A stretch of DNA of 64,000 nucleotides, from contig NZ_CP142394.1 of assembly GCF_035930445.1 (NCBI RefSeq), forward strand, positions 963,501 through 1,027,500, in the 5' to 3' direction. Source of the DNA: Sphingopyxis chilensis. GTDB lineage: Bacteria > Pseudomonadota > Alphaproteobacteria > Sphingomonadales > Sphingomonadaceae. Positions 1 to 64,000 of this stretch are shown here, piece after piece. The first letter of the stretch is position 1. Each line of letters begins with the position of its first letter. Position numbers and translations under genes: made by a program. Below the pieces are notes generated by a model that was not told the origin of the DNA, made no database searches, and worked only from the letters and a program-made list of their open reading frames with translations.

Positions 1-1608
1 GGCAAGCTCGAATTCGACAAGGGTGGGCCGTTTGCGGCCGAACTCAAGCTCGAATATGCCGACTTTGAAATGAAGGGACAGCCACGCGACGTGTTCGGCG
101 CCGTCGGCAACTACAACGCTGTCTTTCAGGGCCCCTTCTTCGTCAGCACCGATCCCGATTATGTCCGCGAGGACAATGGCTATGAAAGCCGCAACAAGGT
201 GTTCGGCGCGACGCTCAATGCCGACCTCGAACTCGGCGAGCATACGCTGACCTCGGTCTCGTCGCTGCTCGATTACAAGACGCGCGAGATCGTCGACGTC
301 GATTTTTCGGGCATCAGTTTCCTCGACGGCACCAATTTGCGCGAGGATTATCGCCAGTTCAGCCAGGAACTCCGCCTGACCTCACCGGGCGGCGAGGTGT
401 TCAACTATATCGGCGGCGTCTATTATCAGCACGCGAAGCTCGATGTGCAGGACTTCACCCTCTTCAACCCGACTTTCCTCGCCTTGGGCGCCCCGTTCAG
501 CGCGCTTGGCGACACCAGCAACGACCGCGATTATGCGCAGAAATCCGATTTGATCTCGGCCTTCGCGCAGGGCGAATTGTCGGTGACCGACCAGCTTCGC
601 ATCACTGCCGGCGCGCGGTTCAATCACGAGAAAAAAAGCGGCAGCCGCAGCCTCGCTATCGTGCAGGGGCCGCTCAGCACCGCGCCCGCGCCGGTCGTCG
701 CGGCGGTGTTCCGCGCGCTCAATATCGAAGCGCACAGCATCGCGGGCAAGATCAGCGAGGACAGCTTCAACCCGATGGTCAACGTCCAGTATGACGCGAC
801 CGACGACCTGATGCTCTACGCCTCCTACGCCAAGGGCACAAAGGCGGGCGGCTTCGACATCCGGTCGAACTCGCTGCCGACCTCGACCACCGTCGCGAAG
901 CCGGGGGCGTTCGAGTTCGCGGACGAAAGCGCCGACAATTTCGAGGCGGGCCTCAAATACAAGGGCCGCAATGTCGCGTTCAACCTGTCGGTCTATCGCA
1001 CCGATTATAAGGATCTTCAGGTCAACATCTTCGACGGGACGCTGAACTTCAACGTTCGCAACGCCGCCGAAGCGCGAACCCAAGGCGTCGAGGCCGATTT
1101 CCGCGCGGCGCTGGCCCCCGGGCTGACCGTCAGCGGCGCGATCGCCTATCTCGACTTCAAATTCACCAACTTCACCGATGGCCAATGCTATTATCTGCAA
1201 GTGCCCGGCGCGAACGGTTTTTGCGATTATTCGGGCAAGCGCAACGCGCTCAGCCCCGAATGGTCGGGGAATTTGAACGTCGATTATACCACGCCCGTTA
1301 CCAGCGGCATGAAGGTCGCGTTCAACGTCAACGCTGACTTCTCCTCCTCCTATATCGCCGCGGCGAACCTCGACCCTCGCACGCATCAGGACGGCTATGT
1401 AAAGCTCGGCGCGCGCCTTGCGCTGGCTGAGATCGACGATCGCTGGGAGGTCGCGGTCATCGGTCGCAACCTCACCAACCAGCGTATCCTGCAGACCGCG
1501 AGTTCGATGCCGCTCGCGACCACGATCACGGGCAATGCCGGCAACGCGTACAATGGTATCGTCGACCGCCCGCGCACGATCGCGGTGCAATTGACCGGCC
1601 GCTTCTGA
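1..1608 (+). CDS. TonB-dependent receptor, C-terminal part (5' end outside window)
   Basis: This is the beta-barrel part of an outer-membrane TonB-dependent receptor, which imports a ligand using TonB/ExbBD energy. The frame is open from base 1, so the signal peptide, TonB box and plug lie upstream of the window; the first in-frame ATG at 70 is internal. Barrel features are visible: alternating aromatic strands, a segment LMLYASYAKGTKAGGFD typical of the late barrel, and a terminal strand ending in QLTGRF with a C-terminal Phe. The ligand cannot be told. The closest neighbour is a tandem HxlR regulator 100 bp downstream on the same strand; whether it controls this receptor is unknown. Confidence 0.93.
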   Translation, partial: GKLEFDKGGPFAAELKLEYADFEMKGQPRDVFGAVGNYNAVFQGPFFVSTDPDYVREDNGYESRNKVFGATLNADLELGEHTLTSVSSLLDYKTREIVDVDFSGISFLDGTNLREDYRQFSQELRLTSPGGEVFNYIGGVYYQHAKLDVQDFTLFNPTFLALGAPFSALGDTSNDRDYAQKSDLISAFAQGELSVTDQLRITAGARFNHEKKSGSRSLAIVQGPLSTAPAPVVAAVFRALNIEAHSIAGKISEDSFNPMVNVQYDATDDLMLYASYAKGTKAGGFDIRSNSLPTSTTVAKPGAFEFADESADNFEAGLKYKGRNVAFNLSVYRTDYKDLQVNIFDGTLNFNVRNAAEARTQGVEADFRAALAPGLTVSGAIAYLDFKFTNFTDGQCYYLQVPGANGFCDYSGKRNALSPEWSGNLNVDYTTPVTSGMKVAFNVNADFSSSYIAAANLDPRTHQDGYVKLGARLALAEIDDRWEVAVIGRNLTNQRILQTASSMPLATTITGNAGNAYNGIVDRPRTIAVQLTGRF

Positions 1609-1710
1609 GGGGGTGGGAGGGCGGCTCCGGCCGTCCTCGCTGTCGCGGGCGCCAGCCTTGTCGATGCATGTCCCTTGGTCTAGGGGCGGAGCGAGATAAG
1701 GACCGCTTAT

Positions 1711-2643
1711 TTGAAACACGACCGCACCATCAGGGCTTGCTCGATCTGGCGCGCGCTTGATGTCGTCGGCGACGTTCCCGTCCTCCTGATCATGGAACAG
1801 ACGTTCCTCGGCATTCACAGTTTCGACGAATTCGTCGCGCGCACCGGCCTCGCGCGCTCGGTCGTCAACGGGCGGCTCAAGAAGCTGGTCGAGGAGGATT
1901 GCCTCGCCAAGGTGCCCAAGAAGGGCGGGCGCGGATTTCACTATGTGCTGACGCAAAAGGGTCGCGACCAGTTTCCCAACGGCCTGATGATGCTGCGCTG
2001 GCAGCACAAGTGGGAAGCCGACAGCCGCGATTTCCAGGTCCGGCTCCACCACGCGACCTGCGGCCACGCCACCGAGCCGGTGCCCGCATGTGCCCATTGC
2101 CGGGTGGAGATCGACCCGCGCGACGTCGATTGGCGCGAAGGGCCCGGCCTTGCGCAAGTCGTCCCGCATTATGAACGTCGCCGTTTCAACGGCGAGGTCG
2201 GCGCGCGGCGGCCCGGCGGACGTCCGCTTGTCGATACGATGATCGAGCTGTTCGGCGATCGCTGGGCGACGCTCGTCGTCCGGGCGATGTTCACGCGCAT
2301 CAACCGCTTCGACGATATCCAGCGTGACACGCTGATGGCGACGAACATTCTGACCGGCCGCCTTGAACGGCTGGTGCGGCAGGAAATTTTAAAGACCGTG
2401 CCCTATTCGAGCCACGCCGACCGCGTCGAATATCGCCTGACCGCCAAGGGCCGCGACCTTTACCCGGTGCTGCTCGCGCTGCTGCAATGGGGCGACAAAT
2501 GGTTCTCCGACGAGCGCGGCCCCCCGGTGCTGCTGACGCATCGTCCGTGCGGGCATGACTTGCACATGGTCGCGGCGTGCAGCCATTGCGGCGACGAATT
2601 GCAACTGTCGAACAGCCGCTTCACGATCGAAGAGGCGTGCTGA
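1711..2643 (+). CDS. Tandem HxlR-type winged-helix transcriptional regulator
   Basis: A 310-residue protein made of two HxlR-like winged-helix halves, about residues 12-105 and 172-265. Each half ends in a short cysteine-rich tail of the form CGH, about 8-9 residues, then CxHC, which could bind a metal. Ordinary HxlR proteins have one domain and act as dimers, so this looks like a fused pseudo-dimer. The start is a TTG at 1711, chosen because AAGGA sits 8 bases upstream at 1698-1702 and no better start is near. It follows a TonB receptor and converges with an MFS gene (stop codons 3 bp apart). The ligand and targets are unknown. Confidence 0.85.
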   Translation: MKHDRTIRACSIWRALDVVGDVPVLLIMEQTFLGIHSFDEFVARTGLARSVVNGRLKKLVEEDCLAKVPKKGGRGFHYVLTQKGRDQFPNGLMMLRWQHKWEADSRDFQVRLHHATCGHATEPVPACAHCRVEIDPRDVDWREGPGLAQVVPHYERRRFNGEVGARRPGGRPLVDTMIELFGDRWATLVVRAMFTRINRFDDIQRDTLMATNILTGRLERLVRQEILKTVPYSSHADRVEYRLTAKGRDLYPVLLALLQWGDKWFSDERGPPVLLTHRPCGHDLHMVAACSHCGDELQLSNSRFTIEEAC

Positions 2644-2646
2644 GGT

Positions 2647-3876
2647 TCAGGGCAGGATACGGCCCTCGTCGCGGCGCGGCATCGGCGCCACGAAACGCAG
2701 CACGAGCGCGGATAGCAGAAGCCAGCCGGCCGAACCGAGGATCGCCGCGGGCAAGCTGCTGAGGTCGGCGACCAGTCCGAGCGTATAGGCACCGAGCGCC
2801 ATCGCGCCAAAGGTCACCGCCTGGTAGATCGACAGGCAGCGGCCGAGGATCTCCTCGGGCGATCGCAATTGCATCGCGACATTCAGCGTCGTCAGCGTCG
2901 ACACCCAGGCGCCGCCGGCGACGAAGGCGGCGATCATCAGGGCGGGAAGGCTGGCCGTCAGCGCGACCGGCAGCATCGCGGCGGCAAAGATCAGCGACGC
3001 GGCGGTCACGACGCGGTCGCTGCCCCAGCGGCGGCGCGCCCGCCCGATCCACAGCGCGGCAAAGATCGATCCGGCGCCGAAGGCGGCAAGGCACAGGCCA
3101 TAGACGATTTCGGTCCCGTGCAGCCGGTCGCGGACGAGCGAAGGGAGCAGCGCCTGAAACCCCGCCGCGCCGACGCCAAAGGCGAAACCACGAATAAGGA
3201 CGCGGCGTACCGGATCCGAATGGGTGCAGAAGCGGATGCCCGCGGCGATCGCGGTCAACATCGGCGTCCGGCGCGGCGGCACGGTTTCGGGATGCCAGCG
3301 CAGCAGCACGACAATCAGCGCGACATAGCTCATCGCATTGAGTCCGAACGCGGCGGCTGTGCCGACGATCGAGATCAATATCCCGCCGAGTGCCGGGCCG
3401 ACGCTGCGGGCCAGGTTGAAGGCGATGGTGTTGAGCGCGATCGCCTGCGGCAAATCCTTCGGCCCCACCTGGAGGCGCACCGACGCCTGCCACGCCGGCC
3501 CGTTGAGCGCAGTGCCGCACCCGACCGCGAGTGTGAAGAAAAGCAGCGTCAGCGGCGTGATGGCATCCATATAGGTCGTCAGCGTCAGCGCTGCCGAGAC
3601 GATCAGCATTCCGGTCTGCGCCGCCAGCATCACGCGCCGCCGGTCGAAATTGTCGGCGATCGCACCGGCAAAAATACCGAGCAGCATGATCGGAATCGTG
3701 GCACCCGCCTGCACCAGCGCGATGAGCAGATGCGATTCGGTGAGTTCGGTCATCAGCCACGCCGCCGCGACCGACTGGATCATCGACCCCATGTTCGACG
3801 CCAGGTTGGCGATCCAGATCGCGCGGAACGCCGGGTAGCGGAAGGGCGCGAACGCAGATGGCGGTTCAGGGCTCAC
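2647..3876 (-). CDS. MFS transporter (MFS_3 / EntS-like)
   Basis: An inner-membrane major facilitator of about 409 residues with around 12 hydrophobic segments. The loop after the second helix pair carries the MFS motif-A-like stretch GAIADNFDRRRVM. The overall pattern, with NLASNMGSMIQSVAAAW near the N-terminus, resembles the MFS_3 family that includes the enterobactin exporter EntS. The frame opens at a TTG (3912); I prefer the GTG at 3876 because it has a weak AGGCGG upstream and leaves a normal N-terminus. It is the last gene of the leftward run bglX-sulfatase-MFS, so it may export or import a product of glycan breakdown, but the substrate cannot be read from the sequence. Confidence 0.82.
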   Translation of the reverse strand: MSPEPPSAFAPFRYPAFRAIWIANLASNMGSMIQSVAAAWLMTELTESHLLIALVQAGATIPIMLLGIFAGAIADNFDRRRVMLAAQTGMLIVSAALTLTTYMDAITPLTLLFFTLAVGCGTALNGPAWQASVRLQVGPKDLPQAIALNTIAFNLARSVGPALGGILISIVGTAAAFGLNAMSYVALIVVLLRWHPETVPPRRTPMLTAIAAGIRFCTHSDPVRRVLIRGFAFGVGAAGFQALLPSLVRDRLHGTEIVYGLCLAAFGAGSIFAALWIGRARRRWGSDRVVTAASLIFAAAMLPVALTASLPALMIAAFVAGGAWVSTLTTLNVAMQLRSPEEILGRCLSIYQAVTFGAMALGAYTLGLVADLSSLPAAILGSAGWLLLSALVLRFVAPMPRRDEGRILP

Positions 3877-3917
3877 ACCAGTCCGCCTAACGCCGCCCGG
3901 CGATCGCCGCAACCCGG

Positions 3918-5477
3918 TCAGCGAATGGCGGGGCCGCTCGTATCTTCATATTCGCGGCGCAGCTCGACCAGCCGCCGCTTCATGCGCGCGATCGGCGCCT
4001 TCATCGCGGGGTCTGCGATCCGGTTATCCATCTCGCGCGGATCGGTCTTGAGGTCGTAAAACTCCCACGCGTCGAGTCCGTCGCCATAGAAGCGGACCAG
4101 CTTGTAGCGCTCGCCGCGCACACCATAATGCGCGCGAACCGAGTGAAATCCGGGGAACTCATAATAATGATAATAGAGGTCCTTGCGCCAGTCGCGCGGC
4201 GTCCGACCCGTGAGCAGCGGCGTCATCGAGCGGCCCTGGATCGTCGCCGGGCCCTTGACCCCGGCATAGTCGAGGAAGGTCGGCGCATAGTCGATATTCT
4301 GGATCGGTGCAGCGATGCGCGTGCCCGGGCGAATATGCCCCGGATACTGGATCAGGAAGGGTGTGCGCATCGATTCTTCATAGATGAATCGCTTGTCGAA
4401 CCAACCGTGCTCGCCGAGGTAAAAGCCCTGATCGGAGGTGTAGACGACGATCGTATTCCGATCGAGGCCGCTTTCCTCCAGATAGTCGAGCACCGCGCCG
4501 ACGCCTTCGTCGACTGCCGCGATCGTCCCCAGATACTGCTGCATGTAACGTTGGTATTTCCACAGCGCGAGGTCGCGGCCCGAGAGCGGCGTAGCGTTGA
4601 GCCGGTCGTTGTCGGCCTGCATAAGCGCGTCCCACTCGGCCTGCTGCGCGTGCGTCATGCGGTCGAATGCGCCCGGCCAGCGATTGTAGCGCAGCTGCGC
4701 GGACCCCTTCGCGACCGTCATCTTGAGGTCGTGGCCCTCATACATATCGCGATAGATGTTCATTTCCTGCGTGCCGGCAGCAATGCGGCCGCGATATTCG
4801 TCGAAATAATTGTCGGGCACGGGAAAGGTCACGCCCTGATATTTTTGCACATGGCGCAGCGCGGGCATGAAATTGCGATGCGGCGCCTTGTGGTGGATCA
4901 GGATCGCGAACGGCTTGGACTTGTCACGGCCGTTCTTCAGCCAGTCGAGGCTGTACCGGGTGATGAGGTCGGTCGCATAGCCCTCGACCACGCTGCGCCC
5001 CTTGGGCGTGATGATATCGGGATTATAATATTCGCCCTGATCGTCGAGCACTTTCCAGTCGTCGAAGCCGATGCCTTCGGGCGAATGGTTGATATGCCAT
5101 TTGCCGAACATCGCGGTCGCATAGCCCGCCTGGCTCAGCGCGCGGGGCCAGACCCAGACATTATTCTCGAAGCGCTGGCCGTTCTGGGTAAAGCCATGCG
5201 CGTGGCTCTGGCGCCCGGTAAGCAGCGTCGCGCGGCTGGGGCCGCAGAGCGAGTTGCCCACGAAGCTTTGCGTGAACATCGCACCATTCTTTGCAATGCG
5301 GTCGATGTTGGGCGTCGGCGCAAGCTTCGACAACGGCGATCCATAGGCCGAAATCGCCTGATAGGCGTGATCGTCCGACATGATGTAGACGATGTTCGGG
5401 CGCGCGGCCGGCTGCGCCCCCGCCGCGGCAGCGAAAGCGAGCGGCAGGGCGAGCGCGACCGGAAGGCGAGACCGCAT
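3918..5477 (-). CDS. Secreted sulfatase (type I, formylglycine-dependent)
   Basis: A 519-residue sulfatase of the alkaline phosphatase superfamily. It starts with a signal peptide (MRSRLPVALALPLAFAAAAG) and then RPNIVYIMSDDHAY, the metal-binding start of the fold. The active-site motif is CGPSRATLLTG, with Cys78 as the residue converted to formylglycine, so the cell must have a sulfatase-maturing enzyme. Later metal and substrate motifs include MFGKWH and YTSDQGFYLGEHGWFDKR. The longer frame would start at 5537 inside the GH3 gene; I chose the ATG at 5477 because it lies just after the GH3 stop (5480) and begins the signal peptide. Co-transcription with the GH3 gene suggests it removes sulfate from a glycan. 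Confidence 0.9.
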   Translation of the reverse strand: MRSRLPVALALPLAFAAAAGAQPAARPNIVYIMSDDHAYQAISAYGSPLSKLAPTPNIDRIAKNGAMFTQSFVGNSLCGPSRATLLTGRQSHAHGFTQNGQRFENNVWVWPRALSQAGYATAMFGKWHINHSPEGIGFDDWKVLDDQGEYYNPDIITPKGRSVVEGYATDLITRYSLDWLKNGRDKSKPFAILIHHKAPHRNFMPALRHVQKYQGVTFPVPDNYFDEYRGRIAAGTQEMNIYRDMYEGHDLKMTVAKGSAQLRYNRWPGAFDRMTHAQQAEWDALMQADNDRLNATPLSGRDLALWKYQRYMQQYLGTIAAVDEGVGAVLDYLEESGLDRNTIVVYTSDQGFYLGEHGWFDKRFIYEESMRTPFLIQYPGHIRPGTRIAAPIQNIDYAPTFLDYAGVKGPATIQGRSMTPLLTGRTPRDWRKDLYYHYYEFPGFHSVRAHYGVRGERYKLVRFYGDGLDAWEFYDLKTDPREMDNRIADPAMKAPIARMKRRLVELRREYEDTSGPAIR

Positions 5478-5479
5478 CG

Positions 5480-7792
5480 TCAATCGGTCAGCTCGAACAT
5501 GGCTTCGGCCCCCTCGGCGGACGACGGCCCGATCCACAGCTTGAATTGGCCGGGCTCGCTGCCCCAGCTCATGTCCGCCCTCGTAAAGGCGAGATCGGCG
5601 TCGGTCAGCGTGAAGCGGACCGTCCGCTTTTCACCCTTCTTGAGGCTGATCTTTTCGAAACCTTTGAGTTGCTTGACCGGCCGCGTCACCGACCCGACGA
5701 GGTCGCGGACATAAAGCTGCACCACTTCCTCGCCGTCGCGCGTGCCGCTGTTGGTGACGGTGACGCTCGCCGTCAACTTATCGCCGGGGCGGATATTCGC
5801 CCGGTCGAGCGTCACCGGCGAATAGGTGAAGCTGGTGTAACTCAGCCCATATCCGAACGGATAGAGCGGGGTGTTCGGCGTATCGAGGTAGCGGGAGACA
5901 TATTTGGCATTCGGGTCCGCCGGATTGATCGGCCGTCCGGTATTCTTCATGTCGTAATGGATCGGCACCTGACCGACGTTGCGCGGGAAGGTGACGGGCA
6001 ATTTGCCCGACGGGTTATAATCCCCGAACAGGACATCGGAGATTGCGTGGCCTCCCATCGTGCCCGGGTACCAGGCCTCGAGGATCGCGTCGACATTGGC
6101 GTCGGCCCATTCGATGCTGTTCGGGCGCCCGCTCATCAAAACGAGGATGATCGGCTTGCCGGTTTTCTTGAGTTCCTGAAGCAAGGCCTGCTGGTTGCCC
6201 GGCAGGCCGAGCGAGGTGCGGCTTGCCGCCTCGCCGGTCATGTTCCAATGCTCGCCCATCGCGGCGATGATCACGTCGGATTTCTGCGCCAGCGCGATCG
6301 CCTCGGCAAATCCATCGCTCTTGCCCGCATCGGCGAACTGGTAGCCCGCACCCTTGGCGTAGGCGACCGTCGTTCCCTTCGGCGCGCGCGCCTGCAGCCC
6401 TTCGAGCAGCGTAACCGGCCGCGTCTTGCGGTCGCCCGCGGCGGACCAGCTGCCGATCATATCCTCCTTGCTGTTGCCGAGCGGGCCGATCAGCGCAATC
6501 GACTTTGCCGAGACGGCGAGGGGCAGGGCATTGTCCTGGTTCTTGAGGAGGACGATCGACTTGCGCGCGACGTCGCGCGCGGCTTCGAGGAAGTCGGGGC
6601 GATAGACGGTCGCCTTTTCCCGCGCTTCGTCCGAATAGCGATACGGGTCCTCGAACAGGCCGAGCCGGTATTTCATCTCGAGGATCGCCTTCACCGCCGC
6701 GTCGACGCGGTTCACATCGACCTTGCCCTCGGCGACCGATTTCGCGAGATGGTCCATGAACACCGCGCCCTGCAGGTCCATATCGACCCCGGCGTTGATC
6801 GCCTGCTCTCCCGCCTGCTTGAGGTCTTTCGAATAGCCATGCGCGACCATTTCGTTGATCGACGTGTAATCGGTTACGACGAAGCCCTTGAAACCCCATT
6901 TATCGCGTAGCACGTCGGTCAGAAGATAATGGCTGCCCGATGCGGGCACGCCGTCATATTCGTTGAACGCCGTCATGAATGTCGCGGCGCCCGCGTCGGC
7001 GGCGGCCTTGAACGGCGGCAGATAGACGTCGCGCAGCGTACGCTCCGAAATATCGACCGTATGATAATCGCGGCCCGCCTGCGCGGCGCCATAGGCGGCA
7101 AAATGCTTCGCCGTCGCCAGCACGGTATCGACGCGCTTCAAATCGTCGCCCTGAAAGCCGCGCACCCGCGCCGCCGCGATCTTGCTACCCAGATAGACAT
7201 CTTCGCCCGCCCCTTCGGACATCCGGCCCCAGCGCGGGTCGCGCGCGACGTCGACCATCGGCGCGAAGGTCCAGTGAATCCCCTCGGCGGAGGCTTCGGT
7301 CGCGGAGATTCGCGCAGCTTTTTCAATGGCGTTCAAGTCCCAGCTCGCCGATTCGCCGAGCGAGATCGGAAAGATGGTGCGGTGGCCGTGGATCACGTCA
7401 TAGCCGAAGAGCAGCGGGATCTTGAGCCGCGTTTCCTCGACCGCCAGGCGTTGCAGGTCGCGCGTATATTTGGCGGTGAAGGCGTTGAAGATCGACCCGA
7501 TCCGCCCCTTTCGGATGTCGTCTTGATAGCCGTCCCGCATCGTCGGGCCGGTCGAATCCCAGTCGCTGGTCAGCAACGACAATTGCCCGATCTTCTCGTC
7601 GAGCGTCATTTTCGCGATCAGATCGGCGATGAACCGGTCCATTTTCGGATCGGCGCGCGTCCACGCTGCCGCATTCGCCGACGTCTCTGCGGCGGGCGCG
7701 AGCTGCGCGAACAGCGGAGCGGGGGCAAGCGGCGCGGTCACCAACAAAGTGGCCAGCGTCAGGCATGTGAGGTTGCGCGTTTTCGGCGGCAT
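5480..7792 (-). CDS. bglX: Periplasmic beta-glucosidase, glycoside hydrolase family 3 (BglX-like)
   Basis: A 770-residue GH3 enzyme that releases terminal beta-linked glucose from oligosaccharides. A signal peptide occupies about residues 1-30. The GH3 (alpha/beta)8 domain spans about 55-370, with KHFAAYG and the nucleophile motif VVTDY (Asp near 308). The alpha/beta sandwich domain follows at about 405-640, with GEHWNMTGEAASR, and a fibronectin-like domain (VTVTNSGTRDGEEVVQLYV) closes the protein. This is the full BglX layout. It is transcribed leftward, divergent from the TonB receptor at 8041, and shares an intergenic LacI-type operator with it. GH3 enzymes next to GH144 genes are known to act on beta-1,2-linked glucose; here that linkage is inferred from context. 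Confidence 0.94.
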   Translation of the reverse strand: MPPKTRNLTCLTLATLLVTAPLAPAPLFAQLAPAAETSANAAAWTRADPKMDRFIADLIAKMTLDEKIGQLSLLTSDWDSTGPTMRDGYQDDIRKGRIGSIFNAFTAKYTRDLQRLAVEETRLKIPLLFGYDVIHGHRTIFPISLGESASWDLNAIEKAARISATEASAEGIHWTFAPMVDVARDPRWGRMSEGAGEDVYLGSKIAAARVRGFQGDDLKRVDTVLATAKHFAAYGAAQAGRDYHTVDISERTLRDVYLPPFKAAADAGAATFMTAFNEYDGVPASGSHYLLTDVLRDKWGFKGFVVTDYTSINEMVAHGYSKDLKQAGEQAINAGVDMDLQGAVFMDHLAKSVAEGKVDVNRVDAAVKAILEMKYRLGLFEDPYRYSDEAREKATVYRPDFLEAARDVARKSIVLLKNQDNALPLAVSAKSIALIGPLGNSKEDMIGSWSAAGDRKTRPVTLLEGLQARAPKGTTVAYAKGAGYQFADAGKSDGFAEAIALAQKSDVIIAAMGEHWNMTGEAASRTSLGLPGNQQALLQELKKTGKPIILVLMSGRPNSIEWADANVDAILEAWYPGTMGGHAISDVLFGDYNPSGKLPVTFPRNVGQVPIHYDMKNTGRPINPADPNAKYVSRYLDTPNTPLYPFGYGLSYTSFTYSPVTLDRANIRPGDKLTASVTVTNSGTRDGEEVVQLYVRDLVGSVTRPVKQLKGFEKISLKKGEKRTVRFTLTDADLAFTRADMSWGSEPGQFKLWIGPSSAEGAEAMFELTD

Positions 7793-7913
7793 GATTCGTC
7801 CTTCCCAGTCGGGTCTGTTTATACATTGTCACGCGGATTGGCCGAATTTCGGCCGGAAACCGGCTGGCCCCCGATCGCATCCACCTGTGTCGCTTCCCCC
7901 TATACAGTGATCG

Positions 7914-7927
7914 TGAAACCGGTTACA
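7914..7927. promoter_or_regulatory. LacI-family operator in the divergent GH3 / TonB receptor promoter region
   Basis: The site matches 13 of 14 bases of the palindrome TGTAACCGGTTACA. It lies almost midway between the GH3 start (7792) and the receptor start (8041), about 115-120 bp from each, so it could control both. The same palindrome occurs upstream of lacI and upstream of the FHS transporter. Central CG palindromes with AACCGGTT are typical of LacI/GalR operators; that the local LacI protein binds it is inferred. Confidence 0.75.
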
Positions 7928-8040
7928 AATCAAAAAAACAACGACGTGGTTTCCCGCGACTCGTTGCTGCACCGGCGGCAAGGCCGGTCGGCAGGCAAGG
8001 CGGGTACGGGAAATGTCGGGGCACAAAAAGGGAGGATGCC

Positions 8041-11000
8041 GTGAAGCTTTCGCATGAATTTCAGACCATGACCGCACGCCGGTCGCGCGCGCGCCGGTTC
8101 GCCGCCGCGCTCGCCTGGAGCAGCGCCGGCGCGGCGCTCGCCGTGGCCGTCGCGACCCCGGCGCAGGCGCAGGTGTCCGGCGCGTCGCTGCGCGGCACCG
8201 TAAAAGCCGAAGGTGGGGTGTCCGAAGTCACCGCGATCAACGTCAATACCGGCCTGACGCGCACTTCGACGGTCAATGCAAACGGGGGCTACAGCTTCGC
8301 CTCATTGCCGGTCGGCACCTATCGCCTCGAATTGACGACACCGCAGGGCAAGCGTCAGACCGATGAGTTCACGCTCAACGTCGCGCAGAATGCGGTGCTC
8401 GATTTCGACTTCTCGCAACCCGACATAGCCGAGGGAGGCGACGATGCGATCATCGTGACGGGCAGCCGTATCCGTTCGATGGAGGGGGGCGAGGTCGGTA
8501 TCAACATCTCGCAGCGGCTGATCGAGCAACTCCCGCAAAACAACCGCAACTTCCTCGCCTTTGCCGACCTCGCACCGGGCGTTCAGTTCATCACCAACGC
8601 CAGTGGTCAGTCGCGCCTTCAGGGCGGTGCGCAAGGCAGCAATTCGGTCAATATCTTCATCGATGGCGTGGGACAGAAGGACTATGTCCTGAAGAACGGC
8701 ATTACCGGACAGGATTCGACGCAGGGCAACCCGTTTCCGCAGCTCGCGATCGGTGAATATCGGGTCATCGGCTCGAACTATAAGGCCGAATATGATCAGG
8801 TGAGTTCGGTCGCGATCACCGCGGTGACTAAATCCGGCACCAACGAATTCCATGGCGAAGGCTTCATCGACTTCACCAACCAGGATCTGCGCGACCGCAC
8901 GCCCTCCGAAAATTATCCCACTTATATTCCCAAGATCAAGACGCGCGACATTCAGTTCGGTGGCGCGCTGGGCGGTCCGATCGTGAAGGACGTCCTCCAT
9001 TTCTTCGTGACCTATGAAGGCAAGCGGCGGACCGAACCGCGCACGATCACTCCGGGCCTCAACCTGTCGCCCGATTTCTTCCCGACCGAATATCAGGGCG
9101 CATTCGGTTCGGCGAGCGAGACGTTCGACGAGAATCTCTATTTCGGCAAACTCAACTTCACCCCGACGTCGAGCGATCTGTTCGAATTTTCGGGTAAATA
9201 TCGTGACGAAACGGGTGTGCAGATCAACAACGGGCTCGCTGCCTTCGACACACGGACGCTCGCGAGGGTCGAGGAATGGCGTGGCCTCGCCCGCTGGGAG
9301 CATACGGCGGACACTTGGGTCAATGATTTCAAGGTCGCTTATGAAGATGTGAGCTGGGGACCGCGCCCGGCCGAATTCGGCAATGTCAGCGTCTTCAATG
9401 CTACGGTGCCGGGCACCGTCCCAGGCACGACACAGCGCGGTGACATTCTGCGTATCGGTGCGGGCAGCAATTTTCAGGACAAGGGGCAGAAGGGCTGGCA
9501 GGTTTCAAACGACTTCACCTTCACTGGTCTTGAAAGCCACACGTTCAAGGTCGGCGTGAAGGCGAAATGGGTCAAGCTCAACACCAACGAGCAGGGCGGG
9601 GTCAACCCAGTTTTCTTCTACAACGCGCTCTATCCGGCGGGCGTCGATTTCAACGATACCATTCCCTATCGCATGCAGTTCAGCGCGCCCGTGACCGACG
9701 GGGATCCGAACATCCGGTCGAACAATTTCCAACTCGGTCTCTATGCGCAGGACGATTGGGAGGTAACCGACCGGCTGACGGTAAACATCGGCCTACGCTG
9801 GGATTATGAACGGACCCCGGCCTTTCTTGACTATGTCCACGACCCAGCGATTGCTGCCTTCGTGAGCGGTCAAGCCTCCTACACCGCGCCCGACGGGACG
9901 GTGACGCCGCCCTATACCAACTTGCTGAACGCCGATTACGACATCAACGATTATATCTCGACCGGCTCCGAGCGAAAGGCGTTCAAGGGCGCGTGGCAGC
10001 CGCGTATCGGCTTCACTTATGAACTCGACGAAGAAGGGCGCTTTGCTGTTTTCGGCGGCTACGGCCGTTCCTATGACCGGACGCAGTTCGATTTCATCCA
10101 GCAGGAACTTCGCCAGGGGCTGTTCGCCAACCGCGTTTTCAACTTCAACAATCCGGGCGATACGACCAATGTCTGCGATCCCAGCCCGACCTGTATCGCA
10201 TGGGATCCCGTCTATCTGACGCCCGAAGGACGCGCGGATCTGATCGCGGGCCTGCCGCCGGGCGCGGGGCGCGAATTGCGCTTCATCAAGAACGACCTCA
10301 AGGTGCCCTATTCGGACCAGTTCAGCCTCGGTGTGCGCGGGCGCTTCAACCTGCTCGATGCCGAAGTCGGCTATAGCTATGTGAAGAGCAAGGACGGTTT
10401 CGTCTATCTGCTCGGCAACCGGCGGCCCGACGGCAGCTTCTTCCCGCCGACGGGCAATCCGGACTCACCGTTCGGTTCGCCGCCGTCACCTTTCGGTTCG
10501 ATCATCCTCGGCGACAACGGGCTCGAAACAAAGGCGCATACCGCCTATCTCAAGCTGACCAAGCGTTATACCCAGGCCTCGCCGTGGAGCTTCGACGCAA
10601 CATACACCTACACCGATGCCAAGGAAAACCGGCAGTTTGGTGAGGTCTTCAGCCTCGATTTCCCGAATATCGACGATTATGGCTTCATCACGGCGACGGG
10701 TGTGCGCAAACATCGTCTGGTGATGGCGGGAACGGTGGATATCCCGATGGGTTTCACCGTGTCGGGCAAGTTCCAGATCGCATCGCCCAAATATCTCGGC
10801 GCGATCCTGAACACGCCGGGCACGGGAGGCACGCCGCCATCGCGCGAAGCGATCTCGACCGAGACGGAGGGCAATGGCGACCGCTGGGGCTATCGGCAGA
10901 TGGACCTTTCGATCACCAAATATGTCCCGATCGCCTTTGTCAGCGACGAAGCGCGGCTGCGTTTCCGCCTCGATATCATCAACCTGTTCAACGACCGCAA

Positions 11001-11103
11001 TTTCAGCGGCTTCGACGCGATTACCGGGCTGCGCAACCCCAACGACATGGGGCTTGACGGGCCGCCGCGAACGATCAAGCTTTCGGCCGGTTTCTCTTTC
11101 TGA
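8041..11103 (+). CDS. Oar-like TonB-dependent receptor with N-terminal carboxypeptidase-regulatory-like domain
   Basis: A 1020-residue outer-membrane receptor that probably imports the oligoglucan processed by this locus. It has a long Arg-rich signal peptide cleaved near AQAQ (about residue 44), a carboxypeptidase-regulatory-like beta domain at about 48-120 (GTVKAEGGVSEVTAINVNTG), a plug starting at IIVTGSRIRS, and a barrel ending in SAGFSF. This is the Oar/SusC-like layout rather than the siderophore-receptor layout. The start is GTG at 8041, supported by AAGGGAGG at 8027-8034. It is the first gene of the rightward unit with the GH144-like gene and carries the LacI-type operator about 115 bp upstream. 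Confidence 0.92.
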   Translation: MKLSHEFQTMTARRSRARRFAAALAWSSAGAALAVAVATPAQAQVSGASLRGTVKAEGGVSEVTAINVNTGLTRTSTVNANGGYSFASLPVGTYRLELTTPQGKRQTDEFTLNVAQNAVLDFDFSQPDIAEGGDDAIIVTGSRIRSMEGGEVGINISQRLIEQLPQNNRNFLAFADLAPGVQFITNASGQSRLQGGAQGSNSVNIFIDGVGQKDYVLKNGITGQDSTQGNPFPQLAIGEYRVIGSNYKAEYDQVSSVAITAVTKSGTNEFHGEGFIDFTNQDLRDRTPSENYPTYIPKIKTRDIQFGGALGGPIVKDVLHFFVTYEGKRRTEPRTITPGLNLSPDFFPTEYQGAFGSASETFDENLYFGKLNFTPTSSDLFEFSGKYRDETGVQINNGLAAFDTRTLARVEEWRGLARWEHTADTWVNDFKVAYEDVSWGPRPAEFGNVSVFNATVPGTVPGTTQRGDILRIGAGSNFQDKGQKGWQVSNDFTFTGLESHTFKVGVKAKWVKLNTNEQGGVNPVFFYNALYPAGVDFNDTIPYRMQFSAPVTDGDPNIRSNNFQLGLYAQDDWEVTDRLTVNIGLRWDYERTPAFLDYVHDPAIAAFVSGQASYTAPDGTVTPPYTNLLNADYDINDYISTGSERKAFKGAWQPRIGFTYELDEEGRFAVFGGYGRSYDRTQFDFIQQELRQGLFANRVFNFNNPGDTTNVCDPSPTCIAWDPVYLTPEGRADLIAGLPPGAGRELRFIKNDLKVPYSDQFSLGVRGRFNLLDAEVGYSYVKSKDGFVYLLGNRRPDGSFFPPTGNPDSPFGSPPSPFGSIILGDNGLETKAHTAYLKLTKRYTQASPWSFDATYTYTDAKENRQFGEVFSLDFPNIDDYGFITATGVRKHRLVMAGTVDIPMGFTVSGKFQIASPKYLGAILNTPGTGGTPPSREAISTETEGNGDRWGYRQMDLSITKYVPIAFVSDEARLRFRLDIINLFNDRNFSGFDAITGLRNPNDMGLDGPPRTIKLSAGFSF

Positions 11104-11113
11104 CCGGCTGATC

Positions 11114-11163
11114 AGGCGTCCGGCCCGCACCCCCCTCCCGCGGGCCGGGCGCCTCAAATTTTT
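11114..11163 (+). terminator. Strong hairpin with T-run between TonB receptor and GH144-like gene (attenuator or terminator)
   Basis: Arms 11114-11128 and 11140-11154 pair over 15 positions with one G-U wobble, around an 11-base C-rich loop. A run of five T follows at 11159-11163. It has the form of an intrinsic terminator placed only 70 bp after the receptor stop and just ahead of the next ribosome-binding site, so it may cut transcription partly and keep the receptor more abundant than the enzyme. Confidence 0.6.
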
Positions 11164-11173
11164 GGAGTATTTG

Positions 11174-12670
11174 ATGTCGTTCCGCAGCGTGGCCCTGTTC
11201 CTGCCCCTCATCGCGCTGGCCACCGCCTGCACCCCCGGCGCGGCACCTTCCGCTGTCACCCCCGCGTCGACGATGGCACCGCTGAGCGAGGCGGCCTTTT
11301 CGGAAGAGCTGACCGAACGCACCTTTCGCTATTTCTGGGATACGACCGACACGCAGCGCTGCCTCGCGCCCGACCGCTGGCCGAGCAACCCCTTCTCCTC
11401 GATCGCCGCGACGGGCTTTGCGCTCACCGCTTATGGCATCGGCGCCGAGCGTGGCTATGTGACGCGCGCCGCGGCGGCGGAGCGTACGCGCGACTGCCTG
11501 CGCTTCTACTGGACCGCGCCGCAGGGGGCCGCCGTGACCGGAACGACCGGCCACAAGGGCTTTTTCTATCATTTCCTGAACAATGAAGATGGAACGCGGC
11601 GGGGCAAGACCGAGCTTTCGACCGTCGATACGTCGCTGTTGCTTGGCGGTATCCTCTTCGCGCAGAGCTATTACGACCGCGATACGCCCGTCGAGGGCGA
11701 GATCCGCGACCTTGCCGAAAAAATCTACGGCCGGGTCGACTGGACCTTCGTCCAGCGCGAGAACAGCAAGATCCCGTCAGCCAACGGCGGCGGGCGCAAG
11801 GCGATCGCGATGGGTTGGTATCCCGAACGCGGCGAGGGCGGCGATTTCGGGACCCACGACTGGGTCGGCTACAATGAAGGGATGCTCGTCTATATCCTCG
11901 CGTTCGGATCGCCGACGCATCCCGTCGGCAAGGATGCGTGGGACAAGGGTTGGGCGGTCGATCTCGAAAAGGACTGGGGCAGTTATTACGGACAACAGCA
12001 CCTCCAGTTCGAACCGCTGTTCGGGCACCAGTACAGCCATGTCTGGGTCGATTTCCGCGGGATCCACGACGAATTCATGCGGGGGAAGGGCATCGATTAT
12101 TTCGAGAACAGCCGCCGTGCGACGCTGGCGCAGCGTGCCTATGGCTCCGACAATCCGAATAAATGGGCGGGCTATAACGCCGACATCTGGGGCTGGACCG
12201 CGTCGGACGGCCCCGGCTATTCGGAGGGGCTATATCGTGTGGGCGGCGCGCCGCGGAATTTCAACGGCTATATGGCGCGCGGTGTCAGCGCGATCCGCGT
12301 CGTCGACGACGGCACGATCGTCCCCACCGCAGCGGGCGGCTCGGTCGCCTTCGCGCCCGAGGTGACGATCCCCGCGCTGATGGCGATGCGCGCGCAATAT
12401 GGGCCCAGGCTCTATACGCGCTACGGTTTCAAGGATGCGTTCAATCCCAGCTTCACCTTTGCCGACGCGGGCTCGAAATCGGGCGAGGTCGATCCCGTGC
12501 AGGGCTGGGTTGCGAATGATTATCTCGGAATCGACCAGGGACCGATCCTCGCGATGATGGAAAATCATCGCAGCGGCCTCGTCTGGAAGGTGATGCGAAA
12601 GAATCCGCATATCCAGCGCGGCTTGAAGCGCATCGGCTTTACCGGCGGCTGGCTGGACGAGGCGAAATAA
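11174..12670 (+). CDS. Glycoamylase-like lipoprotein, probable GH144 endo-beta-1,2-glucanase
   Basis: A 498-residue secreted protein with a lipoprotein-type N-terminus (LPLIALATACTPG, Cys about 18). The rest matches the glycoamylase-like fold (Pfam PF10091): TFRYFWDTTD, FSSIAATGFALTAYG, GFFYHFLN, ELSTVDTSLLLGG and a late NHRSGLVWKVM. Characterised members with this pattern are GH144 endo-beta-1,2-glucanases; the assignment to GH144 is by motif recall, not by search. The ATG at 11174 has TTGGAG 7 bases upstream; the longer frame is only run-through from the receptor gene. It lies directly after the TonB receptor, so it probably cuts imported glucan in the periplasm or at the outer membrane. 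Confidence 0.82.
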   Translation: MSFRSVALFLPLIALATACTPGAAPSAVTPASTMAPLSEAAFSEELTERTFRYFWDTTDTQRCLAPDRWPSNPFSSIAATGFALTAYGIGAERGYVTRAAAAERTRDCLRFYWTAPQGAAVTGTTGHKGFFYHFLNNEDGTRRGKTELSTVDTSLLLGGILFAQSYYDRDTPVEGEIRDLAEKIYGRVDWTFVQRENSKIPSANGGGRKAIAMGWYPERGEGGDFGTHDWVGYNEGMLVYILAFGSPTHPVGKDAWDKGWAVDLEKDWGSYYGQQHLQFEPLFGHQYSHVWVDFRGIHDEFMRGKGIDYFENSRRATLAQRAYGSDNPNKWAGYNADIWGWTASDGPGYSEGLYRVGGAPRNFNGYMARGVSAIRVVDDGTIVPTAAGGSVAFAPEVTIPALMAMRAQYGPRLYTRYGFKDAFNPSFTFADAGSKSGEVDPVQGWVANDYLGIDQGPILAMMENHRSGLVWKVMRKNPHIQRGLKRIGFTGGWLDEAK

Positions 12671-12671
12671 A

Positions 12672-12697
12672 TGTTCCCCGGCTTTCGCCGGAGAACA
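12672..12697. repeat. Short palindrome between convergent genes
   Basis: TGTTC and CCGGC arms pair with GCCGG and GAACA around a TTTC-type loop. The core CCCGGCTTTCGCCGG is also found in the larger palindrome at 29318-29395. It separates the convergent GH144-like and EEP genes and could act as a two-way terminator, though it lacks a clear T-run. Confidence 0.5.
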
Positions 12698-12699
12698 GA

Positions 12700-13566
12700 T
12701 TAACAGCCCTTTCCGATACACAAATCTGCGACCACCGGATAATGATCCGACGGCAGCTTGCCGCCCGTCTGATCGGTCAGCGTCGCGTGGCGCAGCACCG
12801 TCACATCGTTGCTGACGAAGATATGATCGATCGGGCTCGCGTCCATCCGCGCGATGTCGAAGCCGGTGAAGGTACCGAGCGGGCCGTAGTGCGGCGTGCG
12901 GCTGATCGTGCGGCTGTCGCGCAGCGCGCCGTTGCCGGGTTCTACAATCGCGGCATAAGGGGTGCTCGTCGCGGGGCTGTTGAAATCGCCCATCAATATG
13001 GCGCTTTCGCCGGGTTTGCGCTCAGCGTCGATCCAGCGGCGTATCTGCCGGGCGCTTTCCTGCCGCGCGACCTCCCCGATATGGTCGAAATGGGTGTTCA
13101 CGACGAGCAATGTGCGCTTCGCCGTCCGGTCGTGCAGCCGTGCCCATGTCGCGATCCGCGGCAGCGCGGCGTCCCAGCCCTTGCTCGGCACCTCGGGCGT
13201 CGGCGATAGCCAGAAGGTCCCCGATCCGGCCAGCGTAAAGCGGTCGCGGCGGAAACCCAGCATCGAATATTCGCCTTTATCCTTGCCATCATCGCGCGCG
13301 ACGCCGACGAATTGATAGGCGGGCAGATCGGCCTCGACCGCCTGCTTCTGGTGTTGCAGCACCTCCTGCATCCCGACGAGATCGGGCGCCCGATAGGCGA
13401 CGAGCGCGGTCAGCGCCGTGCGCCGGTGCGGCCAGCCATTGTCGCCGTCCGACGCGACATCGAGCCGGATATTATAGGTCATCGCCTCATAATGGTCGGC
13501 GCGTTCTTTCGCCGCCGCCGGCAGCGCGAGCAGCGCCGCCGCGAGGAACAGGGTTTTGCTGATCAT
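12700..13566 (-). CDS. Secreted endonuclease/exonuclease/phosphatase (EEP) family hydrolase
   Basis: A 288-residue exported protein with signal peptide MISKTLFLAAALLALPAAA. All EEP-fold catalytic motifs are present: TYNIRLD, GMQEVL (metal-binding Glu), NTHFDH, GDFNSP and the final SDHYPVV. The family cleaves phosphodiesters or phosphomonoesters in nucleic acids, lipids or sugars. The ATG at 13566 overlaps the GH1 stop by four bases (ATGA), which fixes the start; the longer frame reaching 13716 is inside the GH1 gene. As the last gene of the leftward sugar operon it is unlikely to be a nuclease. Removal of a phosphodiester-linked substituent from the glucan is a possible role, but this is inference. 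Confidence 0.85.
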   Translation of the reverse strand: MISKTLFLAAALLALPAAAKERADHYEAMTYNIRLDVASDGDNGWPHRRTALTALVAYRAPDLVGMQEVLQHQKQAVEADLPAYQFVGVARDDGKDKGEYSMLGFRRDRFTLAGSGTFWLSPTPEVPSKGWDAALPRIATWARLHDRTAKRTLLVVNTHFDHIGEVARQESARQIRRWIDAERKPGESAILMGDFNSPATSTPYAAIVEPGNGALRDSRTISRTPHYGPLGTFTGFDIARMDASPIDHIFVSNDVTVLRHATLTDQTGGKLPSDHYPVVADLCIGKGC

Positions 13567-14909
13567 CCGAGATTTCCTCCGTTGGCGGCGATCACGCTGC
13601 TGTAGAAACGCGCGCTTCGTTTGGGGATGCGGGCCTGCGTCTCGTAATCGACATGGACGATGCCGAAGCGCTTCGAGAAGCCCAGAGACCATTCGAGATT
13701 GTCGAGCAGCGACCACGCCATATAGCCGCGCACGTCGACGCCCTTTTTGATCGCGTCGCCGATCGCCGAGATATGCGTGCGGAGGTAGTCGCAGCGCAGC
13801 GGATCGTCGACCCCGTCGGGTCCGGCCTTTGGCGGGTCATAGAAAGCGGCGCCATTTTCGGTGATATAGACCGGGATGTCGCCATAGGTGTCGCGGAACC
13901 AGATCAGCATGTCGGTGAGCGCGGGTGGGTAGACCTCCCAGTCGGTCGTCGTGTGCGTCGCATTCTGCCGCACCGGCGACGCGCCGACCGGCCACTGGTG
14001 CGGATCGGCCTTCACGACGTTGCGCGTGTAATAATTGATGCCGATGAAATCGACCGGCTGGCAGATGTCCCGGAGATCCTCGGCGGGCCATTCGGGCCAA
14101 GCTTCGCCGAACACTTCGGCAAGTTCGTCGGGGTATCTGCCTTTCAGCGCGGGGTCGAGATATTGGCGGTTCATATAGGCGTGCGCGCGTGCAGTGGCGG
14201 CCAGATCCTCGGCGCTGTCGCTCGCTGGATATTTGGGCTCGATATTGACGACGAGGCCGATCTCGTGTGCGCCTTCGCTGCGATAGGCCTGCACCGCGCG
14301 GCCGTGCGCGCGCATCAGATTGTGGCTCGCGATCGGCGTTTCGAACAGGTTGCGGTGCCCGGGGGCAAGCGCGCCGTGGAGATAGCCGCCGTCGGTGATC
14401 ACCCACGGCTCGTTCAGCGTCACCCATTTCTTTACGCGGCCGTCGAGGCGGCGGTACATGACCGATCCATATTCGGCGAACCAGTCGGCGCTGTCGCGGT
14501 TCAGCCAGCCGCCCTTGTCGTCGAGTGCCGCGGGCAGGTCCCAATGGTGGAGCGTCAGCAGCGGTTCGATATCGTGCTTGAGCAGTTCGTCGACGAGCCG
14601 CTCGTAAAAGCCGAGCCCCGGTTCGTTGACGCGCCCGATCCCCTCGGGCAGCACGCGGCCCCAATTGACGCTGAAGCGATAGGCCTTCAACCCCAATTCC
14701 TTCATCAGTGCGACGTCGGCGGGCATGCGGTTATAGTGATCGCAGGCAACGTCACCGGTGTCGCCCTTCGCCGCCATCAGCCGCGGATCGTGGCTGAAGC
14801 GCTGCCAGATGCTCGCGCCCGCGCCATCGGCGAGCGGCGATCCCTCGATCTGATAGGCGGCGGTCGCGGCGCCCCACAGGAAATCGTCGGGGAAAACGGT
14901 CTGCGTCAT
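13563..14909 (-). CDS. Cytoplasmic beta-glucosidase, glycoside hydrolase family 1
   Basis: A 448-residue GH1 enzyme of typical length, without a signal peptide, so it should act in the cytoplasm on imported disaccharides or oligosaccharides. The family motifs are clear: FLWGAATAAYQIEG at the N-terminus, TLNEPW with acid/base Glu167, and YITENGAAF with nucleophile Glu351. It is translationally coupled to both neighbours by ATGA overlaps. Together with the ABC importer encoded upstream it forms the intracellular arm of the pathway, while the GH3 enzyme is the exported arm. Linkage preference cannot be read from the sequence. Confidence 0.95.
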   Translation of the reverse strand: MTQTVFPDDFLWGAATAAYQIEGSPLADGAGASIWQRFSHDPRLMAAKGDTGDVACDHYNRMPADVALMKELGLKAYRFSVNWGRVLPEGIGRVNEPGLGFYERLVDELLKHDIEPLLTLHHWDLPAALDDKGGWLNRDSADWFAEYGSVMYRRLDGRVKKWVTLNEPWVITDGGYLHGALAPGHRNLFETPIASHNLMRAHGRAVQAYRSEGAHEIGLVVNIEPKYPASDSAEDLAATARAHAYMNRQYLDPALKGRYPDELAEVFGEAWPEWPAEDLRDICQPVDFIGINYYTRNVVKADPHQWPVGASPVRQNATHTTTDWEVYPPALTDMLIWFRDTYGDIPVYITENGAAFYDPPKAGPDGVDDPLRCDYLRTHISAIGDAIKKGVDVRGYMAWSLLDNLEWSLGFSKRFGIVHVDYETQARIPKRSARFYSSVIAANGGNLG

Positions 14910-15661
14910 TTCTTGTCCTTGTCGGCATAAGTCGGGGAGGGAAGTTTCTGTTCGAGCAACCAGGCATAGAGCGCTGGGTCGTCATAGGTGGGATCCCAGG
15001 CATTGTGGCCGAGGTCGGGATAGATGGTGAGGCGGACCTTGCGGCCGCCGCAGGCGCGGATTGCGCGCGCCATGGCGAAGCTGCCTTCGGGCATGACGAC
15101 ATCGTCGCGGTCACCATGGAACGCCCAGACCGGCAGGTCCATCAGGCGGCACGCCTCTCCGGGATTTCCGCGCCCAGCGACCGCGGCGACCGCGGCGAAC
15201 CGCTTGGGCTCGGCGATCGCCCAGCGCCAGCTCGCATGGCCGCCGCGGCTGAGGCCGGTGAGATAGATCCGCGCCGGATCGACGCGATAGGTCTTGGTTA
15301 CATGGTCGACGAGCGCGTCGAGCTTTTCGATATCCCAGTCCTGATCGGTGCCGAGCAGCGGCGAGACGGTGAGGAAAGGGAAGGTGGCATCGCGGTCGGC
15401 GATCTTTGGCGGACCGTGCACCTTCACCTTAGCGACATCGTCGCCGCGCTCGCCCGAGCCGTGGAGAAAGATCAGCAGGGGATAGTGGTTCGCCTTGTCG
15501 GTCAGATAGCCCTGGGGCACGAACAGCTGGTACGGATAATTGCCGGATGCGACCGGCTGCCGGGGTGTCTGGCCTTCGACGACCGGAGGGGCTTTCGTCC
15601 AGGCGGCAGCGGGGGAAGTGGCGAGCGCAAGGCCCAGCAGCGCCGCGGTCCAATATCTCAT
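14906..15661 (-). CDS. Secreted alpha/beta-hydrolase esterase (COG4099-like predicted peptidase)
   Basis: A 251-residue exported serine hydrolase. Signal peptide MRYWTAALLGLALATSPAAA is followed by the oxyanion segment LLIFLHGSGERGDD, nucleophile elbow GLSRGGHASW, acid in AFHGDRDDVV and histidine in LGHNAWD. Such proteins in glycan loci are often carbohydrate esterases. The ATG at 15661 is chosen because AAGGAACC lies just upstream and it opens the signal peptide. A second ATG at 15688 overlaps the permease stop (ATGA) and would add nine residues. It might remove acyl groups such as succinate or acetate from the glucan; that is inference. Confidence 0.85.
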   Translation of the reverse strand: MRYWTAALLGLALATSPAAAWTKAPPVVEGQTPRQPVASGNYPYQLFVPQGYLTDKANHYPLLIFLHGSGERGDDVAKVKVHGPPKIADRDATFPFLTVSPLLGTDQDWDIEKLDALVDHVTKTYRVDPARIYLTGLSRGGHASWRWAIAEPKRFAAVAAVAGRGNPGEACRLMDLPVWAFHGDRDDVVMPEGSFAMARAIRACGGRKVRLTIYPDLGHNAWDPTYDDPALYAWLLEQKLPSPTYADKDKK

Positions 15662-15684
15662 ATTCGGTTCCTTGGTTGAACGGG

Positions 15685-16500
15685 TCATCCCTTGACACTC
15701 CCGGTCAGCAGCCCGCTCAGATAATAGCGTTGGAGCGCGAGGAAGAGGATGAGGACGGGGAGGGTGGTGACGACCGCGCCGGCCATCATGATCTCGTAAT
15801 CCTGCACATTCTGGCGGCTGTTCGCGGCGAGCGCGACGGGCAAGGTGTAGAGATCCTGGTCGGCGAGAATGATCAGCGGCCACATGAAATCGTTCCAGCT
15901 CGACAGGAACACATAGAGCGCCAGTGTGACGATGATCGGGGTCAGGATCGGCAGGACGATGCGGCGGAGGATCTGTCCTTCGCTCGCGCCGTCGATGCGC
16001 GCCGCCTCGAGCATCTCGTCGGGGATCGACAGGCAATATTGGCGCACGAGGAAGATGCCGAAAATGCCCGCGAGCCATGGCACCAGCGCGCCGGCATAGC
16101 TGTTGACGAGGCCCATGGCCTTGAGCTCGAGGAACAGCGGCAGCATCCCGATCTGTCCCGGCACGACGAGCGCCGCGACGAGCAAACGGAAGATCGCGTC
16201 GCGTCCCGCGAAGCGCAGCTTGGCAAAGGCGTAGCCCGCCGGGATGGTGAAAAGCAGCGCCAGCCCTGTCGCGAGCGTCGAGATGAGGATGCTGTTGAGC
16301 AGGAAGCGCCCGACGCCGAAGGTGCCGAACAGCAGGTGGTAGTTTTCGAGTGTCGGGCTCGCGGGCCACAGCGGCGGCGGGAATTGCGCCGCCTCGCCGC
16401 GCGCCATGAAGCTGACCGACACCATCCAGATCAGCGGCGCGATTGTGACCAGCGCGACCAGCGCGGCGAGAAGCGTGACGGACCAGCGACGCAGGCTCAT
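15685..16500 (-). CDS. ABC sugar transporter permease (MalG/UgpE type)
   Basis: A 271-residue inner-membrane permease with about six helices. The EAA loop that contacts the ATPase is visible as EAARIDGASEGQILRRIVLPIL, and a MalG-type ending (ALQRYYLSGLLTGSVKG) is present. The ATG at 16500 overlaps the stop of the other permease by ATGA; the longer frame to 16605 lies inside that gene. It forms the transmembrane dimer with the 16497-17423 product and works with the lipoprotein at 17420 and the ATPase at 19869. Confidence 0.95.
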   Translation of the reverse strand: MSLRRWSVTLLAALVALVTIAPLIWMVSVSFMARGEAAQFPPPLWPASPTLENYHLLFGTFGVGRFLLNSILISTLATGLALLFTIPAGYAFAKLRFAGRDAIFRLLVAALVVPGQIGMLPLFLELKAMGLVNSYAGALVPWLAGIFGIFLVRQYCLSIPDEMLEAARIDGASEGQILRRIVLPILTPIIVTLALYVFLSSWNDFMWPLIILADQDLYTLPVALAANSRQNVQDYEIMMAGAVVTTLPVLILFLALQRYYLSGLLTGSVKG

Positions 16501-17423
16501 ATCGCGCCGCTCCGTTTCGCAAGCCGCAGCTGCACCAGCGTCACGGCAAGAATGCAGAGAAAGAGCAGGAAGGCGACCGCCGCGCCCGAGCCGAGGTTCC
16601 ACCATTTGAACCCTTCCTCATACATGAAATAGAGGATCGTGACGGTCGACTGGGCGGGGCCGCCCTGCGTCATCACATAGGGTTCGGCAAACAGCTGGAA
16701 CATGCCCGCGACGGTCAGCACCGATACGAGCAGCACGGTCGGCGCGATCGCGGGCAGGGTGACGTGGCGCAGCCGCGTCAACCACCCCGCGCCATCGATC
16801 CGCGCCGCCTCGTCGAGTTCGCGCGGCACGGTCTGCAGCGCGGCGAGGAAGATGATCATATTATAGCCAAAGGTCTTCCACGCGACGAAGAGCAGGATCG
16901 CGGGCAGCGAGGCGGTGGGGCTGCCAAGCCAGTCGACCGGCGGCACGCCGAAGAAGGAGAGCAGATAGTTGAGCAGGCCGTAACGCGTGTGGAGCAGGTA
17001 GCGCCACACGACGGCGGTCGCGACGAGCGTCGTCACATAGGGCGCGAACAGCGCGACGCGCCACAGCGGCCGCCATTTCAGCCAGCGCGAATTGACAATC
17101 ATCGCGGCGAACAGCGACAGCGCGACGATGAAAGGCGTGCCGACCGCAACGAACAGCAATGTGTTCGTCATCGCCTTCCAGAATAGCGGGTTATCGAGCA
17201 ATCTTTCGTAATTCTGGAGCCCGACGAAGCGCAGGTTGCCGATGTCGGCGAGCGCGTAGATGTCGAAATCGGTGAAGCTCAGGAACAGCGACGCGATCGC
17301 CGGCAGGACGAAGAAAAGCAGGATCGCCGCGAGCGCCGGAATCGACATCGCCCAGCCCGCGCGTGCCTCGCTCGCCCGGCCGACCGCGCTCGCGCGTTCA
17401 CTGGCTCGCGACTGCGCGCTCAC
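16497..17423 (-). CDS. ABC sugar transporter permease (MalF/UgpA type)
   Basis: A 308-residue inner-membrane permease with the EAA-loop sequence EAARIDGAGWLTRLRHVTLP and about six helices starting at SIPALAAILLFFVLP. The start is GTG at 17423, which overlaps the stop of the binding-protein gene as GTGA. The long frame to 17852 is only a shadow of the binding-protein gene. An internal ATG about 25 codons in is possible, but the coupled GTG gives the usual cytoplasmic N-terminal tail. Confidence 0.93.
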   Translation of the reverse strand: MSAQSRASERASAVGRASEARAGWAMSIPALAAILLFFVLPAIASLFLSFTDFDIYALADIGNLRFVGLQNYERLLDNPLFWKAMTNTLLFVAVGTPFIVALSLFAAMIVNSRWLKWRPLWRVALFAPYVTTLVATAVVWRYLLHTRYGLLNYLLSFFGVPPVDWLGSPTASLPAILLFVAWKTFGYNMIIFLAALQTVPRELDEAARIDGAGWLTRLRHVTLPAIAPTVLLVSVLTVAGMFQLFAEPYVMTQGGPAQSTVTILYFMYEEGFKWWNLGSGAAVAFLLFLCILAVTLVQLRLAKRSGAI

Positions 17424-18688
17424 AAAGTCCGCCCCCTGTCCAGCATCCAGCGCCGCTTTTCGAGCAGCCGATCGGCGCGCACGTCGATCTCCTTCGCCGC
17501 CTCGTCGACGCTGAACTGCCCGCGCACCATGCGTTCGGCGACGATCTGCATCTCGGTGACGATGCGCTCCCATTCGGGGACCTTCGGCAGCGCGGTCGCG
17601 CGGTCGAGCTGCGTGCGGAAGGGTTCGACCGCCGGGTCGCGTATCAGCCCTGCCGCAGTCCACACCGAGCGCCGCGCGGGCAGATCTCCCGTCGCCTCGT
17701 GGAGCGCAAGCTGTGCGCCGGGGGCCATCAGGCGCGATACCAGATCCCACGCCGCCTCGCCATGCGCGCTGCTTGCGAAAACGACGAGGCTCGACCCGCC
17801 GGGCGCCGCAGAGCCGACGCCGTCGGGGCCGGGGTTGGCGGCGGTCTCCCACGCGTCCTGCAATTCGGGGGCGAGACGGCTCTTCATATCGCCGATCGTC
17901 CAGGGGCCGGAGAGGAAGAGGCTGAAATAGCCGCGCGCGAATTCGGCCCAGACATTCGAAATCTGCGCCATCGATACCCGCGGCGCCAGCCCTTCGTCGA
18001 ACAGCGATTTATAGAAGGCGAGCGCCGCCTTGAACTCGGGGTCCGAAAAGGCACCGCGTCCACCGTCGTCGCGCAGCAGCCGCGCGCCCGCCGACAGCGC
18101 GAGCGTCGTCAACTGCTCATATTCGTTGAGCGGATAGAGCAGCGCGAAATTGCCGTCGCCGGCCTGTTTTTTCACCTTGTGGAGCGCGGCTTTCCACTCG
18201 GCCCAGCCGGACGGCGGCGCGGCATATCCCGCGCGCGCGAACAGATCCTTGCGATAAAATTGCAGCCGCGTGTCGACATACCATGGAATACCCCACGTCT
18301 TGCCCGCGATCCGGTTGGTATCGACCACCGCGCCGAACTGGTCGCCGAGGAGGCGCATCGCGTGCGCGGGAACCGGCGCGAGCGCGCCGATCGCGGCGAG
18401 CTCGGCGATCCAGCTGTTGCCGACCTGCCCGACGGCGGGCAGCGAATCCCCGGCAAAGCCCGTCAGCAATTTTTCGTGCGCGGCGGTCCAGGGCAGCGGC
18501 TGGATCGCGATCGGCGGCGCGGTCGCGGGCCAGTCGATACCCCGGACCAGCGCGGGCAGGCTCGCCGCTTCGTTCCCCATCGCCCAGACGGTCAGCGTAT
18601 CGCGCCCGCGCGCGCCGCAGCCGCTTAGCAGGGGGGCGAGAGGCAGCGCGGCGAGCGCGCCGGTCAAATGGCGGCGCGTCAGCTGCAT
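17420..18688 (-). CDS. ABC sugar transporter substrate-binding lipoprotein
   Basis: A 422-residue family-1 extracellular solute-binding protein that captures sugar in the periplasm. The N-terminus has a twin arginine (TRRHLTG) followed by a lipobox LLSGC with lipidated Cys24. Family features include LTVWAMGNE at the first strand, GIPWYVDTRLQFYRKDLF, and NVWAEFARGYFSLFLSGPW in the second lobe. The ATG at 18688 is preferred over an in-frame TTG at 18694. It is the first transporter gene after lacI. A sugar importer of the CUT1 class for oligosaccharides fits; the binding-pocket ligand is not predictable here. Confidence 0.92.
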   Translation of the reverse strand: MQLTRRHLTGALAALPLAPLLSGCGARGRDTLTVWAMGNEAASLPALVRGIDWPATAPPIAIQPLPWTAAHEKLLTGFAGDSLPAVGQVGNSWIAELAAIGALAPVPAHAMRLLGDQFGAVVDTNRIAGKTWGIPWYVDTRLQFYRKDLFARAGYAAPPSGWAEWKAALHKVKKQAGDGNFALLYPLNEYEQLTTLALSAGARLLRDDGGRGAFSDPEFKAALAFYKSLFDEGLAPRVSMAQISNVWAEFARGYFSLFLSGPWTIGDMKSRLAPELQDAWETAANPGPDGVGSAAPGGSSLVVFASSAHGEAAWDLVSRLMAPGAQLALHEATGDLPARRSVWTAAGLIRDPAVEPFRTQLDRATALPKVPEWERIVTEMQIVAERMVRGQFSVDEAAKEIDVRADRLLEKRRWMLDRGRTL

Positions 18689-18710
18689 CGGCAAGGGCGC
18701 GCCGGCGTGC

Positions 18711-19751
18711 TCATGGCGGCGAGGCTCCCGCCCCGGCGGTCGCTTTCTCGGTTCCGGGCGCGTTCGCGGTGGTGCCGCGCGCGATGAGACTGGGGGTGAG
18801 GATTGTCGCGCTCGCCGCGCCGAGCGCGTCGCCGCGCAGCAGGCGGAGCAGCATCATCATGCCCGTCGAGCCCAGCCGGTCGATATTGACCTGCATCGTC
18901 GTCAGGCCGGGGCTCAGGTGCCGCGCGAGCGGAATATCGTCGAAACCCGCGACCATGACGTCGCCGGGCACCGACACGCCCGCACGCGCCAGTTCGGCGA
19001 TCAGCCCGACCGCCATCTGGTCGTTCGCGGCAAAGACCGCGTCGGCCGGGAGCTGCCCCTCGACGAATAGCCGCGCGGCCTTCTCGCCGCTTTCTTCCGA
19101 GAAGTCGCCGGGCAGGATCACCGGACTACGTTCCCCGGCGATTTTCGCCATCGCATCGGCGAAGCCGCGCTGGCGGTCGCGCGCGTCGCGGTTGTGCTTG
19201 GGTCCGGCGATATGGACGACCTGCCGCGCTCCGCCTGTCAGCAAGGCTTCGGTCATTGCATAGGCGCCGCGATAATTGTCGACCGCCACAAATGGCAGGT
19301 CGAGCGATCCCGCGTCATAATTGAGCAGCACCGTAGGCAGTGCCGGGTCGAGATAGTCCGACAGCAATTCGGGCTTCAGGTCGGGCGGCATGACGAGCAG
19401 CCCATCGACGCGGCCGCGCATCGCGGCGATCGCCGCCGCCGTCTCGTGCGTGCTGCCGTGCATGTTACCGAGCAGGAGGTGCATCCCCGATTCATGCGCG
19501 ACCAGGTCGATGCCGCGAATGATTTCGGAGAAGAATTCGCCGAACAGGTCGGGCAGGATGACCCCGACGGTGTCGGTCTTGCGCCGGGTCAGGCTGCGCG
19601 CGCCGCTATGGGGCACGAAATTCAACTTCTTGACCGCCGCCATCACTGCGGCGCGTGTCGGCGCGGTGACATTGCCGAGCCCGTTGATGGCTCGCGATGC
19701 CGTCGCCACCGAAACCCCCGCTTCGCGGGCGACATCCCTCAATGTTGCCAT
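18711..19751 (-). CDS. LacI-family transcriptional repressor of the glucan locus
   Basis: A 346-residue LacI/GalR regulator. The N-terminal helix-turn-helix (MATLRDVAREAGVSVATASR) and hinge AVKKLNFVPHSGARSL are classic, and the periplasmic-binding-like effector domain runs from about residue 60 (TVGVILPD) with the motif AVFAANDQMAVGLI and VAGFDDIPLA. The ATG at 19751 follows a GAGGGAAAGGGGG stretch; the longer frame has no ribosome-binding site. Its own promoter region carries the palindrome at 19839-19852, so autoregulation is likely. It heads the leftward operon lacI, binding protein, two permeases, esterase, GH1, EEP. The inducer is probably a mono- or disaccharide released from the glucan. 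Confidence 0.94.
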   Translation of the reverse strand: MATLRDVAREAGVSVATASRAINGLGNVTAPTRAAVMAAVKKLNFVPHSGARSLTRRKTDTVGVILPDLFGEFFSEIIRGIDLVAHESGMHLLLGNMHGSTHETAAAIAAMRGRVDGLLVMPPDLKPELLSDYLDPALPTVLLNYDAGSLDLPFVAVDNYRGAYAMTEALLTGGARQVVHIAGPKHNRDARDRQRGFADAMAKIAGERSPVILPGDFSEESGEKAARLFVEGQLPADAVFAANDQMAVGLIAELARAGVSVPGDVMVAGFDDIPLARHLSPGLTTMQVNIDRLGSTGMMMLLRLLRGDALGAASATILTPSLIARGTTANAPGTEKATAGAGASPP

Positions 19752-19838
19752 GCCGCTGGCCCCCTTTCCCTCAATTGGCAGCGGGCCGCTTGTGCGACTC
19801 GGTTCTTCCAGGTTCGCCGGGTGCGGAAACATTCACAG

Positions 19839-19852
19839 CGTAACCGGTTACA
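19839..19852. promoter_or_regulatory. LacI-family operator upstream of lacI
   Basis: The site matches 13 of 14 bases of TGTAACCGGTTACA and lies about 88-100 bp before the lacI start, in the 117-bp gap after the ATPase gene. It suggests that lacI and the downstream transporter genes have their own, autoregulated promoter here. Confidence 0.75.
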
Positions 19853-19868
19853 CGGGCGAAAGGCAAGG

Positions 19869-20951
19869 TCATTTCCCGGCCTTTCCCAAGGCTTGGCCGG
19901 CGGCGTCAAACAGGTGCAGCCGGTCGGCCGGAAGCACGGCGGCGACCGCGTCTCCCTCATCGAGGCGGCCGTCGTCGCGTAGCTGGCACGCAATGGCTTC
20001 ATCGTCCGCATGCGCGCCCAGATGCAGCGTCGCGAGCCCGCCGAGCCGTTCGATAAAACGGATGGTGAAAGGCAGCGCGTCCGGAGCATCGCCGATCGCG
20101 ATATCCTCGGGCCGGATCCCGATCGACAGCGGCGTCCCGGTCGCAGGCGCTGCTTCGAGCGAGGGCAGGGCGATGCTCCGCCCGTCGGCCAGCGTCGCCC
20201 GGCCGCCCTCCGCCATGGTTGCAGCCAGGATATTCATCCGCGGCGTGCCGAGAAACTGCGCGACGAAGATATTCGCCGGCCGCGCGTAAAGTTCGCGCGG
20301 TGTCCCTGCCTGTTCGATCCGCCCGTCGCGCAGCACGACGATCCGGTCGGCAAGCGTCATCGCTTCGACCTGGTCGTGCGTCACATAGAGCGTCGTCGTG
20401 CCGAGCTGGCGGTGCAGCTCGGCAAATTCGTAACGCATCCGCACGCGCAGATCGGCGTCGAGGTTCGACAGCGGCTCGTCGAACAGGAAAATTTGCGGCT
20501 GGCGCACGATCGCGCGGCCGATTGCCACGCGCTGCCGCTGCCCGCCCGACAGTGCCGCCGGCTTGCGGTCGAGCAGGCCCTCGATATTCAGTATCGCCGC
20601 CGCGCGGCGCACCGCGGCATCGATCGCGGATTTGTCCGTCTTCGCGATTTTCAGCCCGAACGCCATATTCTCATAGACGCTGAGGTGCGGGTAGAGCGCA
20701 TAGGATTGGAACACCATCGCGATGCCGCGCTCCGAGGGTGCAAGGTCGGTGACGTCGCGGTCGCCGATGACGATGCGGCCGTCCGTCAGATCCTCCAGTC
20801 CCGCCACGACACGCAGCAGCGTCGATTTGCCGCATCCCGACGGGCCGACGATCACGGTGAATTCGCCGTCGGCGACGTCGATCGACACGCCTTTCAGGAC
20901 CTCGGTCGCCCCGAAGCTCTTGCGCGCGCCCTCGATCGACAGTCGAGCCAT
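19869..20951 (-). CDS. ABC sugar transporter ATPase (MsmX/UgpC/MalK type)
   Basis: A 360-residue ATP-binding subunit for a CUT1 sugar importer. Walker A GPSGCGKST is at 36-44, the signature LSGGQRQR near 134, Walker B FLFDEPLSNLD just after it, and the H-loop in YVTHDQVEAMTLADR. The C-terminal 120 residues form the OB-like regulatory domain of MalK proteins. It is encoded between the FHS transporter (22 bp upstream) and the lacI operon, and must supply energy to the permeases at 15685-17423 since no other ATPase is in the locus. Confidence 0.96.
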   Translation of the reverse strand: MARLSIEGARKSFGATEVLKGVSIDVADGEFTVIVGPSGCGKSTLLRVVAGLEDLTDGRIVIGDRDVTDLAPSERGIAMVFQSYALYPHLSVYENMAFGLKIAKTDKSAIDAAVRRAAAILNIEGLLDRKPAALSGGQRQRVAIGRAIVRQPQIFLFDEPLSNLDADLRVRMRYEFAELHRQLGTTTLYVTHDQVEAMTLADRIVVLRDGRIEQAGTPRELYARPANIFVAQFLGTPRMNILAATMAEGGRATLADGRSIALPSLEAAPATGTPLSIGIRPEDIAIGDAPDALPFTIRFIERLGGLATLHLGAHADDEAIACQLRDDGRLDEGDAVAAVLPADRLHLFDAAGQALGKAGK

Positions 20952-20973
20952 GTTTCGCGGCGTTCCAGGGACC

Positions 20974-22338
20974 TCAGTGAACCGTCACGCCTGCGCTCGC
21001 CTGCCGCGCCGGCGCGCGTCCCGCGGCGATCGCGAACAGGCATAGCGCGACGTAGCAGGCGGCCGGCAGGGCCAGTGCAGCGGCGTAGCCGACCGCATCG
21101 GACAATTGCCCGACAAGATAGGGGATCGCCGCACCGCCGACGATCGCGGTGCAGAGCAGCCCCGATGTGGCTTCGGCGCGCGCGGTCGAACGTTCGAGCG
21201 TCAGCGTGAAGATCACAGGAAACATGATCGAATTGAACAGTCCGATCGACAGCGCGACGAAGCCTGCGCTTACGCCGCCGACGGACACGATATAAAGGCA
21301 GAGCAGCGCCGCGACGGCTGTGAAGATGGAGAGCAGCTTCGATGCGGAGAAGCGCGCGAGCAGCACCGATCCGATCGCGCGGCCGACCATCGCGCCGCCC
21401 CAGTAAAGCGCGACCGCCTTTCCGGCCTCTTGCAACGAAACGCCGGGGACGCCGTCGCTGCCCATGATCCAGCCGAAGGTACCGAAGGCTGCGTCCGACT
21501 GTCCCCAGATTGCATCGCTGTTGAGGAACAGCGCCATCTGCGTCCCGATCGCCACTTCGGCGCCGACGTACAGGAAGATCGCGAAACCGCCGAGCAGCGC
21601 CCAGCGTGACGAAAAGGCTTCGCGGATCAGTTCCCCCATCCCGGCACGCTGGCCGATCGGCGCGGGTGGCACAGCTTCGTTGACGATCCGCCGGCTGAAC
21701 CAGAAGAAGAAAAGCAACGCGATGATCAGCCCGCAGATCCAGAAATAGGCGGCGTCGATCCCGCCAAGCGCCTGCGCTCGCACCGCCTCGGTCACCACCA
21801 TGCCCTCCTTGACCTCGACGCCTTCGAGGAAGAGGTGCGCGCCGATCAGCGGGCCGAGGAAGGTGCCGAAACTGTTGAAGGTCTGGCTGAATGTCAGGCG
21901 GAAATGGCTGCGTTTCGGGTCGCCGAGCGCTGCGGCGAGCGGATTGGCCGCGACCTGCAGGATGGTGATCCCGCTTGCGAGGATGAAGAGGCCCGCGAGC
22001 ACGAGCGGATAGACGGCGAGATTCGCCGCGGCGAGCATGACGAGGCAGCCGACGACCATCGTCGACAACGCGGTCAGGATCGACGGTACCGAGTGAAAGC
22101 GGGCGATCAGCGCCGCTGCCGGGAAGGACATCAGGCCGTAGGCGATGAAAAAGGCCGATGCCGAAAGCTGCGCCTCGGCATCGCTCAGTGTGAAGATACC
22201 CTTCACCGCGGCGACGAGCGGGTCGATCAGCGACGTGATGAAGCCCCAGGCGAAAAACAGCACGGTTACCGCGGCGAAGGCCGCCATGGCATTCGACCGG
22301 CCGCCACTTTGGACGCTCGCCTCGCTGGGCAGGTTCAT
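20974..22338 (-). CDS. FHS-family sugar/H+ symporter (GluP/FucP-like)
   Basis: A 454-residue MFS protein with 12 hydrophobic segments. The N-terminal stretch AVTVLFFAWGFITSLID and the motif LQVAANPLAAALGDP are hallmarks of the fucose/galactose/glucose:H+ symporter family. It would import the glucose (or related monosaccharide) released in the periplasm by the GH3 enzyme. The ATG at 22338 has AGAGGA nearby upstream; the upstream extension of the frame overlaps the divergent guaB leader and is not coding. A LacI-type operator lies 63-76 bp upstream of the start. Confidence 0.93.
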   Translation of the reverse strand: MNLPSEASVQSGGRSNAMAAFAAVTVLFFAWGFITSLIDPLVAAVKGIFTLSDAEAQLSASAFFIAYGLMSFPAAALIARFHSVPSILTALSTMVVGCLVMLAAANLAVYPLVLAGLFILASGITILQVAANPLAAALGDPKRSHFRLTFSQTFNSFGTFLGPLIGAHLFLEGVEVKEGMVVTEAVRAQALGGIDAAYFWICGLIIALLFFFWFSRRIVNEAVPPAPIGQRAGMGELIREAFSSRWALLGGFAIFLYVGAEVAIGTQMALFLNSDAIWGQSDAAFGTFGWIMGSDGVPGVSLQEAGKAVALYWGGAMVGRAIGSVLLARFSASKLLSIFTAVAALLCLYIVSVGGVSAGFVALSIGLFNSIMFPVIFTLTLERSTARAEATSGLLCTAIVGGAAIPYLVGQLSDAVGYAAALALPAACYVALCLFAIAAGRAPARQASAGVTVH

Positions 22339-22400
22339 TCGCAATATCCTCTTCGCCGGAACTATGTTATGCGGCGGGTCTAACGGGGCGTCGGAGGCAA

Positions 22401-22414
22401 TGCAACCGGTTACA
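22401..22414. promoter_or_regulatory. LacI-family operator upstream of the FHS transporter
   Basis: The site matches 13 of 14 bases of TGTAACCGGTTACA. It sits in the 257-bp region between the leftward transporter (start 22338) and the rightward guaB (22596), much nearer the transporter, so it most likely controls that gene and the ATPase behind it. Confidence 0.72.
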
Positions 22415-22427
22415 TCGGTGCCGATGA

Positions 22428-24053
<1,626 letters not shown>

Positions 24054-24062
24054 ATCCCATGC

Positions 24063-24170
24063 TTCGTCATTGCGAGGAGCGCAGCGACGCGGCAATCCAG
24101 GGATCGCGTAAACTGCTCTGGATGAGTTGGCCTGCGGCCGCCTTCGGCCCGCTTTGCTCGCAATGACGAA
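24063..24170. repeat. REP-like palindromic element between guaB and the rsmB-like gene
   Basis: Perfect 14-base inverted ends (24063-24076 and 24157-24170, starting TTCGTCATTGCGAG) enclose an imperfect hairpin of about 108 bp. A second element of the same family is at 33325-33420. It fills nearly the whole intergenic space. Confidence 0.85.
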
Positions 24171-24184
24171 ATAATGGGAAAGCC

Positions 24185-25375
24185 ATGACCCCCGCCGCCC
24201 GCCTCCAGACGTCAATCGAGATCCTCGACGCGATCGCCGCCGCCGCGCGCGAGGGCGGGGCGCCTGCCGACGCGATCTTCGCCGAAGCGATGCGCGCGCG
24301 CCGCTATGCGGGGTCGAAGGACCGCCGTGCGATCCGCGCCCACGTCTATGACGCAATCCGCGCGGTGCGCTCGGCGCCTGCCTCGGGACGCGCCGCGATG
24401 CTGGCGCTCGTCGATGTGCAGCCCGATCTCGCGGCGCTCTTCGACGGATCCGGTTACGGCCCCGCACCGATCACGGACGACGAGGCGCGCGCCGAAACCG
24501 GGCTCGCCGCAGGGGCGCTGATCGACCTCTTCGACGCGCTCGTCGGCGAAGACGAGCATGAAGCGATGCTGGCGCGCGCGCCGCTCGACCTTCGCGCCAA
24601 CCGCATCAAATCGTCGCAAGGCGATCTCTCGCATCTTTTTCCCGATGGCGAAGCGATCCCCGGCGCGCCGGATGGCTGGCGCCTGCCGCCCGAAACCGCG
24701 GCCGTCCAGCATCCTGGCTATGCCGAAGGCCGCTTCGAGGTGCAGGATGCGGCGAGCCAATATGCCTCCGCTGCGCTCGATACCGCGGCGGGGCAGGCGA
24801 TCGTCGATCTTTGCGCGGGCGGCGGCGGAAAGACGCTCGCCATCGCGTCGCTCACCGGCAATGACGCCGAAATTCTCGCCTGCGACACCAATCGCGCGCG
24901 CCTCCAGCAACTCCAGCCGCGCGCCGAACGCGCGGGCGCGACGCGCGTCGAAACCCGCCTGCTCAATCCGGGGCAGGAAAGAGCGATGCTTGATGACTGG
25001 CAGGGCAGGGCCGACCGTGTCTTCGTCGATGCCCCCTGCTCGGGCAGCGGCACCTGGCGGCGCAGCCCCGAACTGCGCTGGCGCCTGACCCCCGCGCGGC
25101 TCGATCGTCATCGGGCCGACCAGGCGAAGCTCATCGACATCGGCGCCGATCTTGTGGCGCCCGGCGGCAAACTCCTTTATGCTGTCTGCTCGATCATCAC
25201 GCGCGAGGGGCGGGCACAGGTGGACGATTTTCTGAACCGGCATCCGGGCTGGACCGCCGACGCGGGCTATCTTCCCGAGGGTATCGGCCGTGCCGCGGGC
25301 GCGGGTTTCCTGCTGACGCCCGGCCATGATGGCTGCGACGGATTTTTTCTCGCACGGCTGACATCGCCATGTTAG
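24185..25375 (+). CDS. RsmB/NOP-family RNA (cytosine-5) methyltransferase
   Basis: A 396-residue SAM-dependent methyltransferase that makes m5C in rRNA, most like RsmB (16S rRNA C967). Both catalytic cysteines are present, in DAPCSGSGTWRR (motif IV) and LLYAVCSI (motif VI). The SAM-binding stretch is VDLCAGGGGKTLAIASL. The N-terminal 170 residues include the helical N1-like RNA-binding region but are shorter than E. coli RsmB. The ATG at 24185 lies just beyond a palindromic element. Confidence 0.9.
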   Translation: MTPAARLQTSIEILDAIAAAAREGGAPADAIFAEAMRARRYAGSKDRRAIRAHVYDAIRAVRSAPASGRAAMLALVDVQPDLAALFDGSGYGPAPITDDEARAETGLAAGALIDLFDALVGEDEHEAMLARAPLDLRANRIKSSQGDLSHLFPDGEAIPGAPDGWRLPPETAAVQHPGYAEGRFEVQDAASQYASAALDTAAGQAIVDLCAGGGGKTLAIASLTGNDAEILACDTNRARLQQLQPRAERAGATRVETRLLNPGQERAMLDDWQGRADRVFVDAPCSGSGTWRRSPELRWRLTPARLDRHRADQAKLIDIGADLVAPGGKLLYAVCSIITREGRAQVDDFLNRHPGWTADAGYLPEGIGRAAGAGFLLTPGHDGCDGFFLARLTSPC

Positions 25376-25407
25376 CATCCCTCTCGATGAAGCGATGGGA
25401 GAATGCG

Positions 25408-25938
25408 ATGCGCATCAGTTTTCTGGCTATTGGCGCCGGCCTCGTTCTGGCCAGCCTGCCGACCGCCTCCGATGCCCAGCGTGCGGACAACGACATCTTC
25501 CCCCGCTCGATCGCGCTTCAGCAAGAAGGCCACAAGGCGCAGGACGCCGGCGACCTCGACCTTGCCATCGATTTTTACGAATCGGCACTCGCCGCCGACC
25601 CGCGCAACCGTTCGGCGATCATCGCGCTTGCGCAGGTCGCGCGTGCACAGGGCCTGCCGGGCAAGGCGATCGGCCTCTATCGCGAGGCGCTGATCCTTGA
25701 ACCCAAAGACATCGTCGCGCTGACCGGGCAGGGCGAAGCGCTCGCCGACAAGGGCGCGCTTGAACTGGCGCGCGAAAAGCTGGTCGAGGCCGAGCGTGTT
25801 TGCGGCGCGAAATGCCCGCAGGTCGCCGCGCTGGAAAAGACGATCGCCTCGAGCGCATCGAAGCGCGTCGTCGCCGCCGAAGCGCTGGTGCCGACGCCGG
25901 TCGTCGCGACGGTCAAGCCGGCCACCGGCCAGAACTGA
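25408..25938 (+). CDS. Exported TPR-repeat protein of unknown function
   Basis: A 176-residue protein with a signal peptide (MRISFLAIGAGLVLASLPTASDAQ) and about three tetratricopeptide repeats at residues 35-135 (GHKAQDAGDLDLAIDFYESAL, then ARAQGLPGKAIGLYREAL). TPR proteins usually hold other proteins together; no enzyme motif is visible. Two cysteines lie close together (VCGAKC). The ATG at 25408 is preferred because GGGAGA precedes it and it opens the signal peptide; the frame start at 25369 overlaps the methyltransferase end. It converges with rsmA. Confidence 0.8.
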   Translation: MRISFLAIGAGLVLASLPTASDAQRADNDIFPRSIALQQEGHKAQDAGDLDLAIDFYESALAADPRNRSAIIALAQVARAQGLPGKAIGLYREALILEPKDIVALTGQGEALADKGALELAREKLVEAERVCGAKCPQVAALEKTIASSASKRVVAAEALVPTPVVATVKPATGQN

Positions 25939-25949
25939 AATTCCGGTGC

Positions 25950-26789
25950 CTAGGCGCCAAGCGCACGCGCCAGCGCGACCCATTCGCCGACGCTGACGGT
26001 TTCGGCCCGCCGCGTCGGATCGATCCCGATCGCTTCGGCCGTGGCGACCGCGCCCTCGACCCCCTTCAAGCTTTGCCGCAGCATCTTGCGCCGCTGGCCG
26101 AACCCCTTTTCGGTCAGCTTCGACAGGATTTTCGGATCGACACCGTCGGGCTGATCGCCCGGGGTCACGTGGACAATCGCCGACATCACCTTGGGCGGCG
26201 GGGTAAAGGCCGAACGATGCACTTTCATCGCGATTTTTGCGTTCGAGCGCCACTGCGCGAGCACCGCGAGCCGGCCGTAAGCGCTCGTCCCCACCGGCGC
26301 GACGATCCGCTCGGCAACCTCGAGCTGGAACATCAACGTCAGCGACACCCAGCGCGGCGGCCATGCCGCGGGCTCGAGCCAGCGCGTGAACAGCGCGGTG
26401 CCCACATTATAGGGCAGGTTCGCGACGATATGGTAAGGCGTCCCGCCGGTCAGCGCCTCGACATCGACCGCCATCGCATCGTCGGGGACCACCGTCAGCT
26501 GACCCGGAAACGCCTCCGCCAGCTCGGCGAGGAGCGGCAGGCAGCGATCGTCGCGCTCGACCGCGATCACCTTTGCGCCCGCGCGCAGCAACGCGCGCGT
26601 CAGCCCGCCGGGGCCCGGCCCGACTTCGAACACCGTCGCGCCGCTCAAATCGCCCGGAAGTGCCGCGATCCGGTCGAGCAATTGCTCGTCGAACAGGAAA
26701 TTCTGCCCCAGCGCCTTGCTGGCCGACAGGCCGTGGGCGCGCACCGTTTCGCGCAGCGGCGGCAGCGGCGTGCGCGGCTGGATCGTCAC
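25950..26789 (-). CDS. rsmA: 16S rRNA dimethyladenosine transferase RsmA (KsgA)
   Basis: A 279-residue SAM-dependent enzyme that dimethylates two adjacent adenosines near the 3' end of 16S rRNA during 30S maturation. Motifs are intact: ALGQNFLFDEQLLDRI at the N-terminus, VFEVGPGPGGLTRALL for SAM and NLPYN as catalytic motif IV. The start overlaps the pdxA stop by ATGA. It closes the operon lptD-surA-pdxA-rsmA, an arrangement shared with many proteobacteria. Confidence 0.97.
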   Translation of the reverse strand: MTIQPRTPLPPLRETVRAHGLSASKALGQNFLFDEQLLDRIAALPGDLSGATVFEVGPGPGGLTRALLRAGAKVIAVERDDRCLPLLAELAEAFPGQLTVVPDDAMAVDVEALTGGTPYHIVANLPYNVGTALFTRWLEPAAWPPRWVSLTLMFQLEVAERIVAPVGTSAYGRLAVLAQWRSNAKIAMKVHRSAFTPPPKVMSAIVHVTPGDQPDGVDPKILSKLTEKGFGQRRKMLRQSLKGVEGAVATAEAIGIDPTRRAETVSVGEWVALARALGA

Positions 26790-27805
26790 TTTGCCGGTGC
26801 GCAGCCGCGCTCGCGGGCCAGCGCCATGCGCGCGGCCATCGCGATCGCCGCGATCGTCGGCCCGGGATCGGCCCGGCCGGTGCCTGCGATGTTGAACGCG
26901 GTGCCATGATCGGGCGAGGTGCGGATGATCGGCAGCCCGAGCGTCAGATTGACCCCGTCATGGAAATGCAGCGCCTTGAACGGCGCGAGCGCCTGATCGT
27001 GATAACCGCACAGCAGCGCGTCATATTGATCGCGAATGCCGGGGGCGAAGAGCGCGTCGGCGGCAAGCGGGCCATCGACAAGAATGCCGTCCTGGGCAAG
27101 CTGGGCGACCGCGGGCTTCATCACCCGTTCTTCCTCGCTCCCGAGCTGGCCATTCTCGCCCGCGTGCGGGTTGAGTCCCGCCAGCGCGATGCGCGGCGTG
27201 TCGATGCCGAAATCGCGGCGCAGCCCGCGCGCGACGATCCGCGCCTTGGCGACGATCAATTCGCTCGTCAGCCGCTCCGGCACGTCCGCGAGCGGGATAT
27301 GCACGGTCAGCGGCACGACGCGCAATGACGGCCCCGCCAGCATCATCACCGCATTGGTCGCGGTCACGCCGCAGCGTTCGGCGATGAATTCGGTCTGCCC
27401 GGGATGCGTATAGCCGATGCCGTGCAACGCATGTTTCGATACCGATCCGGTGACGAGCGCCGAGCTCGCCTGGTTGCGCGTCAGCCCGATGCCGGTTTCG
27501 AGCGCGTGGAGCGCGCAGGTCGCGCCGGCGGGCGTAGGCGATCCGGGGGTTAGCGGACCGCTGTCCTCAAGATGCCAGACGGGCAAGGCCGCGTCGAAGG
27601 TGTGCACGACCTCGTCCATGTCGCCGACGCGGGCCACGGGGCCGTCCCACACGGCTTCGATCGCGGCGAGGTCGCCGATCGCGACAAAGGGAGGAAGGTT
27701 GTTATCACGGCGCGCGGCCCATGCGCGCGCCGTGACTTCGGGGCCGACGCCGGCCGGGTCACCCATGGTGACCGCGATCGGGCGTCGAATGTTGCAATCC
27801 GACAT
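26786..27805 (-). CDS. pdxA: 4-hydroxythreonine-4-phosphate dehydrogenase
   Basis: A 339-residue cytosolic NAD-dependent enzyme of pyridoxal 5'-phosphate synthesis (DXP-dependent route). The family start AVTMGDPAGVGPEV, the metal-binding histidine region YTHPGQTEF, GLNPHAGENG and YHDQALAPFK are all present. The ATG overlaps the surA stop as TGATG and its own stop overlaps rsmA by ATGA, so the three genes are translationally linked. Confidence 0.97.
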   Translation of the reverse strand: MSDCNIRRPIAVTMGDPAGVGPEVTARAWAARRDNNLPPFVAIGDLAAIEAVWDGPVARVGDMDEVVHTFDAALPVWHLEDSGPLTPGSPTPAGATCALHALETGIGLTRNQASSALVTGSVSKHALHGIGYTHPGQTEFIAERCGVTATNAVMMLAGPSLRVVPLTVHIPLADVPERLTSELIVAKARIVARGLRRDFGIDTPRIALAGLNPHAGENGQLGSEEERVMKPAVAQLAQDGILVDGPLAADALFAPGIRDQYDALLCGYHDQALAPFKALHFHDGVNLTLGLPIIRTSPDHGTAFNIAGTGRADPGPTIAAIAMAARMALARERGCAPAK

Positions 27806-29145
27806 CAGCTATATTCGATCACGGCATCCCGGCGCAGGTCGCGCAGATAGCGCTGGGCCCGCTTGTTGACCTTGTCCTCCAGCAGTTTCTGCTCGATCTG
27901 CTCGAGGTTCGGCGCCGTCGCCGTCTGCGGCATGTCGCGGCCGCAAAGGACAAGGACGCTGACGCCTTCGTTCGCGGCGCCGAAGGGCTGCGTCGTCTGC
28001 CCGATCTGGAGATTGGCGAGCGTGGCCTGGAGCGGCGCGGGCAGCGCGCGCATTTCGATATTGTCGCGCGACACGACGCTCGCGCCCAATTGCTGCGCCA
28101 CCGCGTCGGCGCCGCCGCAGCCGGCGATGGTGCGCGTGGTTTCGGCGAACTTGCTGGCGAGTTCGGACGCCTTTTCCGGTGTCGTCCCGGCCGGGAAATC
28201 GAGCGAAAGCTGCTTGAGGCTCAGGACCGCGTCGCGCGGATCGGCGGTCAGCACCTGGCGCCGGTCGATCAGCAGCATGATCGAAATGCCGCCCGGCACC
28301 TCGATCGGCCCGACGAGCTGACCCGGCTGCATCTGCGTTGCGGCCTCGCCCATCGACGCGGGCAGCTGGCCGGCTTTCACCCAGCCCAGGTCGCCGCCGA
28401 CAACCGCCGTCGATGCTTCGGAAAACTGGCGCGCATAGGCGGCAAAGCTGCCACCCGCCTGCAACGCCTGGATGATCTTCTTCGCATTTTCGGTGACCGC
28501 GGCCATATTGTCGGGGGTCGCCGACAGATAGATTTCACCGAGGTGAAATTCATCCTGACCCTTGGCGGCTTCCATCTGTTTGACGATCAGGTCGACCTCT
28601 TCGGTCGATACGTTGGTCGTCGACTGGATGTTGCGCGACAACAGTCGATCCCATGCAAATTCGCCGCGGATCTGCTGCTTCACCGCCGCGGCGGACGAGC
28701 CTTTCGAGGCAAGATACTCCGAAAATTGTTCGGGCGTCTGCTTGAAGCGCGTCGCGAGCCGGGCGAACTGCTCGTTGACGATATTTTCGTCGATCGCGAT
28801 TTCGGCCGCCTTCGCTTCCTGGATCTGCAGCTTTTCATCGATCAGGTTGCTGAACACCTGGTTGCGCAACCGCTCGACCTCTTCCGGCGGCAACTCGACA
28901 TTGTTGTTGGCGATGCGGATCAGCGCCATACGCTGTTCGATGTCGGTCGCGGTGATGATTTCGCCGTTCACCGTCGCCGAGGGGCGATAGACGTTCGGCT
29001 TGGCATCGCCGTAAAGCTGCACATTGCCGGGGATGTTGAGGCTGGTCGTCGGCACTTCGCTGTCGGGGACGGTTTGGGCCAGCACGGGCACCGCACCGAC
29101 GGCGGCCAAGGCGATCAGGCCGGTCATGGTCGAAAATTTGGTCAT
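27805..29145 (-). CDS. surA: Periplasmic peptidyl-prolyl isomerase / outer-membrane protein chaperone SurA
   Basis: A 446-residue exported protein with signal peptide to about residue 23 (AVPVLAQ). A SurA N-terminal domain covers about 50-190 (VNGEIITATDIEQRM, NLIDEKLQIQEAK), and one good parvulin domain follows (EFHLGEIYLSA to VVGGDLGWVKAGQLP). The remainder, including the SurA C-terminal strand region, is less conserved. SurA escorts barrel proteins to the BAM complex; its neighbour LptD is itself a SurA client in other bacteria. Confidence 0.92.
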   Translation of the reverse strand: MTKFSTMTGLIALAAVGAVPVLAQTVPDSEVPTTSLNIPGNVQLYGDAKPNVYRPSATVNGEIITATDIEQRMALIRIANNNVELPPEEVERLRNQVFSNLIDEKLQIQEAKAAEIAIDENIVNEQFARLATRFKQTPEQFSEYLASKGSSAAAVKQQIRGEFAWDRLLSRNIQSTTNVSTEEVDLIVKQMEAAKGQDEFHLGEIYLSATPDNMAAVTENAKKIIQALQAGGSFAAYARQFSEASTAVVGGDLGWVKAGQLPASMGEAATQMQPGQLVGPIEVPGGISIMLLIDRRQVLTADPRDAVLSLKQLSLDFPAGTTPEKASELASKFAETTRTIAGCGGADAVAQQLGASVVSRDNIEMRALPAPLQATLANLQIGQTTQPFGAANEGVSVLVLCGRDMPQTATAPNLEQIEQKLLEDKVNKRAQRYLRDLRRDAVIEYS

Positions 29146-29317
29146 CTTTACCCTATTCGAGAAAGTCCGGACGCTCCGTATCAGCGGACACGCCCGATGG
29201 TCCAGCGCAATCCGCCATCGGAGCCATTTGATGTCGGCGCGGATAGCGCGGGGACGCTTAACCTAGGCTGAGCGGAAACGACCGTCGACTTTTGGGGTGG
29301 AGAGCCGCCGCTTGTGA

Positions 29318-29395
29318 ACCCAGGCGAAAGCCGGGGCCCAGAGCGGGAATGCGCTGAGTTCGCGCCGGTGTTCCGGACCCCGGCTTTCGCCGGGG
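29318..29395. repeat. Palindromic intergenic element between lptD and surA
   Basis: Arms at about 29319-29339 and 29375-29395 match at 19 of 21 positions and carry the core GGCGAAAGCCGGGG. It lies in the 286-bp gap after lptD and may form a processing or partial termination hairpin inside the operon. Confidence 0.75.
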
Positions 29396-29431
29396 CGCAC
29401 ATCTCTAACGATGGCTTCCGGTCGACTGCCG

Positions 29432-31735
29432 TCAGAACCCCAGGTTGCGGAACGCGATGCGGAACGAAAAGCTGTTGCCGCGCCGTGCATCGCCGGTATC
29501 CGCATAATCGCGCCGCCAGGTCAGCGCGATCGACAGGCATTCGTCGTCATAGGCGAGGCCGAGACGGTGCCGAATCGGCTCGAACCCGTCAGCGCCACTC
29601 AGCGGATCGTCGCTTTGCTGCGTCAAATCGACGATCGCCGATCCGAACAGCGACCAATGTTTCGCGAACGCGACGCGCCCGCCCGCCCGCACTTCCTCGC
29701 GGTCCTGCAAATCCTCGCCGAGCAACAGGATGTCGCGGTTGAGCCGCGAATAGCCGAGCACCGCATAGGTCGAGCGGTTGCCGATCGTCGCGTCGAATTC
29801 GTTGCGGCGGATCGCGAGATTGTCCTTGTCGAGCCGGTAGCGGTGGGTCAGGCGCAGGAAATCCCTGTATGCAATCGTCGTCCGGCCGACGATGTCCGAC
29901 GTGCGGTCGGTCAGGCCGGTGCCGTCGGGGAACAGGCTCGGCTTGTCGGTCAGACGATAGCTCTGCCCGACGATGCTGTTGATGTTGAAGCCCGGGAGGC
30001 TGTAATTCCATTCGAGGCCATAGGTGATGCGCGCGCCGTCCTCGAACCGGTCGTGGCCGTTGAAACGGTTGATCGCGAAGAGATTGCTGTCTTCCAGGTC
30101 GAAGGCGCGCGAATCCTCGTTCGGAATGTCGAGATTCTTGATCGGCGGCGTCGCGACCACCTGGACGCGCGGGGTCAGCGTTTGCGTCCCGCCGGCGAAT
30201 TCGCCGATGAACGGCCAGCGCATGTCGGCGGCGATCGCAGCGATCCCGCGCGCCTGCCAGCCCGACTTGCCGCGATAGCCGGGGATTTCGGTCAGCAGAT
30301 TTTCGTCGCTGTGATAAACGTCGCCGCGCACCATCGCGGTCAGGGTGACTTCCTGCCCCAGCCCGGTCAGTCCGCGCAAATTCCACTGCGCGCCGGCAAA
30401 GGCGCGCTGCGTGTCCTGCCCTGCGGTGCGGCCGATCGCGAGCGTGTTCAACTGCAGCTCGAACTGCCCGCCGAAGATCGGATCGTCGAGCCGCTGGCGA
30501 TAATCGATGATCGGCAGCGCGATCGGCTGCTGGCCCTGAATGTCGTTGACGCGCAGCGTCTGCGTCGCCCAGCCGGCGATGGAGAGATAGCTATTGCCGC
30601 CGATCCGTTCGAGTTCGAAGGTCGAGCGCAGCCGGTCGTCGCGGCTGATGTCATAGCGGCGCATGAAGGTGCGGTCGGTCGCGATGCGCCCCGAATAGGT
30701 AAGGCTCCAGCGCGGATCGAACTGGAACTTGCCCGCGCTTTCGAGATAGCCGCGGAACCTTTTCTGGCTGTCCGGGTCCTCGCCGACCAGCGGGACGAGC
30801 GAACCATAGGTCGCATAGCCGTTGATGCGGAACGACCCGATGTCGGTCAGCGCGCGGAACTCGCCCTCGATCATCGGCGCCGCGTCGGTGTAGAGATGCG
30901 GCGTGATCGTGATGTCGCGATCGGGGGCGAGGCGCAGATAATAGGGCACCGCGATCTCGAAGCCGTTGCTTCGGTCAAGCCGGATTTCGGGCACCAGGAT
31001 GCCGCTGCTCGCCTCATTGTTGATCGAATGGCTGAGGCCGGGGAGCGGGATCAGCGGCAGGCCGAAAATCTCGACGCGCGCGCCCTTGTACCGCACCTTG
31101 TTTTTCACCCGGTCGTACATCACGCGGACGGCGCGGATCTGCCAGCTCGGGTTCTTGGGACAGCCGTCGTCATCCTCGACGGGGCAGGGGGTATAGGCGG
31201 CATTCTCCAGCTCGATATTGCCGTTGTCGAAGCGCGTGCCCTTCACCGCAGCGAGGCGCGATCCATTGTCGAGCACGACGAGCAGATTCTCGACCACGCC
31301 GTCGCGCAAGCTGTCGGTGAGTTCGATCTTGTCGCCATAGGCGGTGTCGCCCTCGGGATTCTTGATCGTGACATTGCCTTCCGCAAAGACTTGTCCCGTC
31401 TGCCGGTTCCACGTCACCTTGTCCGCGCGCATCTCGATCGCTTCGCGGTTCATCTGGACATTGCCCTCGGCGATGACCACCTCGGATTCGCTGTCGTAAT
31501 TGAGGTTGTCGGCGGCAAAGCCGATCTGCTGCTCGCTCTGGGTATCAGGCGCGTCGGATGTCGTCGGGGCGACGTCGGGCGTCTGGAGGTCGGGTTCCCC
31601 CACGACCTCTTGCGCCTCGGCCGGATTCGCCTCGCTCTGGGCCAGCACCGGACTGGCGGCCAGCGCAAAGCCGCTCGCCGTCGCCAGCCAGAACGGCCGC
31701 GCATCCGCTGCCCGATGGAACAAAGCCCAGCTCAT
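29432..31735 (-). CDS. lptD: LPS-assembly outer-membrane protein LptD
   Basis: A 767-residue outer-membrane barrel that inserts lipopolysaccharide into the outer leaflet with LptE. A signal region ends near VLAQ (about 33). The N-terminal OstA/LptA-like beta-jellyroll spans about 70-190 (ADNLNYDSESEVVIAEGNVQ), and the LptD barrel runs from about 250 to the end, closing in FRIAFRNLGF. Two cysteines in YTPCPVEDDDGCP may form a disulfide. It heads the leftward operon with surA and is divergent from pepA, with only 131 bp between the two starts. Confidence 0.96.
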   Translation of the reverse strand: MSWALFHRAADARPFWLATASGFALAASPVLAQSEANPAEAQEVVGEPDLQTPDVAPTTSDAPDTQSEQQIGFAADNLNYDSESEVVIAEGNVQMNREAIEMRADKVTWNRQTGQVFAEGNVTIKNPEGDTAYGDKIELTDSLRDGVVENLLVVLDNGSRLAAVKGTRFDNGNIELENAAYTPCPVEDDDGCPKNPSWQIRAVRVMYDRVKNKVRYKGARVEIFGLPLIPLPGLSHSINNEASSGILVPEIRLDRSNGFEIAVPYYLRLAPDRDITITPHLYTDAAPMIEGEFRALTDIGSFRINGYATYGSLVPLVGEDPDSQKRFRGYLESAGKFQFDPRWSLTYSGRIATDRTFMRRYDISRDDRLRSTFELERIGGNSYLSIAGWATQTLRVNDIQGQQPIALPIIDYRQRLDDPIFGGQFELQLNTLAIGRTAGQDTQRAFAGAQWNLRGLTGLGQEVTLTAMVRGDVYHSDENLLTEIPGYRGKSGWQARGIAAIAADMRWPFIGEFAGGTQTLTPRVQVVATPPIKNLDIPNEDSRAFDLEDSNLFAINRFNGHDRFEDGARITYGLEWNYSLPGFNINSIVGQSYRLTDKPSLFPDGTGLTDRTSDIVGRTTIAYRDFLRLTHRYRLDKDNLAIRRNEFDATIGNRSTYAVLGYSRLNRDILLLGEDLQDREEVRAGGRVAFAKHWSLFGSAIVDLTQQSDDPLSGADGFEPIRHRLGLAYDDECLSIALTWRRDYADTGDARRGNSFSFRIAFRNLGF

Positions 31736-31866
31736 TTAATCCCTTTGTCCCAGACCCTAATCGATGCGTCCCGGCTTGGACCGGCTGCTTTGTTTTTGCA
31801 ACTCGCAGGCGAAACCCCTATCGGTCCGCCACGTTCCAATCAATCATCGCATAAGAAAGTTAAGGC

Positions 31867-33312
31867 ATGGACATTCAGTTTGTCGCGCAAATCGATGCGT
31901 CTGCCGACGTCGTCGCTTTTCCGGTCCGCAAGGGCGAGGCGGGCGCGCTCGGGGCGCTGCTCGGTGCGGCGGCCGCGCAGGCGCGCTTCGATGGCGCGGC
32001 GGGTACGATCGCCGAAACCGCGGCGATCGACGGCGCACAGGCGAAGCGCCTCCTGCTCGTCGGTATCGGCGAGGGCAGCGAGCAGGATCTTGAACGCGGC
32101 GGCGCGGCGCTGACCGCGAAGCTCCAGATGAGCGGTGCGACCCAGGTCCAGGTCGATTTCGCGAGCACCGGGCCGAGCGACGCCGACGATGTGCTCGCGT
32201 TCGCGATGGGCGCGCGCTTGCGCAACTGGCGCCTCGACACTTATCGCACCCGCCTCGCCGACAAGGCGAAACCGAGCCTCAAGACGGTGACGATCGCGTC
32301 GCCGCACGGCGACCTTTCGGCGCGCTGGGCCGAGAATGAAGCGATCGCCGATGGTGTCGCGCTCACCCAGACGCTCGTCGCCGAACCGCCGAACATCCTC
32401 TATCCCGAAAGCTTCGTCGAACGTTGCCAGCATCTCGCCGACCTTGGCGTCGAACTGGAAGTGCTCGACGAGCGCCAGATGAAGGCGCTCGGCATGGGCG
32501 CGTTGCTCGGCGTCGCGCAGGGCTCGACGCGCCCGCCGCGCCTCCTCGCGATGCGCTGGAACGGCGGCAATCCTGGCGACGCGCCCGTGGTCTTCATCGG
32601 CAAGGGCGTCACCTTCGACACCGGCGGGATCAGCCTCAAGCCCGGGCCGGGCATGGACATGATGAAATGGGACATGGGCGGCGCAGGCGCGGTCGCGGGT
32701 GCGATCAAGGCGATCGCGGGCCGCAAGGCGAAGGCGAATGTCGTCGGCGTCGTCGGCCTCGTCGAGAACATGCCCGACGGCAACGCGATGCGCCCCGGCG
32801 ACATCGTTACCACCATGTCGGGGCAGACGGTCGAGGTGCTCAACACCGACGCCGAGGGTCGCCTCGTCCTCTGCGACGCGATCAGCTGGGCACAAAAGGT
32901 CTATGACCCCAAGGTGATCGTCGATCTCGCCACGCTGACCGGCGCTATGGTCATCTCGCTCGGCCACGAATATGCGGGCATCTTCGCCAATGACGACGCG
33001 CTCGCGACCGATCTGCTCGCAGCGGGCGAGGCGAGCGACAACAAGCTGTGGCGTTTCCCGCTGTCGCCCGCTTACGACAAGCTGATCGACAGCCCCATCG
33101 CCGACATGAAGAATATCGGCCCGCGCGAAGGAGGCTCGATCACCGCGGCGCAATTCCTGAAGCGCTACGTCGAGGATGGCGTCGCCTGGGCGCACCTCGA
33201 CATCGCGGGCATGGCGTGGGCGGACAAGGACGGCCCGGTCTATGCCAAGGGCGCGACCGGCTACGGCGTGCGCCTGCTCGACCGCTACATCGCCGCCAAA
33301 CACGAAGGCTGA
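31867..33312 (+). CDS. pepA: Leucyl aminopeptidase (cytosol aminopeptidase, M17)
   Basis: A 481-residue two-metal aminopeptidase that trims N-terminal residues from peptides in the cytoplasm. The signature NTDAEGRL is intact and the metal-binding lysine region GKGVTFDTGGISLKP is present, with WDMGGAGAVAG following. Length is typical. Divergent from lptD. The order pepA-holC is common in proteobacteria. Confidence 0.97.
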   Translation: MDIQFVAQIDASADVVAFPVRKGEAGALGALLGAAAAQARFDGAAGTIAETAAIDGAQAKRLLLVGIGEGSEQDLERGGAALTAKLQMSGATQVQVDFASTGPSDADDVLAFAMGARLRNWRLDTYRTRLADKAKPSLKTVTIASPHGDLSARWAENEAIADGVALTQTLVAEPPNILYPESFVERCQHLADLGVELEVLDERQMKALGMGALLGVAQGSTRPPRLLAMRWNGGNPGDAPVVFIGKGVTFDTGGISLKPGPGMDMMKWDMGGAGAVAGAIKAIAGRKAKANVVGVVGLVENMPDGNAMRPGDIVTTMSGQTVEVLNTDAEGRLVLCDAISWAQKVYDPKVIVDLATLTGAMVISLGHEYAGIFANDDALATDLLAAGEASDNKLWRFPLSPAYDKLIDSPIADMKNIGPREGGSITAAQFLKRYVEDGVAWAHLDIAGMAWADKDGPVYAKGATGYGVRLLDRYIAAKHEG

Positions 33313-33324
33313 TCGTCCTATGCT

Positions 33325-33420
33325 CGTCATTGCGAGGAGCGAAGCGACGCGGCAATCTCCTGCTAGCAGCCTTGCGCAAGGCTGCGGGCTGGAGATTGCT
33401 TCGCTTCGCTCGCAATGACG
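33325..33420. repeat. REP-like palindromic element between pepA and holC
   Basis: Outer arms CGTCATTGCGAG (33325-33336) and CTCGCAATGACG (33409-33420) pair perfectly, and the loop contains a second perfect 20-base palindrome at 33366-33385. It is the same family as 24063-24170. Its right end is nine bases from the holC start. Confidence 0.87.
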
Positions 33421-33429
33421 GAATTGGTC

Positions 33430-33879
33430 ATGGCGCGCATCGACTTCTACCGGCTGACCCGCGACCCCGCCGAACGGGTGCTCCCGGCGCTCGCGACGCG
33501 CATCCTTGGCAACGGCGACCGCCTGCTGGTGGTCGCCGCCTCGGCGATGCAGCGTCAGGCGATCGACGAGGCGCTCTGGACGCTGACTCCAGCCAGCTTC
33601 CTGCCGCACGGTCACGCGGGCTCGCCCGACGAGGCGATCGAGCCGATCCTGATCGCAGGCACGCTCGACCCGTCGCCGCCCAACCGCGCAACCCTCCTGG
33701 CGCTCGCCGACGGAGAGTGGCGCGAGCAGGCGCTGGGGTTCGAACGCACCTTCCTCCTTTTCGACAACAGCCGCATCGACGACGCCCGCGCGCTCTGGCG
33801 CACACTCGCCGCGCGCGAGGATATCGATAACCGCTTCTGGAAACAGGACGAAGGCGGTCGCTGGTCGGAAGGGCCCTAG
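33430..33879 (+). CDS. holC: DNA polymerase III chi subunit
   Basis: A 149-residue protein of the HolC family, which links the clamp loader to single-strand binding protein at the replication fork. Family features are IDFYRLT at the start, the segment RLLVVAASAMQRQAIDEALW and the ending NRFWKQDEGGRW. The ATG at 33430 is chosen because it opens the conserved MARIDFY start; another ATG at 33415 lies within the preceding palindrome. No strong ribosome-binding site is visible, and the upstream region is formed by the repeat arm. Confidence 0.93.
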   Translation: MARIDFYRLTRDPAERVLPALATRILGNGDRLLVVAASAMQRQAIDEALWTLTPASFLPHGHAGSPDEAIEPILIAGTLDPSPPNRATLLALADGEWREQALGFERTFLLFDNSRIDDARALWRTLAAREDIDNRFWKQDEGGRWSEGP

Positions 33880-33965
33880 GGCGTCGGCGCTCTGTCCTTG
33901 CGGTCCCGCAAAAGCGCCGCTAGAGGCGCGCGCATCAGATAACACACCAACGCAGGAGCTTTCCC

Positions 33966-34388
33966 ATGGCGGTCACCCGCACCTTTTCGATCATCAAGCC
34001 CGACGCCACGCGTCGCAACATCACCGGCGCCGTCACCAAGATGCTGGAAGACGCCGGCCTGCGCGTCGTCGCGTCGAAGCGCATCCACATGACCCGCGAA
34101 GAGGCCGAAGGCTTCTACGCGGTCCACAAGGAACGCCCCTTCTTCGGCGAACTCGTCGAATTCATGACCTCGGGGCCCGTCGTCGTGCAGGTTCTCGAAG
34201 GCGAGAATGCAATGCAGCGCAACCGCGACATCATGGGCGCGACCAACCCCAAGGACGCGGCCCCCGGCACGATCCGCAAGGAACTGGCCGAGAGCATCGA
34301 GGCGAACACCGTGCACGGGTCGGACAGCGACGAAAATGCGGCGATCGAAATCGCCTATTTCTTCAAGCCCGAAGAAATCGTCGGCTAA
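33966..34388 (+). CDS. ndk: Nucleoside diphosphate kinase
   Basis: A 140-residue cytosolic kinase that moves phosphate between nucleoside di- and triphosphates. The catalytic His117 is in NTVHGSDS, the nucleotide-binding lysine in FSIIKPDA, and the stretch [11 protein letters not shown] is typical. CAGGAG lies just before the ATG. A strong terminator follows 25 bp after the stop. Confidence 0.98.
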
Positions 34389-34412
34389 GCTGAACGGCAT
34401 GACCGAAAAGAT

Positions 34413-34445
34413 AAGGCCGCCGGAGCGATCCGGCGGCCTTTTTCG
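34413..34445 (+). terminator. Rho-independent terminator after ndk
   Basis: A perfect 12-bp stem (34413-34424 with 34429-34440, AAGGCCGCCGGA) closed by a GCGA tetraloop and followed by a T-run. It ends the pepA-holC-ndk direction and also sits at the end of the convergent purN gene. Confidence 0.93.
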
Positions 34446-35393
34446 TCAGAACTCGTCGGCTACCCCCATCAGCCCCGCCAGCTTCTTCGGCGCTACCGCC
34501 AGCCAGCTCTTGCGCAGCCAATCGCCAATCGCATCCCAGTCGGTATCGCCAAGATCGAGGCGGATGCCGATCCAGCCGTCACCGAAATAGGCGGGGCGGT
34601 AATAGCGCTCACAGTCCATTTCGATCAGCGACGCCTGTTCGTCCGCACCGCTGATCTTGACCAGCAGCGCGGTCTTGCCATCGCCATGATGATCCTCGGT
34701 GAAATAGGCGAATTTCTTGCCTTTCACGATCCCGAAACACGGCATGCCGTGCGACACCACCTCGTCAGCCTCGGGCAATGCCATCGCGAGTTCGCGCACC
34801 CGGCCGCGCAGATAATCGGGCGACCGCTCGCGCGTCACGAAGGCCGCGAGCGTGGCGGGATAAAGCTGATGCTCGGCGAGGCGCACGCGTGCGCTCAATG
34901 TCTCGACCGTGTCGCCGGGCAGGATAGCCACCGGCGTCTGCGCCAGCACGGGCCCCTCGTCGACGCCGGGCGTCACGATATGAACGCTGCATCCACCGAA
35001 CCTGTCGCCAGCATCGATGGCTTGCTGGTGCGTGTTGAGGCCTTTGTAGAGCGGGAGCAGGCTCGGGTGGATGTTGATCATCCTGCCCGCCCAGCGCCCG
35101 ACGAAATCGTCCGACAGAATGCGCATGTAGCCAGCCAGCGCGACGAACTCGGCGCCTGCGCCGCGCAATTGCTCGTCGACCAGCGCGTCGAAGGCGTCGC
35201 GATTCATGCCCTTGTGCGACAGGCTCCACGTCGCGATGCCTTCGGCCTGGGCGATCTTCAACCCCGCTGCGTCGGGATCGTTGCTGCCGACGAACACCAA
35301 CTCATAGGGGCAGTTTTCGGCCTTCGCCGCATAAAGCAGCGCCGCCATATTGGTCCCGGCGCCGGAGATCAGGACGGCGACCTTGGCCTTCAA
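34446..35393 (-). CDS. purN: Phosphoribosylglycinamide formyltransferase fused to an MmcQ/YjbR domain
   Basis: A 315-residue fusion. Residues 1 to about 190 are PurN, which formylates GAR in purine synthesis: ISGAGTNMAALL binds substrate, HPSLLPLYKG holds the catalytic histidine and the segment CSVHIVTPGVDEGPVLAQ holds the catalytic aspartate. Residues about 195-315 form an MmcQ/YjbR (DUF419) domain (ALPEADEVVSHGMPCFGIV, KFAYF, RPAYFGDGWIGIRLD), a small fold of unclear function usually encoded alone. The frame is continuous across the joint. The start is TTG at 35393, with GGGAGGGG upstream inside a hairpin. It follows purM by 39 bp on the same strand. Confidence 0.92.
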   Translation of the reverse strand: MKAKVAVLISGAGTNMAALLYAAKAENCPYELVFVGSNDPDAAGLKIAQAEGIATWSLSHKGMNRDAFDALVDEQLRGAGAEFVALAGYMRILSDDFVGRWAGRMINIHPSLLPLYKGLNTHQQAIDAGDRFGGCSVHIVTPGVDEGPVLAQTPVAILPGDTVETLSARVRLAEHQLYPATLAAFVTRERSPDYLRGRVRELAMALPEADEVVSHGMPCFGIVKGKKFAYFTEDHHGDGKTALLVKISGADEQASLIEMDCERYYRPAYFGDGWIGIRLDLGDTDWDAIGDWLRKSWLAVAPKKLAGLMGVADEF

Positions 35394-35398
35394 CTTCT

Positions 35399-35420
35399 CC
35401 CCTCCCGCAAGCGGGAGGGG
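35399..35420 (-). promoter_or_regulatory. Hairpin containing the purN ribosome-binding site
   Basis: Perfect 10-base arms CCCCTCCCGC (35399-35408) and GCGGGAGGGG (35411-35420) face each other across two bases. On the purN mRNA the second arm supplies the purine-rich ribosome-binding site just before the TTG start. The sequence also looks like a common sphingomonad mini-palindrome. Confidence 0.6.
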
Positions 35421-35432
35421 GCTTCTGCGGCC

Positions 35433-36551
35433 TTAGCCATTATGCGTCGCGCTCCATGCCCCCATCGCGCTCCACGTTTCGGCGCTGCCCGTCACGGTGC
35501 AGCCCTTTTCGCCTTCGGCGATATCGCCGATCCGGAACACCGTCTCGCCCGCGGCTTCGAGCGCCGCCGTGACTTCGGCGACATCGCCTTCGGCAACGAC
35601 CACCGCCATGCCGATCCCGCAGTTGAAGGTGCGCGCCATTTCCTCGGGTTCGATATTGCCCTGCGCCTGCAGATACGCCATCAGCCGCGGCTGCGCCCAC
35701 GCGTCGGCGTCGATATGCGCGTGCAAGGTCTTCGGCAGGATGCGCGGAATATTTTCGAGCAACCCGCCGCCGGTGATGTGCGCGAGCGCGTGAATCTTTC
35801 CGGTCTTCACGAGCGGGAGCAGGCTCTTCACATAGATGCGCGTCGGCGCCATCAGCGCGTCGATCAGCAGGATGGTCTGGTCGAACAAGGCGGGGCGGTC
35901 GAGCTTCCAGCCCTTGTCCGCCGCGAGCCGGCGCACGAGCGAGAAACCGTTCGAATGGACGCCCGACGAGGCAAGGCCGAGGATGACGTCGCCGGCCGCC
36001 ACCTTGTCGGCGGTCAGCACCTGATCGCGCTCGACCGCGCCGACGCAAAAGCCGGCGAGGTCATAATCGCCGTCGCTGTACATGCCGGGCATCTCGGCGG
36101 TTTCGCCGCCGATCAGCGCGCACCCGGCCTGCTTGCACCCTTCGGCGATGCTTGCCACGACTTCGGTCGCGACGCCATTGTCGAGCTTGCCGGTCGCATA
36201 ATAATCGAGGAAAAACAGGGGCTCGGCGCCCTGCACGATCAGGTCGTTCGCGCACATCGCAACCAGGTCGATGCCGACGCCGTCATGCTTGCCCGATTCG
36301 ATGGCCAATTTGAGCTTGGTGCCGACGCCGTCGTTCGCCGCGACGAGCAGCGGGTCGTTGAACCCCGCCGCCTTCAGGTCGAAAAAGCCTCCGAACCCGC
36401 CCAGGTCGGCATCGGCGCCGGGACGGCGCGTCGCGCGGGCGAGCGGGGCAATGGCACGGACCAAGGCGTTGCCGGTCTCGATCGATACGCCGGCCTCGGC
36501 ATAAGTGTAGGAGGCGGGTTGCCCGTCTCGTTTGTTCTGCTTGGAATCCAT
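35433..36551 (-). CDS. purM: Phosphoribosylformylglycinamidine cyclo-ligase (AIR synthetase)
   Basis: A 372-residue ATP-dependent cyclo-ligase that makes aminoimidazole ribotide in purine synthesis. Motifs include [44 protein letters not shown] and [15 protein letters not shown]. The ATG at 36551 opens MDSKQN; the frame beyond it is the antisense of the next gene's leader. It precedes purN as in many bacteria, and is divergent from the DUF2066-like gene. Confidence 0.97.
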
Positions 36552-36636
36552 GGCACGCGCGACTAACGGTTCCAGCCGAGAATTGCCATGATTTCCTTGT
36601 CGGGGCCCGCGCTTTTGGGCAAAGCATAGAGAAGAT

Positions 36637-37911
36637 ATGATTTCGGCTGCTTTCCCCCGCTTCGCGCCTCGGCTTCCCTTCGACGCAATTCGTTTTCGCG
36701 ATGGGCGCTGGGCTGTGCTATTCGGCCTTTTCTTCGCGATTCTGCTCGCCGGGATCGTCGATGGACAGATCACTCGCGGCAATCGCGGCATTACCCCGAT
36801 CAACAGCAGCGGCGATTTCCTCGCCAGCGGGATCCTCGTCGACGTAACCGGCGACAATGCCGACGACGCGCGCTCAAAGGGCTGGCGCGAGGCGCAGCGC
36901 AAGGGCTGGGCACAGCTCTATCGTCGGCTGAACGGCAGCGACGGCCCCGCGCTCGGCGATTCGGTCCTCGACGGCATCGTCACGTCGATTGTCGTCGAGG
37001 AAGAACAGATCGGCCCGCGCCGCTATGTAGCAAAGCTGGGCATTCAGTTCGACCGGGTGCGCGCCGGGCAGATTTTGGGCGTCAGCGGCCGGACGCTGCG
37101 GTCGCCGCCCCTGCTCGTCATCCCCGTCTATTCGATCGATGGCATCCCGCAGGTGTTCGAACAGCGCAGCGCCTGGCAGCGCGCCTGGGCCGAATATAAT
37201 ACGGGGCAGAGCGCGATCGACTATGTCCGCACCGCGGGCACCGGGGCGGATACCTTGCTGATCAACGCGGGGCAGACGGGCCGCCGCGGCCGCGTCTGGT
37301 GGCGCGTGATCCTCGATCAATATGGCGCCGCCGACGTGCTGACGCCGATCGCGCGCGTCGAATATTCCTATCCCGGTGGGCCGATCAAAGGCTATTTTAC
37401 CGCGCGTTTCGGTCCCGACGGCAAGCTGATTTCCAGCTTCACGATGACCGGGCCGAGCGCGGCGGCGTTGCCCGACATGATGGAAAAAGCCGTTGCGCGG
37501 ATGGATTCGATCTACACGAACGCGCTCACAGAGGGCGTCTTGCGTACCGACACCTATCTCGTGCTCGAAAAGCCGGTCGAACGGGAAGACTTGCCCGAAG
37601 AAGTCGCGACGACGGATGAACAGGCCTTGCCCGGCGAGATCGACGCCAGCGTGCCCACCGGGCCTGTCGCGGGTGTCCAGAGCTTCACCGTTCAGTACAG
37701 CTCGCCTGACGTCGATTCGGTGACCGCGACCGAACGCGCCGTCGCCGGCGCCGCCGGCGTCCAGTCGGCTTCGACCACCAGCCTCGCGCTGGGCGGCATG
37801 TCGGTGATGCGCGTCACCTTCCGCGGCGACATCGCGGCGCTGCGCGCGGCGCTCGCGGCACGCGGATTCAACGTCCAGGAAGGCGGCGGGCAGCTGCGGA
37901 TCAGCCGCTGA
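36637..37911 (+). CDS. DUF2066-like exported protein
   Basis: A 424-residue protein with one hydrophobic segment near residues 25-45 ([19 protein letters not shown]), which could be an uncleaved anchor or a signal peptide, and a large periplasmic part. The first 300 residues ([46 protein letters not shown]) match the pattern of DUF2066 proteins. The last 80 residues resemble a small ferredoxin-like fold. In gammaproteobacteria DUF2066 genes also sit between purM and hda, as here. No function is established. Its stop overlaps the hdaA start as TGATG, so the two are translationally linked. Confidence 0.75.
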
Positions 37912-38564
37912 TGAGCCCGAAATCTTCACAAATTGCCCTGCCGCTCGATTGGAGCGCGGGTGGCGCCAACGACGGCCCGCTGATTATCGGTACCAGCAAC
38001 GCCGATGCCGTGCGCTATCTGCGCCACGTATCGACCTGGCCGGTCCGCACTGCGGTGCTCAACGGACCGCGCGGTTCGGGGCGCAGCCTGATGGGTCGGC
38101 TGTTCGCACAGGACACGGGCGGGCGGGTCATCGACGGCCATGAAAGCGTTTCGGAAGAGGAAATCTTCCATGCGTGGAACGCCGCGCAGGTCGGCCCGCC
38201 GCTGCTGATCGTCGCCGACGCGCCCCCCGCGGACTGGAATGTCGCTCTGCCCGATCTCCGCTCGCGCCTCGCGGCGGTCCCGGTACTGACGATCGGCGAA
38301 CCCGACGACTGCCTTGCGCGCGACCTGATCGAGGCGCTGTTCGCCCAGCGCGGCGTCGCGCTGGCGCCCGGCGTCGCCTCCTATATCGTGCCGCGCATGG
38401 AGCGCAGCTATGCTATGCTCCACCGCGTCGTCGCGGCGCTCGACGCGGCATCGCTCGAACAGGGGCGGCGTCTTGGCATCCGTCTCGCGCGTGAAACATT
38501 GCTGTCACAAGGGCTGATCGACCCCGATCTCCTCGAAAGGCAGGATGGAACGACATGTCGATAG
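37911..38564 (+). CDS. hdaA: DnaA-related replication regulator HdaA
   Basis: A 217-residue protein with a DnaA-like AAA+ domain and no DNA-binding domain, as in Hda/HdaA, which with the sliding clamp promotes DnaA-ATP hydrolysis. A clamp-binding motif QIALPL is at residues 7-12. The nucleotide loop reads GPRGSGRS, so the Walker A lysine is replaced by arginine. The Walker B position reads LLIVADAP, and a sensor-2-like segment (MERSYAMLHRVVAALD) is present. It is coupled to the preceding gene by TGATG and overlaps ppk1 by 10 bases. Confidence 0.88.
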   Translation: MSPKSSQIALPLDWSAGGANDGPLIIGTSNADAVRYLRHVSTWPVRTAVLNGPRGSGRSLMGRLFAQDTGGRVIDGHESVSEEEIFHAWNAAQVGPPLLIVADAPPADWNVALPDLRSRLAAVPVLTIGEPDDCLARDLIEALFAQRGVALAPGVASYIVPRMERSYAMLHRVVAALDAASLEQGRRLGIRLARETLLSQGLIDPDLLERQDGTTCR

Positions 38565-40723
38565 CCGGTGGACCTCTTCGCGCCGACAATGATCCCGATA
38601 CGGCGGGGCCGGATTTCGGGCCGGAGCGCTTTTTCAACCGCGAACTTTCCTGGCTCGCCTTCAACCGGCGGGTGATGGAGGAGGCGCGCAATCCCGCGCA
38701 TCCGCTGCTCGAACGCCTCCGCTTCCTGTCGATTTCGGGCAGCAACCTCGACGAATTCTTCATGGTCCGTGTCGCGGGGCTCAAGGGGCAGCAGCTCCAG
38801 GGGATCGACGACCCCTCCGCCGACGGCCGCTCGCCGGGGCAGCAACTCGCAGAGATCGAGGCCGAGGTGAACCGCCTCGTCGATCAGCAACAGAGCGAAT
38901 GGCAGTTGCTCCATCGCCAACTCGGCGAACAGGGCATCGTCGTCCACGGCGCGGGATCGGACAAGGACGCGCTCCGCGCCGCGCTGCGTCAATATTTCAT
39001 CGACCAGATCTTTCCGATCCTGACCCCGCAGGTGCTCGATCCCGCGCACCCCTTTCCCTTCATCCCCAACCGCGGCCTCGGCGTCATCTTCGACCTTCAG
39101 CGCAAGGCGAACGGAGAGACGGTGCGCGAACTGGTGATGATCCCCGCCTCGCTGGCGCGCTTTGTGCCGGTGCCGGGCCAGGTGAGCAGCTTCGTGCCGA
39201 TCGAATATCTGATCGAGCTGTTCGGCGACCTGCTGTTCCCCGGTTTCACGATCCGCTCGCTCGGCGTGTTCCGTATCATCCGCGACAGCGATATCGAGCT
39301 GGAGGAAGAGGCCGAGGATCTCGTGCGCCTGTTCCGCACCGCGATCCGCCGCCGCCGTCGTGGCCGTGTCATTCTGCTTGAGCTGGAGGCCGACATGCCC
39401 GGCGAAATCGCCGAGGTCTTGAACGCCGATATCCAGGGACACGAGGCGATCGTCGCCAAGATCGGCGGTTTCATTGGCCTCGCGGCGCTGTCGCCGCTCG
39501 TCGACGTCGATCGTCCCGACCTGAAATTCCCGGCCTATTCGCCCCGCTTCCCCGAACGTATCCGCGAACATGGCGGCGACTGTTTCGCTGCGATCCGCTC
39601 GAAGGACATCGTCGTCCATCATCCCTATGAAAGCTTCGACGTCGTCCTCTCCTTCCTGCGGCAGGCCGCCGCAGATCCCGACGTCGTCGCGATCAAGCAG
39701 ACGCTTTATCGCGCGGGCAACCAGTCCCCGGTCATCCGCGCGCTAATCGAGGCGGCCGAGGCCGGCAAGTCGGTCACCGCAGTCGTCGAGCTCAAGGCGC
39801 GCTTCGACGAGGAGCAGAATCTGCTTTGGGCGAACCAGCTCGAACGCGCCGGGGTGCAGGTTGTCTACGGCTTCATCGAGTGGAAGACGCACGCCAAGAT
39901 TTCGATGGTCGTCCGCCGCGAGGGGCAGGGGTATCGCACCTATTGTCACTTCGGCACCGGCAATTATCATCCGGTCACCGCACGCATCTATACCGATCTC
40001 AGCTTCTTCACCGCCGATCCGCGCGCGGGCCGCGATGCGGCGCAGCTGTTCAACTACATTACCGGTTATGTCGAGCCCGAACGGCTCGACCTGATCACCA
40101 TGTCGCCGCTCAACATGCGCGCGCATCTCAGCCAACTGATCGACTCCGAAATCGCCGCGGCGAAGGCGGGGGCGCCCTCGGGGGTGTGGGCGAAGATGAA
40201 CAGCCTCGTCGACCCTGACATTATCGACAAGCTTTATGAAGCGAGCGCCGTGGGCGTCCCGGTGGAACTGATCGTGCGCGGCATCTGTTGCCTCCGCCCC
40301 GGCGTGCCCGGTCTTTCCGAAACGATCCGCGTCAAGTCGGTCGTCGGCCGCTTCCTCGAGCACAGCCGCGTCTGGGCCTTCGCGAACGGCGCGCCGCTGC
40401 CGCATCGCGGCGCCAAACTCTATATCAGCAGCGCCGACTGGATGCCGCGCAACTTCGACCGCCGCGTCGAATATATGATCCCGATCGAAAATCCGACGGT
40501 GCACGACCAGATTTTGGATCAGGTGCTTGTTGCGAACCTCATCGACAATGAACAAAGCTGGATATTGCAGCCTGACGGCACTTATATGCGCGTCGCTCCG
40601 GGAGACAAGCCTTTCAACTTACACCATTATTTCATGAATAACCCGTCGCTGTCGGGTCGCGGAACCGCGCTCCACCAGCGCCAGGACGTTCCCACGCTCG
40701 CCTTTGACATGCGTGAAGATTGA
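38555..40723 (+). CDS. ppk1: Polyphosphate kinase 1
   Basis: A 722-residue enzyme that builds polyphosphate from ATP. All four domains are present: N domain (RFFNRELSWLAFNRRV), head domain, and C1/C2 phospholipase-D-like domains. The autophosphorylated histidine is near 465 in CHFGTGNYHP, and the second histidine region lies in LPHRGAKLYISSADWM. The start overlaps hdaA by 10 bases. The ppx gene follows with an overlap. Confidence 0.97.
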   Translation: MSIAGGPLRADNDPDTAGPDFGPERFFNRELSWLAFNRRVMEEARNPAHPLLERLRFLSISGSNLDEFFMVRVAGLKGQQLQGIDDPSADGRSPGQQLAEIEAEVNRLVDQQQSEWQLLHRQLGEQGIVVHGAGSDKDALRAALRQYFIDQIFPILTPQVLDPAHPFPFIPNRGLGVIFDLQRKANGETVRELVMIPASLARFVPVPGQVSSFVPIEYLIELFGDLLFPGFTIRSLGVFRIIRDSDIELEEEAEDLVRLFRTAIRRRRRGRVILLELEADMPGEIAEVLNADIQGHEAIVAKIGGFIGLAALSPLVDVDRPDLKFPAYSPRFPERIREHGGDCFAAIRSKDIVVHHPYESFDVVLSFLRQAAADPDVVAIKQTLYRAGNQSPVIRALIEAAEAGKSVTAVVELKARFDEEQNLLWANQLERAGVQVVYGFIEWKTHAKISMVVRREGQGYRTYCHFGTGNYHPVTARIYTDLSFFTADPRAGRDAAQLFNYITGYVEPERLDLITMSPLNMRAHLSQLIDSEIAAAKAGAPSGVWAKMNSLVDPDIIDKLYEASAVGVPVELIVRGICCLRPGVPGLSETIRVKSVVGRFLEHSRVWAFANGAPLPHRGAKLYISSADWMPRNFDRRVEYMIPIENPTVHDQILDQVLVANLIDNEQSWILQPDGTYMRVAPGDKPFNLHHYFMNNPSLSGRGTALHQRQDVPTLAFDMRED

Positions 40724-42218
40724 GAAGAGGTTGAGTTTCCTGCGCACCTCCCGACAAGCGGTCAGCCGGTCCGCCGTCATCGATATCGGTTCGAACTCGG
40801 TCCGCATAGTCGTTTATGAAGGCCCGTCGCGCGCGCCCGCGGTGATTTTCAACGAAAAGGTCGCCGCCGGCCTCGGCCGCGGCCTCGCGATCGACGGCCG
40901 CATCGCGGCCGAAGATGCCGAACGCGGCCTCGTCGCGCTTCGTCGCTATGCCCTGCTTGCGAAGCATATGGACGTGAAGACGATCCAGTGCGTCGCCACC
41001 GCCGCCGTGCGCGACGCGGCGAACGGTCCCGACTTCATCGCCGCGGCGGCCGAAGCCGGCCTTGAAATCCGGCTGCTCTCGGGCGAGGAGGAGGCCGAAG
41101 CCGCCGGGCATGGTGTGCTTTCGGCGATTCCCGACGCGCGCGGCATCGCGGTCGATCTGGGGGGCGGCAGCCTCGAACTGGCCGAGGTTTCGGACGGGCG
41201 GGTCGGCCGCTGCGTCTCCTTCCCGCTAGGCGTGCTCCGCCTGCCGGCGCTGCGCAAGGATGGCGAACAGGCGTTCGAGCGGGCGATCCGCAAGATGCTC
41301 CGCGCCGCCGGTTGGCCCGGTGACGGACTCACCGGGCTGCCGCTCTACCTCGTGGGCGGTTCGTGGCGCGCGCTCTCGCGCCTCGACCTCGAGCTGACCA
41401 AGGACCCGCTCGCGGTGCTCGATCAGCACACGCTGCCGCGCGGCGCGCTTCGCCGACTGATCCGCGCGACCAAAAGGCTGAGCTTCGAGGAATTGCGCGC
41501 GATTCCCGGCATGGCGTCGAACCGCGCGGCGGCCTTGCCCGATGCGGCGGCGCTGCTCGCGGCGCTCGTCAACATCCTCGACGTGCCCGAAATGACCGTT
41601 TCGTCTTCGGGGCTTCGCGAAGGGCTGCTCTATCAGGCGCTCGATGCCGAAACGCGCGCGCAGGATCCGCTGATCGTCGCCGCCGAATTCGAAGGCCGTC
41701 GTCTCGCTCGCTTTGCCCCACACGGCCGCGCGATCGCCGACTGGATCACACCGCTCTTTGCCGACGAGGCGCCGGCCGACAGCCGGGTGCGACTCGCCGC
41801 GAGTCTGCTCAGCGACGTCGCCTGGTCGGCGAACCCCGATTTCCGCGCCGAACGCGGTACAGAAATCGGCCTGCACGGCAACTGGCGCAGCATCGACATA
41901 CCGGGACGAATCCTGCTCGCCCGCGCGCTTTACGCGGGCTTCGGCGGTGCCGATGCCGAATTTCCCGCGATGGGCACACTCGTTTCGCAGGAACGGCTCG
42001 CCCGCGCGCGGCAATGGGGTCTCGCGATCCGCCTTGCGCAGCGACTGACCGGCGGCGTCGAGGCTCCGCTCAAGGCGAGCGGGATCGCGCTTGTCGATGG
42101 CAGGTTGCGGCTGTCTCTCGCGGCCGGATGGCATCATCTGGCCGGCGAATCGGTCGAACGCCGCCTGCGCGTTCTCGCGCAGGCGCTCGATGCCAAGCCT
42201 GAGCTTGTGCTGCTTTAG
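40704..42218 (+). CDS. ppx: Exopolyphosphatase / GppA family phosphatase
   Basis: A cytosolic enzyme of about 500 residues that removes phosphate from polyphosphate ends (or converts pppGpp). The actin-like nucleotide fold begins at SAVIDIGSNSVRIVVYEG, with the catalytic Glu region LSGEEEAEAAGHG and AVDLGGGSLEL. The C-terminal HD-like helical part extends to the end. The start is uncertain: TTG 40704, GTG 40713 and TTG 40731 are in frame, with GAAGAGG at 40723-40730. It overlaps ppk1, giving one operon for making and breaking polyphosphate. Its stop overlaps the rnd stop on the other strand. Confidence 0.93.
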   Translation: MTCVKIEKRLSFLRTSRQAVSRSAVIDIGSNSVRIVVYEGPSRAPAVIFNEKVAAGLGRGLAIDGRIAAEDAERGLVALRRYALLAKHMDVKTIQCVATAAVRDAANGPDFIAAAAEAGLEIRLLSGEEEAEAAGHGVLSAIPDARGIAVDLGGGSLELAEVSDGRVGRCVSFPLGVLRLPALRKDGEQAFERAIRKMLRAAGWPGDGLTGLPLYLVGGSWRALSRLDLELTKDPLAVLDQHTLPRGALRRLIRATKRLSFEELRAIPGMASNRAAALPDAAALLAALVNILDVPEMTVSSSGLREGLLYQALDAETRAQDPLIVAAEFEGRRLARFAPHGRAIADWITPLFADEAPADSRVRLAASLLSDVAWSANPDFRAERGTEIGLHGNWRSIDIPGRILLARALYAGFGGADAEFPAMGTLVSQERLARARQWGLAIRLAQRLTGGVEAPLKASGIALVDGRLRLSLAAGWHHLAGESVERRLRVLAQALDAKPELVLL

Positions 42219-43402
42219 ACTTCGGCCGCGGCTGCGGCGTCGATCTCGCTCATCACCAGCTTGCCGTTCTTGACGGCGAAGCCCATCCGCCCTTCGACAA
42301 GGTCGAGCGCCGCGTGTCCGAACACGTCGTAGCGCCAGCCCTGCATCATCTGGATGCCGTCGCGTGCGCCTGCCGCAAGCGCCTCCAGATCGTCGCTGCG
42401 CGCGATCAGCCGCGCCGCGACATTAAGTTCGCGTGCGCGGATCTTGAGCAGCAGCTTGAGCAGGTCGGCGACGAGCGTCCCTTCCTTGCCCAGCCCCGGA
42501 CCGCGCGGTGCGCGGTCGGGCATATCGTCCTTCGACATCGGCTTGGCGTTTGCGATCGCGTCCATCAGCCGGCCGCCGATATCGTTCGTCCGCCACGTCG
42601 CAGACAGCCCGCGCACGCGGCCCAGCCCGTCCTGATCCTTCGGCGGATGCGCGGCGAGGTCGGCGAGCGTTTCGTCCTTGACGATGCGCCCGCGCGGCAG
42701 ATTCTTGTTCCGTGCCTCGCGTTCGCGCCACGCGGCAAGCGCCTGCAGCCGGCCGAGCACATCGGCTTTGCGCGTCGGAATCTTGATTCGTTGCCATGCC
42801 TTGTCGGGATCGACGCTGTAGTTCGCGGGATCGGCGAGCTTTTCCATTTCCTCGTCGAGCCAATGTCCGCGCCCGGTCTTGATCAGCTTGTCGAGCATCA
42901 TCGGGAAAATCTTTGCGAGGTGCGTGACGTCGCCGATCGCATAGTCGATCTGGCGCTTGTCGAGCGGGCGCCGGCTCCAGTCGGTGAAGCGCGCGCCCTT
43001 GTCGAGTTGCAGGCCGATCCACGCCTCGACGAGGTTCGAATAGCCGACCTGCTCAGCTTGTCCGAGCGCCATCTGACCGATCTGGGTGTCGAAGATCGGG
43101 TGCGGGGTCTTGCCGGTCAGGTTAAAGATGATTTCGACATCCTGCCCGCCCGCGTGAAAGACCTTCAACATATCCTCATTGTCGACGAGCAGGTCGAGCA
43201 GCGGCTTCAAATCGATGTTCGGTGCCATCGGATCGATCGCCGCGGCATGGTCGCGGTCGGCCACCTGGATCAGGCAAAGCTCTGGCCAGAAAGTGTTTTC
43301 GCGCATGAATTCGGTATCGACGGCGATGAAATCGCTGCTGCGAATGAGGTCGCAGAATTCGACGAGCGCGGCGTTGGTTTCGATCAACGGATGGACTTGC
43401 AT
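42215..43402 (-). CDS. rnd: Ribonuclease D
   Basis: A 395-residue 3'-5' exoribonuclease for tRNA and small RNA ends. The DEDDy exonuclease domain is at 1-200: VDTEF, HAGGQDVEI and the final YAIGDVTHL. An HRDC domain follows around 215-295. Length is normal. It is convergent with ppx; the two stop codons share the four bases TTAG at 42215-42218. Confidence 0.96.
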   Translation of the reverse strand: MQVHPLIETNAALVEFCDLIRSSDFIAVDTEFMRENTFWPELCLIQVADRDHAAAIDPMAPNIDLKPLLDLLVDNEDMLKVFHAGGQDVEIIFNLTGKTPHPIFDTQIGQMALGQAEQVGYSNLVEAWIGLQLDKGARFTDWSRRPLDKRQIDYAIGDVTHLAKIFPMMLDKLIKTGRGHWLDEEMEKLADPANYSVDPDKAWQRIKIPTRKADVLGRLQALAAWREREARNKNLPRGRIVKDETLADLAAHPPKDQDGLGRVRGLSATWRTNDIGGRLMDAIANAKPMSKDDMPDRAPRGPGLGKEGTLVADLLKLLLKIRARELNVAARLIARSDDLEALAAGARDGIQMMQGWRYDVFGHAALDLVEGRMGFAVKNGKLVMSEIDAAAAAEV

Positions 43403-43511
43403 AGCGCGCCTATACAGCTAGTTGAAAGGAACGGGCAGGAAAAATTGCCCGCTCTCTTCGGGTTGCGGAGCCGGAACACCGGCCGGGAAAAAAGACGAAG
43501 GGGTTTGGGGC

Positions 43512-43841
43512 ATGATCTGGCTTGGTTGGGCGCTCGCCGCGCTCGGTTTTGCGTTGCTTTTCGGGCAATATCTGGCGGGGCAGGCGGATGTCTTCCTCTC
43601 GATCGCCAATCCGCGGCCGCTCGATGAGGAATCGATGGTTGTGACGCAGAAAGGCTGGGGCTTCGCGGCCGAGGCCGCGCAGCCGTTCGTGACGCCCGAA
43701 TCCGACCATGGCCTTTGCGATGTCCGCGTCTTCGCGACACGGCCCCAGATGCTCGTCGCGATCGCGACCTTCGGCTTCCTCCGCCCCGTGACGGTGGCCT
43801 GGCGCGCGCATGCCGGCATCCTTCCGCTGGGAGAGGCATGA
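43512..43841 (+). CDS. Small membrane protein of unknown function
   Basis: A 109-residue protein with one clear N-terminal membrane helix (MIWLGWALAALGFALLFGQYLA) and a soluble tail containing a single cysteine and a second mildly hydrophobic segment near 78-95. I recognise no family. The ATG at 43512 follows GAAGGGG; the longer frame from 43422 has no ribosome-binding site. Its stop overlaps the start of the FAD oxidase gene (ATGA), so the two proteins are probably made together. Confidence 0.78.
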   Translation: MIWLGWALAALGFALLFGQYLAGQADVFLSIANPRPLDEESMVVTQKGWGFAAEAAQPFVTPESDHGLCDVRVFATRPQMLVAIATFGFLRPVTVAWRAHAGILPLGEA

Positions 43842-45352
43842 TGCCGATCGTCAAACTGGGCGAGGAGGGACGCTGGACCAATTATCATGGCACCGGGACC
43901 TGCGAGGCGGCGACACGCTTCGCGCTGCGCAGCGGCGATGCGGAGCGCGGGCGCGACGAGATCGCGATCGCGGCGAAGGCGGTACAGGCCTGGCTCGCCG
44001 AGGCCGCCGCCGCACGCCGGCGCGTCCGACCGCTCGGCGCGGGCTGGTCGCCATCGAACATCAATATCAGCTCGCAGAGCTGGCTGCTGCATACGCGCCG
44101 GTTCAACCGTTGCTTCCGTATCGGCGCCGAAGATGTACGGCCGGGCGTCGATGCGGCGGCCTTGATGCTCGTCGAGGCGGGCGCGCTCGTCGATGAAGTG
44201 TCCGACAAGTTCGAAGCGCAAGGCCGCTCGCTGTGGACCAGCGGCGCGGGCAACGGGCAGACCTTTGCCGGGGCCTGCGCGACCGGCACCCACGGCTCGA
44301 TGATCGCGCGCGGGGGTATCCAGGACCATATCCGCGCGGTGCAGGTCGTGACGTCCGGCGGCGTCCACTGGATTGAACCCGAAGCCGGCGTGATGAGCGA
44401 CGCTTTCATCGCCGCGACCGGATCGACCCCGATGCGCGATGACGAGATATTCGCCGCGGCGCAGCTTCCCGTCGGCGCGCTCGGGATTATCACCGCGCTC
44501 GTCGTCGATAGCGTGCCCAAATTCCTGGTTCGCCCGATCCAGAATCTTCGCAAGGTCGACTGCGCCGCGCTCGACTGGCTTTCGGCAGGCGATTTCAGGC
44601 GCTTCTCGGCGACCTATGCACTCGATCGGGACCCCGATTTCGTCCAGATGATCGTCAATCCCTACAAGCCGTTCAAACGGCCCGCGATGCTCCGCTTCCT
44701 CTATCGCGAGCCTTGGCGTGACGATTATCTGCGCGCGACGCCCGGCCAACTCGGCGCGGGGTACGACGCGCTCAGCCTGCTCGGCCGGCTGCTCAATGAC
44801 TATCCGTGGGCGCGCGGCGCGTTGCTGCAATTCGCGATGAAACAGGGCTATGCCAGCGGCCCCGACGTCGATGCGCCCGCCGTCTATGGCAGCTGGGGGG
44901 AGGGGCTTGATACGCACCGGCCGCTCGCTGACCTGTTCAACGCCTCGGTCACCATCGACCGTGCCGACCTTGCGCGCGCCTTCGAACGCATCTGCGCGGT
45001 TTACGCGCGTCACGGCGGCTCGACCGTCGTCACCGTGCGCTTCATGGAGCGCGCGCAGGGCTTGCTCGCGCCTGCGCGCTTCCTTCACAATGCCGTGATC
45101 GATTTCGATGGTCCGCGCAGCCCGCGCACCGCCGATGCCTATGCGCGCGTCGTTGAATGCCTCGATGCCGAGGGGGTCGCCTTCACGCGGCACTGGGCGA
45201 AAAGCTGCCGCCTCGACGCGCTGCGCGTTGCTGCCGACTATGAGGAGGATTTCCGGCGCTGGCGCGCTGCGCGTGATCGGCTGCTCCCGGATCCCGGGCA
45301 TCGCGCCCTGTTCGGCAGCGAGGTTCTCGACGGGCTGGGCCTGACCTGTTGA
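43838..45352 (+). CDS. FAD-linked oxidase of the aldonolactone oxidase type
   Basis: A 504-residue flavoprotein. The FAD-binding (PCMH-type) domain spans about 40-220 with RPLGAGWSPSNIN and the pyrophosphate loop AGACATGTHGS. The C-terminal part (TVRFMERAQGLLAPARF, then HWAKSCRLDALR near the end) matches D-arabinono-1,4-lactone oxidase-like proteins, which oxidise sugar lactones or related alcohols. The true substrate is unknown. The start is ATG at 43838 (ATGA overlap) or 43841, with GAGAGG just upstream. No covalent-FAD histidine can be assigned with certainty. Confidence 0.85.
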   Translation: MMPIVKLGEEGRWTNYHGTGTCEAATRFALRSGDAERGRDEIAIAAKAVQAWLAEAAAARRRVRPLGAGWSPSNINISSQSWLLHTRRFNRCFRIGAEDVRPGVDAAALMLVEAGALVDEVSDKFEAQGRSLWTSGAGNGQTFAGACATGTHGSMIARGGIQDHIRAVQVVTSGGVHWIEPEAGVMSDAFIAATGSTPMRDDEIFAAAQLPVGALGIITALVVDSVPKFLVRPIQNLRKVDCAALDWLSAGDFRRFSATYALDRDPDFVQMIVNPYKPFKRPAMLRFLYREPWRDDYLRATPGQLGAGYDALSLLGRLLNDYPWARGALLQFAMKQGYASGPDVDAPAVYGSWGEGLDTHRPLADLFNASVTIDRADLARAFERICAVYARHGGSTVVTVRFMERAQGLLAPARFLHNAVIDFDGPRSPRTADAYARVVECLDAEGVAFTRHWAKSCRLDALRVAADYEEDFRRWRAARDRLLPDPGHRALFGSEVLDGLGLTC

Positions 45353-45455
45353 CCGACGCCCTTCAACCCTTGACAAATGGCTCTGCGCGCTGCCTTAGGC
45401 GCGGCCATATCGGCACGTTTGCGCGTGCCTTCCCGGACAATTGAAAGACGAGACA

Positions 45456-47237
45456 ATGCACGCCTATCGGACCCATAATTGCGGCCAGCTTCGCGCCGAC
45501 GACGTCGGCCAGACGGTACGCGTATCGGGCTGGGTGCATCGCAAGCGCGATCATGGCGGCCTGCTGTTCGTCGATCTGCGCGATCACTATGGCCTGACCC
45601 AGATCGTCGCGGACTCGAGCGACGCGGCGTTCGCCACGCTCGACGGGTTGCGCGTCGAAAGCGTCGTGACGATCACCGGCGAGGTCGTCGCGCGCTCGCC
45701 CGAAACGATCAACGCCAACCTGCCCACCGGCGCGATCGAAGTGCGCGCGCGCGAGGTTACCGTCCAGTCGGCGGCGGTCGAACTGCCGATGCCGGTCGCG
45801 GGCGAACAGGACTATCCCGAGGATATCCGTCTGAAATATCGCTTCCTCGACCTGCGCCGCGAACGCCTGCACGCGAACATCATGCTGCGCTCGAATGTGA
45901 TCGCGTCGCTCCGCCGCCGCATGGTCGAACAGGGCTTTACCGAATATCAGACGCCGATCCTGACCGCCTCGTCGCCCGAGGGTGCGCGCGATTATCTGGT
46001 GCCGAGCCGCGTCCACCCCGGCAAATTCTATGCGCTGCCGCAGGCGCCGCAAATGTTCAAGCAGCTGCTGATGGTTGCGGGCTTCGACCGCTATTTCCAG
46101 ATCGCGCCCTGCTTCCGCGATGAAGATGCGCGCGCCGACCGCTCGCCCGGCGAATTCTACCAGCTCGACTTCGAAATGAGCTTCGTCACGCAGGACGATG
46201 TGTTCGGCGCGATCGAACCCGTGCTCGCGGGCGTTTTCGAGGAATTTGCAAACGGCAAGTCGGTGACCCCGGCGGGCTCGTTTCCGCGCATCCCCTACCG
46301 CGAATCGATGCTGAAATATGGCAATGACAAGCCTGACCTGCGCAATCCGCTGATCATCACCGACGTCTCGGCGCATTTCACCGGGTCGGGCTTTGGCCGC
46401 TTTGCCGACATCGTCGCGGCGGGCGACGTCGTGCGCGCGATCCCGGCGCCCGCAACTGCGGAGAAGAGCCGCAAATTCTTCGACGATATGAACAGCTGGG
46501 CGCAGGGTGAGGGCTTTGCCGGCCTCGGCTATGCGACGCGCAAGGGCGGTGAATGGGGTGGCCCGATCGCCAAGAACCACGGTCCGGAAAACATGGATGC
46601 ACTTGCGGTCGAACTCGGCCTCGGCCCCGACGACGGGCTGTTCTTTGCGGCGGGCAAGGAAGGGGTCGCGGCGAAGCTCGCAGGCTTTGCACGGACGCGC
46701 GTCGCCGAACAGCTCGAACTGATCGATCCGAACAAGTTCGAAATGTGCTGGATCGTCGACTTCCCGATGTTCGAGGCCGACGAGGACACGGGCAAGATCG
46801 ATTTCAGCCACAACCCGTTCAGCATGCCGCAGGGCGAGCTCGAAGCGCTCGAAACCAAGGACCCGCTCGACATCCTCGCCTGGCAGTATGACATCGTCTG
46901 CAACGGCGTCGAACTGTCGTCAGGCGCGATCCGGAACCATCGCCCCGACATCATGTACAAGGCGTTCGAAATCGCGGGTTACAGCCAGGCCGACGTCGAT
47001 GCGAATTTCAGCGGCATGATCAACGCCTTCAAGTTCGGCGCGCCGCCGCACGGCGGCTCGGCACCGGGTGTCGATCGCATCGTGATGCTGCTCGCCGACG
47101 AACCGAACATCCGCGAAGTCGTCGTCTTCCCGATGAACCAGAAGGCCGAAGACCTGATGATGGGCGCGCCCGCGCCGGTCAGCGACAAGCAGCTCAAGGA
47201 ACTTGGTATCCGCATCGTCGACGGCCCCAAGAGTTAA
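45456..47237 (+). CDS. aspS: Aspartyl-tRNA synthetase (bacterial type)
   Basis: A 593-residue class II synthetase that charges tRNA-Asp (or tRNA-Asp/Asn). An OB-fold anticodon domain ([23 protein letters not shown]) is followed by the catalytic core with [30 protein letters not shown] (motif 2) and [14 protein letters not shown] (motif 3). The bacterial insertion domain lies between motifs 2 and 3. ATG at 45456 opens MHAYRTH. Confidence 0.98.
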
Positions 47238-47240
47238 GGC

Positions 47241-48113
47241 ATGAGCGAGCCCCGGGAGCACCGGCTGGAAACGCCGGAAGGCGATATCTGCTGGTTCGAA
47301 TGGGGAACGCCGGGGCGGGGCGCTTCGCTGCTTTTGCTCCACGCGACGGGCTTTCATGCGCGGCTGTGGGATCGGGTCGTCGCGGCGCTACCGGCGGGCA
47401 CGCACGTCATCGCGCCTGATCACCGCGGACATGGGCGCAGCTATCGGCCCACGACGCTCGCCAACTGGGCGGCGACCGCCGACGTGCTGCTGCCGCTGCT
47501 CGACGGGCTTGGCGGCCACCCGCTCGTCGGCTGCGGGCACAGTATGGGTGCCTATATATTGACCCGGCTCGCGTCGCAGCGGCCTGCAGCTTTCGGCTAC
47601 CTGATCCTCATCGATCCGGTGATCATGGACCCGGCGCTTTACGAGGGCGAGAGTGCCAAGCCGATTCCCGAACCCGCCGATCATCCCGTCGCGCGCCGGC
47701 GCAATGTCTGGACTGACGCCGAGGAGATGCGCGCGCGTTTTGCCGACCGGCCGCCATATGCGAACTGGGAACCGGGTGCCCTCGACGATTATTGCGCCTA
47801 CGGACTGGTTCCGGCAGCCGATGGCGACGGGTTGGAGCTTGCCTGCCCGCCAGCGCTCGAGGCTTCGGTCTATCAAAATGCGCTGCGCACCAACCCGCAT
47901 GAGTGGCTGCACTATCTTTCGGTGCCTTCGACCTTGATCCGTGCCCCGACCGGCGAGCGCGGTGGCCCGCTCGATTTTTCGCTGAGCCCGACCTGGACCG
48001 GCCTTGGTCCGGCGATCGGCGCCGAACGTGACGAACTATGGACCGAACACAGCCATTTCATCCCGATGGAAGCGCCGGCGCGCGTCGCCGCTCTTCTCGC
48101 CGGACATCTCTGA
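47241..48113 (+). CDS. Alpha/beta-hydrolase
   Basis: A 290-residue alpha/beta-fold hydrolase. Visible features are the oxyanion region LLLLHATGFHARLWDRV, the segment VIAPDHRGHGRS, nucleophile elbow GCGHSMGAY and a late histidine in EHSHFIPMEAP. No signal peptide. Enzymes like this act as esterases, epoxide hydrolases or haloperoxidases; the substrate is unknown. It begins 3 bases after the aspS stop and is probably co-transcribed with it. Confidence 0.87.
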   Translation: MSEPREHRLETPEGDICWFEWGTPGRGASLLLLHATGFHARLWDRVVAALPAGTHVIAPDHRGHGRSYRPTTLANWAATADVLLPLLDGLGGHPLVGCGHSMGAYILTRLASQRPAAFGYLILIDPVIMDPALYEGESAKPIPEPADHPVARRRNVWTDAEEMRARFADRPPYANWEPGALDDYCAYGLVPAADGDGLELACPPALEASVYQNALRTNPHEWLHYLSVPSTLIRAPTGERGGPLDFSLSPTWTGLGPAIGAERDELWTEHSHFIPMEAPARVAALLAGHL

Positions 48114-48213
48114 CGCAATCCCGCGTAACAAACCGCGCTGGCTCTGTGCCAGAAAATGACAGGGGCGCATCGCCCGCTTGGTCCGAACCGCTTGTTTGCG
48201 CTAGAATGAGCCG

Positions 48214-48999
48214 ATGAGCATTTCCCTTTCCGAATTTGAAACCGGCGCCAAATATGACGGCGATTATTCCGCGGCTATCGCGGCGCTCGAAGACCGGCTC
48301 GAGCGGCTACAGGCCGCGCATATCATCCACGCCCAGCGCAGCGTCATCATGATCGAGGGCTGGGACGCAGCGGGGAAGGGCGGGATCATCCAGCGGCTGA
48401 CCGCATGCCTCGACGCGCGCTATTTCGAGGTGTGGCCCATCGGCGCGCCGACCGACGAGGAAAAGGCACGCCATTTCCTCTGGCGCTTCTGGAAGCGCCT
48501 GCCCGGCAACCGCGAAATCTCGATCTTCGACCGCAGCTGGTATGGGCGCGTGCTTGTCGAGCGCGTCGAGGGCTTCGCGAGCGAGGCCGAATGGCGCAAG
48601 GGCTATGACGAGATCAACGAGTTCGAGGCGCAGCTGACCGGCAGCCGCACCAACCTCGTCAAATTGTTCGTCCATGTCACGCAGGAGGAACAGGACAAGC
48701 GCTTCGCCGACCGGCTTGACGACCCGTGGAAACGGTGGAAGACCGGCACCGAGGACTATCGCAACCGGGCGAAGCGCAATGACTATCTCGCCGCAATGGA
48801 TGAGATGTTCGCGCAGACGAACACGCGCTGGGCGCCGTGGAAGGTGATCGATGGCAACAACAAGAAGGCGGCACGGATCGCGGCGCTGACTTATATCATC
48901 GAAACGCTTGAGGCGGCGGTGCCGATGACGCCGCCCGATCTCGACCCCGCGGTCGTGAAGCTCGCGAGCAAGGCGTTCGGCTACAGGCCTAAAGACTAG
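48214..48999 (+). CDS. ppk2: Polyphosphate kinase 2 family protein
   Basis: A 261-residue PPK2 enzyme, which uses polyphosphate to phosphorylate nucleotides. Walker A is GWDAAGKGG at 49-57, Walker B is IFDRSWYGRVLVERVEG, and the lid segment DPWKRWKTGTEDYRNR is intact. This is a one-domain PPK2 (class I or class III by length). It is separate from the ppk1-ppx operon, giving the cell a second, nucleotide-making use of polyphosphate. Confidence 0.95.
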   Translation: MSISLSEFETGAKYDGDYSAAIAALEDRLERLQAAHIIHAQRSVIMIEGWDAAGKGGIIQRLTACLDARYFEVWPIGAPTDEEKARHFLWRFWKRLPGNREISIFDRSWYGRVLVERVEGFASEAEWRKGYDEINEFEAQLTGSRTNLVKLFVHVTQEEQDKRFADRLDDPWKRWKTGTEDYRNRAKRNDYLAAMDEMFAQTNTRWAPWKVIDGNNKKAARIAALTYIIETLEAAVPMTPPDLDPAVVKLASKAFGYRPKD

Positions 49000-49054
49000 G
49001 TTTTTCGCCCCGCTCGGCTAGCAATTCCGGCCTCCAGCCGCTACATGGGGTGGA

Positions 49055-49591
49055 ATGAGCCGCGCCAAGAGATCCGACGACTGGGGTTTTCCCCGCTGGC
49101 GCCCTTATGGCTCGTCGCGCGAAGCGCAAAAGATACGTCTGTGCGACCGCCACGGCTGCACGAACCCCGGCAACTGTCCGGCACCCAAGTCGCCGAACAG
49201 CCCCGAACGCTGGTATTTCTGCGAAACCCACGCCGCCGAATATAATCGCGGATGGGACTATTTTGAGGGATTGAGCGCCGAAGACGCTGCCGCTCGCGCC
49301 GCCGAGGAAGCACGCGGGGCGAATAGCTATGCACGCGCACAGCATTATGCCTGGGGCGGGTCGGGCGACGGCAGCCGCAGCGCCGACGAAATGCGCGCGC
49401 TCGAAATCCTCGACCTCAAACCTGACGCCGATTTCGAGGCGACCAAAAAGGCATGGCGCGCGCTTGCGAAGGAATGCCACCCCGACGTCAAGCCCGGCGA
49501 CGCCGACGCGGCGAAACGTTTCACGGCAGGGCAGGCGGCGTTCGAGGTGTTAAAGCAGGCTGAAGAGCGGAGGAGCTGGAAGCCGGCGTAA
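49055..49591 (+). CDS. J-domain protein with N-terminal cysteine cluster
   Basis: A 178-residue protein with a C-terminal J domain (about residues 115-175): ALEILDLKPDADFEATKKAW, then the HPD tripeptide in ECHPDVKPGD, which stimulates Hsp70 ATPase. The N-terminal part has cysteines in LCDRHGCTNPGNCPAPKSP and WYFCETH that may bind a metal. Canonical DnaJ has the J domain first, so this is a specialised co-chaperone of unknown client. A palindromic element follows the gene. Confidence 0.88.
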   Translation: MSRAKRSDDWGFPRWRPYGSSREAQKIRLCDRHGCTNPGNCPAPKSPNSPERWYFCETHAAEYNRGWDYFEGLSAEDAAARAAEEARGANSYARAQHYAWGGSGDGSRSADEMRALEILDLKPDADFEATKKAWRALAKECHPDVKPGDADAAKRFTAGQAAFEVLKQAEERRSWKPA

Positions 49592-49662
49592 AGGCCGGAA
49601 ACGACCGGATGCGGACAAGAATATCCTCCCTGTCGCGGAGCGATGGCGAGGATTCTTCTCCT

Positions 49663-49735
49663 CGTCACCCCGGACTTGATCCGGGGTCCATGCCTCCAGC
49701 GCTGCCGTGAGTCCCGGATCAAGTCCGGGATGACG
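49663..49735. repeat. Nested palindromic element after the J-domain gene
   Basis: Arms 49663-49685 and 49713-49735 match at 22 of 23 positions when one is reversed. Each arm also contains its own small palindrome (CCCGGACTTGATCCGGG), so a cruciform or two smaller hairpins are possible. It lies between the convergent J-domain and mtgA genes. Confidence 0.88.
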
Positions 49736-49778
49736 AAGCTGAGCGAATGAACGTCCGCTCCCCACCCCAAAGCGCCCG

Positions 49779-50492
49779 CTATTTATAAACGCAAGCATCC
49801 AGTCCGTCGCGCCGGACCTGGCCGATGCGCGCGGTGATGGTGTTGCCGTAACGGCGCGTGAAACCCGACGGGCTGATCGCCTCGCGCTTCTTTGGCAGCG
49901 GCAGGATCGCCGCGATGCGCGCCGCCTCGCGCGGGGTCAGCTTGGCTGCGCCATGCTTGAAATAACGCTGGGCGCCGGCCTCGACTCCATAGGTACCGAT
50001 GCCCGTCTCCGCGACGTTGAGATAGACTTCCATGATCCGGCGCTTGCCCCAGATCGTCTCGATCAGGAAGGTGAACCACACCTCGGGCACCTTGCGCACA
50101 TAGCGCGTCCAGCCGCTGCCCTGCCACAGAAAGACGTTCTTTGCCGTCTGCTGGCTCACGGTCGATCCGCCGCGCAGCTTCTTGCCCTTGGCGTTGCGCT
50201 CGATCGCCTCTTCGATCGCGTCGCGATCGAACCCGTCATGGCTGCAGAATTTTCCGTCCTCGGCCGCGATCACCGCCCGCACCATATTGCGGTCGATATT
50301 CGACAGGCTTTCCCAATCCTTAGTGATGCCGTTGCTGTCGGCGAGCATGGTGAAGGTCACCGGCGGCGGTACGACGGCATATGCCAGCACCCACGCGATC
50401 GAAATCACGACAAACCAGAGCAGCCATTTGAAGGGTCGCAGATACCATGGCAATTTGCGGCGCTTCTGTTGTTTCCTGGCAGCGGTCGTCAT
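49779..50492 (-). CDS. mtgA: Monofunctional peptidoglycan glycosyltransferase
   Basis: A 237-residue GT51 enzyme that polymerises lipid II glycan strands. A membrane helix is at about 22-42 (KWLLWFVVISIAWVLAYAV). The catalytic Glu78 is in AAEDGKFCSHDG, followed by RGGSTVSQQTAKNVFL and KRRIMEVYLNVAETG, all family motifs. There is no transpeptidase domain. Length is typical for MtgA. Confidence 0.96.
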   Translation of the reverse strand: MTTAARKQQKRRKLPWYLRPFKWLLWFVVISIAWVLAYAVVPPPVTFTMLADSNGITKDWESLSNIDRNMVRAVIAAEDGKFCSHDGFDRDAIEEAIERNAKGKKLRGGSTVSQQTAKNVFLWQGSGWTRYVRKVPEVWFTFLIETIWGKRRIMEVYLNVAETGIGTYGVEAGAQRYFKHGAAKLTPREAARIAAILPLPKKREAISPSGFTRRYGNTITARIGQVRRDGLDACVYK

Positions 50493-50553
50493 TCGATTTC
50501 CATAGCCGCTTGCCCGCGTCCGGCAAGCGGCTGATTGCGATTGTCACTCTATC

Positions 50554-51168
50554 TCAGGGCTTAGGCGGGTCGTCTTCTTTCTTGCCGGTCGCGTTGTCGG
50601 CCGCTTCGCCCGCCCTCGCCGCTGCGGCTTTCGCCTTTTCGCCGGCCTCGGCCGCAAGCGAGCGCATCTTCGCCTCGGCTTCGCCTTCCTTGCCGCTCAT
50701 CACCAGCCACGCCATCGCCGCCGCGACGACTAGCGACAGCATCGCGAGCCAATATCCGATTTCCCAATGAACCTGGATCATCGCCAGCGCCGCCTGGTCC
50801 ATGCCGCTGTTCTGGCCGTTCTTCGCCGCCTCCTCGAGGAGAGCGTCCTTGCTGTATCGCCAGGTGCCGATGAAGATCAGCGCAACCGCCGCGATCGATG
50901 TGCCGAGCACGAGTTTAGCGGCCTCCCGCCCCTTCATGAAGAGCAGCGCCAGCCCGCCCGCGATCGCGAGCAGCGCGAGGATCAACCAGAGGTTGAGCGA
51001 CGCGCCGTCGCCTGCCTGCGCCGCCTGGCCCATCGCGGTGACGCGGCCGAACGCGAGGCCGAAGCCGGTCGCCTCGACGAGCTTCTGTTCGGAACAGCTG
51101 ACAGTCATCCATGGCAGCAGGAAGGCCGCCAGCGCGATGCCTTTCGGAATCCGGATCCATTTCCACAT
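50554..51168 (-). CDS. Polytopic membrane protein with charged Ala-rich tail, unknown function
   Basis: A 204-residue protein with about four membrane helices: residues 10-25, 58-77, 84-103 and 138-158. The first segment reads LPWMTVSCSEQKL, so the cysteine is not a clear lipobox. The last 45 residues are an Ala/Lys/Glu-rich helix (EAGEKAKAAAARAGEAADN). I recognise no family with certainty. Its ribosome-binding site AAGGGGGAGG is one arm of a perfect hairpin. It lies 91 bp downstream of rpoH on the same strand. Confidence 0.72.
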   Translation of the reverse strand: MWKWIRIPKGIALAAFLLPWMTVSCSEQKLVEATGFGLAFGRVTAMGQAAQAGDGASLNLWLILALLAIAGGLALLFMKGREAAKLVLGTSIAAVALIFIGTWRYSKDALLEEAAKNGQNSGMDQAALAMIQVHWEIGYWLAMLSLVVAAAMAWLVMSGKEGEAEAKMRSLAAEAGEKAKAAAARAGEAADNATGKKEDDPPKP

Positions 51169-51173
51169 GAGGA

Positions 51174-51204
51174 CCTCCCCCTTCGGTCGAACCTAAGGGG
51201 GAGG
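51174..51204 (-). promoter_or_regulatory. Hairpin masking the ribosome-binding site of the downstream membrane protein gene
   Basis: Arms 51174-51183 and 51195-51204 form a perfect 10-bp, GC-rich stem around an 11-base loop. On the mRNA (minus strand) the 3' arm AAGGGGGAGG is the only ribosome-binding site, five bases before the ATG at 51168. No U-run follows, so a simple terminator is less likely. Confidence 0.65.
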
Positions 51205-51259
51205 CTGGTCCTTTTGCATCCGCGAGTCAAATCGCAGGTTTATGACATCGAAACGCCGG

Positions 51260-52162
51260 TCAGGCCGAGACGAGGCGCCGGTCGCCGGCGAGCTTGAGCA
51301 TCGCCTTCTGCAGCTTTTCGAACGCCCGCACCTCGATCTGGCGGACGCGTTCGCGGCTGACGTCATAGACCTGGCTCAGATCCTCGAGCGTCTTCGGGTC
51401 GTCGGTCAGGCGGCGTTCGGTCAGGATATGGCGCTCGCGCTCGTTGAGCGTTTCGAGCGCTTCGTTCAGCAGCGAATGGCGCACGTCGCGCTCCTGCGCT
51501 TCGGCGACGCGTTCGTCCTGCAGCGGACCTTCGTCGCCGAGCAAATCCTGCCACTGGCTGTCGCCATCCTCGCCCATGGGCACGTTCAGCGAGGTGTCGC
51601 CGCCCATCGCCATGCGGCGGTTCATGCTGACGACCTCGTCCTCGGTGACGCCGAGGTCGGTCGCGATCTTCGCGACATGCTCGGGGCTAAGATCGCCGTC
51701 CTCGAACGCTTCGAGATTGTTCTTCATCCGGCGAAGGTTGAAGAACAGCTTCTTCTGCGCCGCGGTGGTCCCCATCTTGACGAGGCTCCACGAGCGCAGG
51801 ATGAATTCCTGGATCGAGGCGCGGATCCACCACATCGCATAGGTCGCGAGACGGAAGCCGCGTTCGGGGTCGAACTTCTTCACGCCCTGCATCAATCCGA
51901 TATTGCCTTCGCTGATCAGCTCGCTGACCGGCAGGCCATAGCCGCGATAACCCATCGCGATCTTCGCGACGAGGCGGAGGTGCGAGGTGACGAGCTGCGC
52001 GGCGGCTTCATTGTCACCGTGCTCCTGGAAACGCTTGGCGAGCATATATTCCTGCTCGGGCGTCAGAAGCGGAAATTTGCGGATTTCGGCCAGGTAGCGG
52101 TTCAGGCTCGCCTCACCGCCGAGCGCGGGCACCGTTGCCGGAACATTGCTTTTGTTAGCCAT
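51260..52162 (-). CDS. rpoH: RNA polymerase heat-shock sigma factor (sigma-32)
   Basis: A 300-residue group-3 sigma factor. Region 2 is highly conserved (VTSHLRLVAKIAMGYRGYGLP, GNIGLMQGVKKFDPERGFRLATYAMWWI), and the RpoH box appears as QKKLFFNLRR. Region 4 ends in a helix-turn-helix (LEDLSQVYDVSRERVRQIEVRAFEKL). It directs transcription of heat-shock genes. The start at 52162 has no strong ribosome-binding site but a purine-rich stretch is present. Confidence 0.97.
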   Translation of the reverse strand: MANKSNVPATVPALGGEASLNRYLAEIRKFPLLTPEQEYMLAKRFQEHGDNEAAAQLVTSHLRLVAKIAMGYRGYGLPVSELISEGNIGLMQGVKKFDPERGFRLATYAMWWIRASIQEFILRSWSLVKMGTTAAQKKLFFNLRRMKNNLEAFEDGDLSPEHVAKIATDLGVTEDEVVSMNRRMAMGGDTSLNVPMGEDGDSQWQDLLGDEGPLQDERVAEAQERDVRHSLLNEALETLNERERHILTERRLTDDPKTLEDLSQVYDVSRERVRQIEVRAFEKLQKAMLKLAGDRRLVSA

Positions 52163-52240
52163 GGAGAGTGTCTTCCCTAAAACCTGAAATCATTCTGCCC
52201 CGGTTCGGCCCGGCGGTCAAAATAGATTTTCATTCGAAAC

Positions 52241-53197
52241 CTAAACGCGCAATTCATCGATCAGTTCCCGCATGTCCGCTGGGAGTTCGCTGTCGAGCGC
52301 GATCCTGTTACCGGTCACCGGATGAATAAAGCCCAAATGGGCCGCGTGCAATGCCTGCCGCTCGAAATTCCGCGCTTTCAGAACCTCGGACAGCGGCTTT
52401 CTGGCGCGGCCATAGACCGGGTCGCCGACCAGCGGATGCCCGATATGGGTCATATGAACGCGGACCTGGTGCGTGCGGCCCGTCTCGAGCCGGCATTCGA
52501 CCAGCGTCGCCCCGTTCAGCGGCTCGACCGTCCGGTAATGGGTGATCGCATGCTTGCCGCGCCCCTCGGCGACGACCGCCATCTTCTTGCGGTTCGTGCT
52601 CGACCGGCCCAGCGCTGCGTCGATTGTCCCGTTCGCGGGCATCGGGCGCCCGGTTGCGATCGCGAGGTAACGGCGGTCGATGCTGTGCGCCGCGAACTGT
52701 TTCGCAAGGCCTTCGTGCGCCTTGTCGTGCTTCGCCGCGACGATCAGCCCGCTCGTATCCTTGTCGATCCGGTGGACGATTCCGGGGCGCGCGACGCCGC
52801 CGATCCCCGACAATTGCCCGGCGCAATGATGGAGCAGCGCATTGACCATCGTGCCATCGAGATTGCCCGCAGCAGGATGGACGACCATCCCGGCGGGCTT
52901 ATCGACGACGATCAGATGCTCGTCCTCAAAAGCGATGACAAGGCTCATGTCCTGCGCCACATTGTGCGCGGGCGTCGCGGCGGGCAGGCGGACCTCGATC
53001 GTCGAGGACACGGCGGCCTTCGCCGAGGGGTCCCACAGAATCACGCCGGTCGCATCGGCGACGCGTCCACCCTTGATCAAGGTCTTCAACCGCTCGCGCG
53101 AAAGGGAGGGGAGCGCCTCGGCCAGCGCGCGGTCGAGCCGCAGCCCGGCCGCGCTGTCCTCCAGCGTCACAGTCAGTATCTCGTCGTCCCCCAACAT
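52241..53197 (-). CDS. rluD: RluA-family 23S rRNA pseudouridine synthase (RluD-like)
   Basis: A 318-residue pseudouridine synthase. An S4 RNA-binding domain spans about 15-75 (RLDRALAEALPSLSRERLKTLIKGG), then the catalytic domain with Asp145 in HRIDKDTSGLI, LETGRTHQVRVHM and GDPVYGR. The ATG at 53197 is chosen; the longer frame translates a palindromic repeat fragment (PAKARRPRP) and is not part of the protein. RluD modifies helix 69 of 23S rRNA; assignment to RluD rather than RluC is by layout. Confidence 0.93.
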   Translation of the reverse strand: MLGDDEILTVTLEDSAAGLRLDRALAEALPSLSRERLKTLIKGGRVADATGVILWDPSAKAAVSSTIEVRLPAATPAHNVAQDMSLVIAFEDEHLIVVDKPAGMVVHPAAGNLDGTMVNALLHHCAGQLSGIGGVARPGIVHRIDKDTSGLIVAAKHDKAHEGLAKQFAAHSIDRRYLAIATGRPMPANGTIDAALGRSSTNRKKMAVVAEGRGKHAITHYRTVEPLNGATLVECRLETGRTHQVRVHMTHIGHPLVGDPVYGRARKPLSEVLKARNFERQALHAAHLGFIHPVTGNRIALDSELPADMRELIDELRV

Positions 53198-53375
53198 TGG
53201 TCGGGATATGTGTTTGGCGTGCCGATTTTCAAGGGGCCGGGGGCGCCGTGCCTTCGCCGGTATGACGGTGAGGGGTGAATGGAAAAGGAACCAGCTTGCC
53301 CTGGGCACTGTGCCTGCCCTAGGGACGACCCACGCCGGAAACATCCGGCCGCTGCGCTGGGGAGCCTGTTCATCC

Positions 53376-54017
53376 ATGTCCGACGATCGCGTCGATTTCG
53401 CGTCGATGCTGGCCTCGCGCCTGTGTCACGATCTTCTGAGCCCGGTGGGGGCCTTTGCCAACGGCCTCGAACTGCTCGCGGACGAGAAGGACCCCGAAAT
53501 GCGGGCCCGGTGCATCGATCTGCTCGAACAGAGCGCGCGCACCTCGGCGAATAAGCTCAAATTCTTCCGCCTCGCCTTCGGTTCGGCAGGCGGCTTCGGC
53601 GAATTCGTCCCGGCCGATGAAGCCAAATCGGCGATCCAGGGCATCATCGGCGACCGCGCGATCGAGCTGAACTGGATGATCGGCGCCGAACCGCTGCCCA
53701 AGCCCGCGGTCAAGATCATCCTCAACCTATCGCTGCTTCTCGTCGATGCGCTGGTGCGCGGCGGACGGCTCGACATCGGCTGCGAAAAGCAGGGGGAGGG
53801 CATCGAGATCGCGCTGCATGTCGAGGCCGAACGCATCTTCCTCGACGCTGACGTCGAGCGCATCCTTGCCGAAGGTGAGGGCGCGACCGCGATGACCTCG
53901 CGCACCGCGCCCGCGGTACTGGTGCAGGCGGTCGCGCGGCAGAACGGCGGCACTGTGATGCTCGCGCGCGAGACGCCGACCTCGCTGCTGGTCGGCGCGG
54001 TGCTTAGGGGTAACTGA
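53376..54017 (+). CDS. chpT: Histidine phosphotransferase ChpT
   Basis: A 213-residue protein of the ChpT family, a dimeric phosphotransferase that passes phosphate from hybrid kinases such as CckA to CtrA and CpdR. The phospho-accepting His18 lies in SRLCHDLLSPVGAFANGLELL, a histidine-kinase-like dimer helix, and the rest is a degenerate ATPase fold without a usable nucleotide site. ATG at 53376; the upstream frame is leader with a repeat. In alphaproteobacteria this pathway controls the cell cycle and motility, which fits the chemotaxis genes 1.4 kb downstream. Confidence 0.92.
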   Translation: MSDDRVDFASMLASRLCHDLLSPVGAFANGLELLADEKDPEMRARCIDLLEQSARTSANKLKFFRLAFGSAGGFGEFVPADEAKSAIQGIIGDRAIELNWMIGAEPLPKPAVKIILNLSLLLVDALVRGGRLDIGCEKQGEGIEIALHVEAERIFLDADVERILAEGEGATAMTSRTAPAVLVQAVARQNGGTVMLARETPTSLLVGAVLRGN

Positions 54018-54038
54018 CGGGCTTCTCCCGCGACGGCG

Positions 54039-54650
54039 TCATCCGGCGGCGGCTGATGATCGGCTGTCTGTGGTCGGCACGACCAGCTCGACCCGCCGGT
54101 TCTTTGCGCGCCCGACGGGATCATCGCCGCCCGCGGCCTTTTCGTTGGGCGCGATCGGCGCAGTCTCGCCCCGGCCCGACACGAGCAACTCGCGCTGGCG
54201 AACGCCGACCTGCTCGCGAAGCCAGTCCGCGACCCTGTTCGCGCGCGCTTCGGAAAGCGTCTGGTTGTACGCTTCATCGCCCTTGTTGTCGGTATGTCCG
54301 ACCACCCGTATCGCCCCGGGCGGGCTACGACGGATCATTTCGGCTGCCTTGCGCAGTTCCACCTCGGCCGCAGGCGTCAGCACGGCCTTGTCATATTCGA
54401 ACAAGGCGTCGGCGGGCAGGTCGATGATCGTGCCCATGTCGGTGACCCGCGTCTGAAGTCCGCTCACCGTGCCCGTGAGCGGGCTGACTTTTGCGCTGAA
54501 GCCGGGGCGCGCCGGCGGCGGGGCCGTGTCGGCGGCGGGGGCCGGCGTCGCGATCGGGCTTTCGTCCTCGTCGGCGGCATCGGCCGGGGCGTTCGCCGAA
54601 CAGCCGCCGATCGAAGCAGCCGTGGCGATGGACAAGAGCGCCCGCTTCAT
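54039..54650 (-). CDS. OmpA-family peptidoglycan-binding lipoprotein
   Basis: A 203-residue lipoprotein (MKRALLSIATAASIGGC, Cys17) with a Pro/Ala-rich linker and an OmpA-like domain at about 85-195: LFEYDKAVLTPAAEVELRKAAE, GHTDNKGDEAYNQTLSEARANRVADWL and RAKNRRVEL. It should link the outer membrane to peptidoglycan. The ATG at 54650 overlaps the stop of the next upstream lipoprotein gene (ATGA), so the two lipoproteins are probably co-expressed. Confidence 0.92.
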   Translation of the reverse strand: MKRALLSIATAASIGGCSANAPADAADEDESPIATPAPAADTAPPPARPGFSAKVSPLTGTVSGLQTRVTDMGTIIDLPADALFEYDKAVLTPAAEVELRKAAEMIRRSPPGAIRVVGHTDNKGDEAYNQTLSEARANRVADWLREQVGVRQRELLVSGRGETAPIAPNEKAAGGDDPVGRAKNRRVELVVPTTDSRSSAAAG

Positions 54651-55204
54651 CGCTGGACGGGAATGCCGTCGAAGGGTGCGACCCCGGGAAGGCTGATCGA
54701 AACCGTGGGACTCGTGGCCGGCGGCGCCGGGAATTTGGCCCACATCACGCCGGGCTTGGAGGTGCAATCGACCATCATATTATCGTTTTCCGGACTGCTG
54801 CTGCGGTTGAGGTTCGACACCATCGCATTGCCTTCATTATCCTTCAGCACGCCAATGCGCTGCGACGTGGCATCGTCGATCACGCTGACCTGGGCGACGC
54901 GGATCGATTCACGATTGTATCGCTCGGGGCTCGAGCAACGCAGGGTGACGGTCAAGATGTCGCCCGTGACCTTGACCGAAAGCAGGTCGACCTGCGATCC
55001 GTCGGGGCCGGGCTGGGACTGGATCACCGTCGCGGCGGGCATCGGTGTGACCGGCGAGGTTTCCGGTTCGGCCTTGGCCTCGTCGCGCATCACGCCGCCG
55101 GTGGCAGCACCTGCCGTGTCGTCTTGCGTCGGCTTTTCCTTCGCCGTGCATGCAGCTAGCGCCAAAACCGCCGCGCCGGCCAGCGTAAATATCTTCAATT
55201 GCAT
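54647..55204 (-). CDS. Lipoprotein of unknown function
   Basis: A 185-residue lipoprotein (MQLKIFTLAGAAVLALAAC, Cys19), followed by a low-complexity linker and a beta-rich domain of about 100 residues (VDLLSVKVTGDILTVTLRCSSPERYNRESIRVAQVSVIDD). Two more cysteines (TLRCSS and MVDCTS) could pair. I do not recognise the family. ATG at 55204 opens the signal peptide; the frame beyond it overlaps the divergent cheA leader. It is coupled to the OmpA-like gene by an ATGA overlap. Confidence 0.82.
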   Translation of the reverse strand: MQLKIFTLAGAAVLALAACTAKEKPTQDDTAGAATGGVMRDEAKAEPETSPVTPMPAATVIQSQPGPDGSQVDLLSVKVTGDILTVTLRCSSPERYNRESIRVAQVSVIDDATSQRIGVLKDNEGNAMVSNLNRSSSPENDNMMVDCTSKPGVMWAKFPAPPATSPTVSISLPGVAPFDGIPVQR

Positions 55205-55349
55205 GAAATTCCTCCCGGTCAGCTCGTGCCCGAATACGCACGACCGCCTGCAGGGTTCCGCGCATTGCCCGGCGACCGGGCCAGCTGGCGCGAAAGAATG
55301 GGTTGTCGCCCCGCCGTCCCTCGGCGGAGCAGCGCAAGTAAAGCCACTT

Positions 55350-55357
55350 TTAACCAT
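55350..55357 (+). promoter_or_regulatory. Candidate CtrA half-site upstream of cheA
   Basis: TTAACCAT, the CtrA half-site known from Caulobacter, lies 48-55 bases before the preferred cheA start. Eleven bases upstream of its TTAA the sequence is TAAA instead of TTAA, so a full TTAA-N7-TTAA box is imperfect. It is in the divergent region between cheA and the lipoprotein gene. Confidence 0.4.
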
Positions 55358-55404
55358 TGTCCGCCATGGTGAAGCCTCAGTTTTTGGGGCGCACCGATAC
55401 GGCG

Positions 55405-57801
55405 ATGGACGATCTGCTGAACGACTTTTTGGCCGAAACGGCAGAAATCCTGACCGAAGCGGGCGGGGCGATCGTGGCGTGGGAGGCGGATCCCGCCGAC
55501 CGCGCGCAGCTCGACGCCATTTTCCGCTTCGTGCACACGATCAAGGGCAGCTCGGGCTTCCTCGCCTTGCCGCGCGTCACCGCGCTCTCGCACGCCGCCG
55601 AGGACGCGCTCGATCAGGTGCGCCGCGGCAACCGTGTCGCAGATGCCGCGCTCGTCACGGCGGTGCTCGGCGTCGTGGACCGGCTGAACGACCTTTGCGC
55701 CGCGCTCGGGCAGGATGGAACCGAACCGGCGGGCGACGACCGCGACGTGATCGGCGCGCTCGCCGAACGATCGGCCGACGACGACGCGCGGCTTGAAATC
55801 GCTGGTGTTCCCCTGCGCAGGGAGGACGACCTTGGCGCCGACCTGCAGAGCTGGCGCTCGATCCGCGTTCCGTTGCCGTTGCTCGACAGCGTGATGACGG
55901 GCGTCACCGACATCGTGCTCGCGCGCAACGAATTCGCCCGGATGCTGCGCGAATCGGGCGCCGACCTTTCGCTGATCGCCTCGTTCGACCGCCTCTCCGA
56001 TTCGATCGCCGGCATGCGCCAGTCGGTCAGCCAGATGCGGATGCAGCGGATCGACAAGCTCTTCGCGCCGCTGCCGCGGATCGTTCGCGATCTTGCCCAG
56101 GAAATGGGCAAGAAGATTGCTTTCCAGACGAGCGGCGGCGAGGTCGAACTCGATCGCGAGATGATGGAGAATATCCGCGATCCGTTGATCCACATCGTGC
56201 GCAACGCGATCGATCACGGTATCGAACCGCTCGAGGATCGCGTCGCGGCGGGCAAGGAGATCACCGCGACGATTTCGGTATCGGCGCGTCAATCGGGAAA
56301 CCAGATCGAGATCGAAATCCGCGACGACGGCCGCGGGCTCTCGCCGGATGCCCTTGTCGCGAAAGCCGTTGCGGCGCGTCTCGTCTCCGCAACCGAAGCG
56401 CGTGCGCTGGGGCCGAAGGAAAAGCTCGAGCTGATCTTCCGGCCCGGTTTCTCGACGGCTGCGACGGTCACCGCCATCTCGGGTCGCGGCGTCGGCATGG
56501 ACATCGTCAAGGCGAACGTCGAAAAGATCGGCGGCGTCGTCGAACTGCGCAATGACGAGGGCCGGGGCCTGACGATCCTGCTTCGCGTGCCGATGACGCT
56601 GACGATCATTTCGGGCCTGATGGTGCGCGCGGCGGGGCAATATTTCGCCATCCCGCGCGGCGCAGTGCGCGAAATCCTGCTCGAAGGCGGCGATAGCGTG
56701 CGCATCGACCGGGTCGGCGGCGGCGAGCTTGCGACGGTGCGCGGCGAGCAATATCCGCTGCTCCGCCTCGAAACCGCGCTCGGCCGCGGGCGCCACCATG
56801 GCGACGACCTCGACGATCGCGCGCTTGTCATCGTCCGGCCGGGGCAGGGGCAAAGCTACGCGCTGAGCGTCGCGGCAATCCACGATCATGAGGAGTTGGT
56901 GATCAAACCGGCGGCGCCGATGATCATGGCGACGGGGCTGTATGCGGGGACCACGCTACCCGACAACGGCCGCCCCGTGCTGCTGCTCGACGTTCAGGGC
57001 CTGCTCGCCGCCGCGGCGATCGATGCGAACGAAGCGGGGCGCGGCCGCGACCGTGCCGCCGAAGTCGAAGCCGAGGCGGTGGCGGCGCGCAACGCAGCGC
57101 AGTTGCTGCTTTTCCGCGACACGAACGCCCGCATTCGCGGGGTGCGCCTGTCGGTGATCGAGCGGGTCGAAGAAGTGCCGGCATCGAGCCTGTTCGAAAG
57201 CGCGGGGCGGATCCAGGCCCGGATCGGCGACGATATCTTCCCCGTTCATGCTGCGACCTTGCCGGGCGGCGAGGGGACGCTGAAGCTGCTTCGTCTCTAC
57301 GACGGGCAGGCCGTGCTCTGTTATCCGATCGCCGAGGTGATCGACATCGTCCGCCTGCCCGACGCGGTGCAACCCTCGGCCGCGCCCGGACTGATCGCCG
57401 GTGTCGTGCTCGTGGGCGGCGAGCCGGTCGAGCTCATCGATCCCTTCTGGCTGATGGAGCAATATGCCCGAGATGCGGCCGCGGCACCGTCGCTGCGCCA
57501 GCCGGTGTGCCGCCTTGCCGACGATCGCGACGGTTGGGGCGACCATTTCCTCGCCCCGATCCTGCGCAGCGCCGGCTATCGCGTGATTGCGGACGGCGAC
57601 CCGTCCAACGAGGCGGCGGACGTCCTCCTCTGCCTGACCGGAGACGGCGAAATCTGCCCGCACATCGAGTGCGACGTGCCGGTGATCCGCCTGCGCACGT
57701 CGATCGCCGCGACGGGGCCCGAGGACGAAAGCGTCTATCGTTACGACCGCCAGGCGCTGCTCGACGCGATGCGCCGCAGCGTCGGGGGAAGGGGGCAATG
57801 A
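55405..57801 (+). CDS. cheA: Chemotaxis histidine kinase CheA with two CheW-like domains and a degenerate receiver
   Basis: A 798-residue kinase. Order of parts: Hpt (His44 in RFVHTIKGSSGF), no obvious P2 domain, dimerisation region, HATPase (VRNAIDHGIE, DDGRGL, GRGVGMDIVK), CheW-like domain (about 400-530), a second CheW-like domain (about 560-675) and a C-terminal receiver-like region of about 100 residues. In that last part ADDRDGW resembles the acidic pocket, but the phospho-acceptor position reads LLCLTGDG, without the expected Asp. ATG 55405 is chosen because it starts directly at the Hpt domain; ATG 55366 and TTG 55357 are also in frame. ATGA overlap with cheW. Confidence 0.93.
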   Translation: MDDLLNDFLAETAEILTEAGGAIVAWEADPADRAQLDAIFRFVHTIKGSSGFLALPRVTALSHAAEDALDQVRRGNRVADAALVTAVLGVVDRLNDLCAALGQDGTEPAGDDRDVIGALAERSADDDARLEIAGVPLRREDDLGADLQSWRSIRVPLPLLDSVMTGVTDIVLARNEFARMLRESGADLSLIASFDRLSDSIAGMRQSVSQMRMQRIDKLFAPLPRIVRDLAQEMGKKIAFQTSGGEVELDREMMENIRDPLIHIVRNAIDHGIEPLEDRVAAGKEITATISVSARQSGNQIEIEIRDDGRGLSPDALVAKAVAARLVSATEARALGPKEKLELIFRPGFSTAATVTAISGRGVGMDIVKANVEKIGGVVELRNDEGRGLTILLRVPMTLTIISGLMVRAAGQYFAIPRGAVREILLEGGDSVRIDRVGGGELATVRGEQYPLLRLETALGRGRHHGDDLDDRALVIVRPGQGQSYALSVAAIHDHEELVIKPAAPMIMATGLYAGTTLPDNGRPVLLLDVQGLLAAAAIDANEAGRGRDRAAEVEAEAVAARNAAQLLLFRDTNARIRGVRLSVIERVEEVPASSLFESAGRIQARIGDDIFPVHAATLPGGEGTLKLLRLYDGQAVLCYPIAEVIDIVRLPDAVQPSAAPGLIAGVVLVGGEPVELIDPFWLMEQYARDAAAAPSLRQPVCRLADDRDGWGDHFLAPILRSAGYRVIADGDPSNEAADVLLCLTGDGEICPHIECDVPVIRLRTSIAATGPEDESVYRYDRQALLDAMRRSVGGRGQ

Positions 57802-58235
57802 TGGAAAGGCTCTATCTCGTCGCGCGCATCGCCGACACGCGCGTGGCGCTCCGCAGCCGCGCGATCCATTCGGTCGTCACCGTCGGCGCGCCGGTGGAGG
57901 TGCCCGGTGCACCGCCGCATGTCGCGGGCCTTTTCGCGCTGCGCAGCCGCGTGTTCACGCTGATCGACCCGCATGTCGTCATCGGCCTTTCGGCGGTGCC
58001 GGTCGTTCCGGGCCAGCGCGTGATCGTCGTCGAGGTCGCCGAGCATGGCTATGCGCTGCTCGCCGACGAAATCGAGGATGTCTGTTTCATCGAGGCGCCC
58101 GAGACGCGCGTCACCGGAAAGCTGCTTCCGGGCTGGGCGCGCGTCGCTGATGCGGTGATCGAATATGACGGCGCCTCGCTGCTCGTCGTCGACCCGTCCA
58201 ATTTTATCACGCTGCCGGCCTTAAAGGCGGCATGA
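57798..58235 (+). CDS. cheW: Chemotaxis coupling protein CheW
   Basis: A 145-residue CheW that bridges chemoreceptors and CheA. The beta-barrel pattern is visible: RIADTRVALRSRAIHSVV, VAGLFALRSRVFTLIDPHVVIGL and VADEIEDV-like LLADEIEDVCFI. The start is ATG 57798 (ATGA overlap with cheA) or ATG 57801, after GGGGAAGGGGG. It has no extension. Confidence 0.92.
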   Translation: MMERLYLVARIADTRVALRSRAIHSVVTVGAPVEVPGAPPHVAGLFALRSRVFTLIDPHVVIGLSAVPVVPGQRVIVVEVAEHGYALLADEIEDVCFIEAPETRVTGKLLPGWARVADAVIEYDGASLLVVDPSNFITLPALKAA

Positions 58236-58311
58236 ATCTGGCCGTTTATTAACGGGCTGCACACGCCTTGGTCGTAAATGTCCCAAATCCCCGGGGGTCG
58301 GAGTTAATTGA

Positions 58312-58686
58312 ATGTCGAAATCTTGTCTGGTCGTCGATGACAGCAAAGTCATTCGCAAGGTCGCGCGCCATATCCTTGAAAGCATGTCCTTTGCCGTCGA
58401 AGAGGCGGCCGATGGCCAGGAGGCGCTGACCTTCTGCCGCGCCAATCGTCCCGATGTCATCCTGCTCGACTGGAACATGCCGGTGATGAGCGGGATGGAG
58501 TTCCTCGGCGCATTCAACGACCTCGACTATGGGCGCGAAGAACGCCCGCGCGTCGTTTTCTGCACGACCGAAAACAGCATCGACCATATCCGCGCCGCGA
58601 TCGAAGCCGGAGCGGACGAATATGTGATGAAGCCGTTCGACCGCGAAACGCTCGAAGGAAAGCTGCAGCTCGTCGGCATCGCTTGA
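58312..58686 (+). CDS. cheY: Chemotaxis response regulator CheY
   Basis: A 124-residue single-domain receiver. Asp9/Asp10 form the acidic pocket (LVVDDSKVIRKV), Asp53 is the phospho-acceptor in VILLDWNMPVMSGMEF, and the conserved Thr and Lys are in FCTTENS and YVMKPF. It should carry the signal from CheA to the flagellar motor. A separate ribosome-binding site precedes it (GGAG at 58300-58303), 76 bp after cheW. Confidence 0.96.
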   Translation: MSKSCLVVDDSKVIRKVARHILESMSFAVEEAADGQEALTFCRANRPDVILLDWNMPVMSGMEFLGAFNDLDYGREERPRVVFCTTENSIDHIRAAIEAGADEYVMKPFDRETLEGKLQLVGIA

Positions 58687-58696
58687 GGTTTTGCCC

Positions 58697-59809
58697 GTGG
58701 CCCAGCCGCAACCCCGAATTCCGGATATCGAGCCGACCGCCCGCACCGTGCGCGTGATGCTGGTCGATGACAGCCTCGTCGTTCGCAGCATCCTCGAACG
58801 GATCGTCGACCAGCGGCCGGGTCTCAAGATCTGCGCCTCGGTCGCTTCGGCGCACGACGCGCTCGACTATCTTTCGCGCGAGCCCGTCGATGTCGTCGTG
58901 CTCGACGTCGAGATGCCGGGCATGAACGGAATCGACGCGCTGCCGCACATATTGGAACGGGCCGAAAAGGCGCGAGTGCTCATCCTCTCGTCGAACTGTG
59001 TCGAAGGCGGCCCCGCGGCGATCGAAGCCCTTGCGCTGGGCGCCAGCGACACGCTTGCCAAACCGGGACGCGGAAGCTTTTCGGGGCGTTTCGCCGAGGT
59101 GTTGACCGAGCGGATCATGACGCTCGGCCATCTGCAGGATCATCCGGCGCCGGTGCCTGTCGCCGAACGTCAGGCGCCGGCGCCGGTCGCGCTCGCGATC
59201 GATACCGACCAGCCGGTCGAGTGCATCGCGGTAGCGGCATCGACGGGCGGCATTCCCGCCTTCACCAACTTCCTCGCTCACCTCGATCCGCGGATCAGCG
59301 CGCCGATCCTGTTGACCCAGCATTTGCCCGACGCCTTCATGGAATTTTACGCGAAGCAGATCGGGATGATGACGGCGCGCCGCGTGTGCGTCGCGGAAGC
59401 GGGGATGGCGGTCGAGCCGAATGGCATCTATCTCGCTCCCGGCGACGCGCATCTGATCGTCGTGGCCAATGGCCGGCGCCGCGAGATCGCGCTCGATCAT
59501 CGCCCGGTCGACAATGGCTGTTGCCCGTCCGCCGACCCAATGCTCGACTCGGTCGCCGACGTTTATGGCAAGGGCGGCATCGCCGTGATCCTCAGCGGCA
59601 TGGGTCGCGACGGTGTGATCGGGGCATCGCGGCTGAAGGAAGCGGGCGGGACGATCTTTGCGCAGGCGCCCGAAAGTTGCGTCATCTGGGGGATGCCCGG
59701 GGCGGTGGCGAAATCGGGCATCGCGGCGGCGACGCTCAACCCCGATGCGATCGCGCTGTTGCTCGGCAGCTTCCTGCAGGGACGCGGGCAAGGGCGGCGC
59801 AAGCCATGA
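58697..59809 (+). CDS. cheB: Chemotaxis methylesterase/glutaminase CheB
   Basis: A 370-residue response regulator-enzyme that removes methyl groups from chemoreceptors. The receiver domain has Asp70 in VVVLDVEMPGMNG. The C-terminal esterase has the Ser/His/Asp triad in VAASTGG (Ser182), LTQHLPDAF (His209) and LSGMGRDGV. GTG at 58697 is preferred over the TTG at 58691 since TGAGG lies 8 bases before it. It overlaps cheR by ATGA. Confidence 0.95.
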   Translation: MAQPQPRIPDIEPTARTVRVMLVDDSLVVRSILERIVDQRPGLKICASVASAHDALDYLSREPVDVVVLDVEMPGMNGIDALPHILERAEKARVLILSSNCVEGGPAAIEALALGASDTLAKPGRGSFSGRFAEVLTERIMTLGHLQDHPAPVPVAERQAPAPVALAIDTDQPVECIAVAASTGGIPAFTNFLAHLDPRISAPILLTQHLPDAFMEFYAKQIGMMTARRVCVAEAGMAVEPNGIYLAPGDAHLIVVANGRRREIALDHRPVDNGCCPSADPMLDSVADVYGKGGIAVILSGMGRDGVIGASRLKEAGGTIFAQAPESCVIWGMPGAVAKSGIAAATLNPDAIALLLGSFLQGRGQGRRKP

Positions 59810-60663
59810 TGGGCGGCAGCGCCAGCGAATCGGCCTATCGCGTCCTGATGGGCGTGCTCGAATCGCGCACCGGCCAGACGCTCTCGCCGAACCGCATCTG
59901 GCGGATCGAAATGTCGCTCAAACCCGTGATGCAGCGTCACGGCATCGCCGATCTCGACGCGCTGGTCGCGGCGCTCGTCACCTCGACCAGCCGCGGGCTG
60001 CTCGACGACACGGTCGACGCGATGCTGAATAACGAAACATATTTCTATCGTGAATACAGTGTTTTCGATGAAATAGCTGCGACTGCACTTGAACAAATCC
60101 GCGAGATCAACAGACAGCGCCGGCGGCTGACGATCTGGCATTGCGGCGTTTCGACGGGGCAGGAAGCCTATTCGATGGCGATGCTGATCGCCGAGCAGGG
60201 CGCGAAATGGGCGGGCTGGCAGGTCGATATCGTCGGCACCGACGTCAGCTATCATGCGATCGGCCGCGCGCGCGTCGGCCTCTACAGCCAGTTCGAGATC
60301 CAGCGCGGTTTGCCGGTTCAGCGCATGGTGCGCTGGTTCGACCAGACCGAGGGCGGTTGGCTCGCCAAGGCCGACCTGCGCCGCCGGATCGATTTTTCGG
60401 TGCAGAATATGCTGACCGACCGGCCGCCGCTGGCCAGTCCCGCCGACCTCATCTTCTGCCGCAACCTGCTGCTCTATTTTTCCGCGCCGATGCGCCAGAA
60501 GGCCTTTGCGCGGCTGCGCGCGATGGCGGCGCCGCAAAGCTTCCTCGTGCTCGGCGCGGGCGAAACGGTGCTGGGGCAGACCGACCAGTTCGTCGCGAGC
60601 CCGCGGCTGCGCGGCCTTTATGAGCCCGCCGACCAGCAGGTACGCAGCGCGGCCGCCGCCTGA
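59806..60663 (+). CDS. cheR: Chemoreceptor methyltransferase CheR
   Basis: A 285-residue SAM-dependent methyltransferase that methylates glutamates on chemoreceptors. Motifs: the N-terminal helical domain, NNETYFYREYSVFDEI, IWHCGVSTGQEAYSMAMLI for SAM, IVGTDVSYHAIGRARVGLYS, and DLIFCRNLLLYF. No C-terminal pentapeptide-binding extension. The start overlaps the cheB stop. The cluster ends here; no methyl-accepting protein is in the window. Confidence 0.95.
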   Translation: MMGGSASESAYRVLMGVLESRTGQTLSPNRIWRIEMSLKPVMQRHGIADLDALVAALVTSTSRGLLDDTVDAMLNNETYFYREYSVFDEIAATALEQIREINRQRRRLTIWHCGVSTGQEAYSMAMLIAEQGAKWAGWQVDIVGTDVSYHAIGRARVGLYSQFEIQRGLPVQRMVRWFDQTEGGWLAKADLRRRIDFSVQNMLTDRPPLASPADLIFCRNLLLYFSAPMRQKAFARLRAMAAPQSFLVLGAGETVLGQTDQFVASPRLRGLYEPADQQVRSAAAA

Positions 60664-60730
60664 CCTTGCTTTTTGCGCGCCAGTGGCGCAATCGACGGCT
60701 TGGCAAGTACAGGACGGGTCCCCGGAGCGC

Positions 60731-61420
60731 ATGAGCGATTTTATCGAACGCTGGTCTCCCAATTTCGACGAGCGCGCGCTGCCCATCTCGATGATCGTGC
60801 TGCATTATACCGGCATGAAGAGCGGCGCAGAAGCCATTGATTGGCTTGCCAATCCCGAATCCAAGGTGTCGGCGCATTATGTCGTCAGCGAAGATGGCCA
60901 GATCACCCATATGGTGCCCGAGGACAAGCGCGCCTGGCACGCGGGGAAGTCGCACTGGCGCGGCATCAGCGACATCAACTCGGCGAGCGTCGGGATCGAG
61001 ATCGTCAATCCCGGGCACGAATGGGGCTATGTGCCTTTTCCCGACCCGCAAGTCGCGTCGGTCGTCCGGCTCGTTCACATGATCAAGGATCGCTATGCGA
61101 TCACGCGCGGCAACGTCGTCGGCCATTCGGACATCGCCCCGACGCGCAAGCAGGATCCGGGCGAGCTGTTCCCCTGGGAGGAGCTGGCGCGCCGCCGCCT
61201 CGCGCTGCCGCGCCCGACCAAAAAGCTTACCGATCCGCTGTGGACCGATGCGGGCTTCCTGCTGGCGCTCGAACGCTTCGGCTATGACGTGACCGACGGC
61301 TTCGCGGCGACGGTCGCCTTCCAGCGGCGGTTCCGCCCCGAATTGATCGACGGTACGATCTGCGGCGAATGCCGCGCGATCCTGCTCGCGCTGCTGCTGC
61401 CGCAGCCCGAAGGCAATTGA
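60731..61420 (+). CDS. N-acetylmuramoyl-L-alanine amidase (AmpD-like) with peptidoglycan-binding domain
   Basis: A 229-residue amidase_2 enzyme without a signal peptide. The zinc ligands and active site are visible in MIVLHYTGM, GHSDIAPTRKQDPGE and SAHYVVSEDG. A C-terminal peptidoglycan-binding helix bundle follows (DAGFLLALERFGYDVTDGFAATVAFQRRF). Cytoplasmic AmpD recycles anhydromuropeptides; the binding domain fits that or a wall role. ATG at 60731 is the clear start. Its stop overlaps the putative rnpB promoter. Confidence 0.93.
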   Translation: MSDFIERWSPNFDERALPISMIVLHYTGMKSGAEAIDWLANPESKVSAHYVVSEDGQITHMVPEDKRAWHAGKSHWRGISDINSASVGIEIVNPGHEWGYVPFPDPQVASVVRLVHMIKDRYAITRGNVVGHSDIAPTRKQDPGELFPWEELARRRLALPRPTKKLTDPLWTDAGFLLALERFGYDVTDGFAATVAFQRRFRPELIDGTICGECRAILLALLLPQPEGN

Positions 61421-61421
61421 C

Positions 61422-61450
61422 TCGTCAAGGCGGGCCGAAAGGCCTATATT
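61422..61450 (+). promoter_or_regulatory. Candidate sigma-70 promoter of rnpB
   Basis: A -10-like TATATT at 61445-61450 lies 8-9 bases before the 5' end of the RNase P RNA. A weak -35-like TCGTCA at 61422-61427 is 17 bases upstream. The -10 placement agrees with the predicted RNA start. Confidence 0.5.
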
Positions 61451-61458
61451 GCTTCTCG

Positions 61459-61843
61459 CCAGAGGGTCGGGCGATCGCCGCTTCGCGCAAGCGAGGGGGA
61501 GGAAAGTCCGGGCTCCACGGAAACCACGGTGCCGGATAACGTCCGGCGGGCCGGCCTTCGGGCCGGTTCAGGGAAAGTGCCACAGAGAGAAGACCGCCCA
61601 AGGCCTCGGCCCGGCGAAAGGTGAAAGGGTGCGGTAAGAGCGCACCGCGCGGACGGTAACGGACGCGGCACGGCAAACCCCACCGGGAGCAAGGTCGAAT
61701 AGGGATGGCACGGATTTATCCAGGGCCGGTTCCGGCCCCGCCGTCCGGGTTGACTGCTTGAGCGTTCGGGTAACCGTCCGCCTAGAGGAATGATCGCCTA
61801 TCCCCGCAAGGGGTGGACAGAACCCGGCTTACAGACCCTCTGG
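61459..61843 (+). ncRNA. rnpB: RNase P RNA (class A)
   Basis: The catalytic RNA that removes 5' leaders from tRNA precursors. The ends pair as helix P1: CCAGAGGGTC at 61459-61468 with GACCCTCTGG at 61834-61843. The universally conserved block GAGGAAAGTCCGGGCTC lies near 61494-61512, AGGGAAAGTGCCACAGAGA follows in the middle, and ACAGAACCCGGCTTA near the 3' end completes the pseudoknot core. About 385 bases, as expected for an alphaproteobacterial type A RNA. The exact ends are approximate. Confidence 0.96.
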
Positions 61844-61920
61844 CATATTCTCCCGCGGGGCGCGCGGGAACCGCGCCGGGCCGGGCCGCGTATTAAGCGG
61901 ACCAGAAAAGGAGACGAACC

Positions 61921-62076
61921 ATGAAAGTCGTCGATGACCATGTCGAGGTGTCCGAGACCGAGGCGAGCAGCGGGGTGAAGGGGCATAATGTCCGCTATGT
62001 GCTGGGTTTTTCACTGGCAGCGGTTGTGATTGTCCTGTCGGCAATCTGGATCGTTCCCGCGCTGTTGCAGCCCTGA
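61921..62076 (+). CDS. 51-residue single-pass membrane protein, unknown
   Basis: A small gene with an excellent ribosome-binding site (AAAAGGAG about 10 bases before the ATG). The protein has a hydrophilic, acidic N-terminus (MKVVDDHVEVSETEASS) and one strong hydrophobic segment (YVLGFSLAAVVIVLSAIWIV) ending shortly before the stop. Codon use resembles neighbouring genes (GC-rich third positions). No family is recognised. It lies 77 bp after rnpB and converges with greB. Confidence 0.72.
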   Translation: MKVVDDHVEVSETEASSGVKGHNVRYVLGFSLAAVVIVLSAIWIVPALLQP

Positions 62077-62103
62077 CGCGAGGAAAGAGAGCCGTGCGGT
62101 CAA

Positions 62104-62592
62104 TCAGCCCGCGGGATAGCTGACCGCTATCACTTCCCACTCCTTGGGCCCGGCGGGAAGCTGGACGGTCCTGAGGTCGCCGACCGCCGCGCCGCGCAGC
62201 GCGCGGGAAAGCGGGCTGTTCCAGCCGATCCGGCCTTCGCCGGCCTCCGCCTCGTCATCGCCCACCAATGTGATGATCCGCCTCGCATCGTCGTCGTCGG
62301 CGAGTTCGACGGTGGCGCCGAACCAGATGCGACCCTTGTCGGGCTGCTCGGCGGGATCGACGACGCGCGCCGCTTTCATCCGCCGTGCGAGGAAGGAGAG
62401 CCGCCGGTCGATCTCGCGCAACCGCTTGCGGCCATAGATATAATCGCCATTCTCGCTGCGGTCGCCGTTGCCCGCGGCCCAACTGATCACCTCGACCAGC
62501 TTCGGCCGCTCGTCGCCCAGCAGCGCGTCATATTCAGCGCGCAGCGCGGCGTAGCCGGCCGGGCTGATGATGTTCGTCTTGTCCCCCGCCAT
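62104..62592 (-). CDS. greB: Transcription elongation factor GreB
   Basis: A 162-residue GreA/GreB factor that helps backtracked RNA polymerase resume by cleaving RNA. The N-terminal coiled coil includes GDRSENGDYIYGRKRLREIDRR, the tip pattern that marks GreB, and the C-terminal FKBP-like domain contains VELADDDDARRIITLVGDDEA and NSPLSRALRGAAVGD. ATG at 62592. Confidence 0.93.
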   Translation of the reverse strand: MAGDKTNIISPAGYAALRAEYDALLGDERPKLVEVISWAAGNGDRSENGDYIYGRKRLREIDRRLSFLARRMKAARVVDPAEQPDKGRIWFGATVELADDDDARRIITLVGDDEAEAGEGRIGWNSPLSRALRGAAVGDLRTVQLPAGPKEWEVIAVSYPAG

Positions 62593-62608
62593 CCCCTGAT
62601 CCTTATCT

Positions 62609-62636
62609 CGTCATCCCGGCGAAGGCCGGGATGACG
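62609..62636. repeat. Short perfect hairpin between greB and the lytic transglycosylase gene
   Basis: Arms 62609-62620 and 62625-62636 (CGTCATCCCGGC) pair perfectly around a GAAG tetraloop. It belongs to the CGTCATCCCGGC palindrome family common between sphingomonad genes. Confidence 0.85.
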
Positions 62637-62655
62637 ATGGAAAGCAACGACCAGA

Positions 62656-64000
62656 TCAGCCTGGCGTGCGCTTGCCGAGATAGAAGCTCAGCGGCGCCTG
62701 CGCTCGTGCGCTGCCGCTCTCGCGCAGCGTGTCATAGACGACGGCGTTTTCGAGCACACGCTGGACATAATTCTTCGTCTCGAAGATCGGGATCGCTTCG
62801 ATCCAGTCGAGCATCTCGATCGATCCGGTGCGCGGGTCGCCATTGGCGCGCAGCCACTTGTTCACATTGCCGGGCCCCGCGTTGTACGCTGCGACCGCGA
62901 GCGGATAGCTGCCGCCATAATAGCGGAGCATCTGCTGGAAATAGGTCGATCCGAGCATCATGTTGTAGTTGGTGTCGGTCGTGAGTGAGCCGGCATCGTA
63001 GCTGAGGCCGAGCTTGCCCGCGACTTCGCGCGCCGTTCCAGGCATCAGCTGCATCATGCCGCGCGCGCCGGCGTGGCTGATCGCGGCGCGGTCGAACTGG
63101 CTTTCCTGCCGCGTGATCGCGTGGATGAAGGTCCAGTTGCTTTCATGGCCTGCAGGGACGCGCACCGTCGGGAAACCCGAAACCTCCACCGCGTCGAGGC
63201 TGTTCGCCTGCGCGCTGCGGCCGATCATCACGCCAAGGTCGGGGCGGCCGATCTGATTGGCAAGCTGCCCCGCGAGCACATGGTCGGCGGGCGAACTCGC
63301 CTTTTGCGCGAGCGCGCGCAGGAACGCCGATTGCTCGCGCCATGCGCCGATTTCGCCGAGCGCGCGCGCGGCGCGCACCAGCCGGTCGTCTTCGAAGGCA
63401 CGCTTTTCGGTGCTGCTGACCTCGATCGTCGGGTTCGGCGTCGGCTTGGGCTGCGGACGGTTCAGCCGCTCGAGCGCCAGCTGGCCGTAGAATTGATCAT
63501 AATGCTGCGCCGCATCGGCGAAATGCGCGTTCGCGGTGGCCCGATCGCCCGCCGCCAGCGCGGCGCGGCCGGCCCAGTAAAAGCCCTTGGTGCGCGTCTG
63601 CGCCGAGCGTGCGGCTTCGCCATAAGCGCGGTAGAGCTTCACCGCCTCCGCGGGCCGGCGCAGATCCTTGAACGCGAGCTGCCCAGCGAGCCAGGCGAGC
63701 GAAGTGTAATCGTCGCGCACGCCCAGCGGGGTTTCGCGGACGACGGTGCCGGGGGGAAGCGCGTCGTCGAGCTGGCGCGCGATATTATATGCGGTCAGCT
63801 TGTCGCCGCCCGCGTCGGCCTGCCGCGCGTTGGTGAGCAGCGTTTCCAGCCATTCCTCGGCATCGGTCGGCGCTTTCGACAGCGATCGCGGTGCCGCGAG
63901 CAGTGCGCGCGCTTCGCCGACGCGGCCCGACGCGCGCAGCCAGGTCGCCTTGTCGGTGATATAGCCGGGGTCGGTGCGGGTCAGCGACGGGTTGGCGCTT
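62656..64000 (-). CDS. slt: Soluble lytic murein transglycosylase, C-terminal part (5' end outside window)
   Basis: The frame stays open to the last complete codon at the window edge, so the N-terminus is missing; an in-frame GTG at 63720 is internal. The visible part of about 448 residues starts with helical repeats (LLTNARQADAGGDKLTAYNIARQL, EAVKLYRAYGEAARSA) and ends in a transglycosylase SLT domain with the catalytic Glu in ITRQESQFDRAAIS, then GARGMMQLMPGTAREVA and AYNAGPGNVNKWL. The enzyme cleaves peptidoglycan glycan strands in the periplasm. Confidence 0.93.
   Translation of the reverse strand, partial: SANPSLTRTDPGYITDKATWLRASGRVGEARALLAAPRSLSKAPTDAEEWLETLLTNARQADAGGDKLTAYNIARQLDDALPPGTVVRETPLGVRDDYTSLAWLAGQLAFKDLRRPAEAVKLYRAYGEAARSAQTRTKGFYWAGRAALAAGDRATANAHFADAAQHYDQFYGQLALERLNRPQPKPTPNPTIEVSSTEKRAFEDDRLVRAARALGEIGAWREQSAFLRALAQKASSPADHVLAGQLANQIGRPDLGVMIGRSAQANSLDAVEVSGFPTVRVPAGHESNWTFIHAITRQESQFDRAAISHAGARGMMQLMPGTAREVAGKLGLSYDAGSLTTDTNYNMMLGSTYFQQMLRYYGGSYPLAVAAYNAGPGNVNKWLRANGDPRTGSIEMLDWIEAIPIFETKNYVQRVLENAVVYDTLRESGSARAQAPLSFYLGKRTPG

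Follow-up and report, generated by a model that had tools for sequence, protein, structure and literature searches.

A LacI-type locus of Sphingopyxis chilensis predicted to take up and degrade a foreign, probably substituted beta-1,2-glucan

Which glucan does Sphingopyxis chilensis use with the genes at 2647-22414 of the window, the 64,000-nucleotide stretch of DNA analysed here, and from which organisms does it come? Beta-1,2-glucans are a product of many Gram-negative bacteria and some are virulence or symbiosis factors. Little is known about how they are recycled in soil and water, and this locus appears to encode a full route under one LacI regulator. We propose, with a probability of roughly 0.8, that it serves the LacI-controlled uptake and catabolism of foreign beta-1,2-glucan, most likely in a substituted form (osmoregulated periplasmic glucan or a sulfated marine counterpart).

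Gene content and predicted operators

Families were assigned by Pfam and NCBIfam searches of the open reading frames. These searches confirmed the mix listed in the earlier note (TonB receptor, GH144-like enzyme, GH3, GH1, full ABC importer and FHS transporter with LacI), but added a sulfatase, an EEP phosphatase and a hydrolase that its title and reasoning had missed. The minus strand first encodes an EntS-like MFS_3 transporter (2647-3912; PF05977, 1.7e-125), a secreted Cys-type S1 sulfatase (CGPSR; 3918-5477; PF00884/PF16347) and a secreted BglX-type GH3 beta-glucosidase (5480-7792; NF011678, 868.6 bits with a cut-off of 666). The divergent GH3/TonB receptor promoter region contains a predicted LacI-type operator (7914-7927). 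Beyond it, on the plus strand, lie an Oar-type TonB-dependent receptor with a carboxypeptidase-regulatory domain (8041-11103, likely start about 8065; PF25183, PF00593, PF13620) and a predicted GH144 endo-beta-1,2-glucanase, a probable lipoprotein through Cys19 (11174-12670; PF10091, 8.8e-89).

The remaining locus genes are again on the minus strand. They encode a secreted EEP-superfamily phosphatase/phosphodiesterase (Exo_endo_phos, PF03372; 12700-13566), a cytosolic GH1 beta-glucosidase with no signal peptide by eye (13563-14909; PF00232, TIGR03356 above cut-off), a secreted alpha/beta-hydrolase that is a probable esterase (14906-15661; PF02230/PF00326, structure matches 4q82 and 3doh), ABC permeases of the MalG/UgpE (15685-16500) and MalF/UgpA types (16497-17402), both with PF00528 (BPD_transp_1), the solute-binding protein (SBP, 17420-18688) and the LacI-family regulator (18711-19754; PF00356, PF13377). 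A second predicted operator (19839-19852) lies upstream of this run from lacI to the EEP gene. It is followed by a MalK/UgpC-type ATPase (19869-20951; NF008653, 470.2 bits, cut-off 432) and an FHS-type (GluP/FucP-like) MFS sugar transporter (20974-22338; TIGR01272, 181.6 bits, below the cut-off of 202.55), with a third predicted operator upstream of these FHS/ABC genes (22401-22414). The flanking gene is guaB (22518-24053, plus strand).

The predicted operators are confined to the locus. With one mismatch allowed, the pattern TGTAACCGGTTACA occurs in the whole 3.95-Mb genome only at these three sites, which the earlier note had already described as matching. At up to three mismatches the window holds six sites, compared with a mean of 0.37 and a maximum of 2 in 100 dinucleotide shuffles, and the GH3/TonB receptor promoter region carries a site with at most one mismatch in 29 of the 35 loci L007-L041. 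Allowing two mismatches genome-wide yielded two further sites, while the control pattern read backward gave three per strand. The one at 6865-6878 was rejected as an operator: it spells V-T-D-Y codons in the GH3 gene, is better read as coding and recurs within GH3 of relatives. Beside the other, at C1:1230968, three frames were examined, and they are a CoA-transferase, an FAA hydrolase and one without a family.

Conservation in related loci and the side-group enzymes

Of 80 loci, the 62 whose flanks reached 9.5 kb or more on each side were used to count gene presence. They comprise 33 others and 29 of the 34 close sphingomonad loci, from which L011, L020, L026, L029 and L034 were left out. EEP, sulfatase, hydrolase, GH3 and GH1 were scored as present at 45% identity or more across at least 60% of the query; the remaining genes needed at least 35% identity. 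The TonB receptor was present in 29/29 close loci, GH3 in 27/29 and LacI in 26/29; SBP and both permeases were found in 17, the ATPase in 16 and an FHS-like gene in 14. These counts do not support the earlier view that ABC, TonB and FHS transport together are unusual for a sphingomonad. TonB receptor, GH144 and ABC genes are moreover combined in Xanthomonadaceae and other loci, and such a scheme has been published for Ignavibacterium (PMC8861115).

Among the close loci, SBP and GH1 form an all-or-none pair: GH1 is present in 17/17 loci with SBP and in 0/12 without it, and both genes have the same state in all 30 ingroup tree rows, with three changes each. Outside the close set, a GH1 relative was absent from 7 of 15 SBP-bearing loci. 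Of the 29 close loci, 12 carry the MFS_3 gene, and each of these 12 belongs to the ABC type; it is uncertain whether the gene is part of the system. An enzyme of related loci (c11) was first guessed to be a GH94 phosphorylase, but Pfam and fold comparison settled no family; a search of this genome, run without a positive control, gave no match to it.

The three additional enzymes suggest that the polymer bears side groups, possibly including sulfate. PF00884 and the CxPxR formylglycine motif place the sulfatase in S1, and its nearest solved relatives are 9s03, 7p24 and 5g2v (GlcNAc-6-sulfatase). Columns C78, D361, R363 and H450 are invariant in 18 proteins, including that of the window. The last three are candidates for the His/Asp/Arg triad of S1_11 that contacts O3/O4; the H-x-G-x-R pattern is broken in 5/18 proteins, although the H450 column is invariant. 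An FGE-type gene, below every NCBIfam cut-off, adjoins a different sulfatase in the same genome. The EEP protein matched 4c1r, a 'mannosyl-6-phosphatase' (1.5e-50), and its membership of the superfamily is further indicated by columns E68, H159, D194, N196, D274 and H275, which are invariant in 28 proteins and presumably represent the catalytic E, H, DxN and DH residues. The substituents known from these glucans according to a 2025 review include succinyl, acetyl, phosphoglycerol and phosphoethanolamine; against sulfate stands that the string 'sulf' is absent from one 2025 review. Substituent positions on linear OPG are reported there as not identified. The three enzymes could reveal which substituents such glucans carry, and where.

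The three side-group genes are tied to GH144. In 149 family genomes, of which 23 have GH144, this gene was present in all holders of the EEP gene (11/11), the sulfatase (7/7) and the hydrolase (10/10), figures that ignore shared descent; three of the 11 EEP matches show 35-41% identity and lie at a distance from GH144. It could nevertheless be that a plain beta-1,2-glucan is degraded and that the other three enzymes happen to be encoded nearby, serving another glycan or the scavenging of sulfate and phosphate. The sulfatase is indeed patchy (17/29 close loci) and changes state eight times on the GH144 tree, EEP and hydrolase showed no joint change beyond chance, and the independent-pairs tests could not reach significance with 2 and 3 supported pairs. 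None of the 33 other full-flank GH144 loci had relatives of the side-group genes at 45% identity or more, two Spirosoma loci having only a distant sulfatase (24-28% identity), and no sulfatase figures in the descriptions of the Streptomyces and Ignavibacterium clusters. More distant sulfatase relatives are located away from GH144: besides our own, 2/385 class genomes contain one outside the family (45 and 49%; tblastn 43 and 46%), and the 19-kb stretches around these two gave no GH144 match, so a link to beta-1,2-glucan does not hold for the entire sulfatase family. Against a plain glucan, besides the holder counts, stand the position of EEP and hydrolase within the LacI-ABC-GH1 run, that of the sulfatase directly after GH3, a gene order maintained across several genera, and the independent GH144-sulfatase pairing described for marine Bacteroidetes. 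We therefore consider this explanation unlikely, but it deserves to be taken seriously.

Linkage, chain length and origin of the glucan

Beta-1,2-glucan is well supported as the predicted substrate, because the closest assayed relative of the GH144 protein is XcSGL, whose marker residues it retains, and because the SBP is related to Lin1841. The best solved match of the GH144 protein is XCC2207/8xul (XcSGL, 9.3e-155), which was assayed as a beta-1,2-glucanase, and together with PF10091 this turns what was earlier called a GH144-like enzyme into a GH144 member. Counterparts of XcSGL E239, F286 and Y367 are present (alignment to 8xul, offset of 14 counted by hand; the 8xul chain is that of the E239Q mutant and reads Q at the position of the acid), and Cys19 and Glu235 are invariant in 14 GH144 sequences, including that of the window. 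Groups 1-3 of the clan are described as specific for beta-1,2-glucan; 'Group 4', where no substrate was identified, has the same three residues as well.

The SBP matched 3uor (2.9e-114), labelled no more specifically than sugar-binding protein, and 5ysb (3.1e-49). The latter is Lin1841, the subunit for beta-1,2-glucooligosaccharides. Relatives of GH3 among solved structures are 5xxl and Lin1840 (4zo6), so that GH3, like the SBP, is related to a protein of beta-1,2-glucooligosaccharide use. GH1 has a Trp 27 residues ahead of the nucleophile, like SGR_2426 (hand count), a residue widespread in GH1. In SGR_2426, a GH1 beta-1,2-glucosidase, subsite +1 is reported to consist of Trp291, Gln229 and hydrophobic 171; hand comparison could not place the counterpart of Gln229. 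The locus combines an SGL-clan glucanase, a Lin1841-like SBP and GH1 and GH3 beta-glucosidases, which places it with clusters of the Listeria/Streptomyces/Ignavibacterium kind, where a glucanase of this clan or a phosphorylase goes with such an SBP and a GH1 or GH3 enzyme.

Since the GH1 and GH3 relatives are active on sophorose and the side-group enzymes would suit acylated or sulfated glycosides, the substrate might instead be a short plant or algal sophoroside (an acylated or sulfated flavonoid or saponin beta-1,2-diglucoside) and no polymer. This is improbable: the endo-glucanase probably needs subsites -3 to +2, which together with the TonB receptor indicates longer chains, and aglycone-breakdown families had no Pfam match among the locus genes. 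Another beta-glucan such as laminarin or cellodextrin, with GH144 acting on that linkage, would fit the broad families of GH3 BglX and GH1 and the unspecific label of 3uor, but the assayed activity of XcSGL and the specificity of clan Groups 1-3 argue against it and Pfam found no GH16, GH5 or GH17 among the locus genes, which makes it very improbable. Lastly, a role in remodelling periplasmic glucan made by the cell itself is also very improbable: several products appear secreted (signal peptides judged by eye), but importer, cytosolic GH1 and LacI indicate catabolism, and searches of the genome, 99.93% complete, found neither OpgG/D (PF04349) nor a second PF10091 protein (e.g. a cyclic glucan synthase), so no known synthesis genes.

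These two absences also support other bacteria as the probable source of the glucan, as had been suggested before. For the use of such a foreign beta-1,2-glucan we propose the following scheme, in which we infer the type of linkage, the succession of the steps, the nature of the inducer and the side groups. The Oar-type receptor would bring the glucan into the periplasm, where the GH144 lipoprotein may cut it to beta-1,2-glucooligosaccharides and sulfatase, EEP phosphatase and hydrolase may remove sulfate, phosphate and acyl groups. GH3 would then free glucose for the FHS symporter, and the ABC importer would carry sophorose-type oligosaccharides into the cytosol for cleavage by GH1. An inducer, perhaps sophorose, would release LacI and free the three operators. 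A GH97 gene at C1:440587, half a megabase off, was excluded from the system.

Comparison with known systems

Xanthomonas/Lysobacter-type loci around XcSGL relatives (e.g. L052-L054, L062, L071, L080, L084, L085) share LacI, the Oar-type receptor, GH144, SBP, permeases and sometimes GH1 or GH3 with our locus; in Xcc the receptor gene is XCC2208, adjacent in number to XCC2207. They often contain an (alpha/alpha)6 enzyme of 914-1345 aa and lack side-group relatives at 45% identity or more. A characterised precedent for GH1, ABC importer and glucanase together is SGR_2422-2427 of Streptomyces griseus (PMC12369401), with a Lin1841-like SBP, a GH1 beta-1,2-glucosidase and a gene annotated as acetyl-esterase. 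Unlike here, its glucanase belongs to GH193, this Gram-positive organism has no TonB receptor, and the cluster as described names no sulfatase or EEP protein. For Ignavibacterium album, TonB transport, GH144 and an ABC system with Lin1841-like SBP were likewise proposed for beta-1,2-glucan (PMC8861115), but this cluster differs by its GH94 and GH35 enzymes and by a second GH144 gene. The introduction of that paper names GH3, yet its discussion states that there is no beta-glucosidase homolog, and 'sulfatase' and 'esterase' are absent from its main text. Listeria innocua lin1839-1841 shares SBP and GH3 relatives with our locus, but has the GH94 phosphorylase Lin1839 and is described without GH144, TonB receptor or side-group enzymes (PMC12369401).

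As to the S1_11 sulfatases of Bacteroides, the GlcNAc-6-sulfatase 5g2v is among the nearest solved relatives of our sulfatase, and FDKR and the HYG histidine are conserved. The Bacteroides enzymes are described on N-acetylglucosamine glycans and L-galactose (PMC10154612); ours adjoins a predicted beta-1,2-glucanase. GH144 and sulfatase occur together in PULs of marine Bacteroidetes, compared here by gene presence, from which the authors inferred a sulfate-decorated form of the terrestrial polysaccharide (PMC6499787), and a PUL of Maribacter dokdonensis combines both with GH3 (PMC8072126). These PULs use SusC/SusD for uptake, in contrast to the Oar-type receptor, ABC importer with GH1 and LacI found here, and Pfam gave no SusD match among our locus genes, which sets the locus apart from a Bacteroidota-type SusC/SusD PUL. 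To the known GH144-sulfatase pairing the locus adds a second phylum, another transport plan and, with EEP and hydrolase in this alphaproteobacterial locus unlike in the marine PULs, two more side-group enzymes. Tentatively, both systems could be evidence from two phyla for a natural O-sulfated (likely O6) beta-1,2-glucan that also bears phosphate and acyl groups, and for a dedicated stripping module in sphingomonads. The sulfated polymer has been an idea in print since 2019 (PMC6499787); what would be new are its phosphate and acyl groups and the route in sphingomonads. The sulfated marine form inferred from Bacteroidetes can now be tested with a second, independent enzyme set.

Glucanase, operators and gene layout

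The locus at 2647-22414 is a real beta-1,2-glucan utilisation locus of known kind, placed under a local LacI. The earlier note had proposed degradation of such a glucan, and sequence relationships support this: the GH144 protein lies nearest XcSGL and the ABC solute-binding protein (SBP) is related to Lin1841. The GH144 protein matches PF10091 at 8.8e-89 and its top solved match (9.3e-155) is XCC2207 (8xul), the GH144 beta-1,2-glucanase XcSGL, whose clan-marking residues are E239, F286 and Y367 (PMC12102758). E, F and Y occupy the aligned positions in the window protein, and these columns are invariant across 14 GH144 sequences, the window's included. The residues support beta-1,2-glucanase activity but fall short of proving it, because they are also present in a clan group without known substrate (PMC12102758). 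Cys19 is invariant in the same 14 sequences, which fits a lipoprotein; signal peptides were assigned by visual inspection only. The nearest named GH144 relatives are from Sphingopyxis, which suggests Sphingopyxis as the host.

Fourteen genes lie within 2647-22338, followed by guaB. As read, a promoter region near 7.9 kb serves the units GH3-sulfatase-MFS_3 (minus strand) and TonB receptor-GH144 (plus strand), while FHS-ABC ATPase and then lacI-SBP-permease-permease-hydrolase-GH1-EEP run on the minus strand. Putative operators at 7914-7927, 22401-22414 and 19839-19852 precede the GH3/TonB receptor units, FHS-ABC ATPase and the lacI-SBP run, respectively. The claim of a LacI with three matching operators holds, and these are the sole sites with at most one mismatch in the whole genome (3,952,559 bases). 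Allowing two mismatches adds two sites genome-wide, one being a coding motif in GH3. This near-operator (6865-6878) recurs among relatives because it encodes a conserved V-T-D-Y motif, and could mislead regulon scans. Ahead of the locus, 70-2643 contains a frame for an HxlR-type regulator and a further barrel of TonB type, neither reckoned as a locus member.

Uptake and source of the glucan

The SBP (17420-18688, minus strand) matches 3uor at 2.9e-114 and Lin1841 at 3.1e-49, and Lin1841 binds beta-1,2-glucooligosaccharides (PMC12369401). Of the 29 close sphingomonad loci whose flanks are complete, 17 carry SBP, the two permeases and GH1, and 12 lack all of them. On the GH144 tree, SBP and GH1 states are identical in 30 of 30 ingroup rows; each gene changes state three times, which is not enough for a test. 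Of 15 loci outside this close set that carry the SBP, 8 also carry a GH1 relative. Such a pattern is expected if imported sugars are cleaved by GH1 here and by another enzyme in other loci. The closest solved relative of the window SBP is 3uor, a Xanthomonas sugar-binding protein, and SBP relatives adjoin GH144 in Lysobacteraceae loci (L048, L054). Reported as MalE, 3uor may in fact serve beta-1,2-glucooligosaccharides.

Neither a PF04349 protein (an E. coli positive control matched) nor a second PF10091 protein was found in the own genome. Known routes to beta-1,2-glucan thus seem absent from it, and the substrate is therefore most likely made by another organism, in agreement with the earlier proposal of a glucan from other bacteria. 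GH144 itself occurs in 23 of 149 family genomes (A1 profile, E<=1e-100) and in 15 of 36 genus genomes, own genome included.

Three enzymes that accompany GH144

Three enzymes with signal peptides, an S1 sulfatase (3918-5477), an EEP phosphatase (12700-13566) and an alpha/beta-hydrolase (14906-15661), all on the minus strand, are not required for glucan cutting and may form a module that acts on side groups of the glucan. The sulfatase carries CGPSR, and the nearest structure to the EEP protein is named mannosyl-6-phosphatase. Of the 149 family genomes, the EEP query (E<=1e-30) found 11, the sulfatase query (E<=1e-80) 7 and the hydrolase query (E<=1e-40) 10, all of them GH144-positive (11/11, 7/7 and 10/10). 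Hypergeometric values for this co-occurrence, which ignore shared descent, are 9.8e-11, 8.7e-7 and 1e-9 by genome and 3.7e-8, 2e-5 and 2.7e-6 by genus, in the same order. The sulfatase lies 5.7-5.8 kb from GH144 at all 7 places, the hydrolase within 6 kb at all 10 and EEP within 2.2 kb at 8 of 11; the remaining three EEP places (G109, G113, G185) show 35-41% identity and lie >100 kb from GH144. In the 29 close loci the hydrolase is present in 25, EEP in 23 and the sulfatase in 17; at >=45% identity, none of the three was found in the 33 other full-flank GH144 loci.

Catalytic-type columns of all three proteins are invariant among the relatives compared. Scans for motif patterns left some sequences unmatched: of 18 sulfatases, 1 for CxPSR and 5 for HxGxR; of 28 EEP proteins, 2 for the QE pattern and 3 for IDxIF; of 29 hydrolases, 1 for GxSxG and 4 for GHxAWD. 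An FGE-type sulfatase-modifying gene (PF03781, 276 bits; no NCBIfam cut-off reached) adjoins a second S1 sulfatase of the own genome (G000:C1:479218-482156, L113).

Possible substrate decoration and comparison with known clusters

A gene of a single cluster, GH97 in the member scanned, is present in 11 related sphingomonad loci (L021, L023, L027, L031, L032, L033, L035, L036, L037, L039, L040). A LacI-type operator stands at its start in 8 of them; the one in L037 overlaps the opening bases of the reading frame. The GH97 protein scored best with a retaining alpha-galactosidase model, far below its cut-off. Other related loci encode a large (alpha/alpha)6 enzyme without family assignment. Cyclised glucans of Xanthomonas, Ralstonia and Rhodobacter contain a single alpha-1,6 bond (PMC11228985), which either enzyme could open.

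The earlier claim that a mix of ABC, TonB and FHS transport would be unusual for a sphingomonad is not borne out: TonB receptor, GH144, ABC and LacI are found together in Xanthomonadaceae and other loci too, and TonB, GH144 and ABC transport have been proposed for Ignavibacterium (PMC8861115). In loci of Lysobacter kin (L052:8112-9698, L053, L064), a tryptophan-halogenase-type gene (one member scanned) is directly upstream of GH144. A Streptomyces cluster combines ABC genes, a Lin1841-like SBP and a GH1 beta-1,2-glucosidase, and one further gene in it bears the annotation acetyl-esterase (PMC12369401). We found no description, in the literature searched, of EEP and hydrolase genes alongside GH144, or of anything of this kind in sphingomonads.

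Substituents named on such glucans are succinyl, acetyl, phosphoglycerol and phosphoethanolamine (PMC11842490), and the string 'sulf' has zero occurrences in the text of that review. Judging from its nearest structures, the window sulfatase would belong to S1_11. Members of this subfamily recognise gluco-configured sugars by their O3 and O4, and about half miss the N-acetyl-group residues (PMC10154612), which would allow a glucose-6-sulfate end. Two Spirosoma loci (L043, L044) have a sulfatase, 24-28% identical to the window's, adjoining SusC/SusD-GH144 genes, which fits the pairing already published for Bacteroidetes. A sulfated beta-1,2-glucan is not a new idea, because GH144 with sulfatase is already in print for Bacteroidetes: marine members have GH144 PULs with sulfatase added, for which the authors infer an unknown marine polysaccharide, sulfate-decorated and otherwise like the terrestrial one (PMC6499787), and Maribacter has a GH144 and sulfatase cluster with GH3 (PMC8072126). 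The window locus supports this idea from a second phylum.
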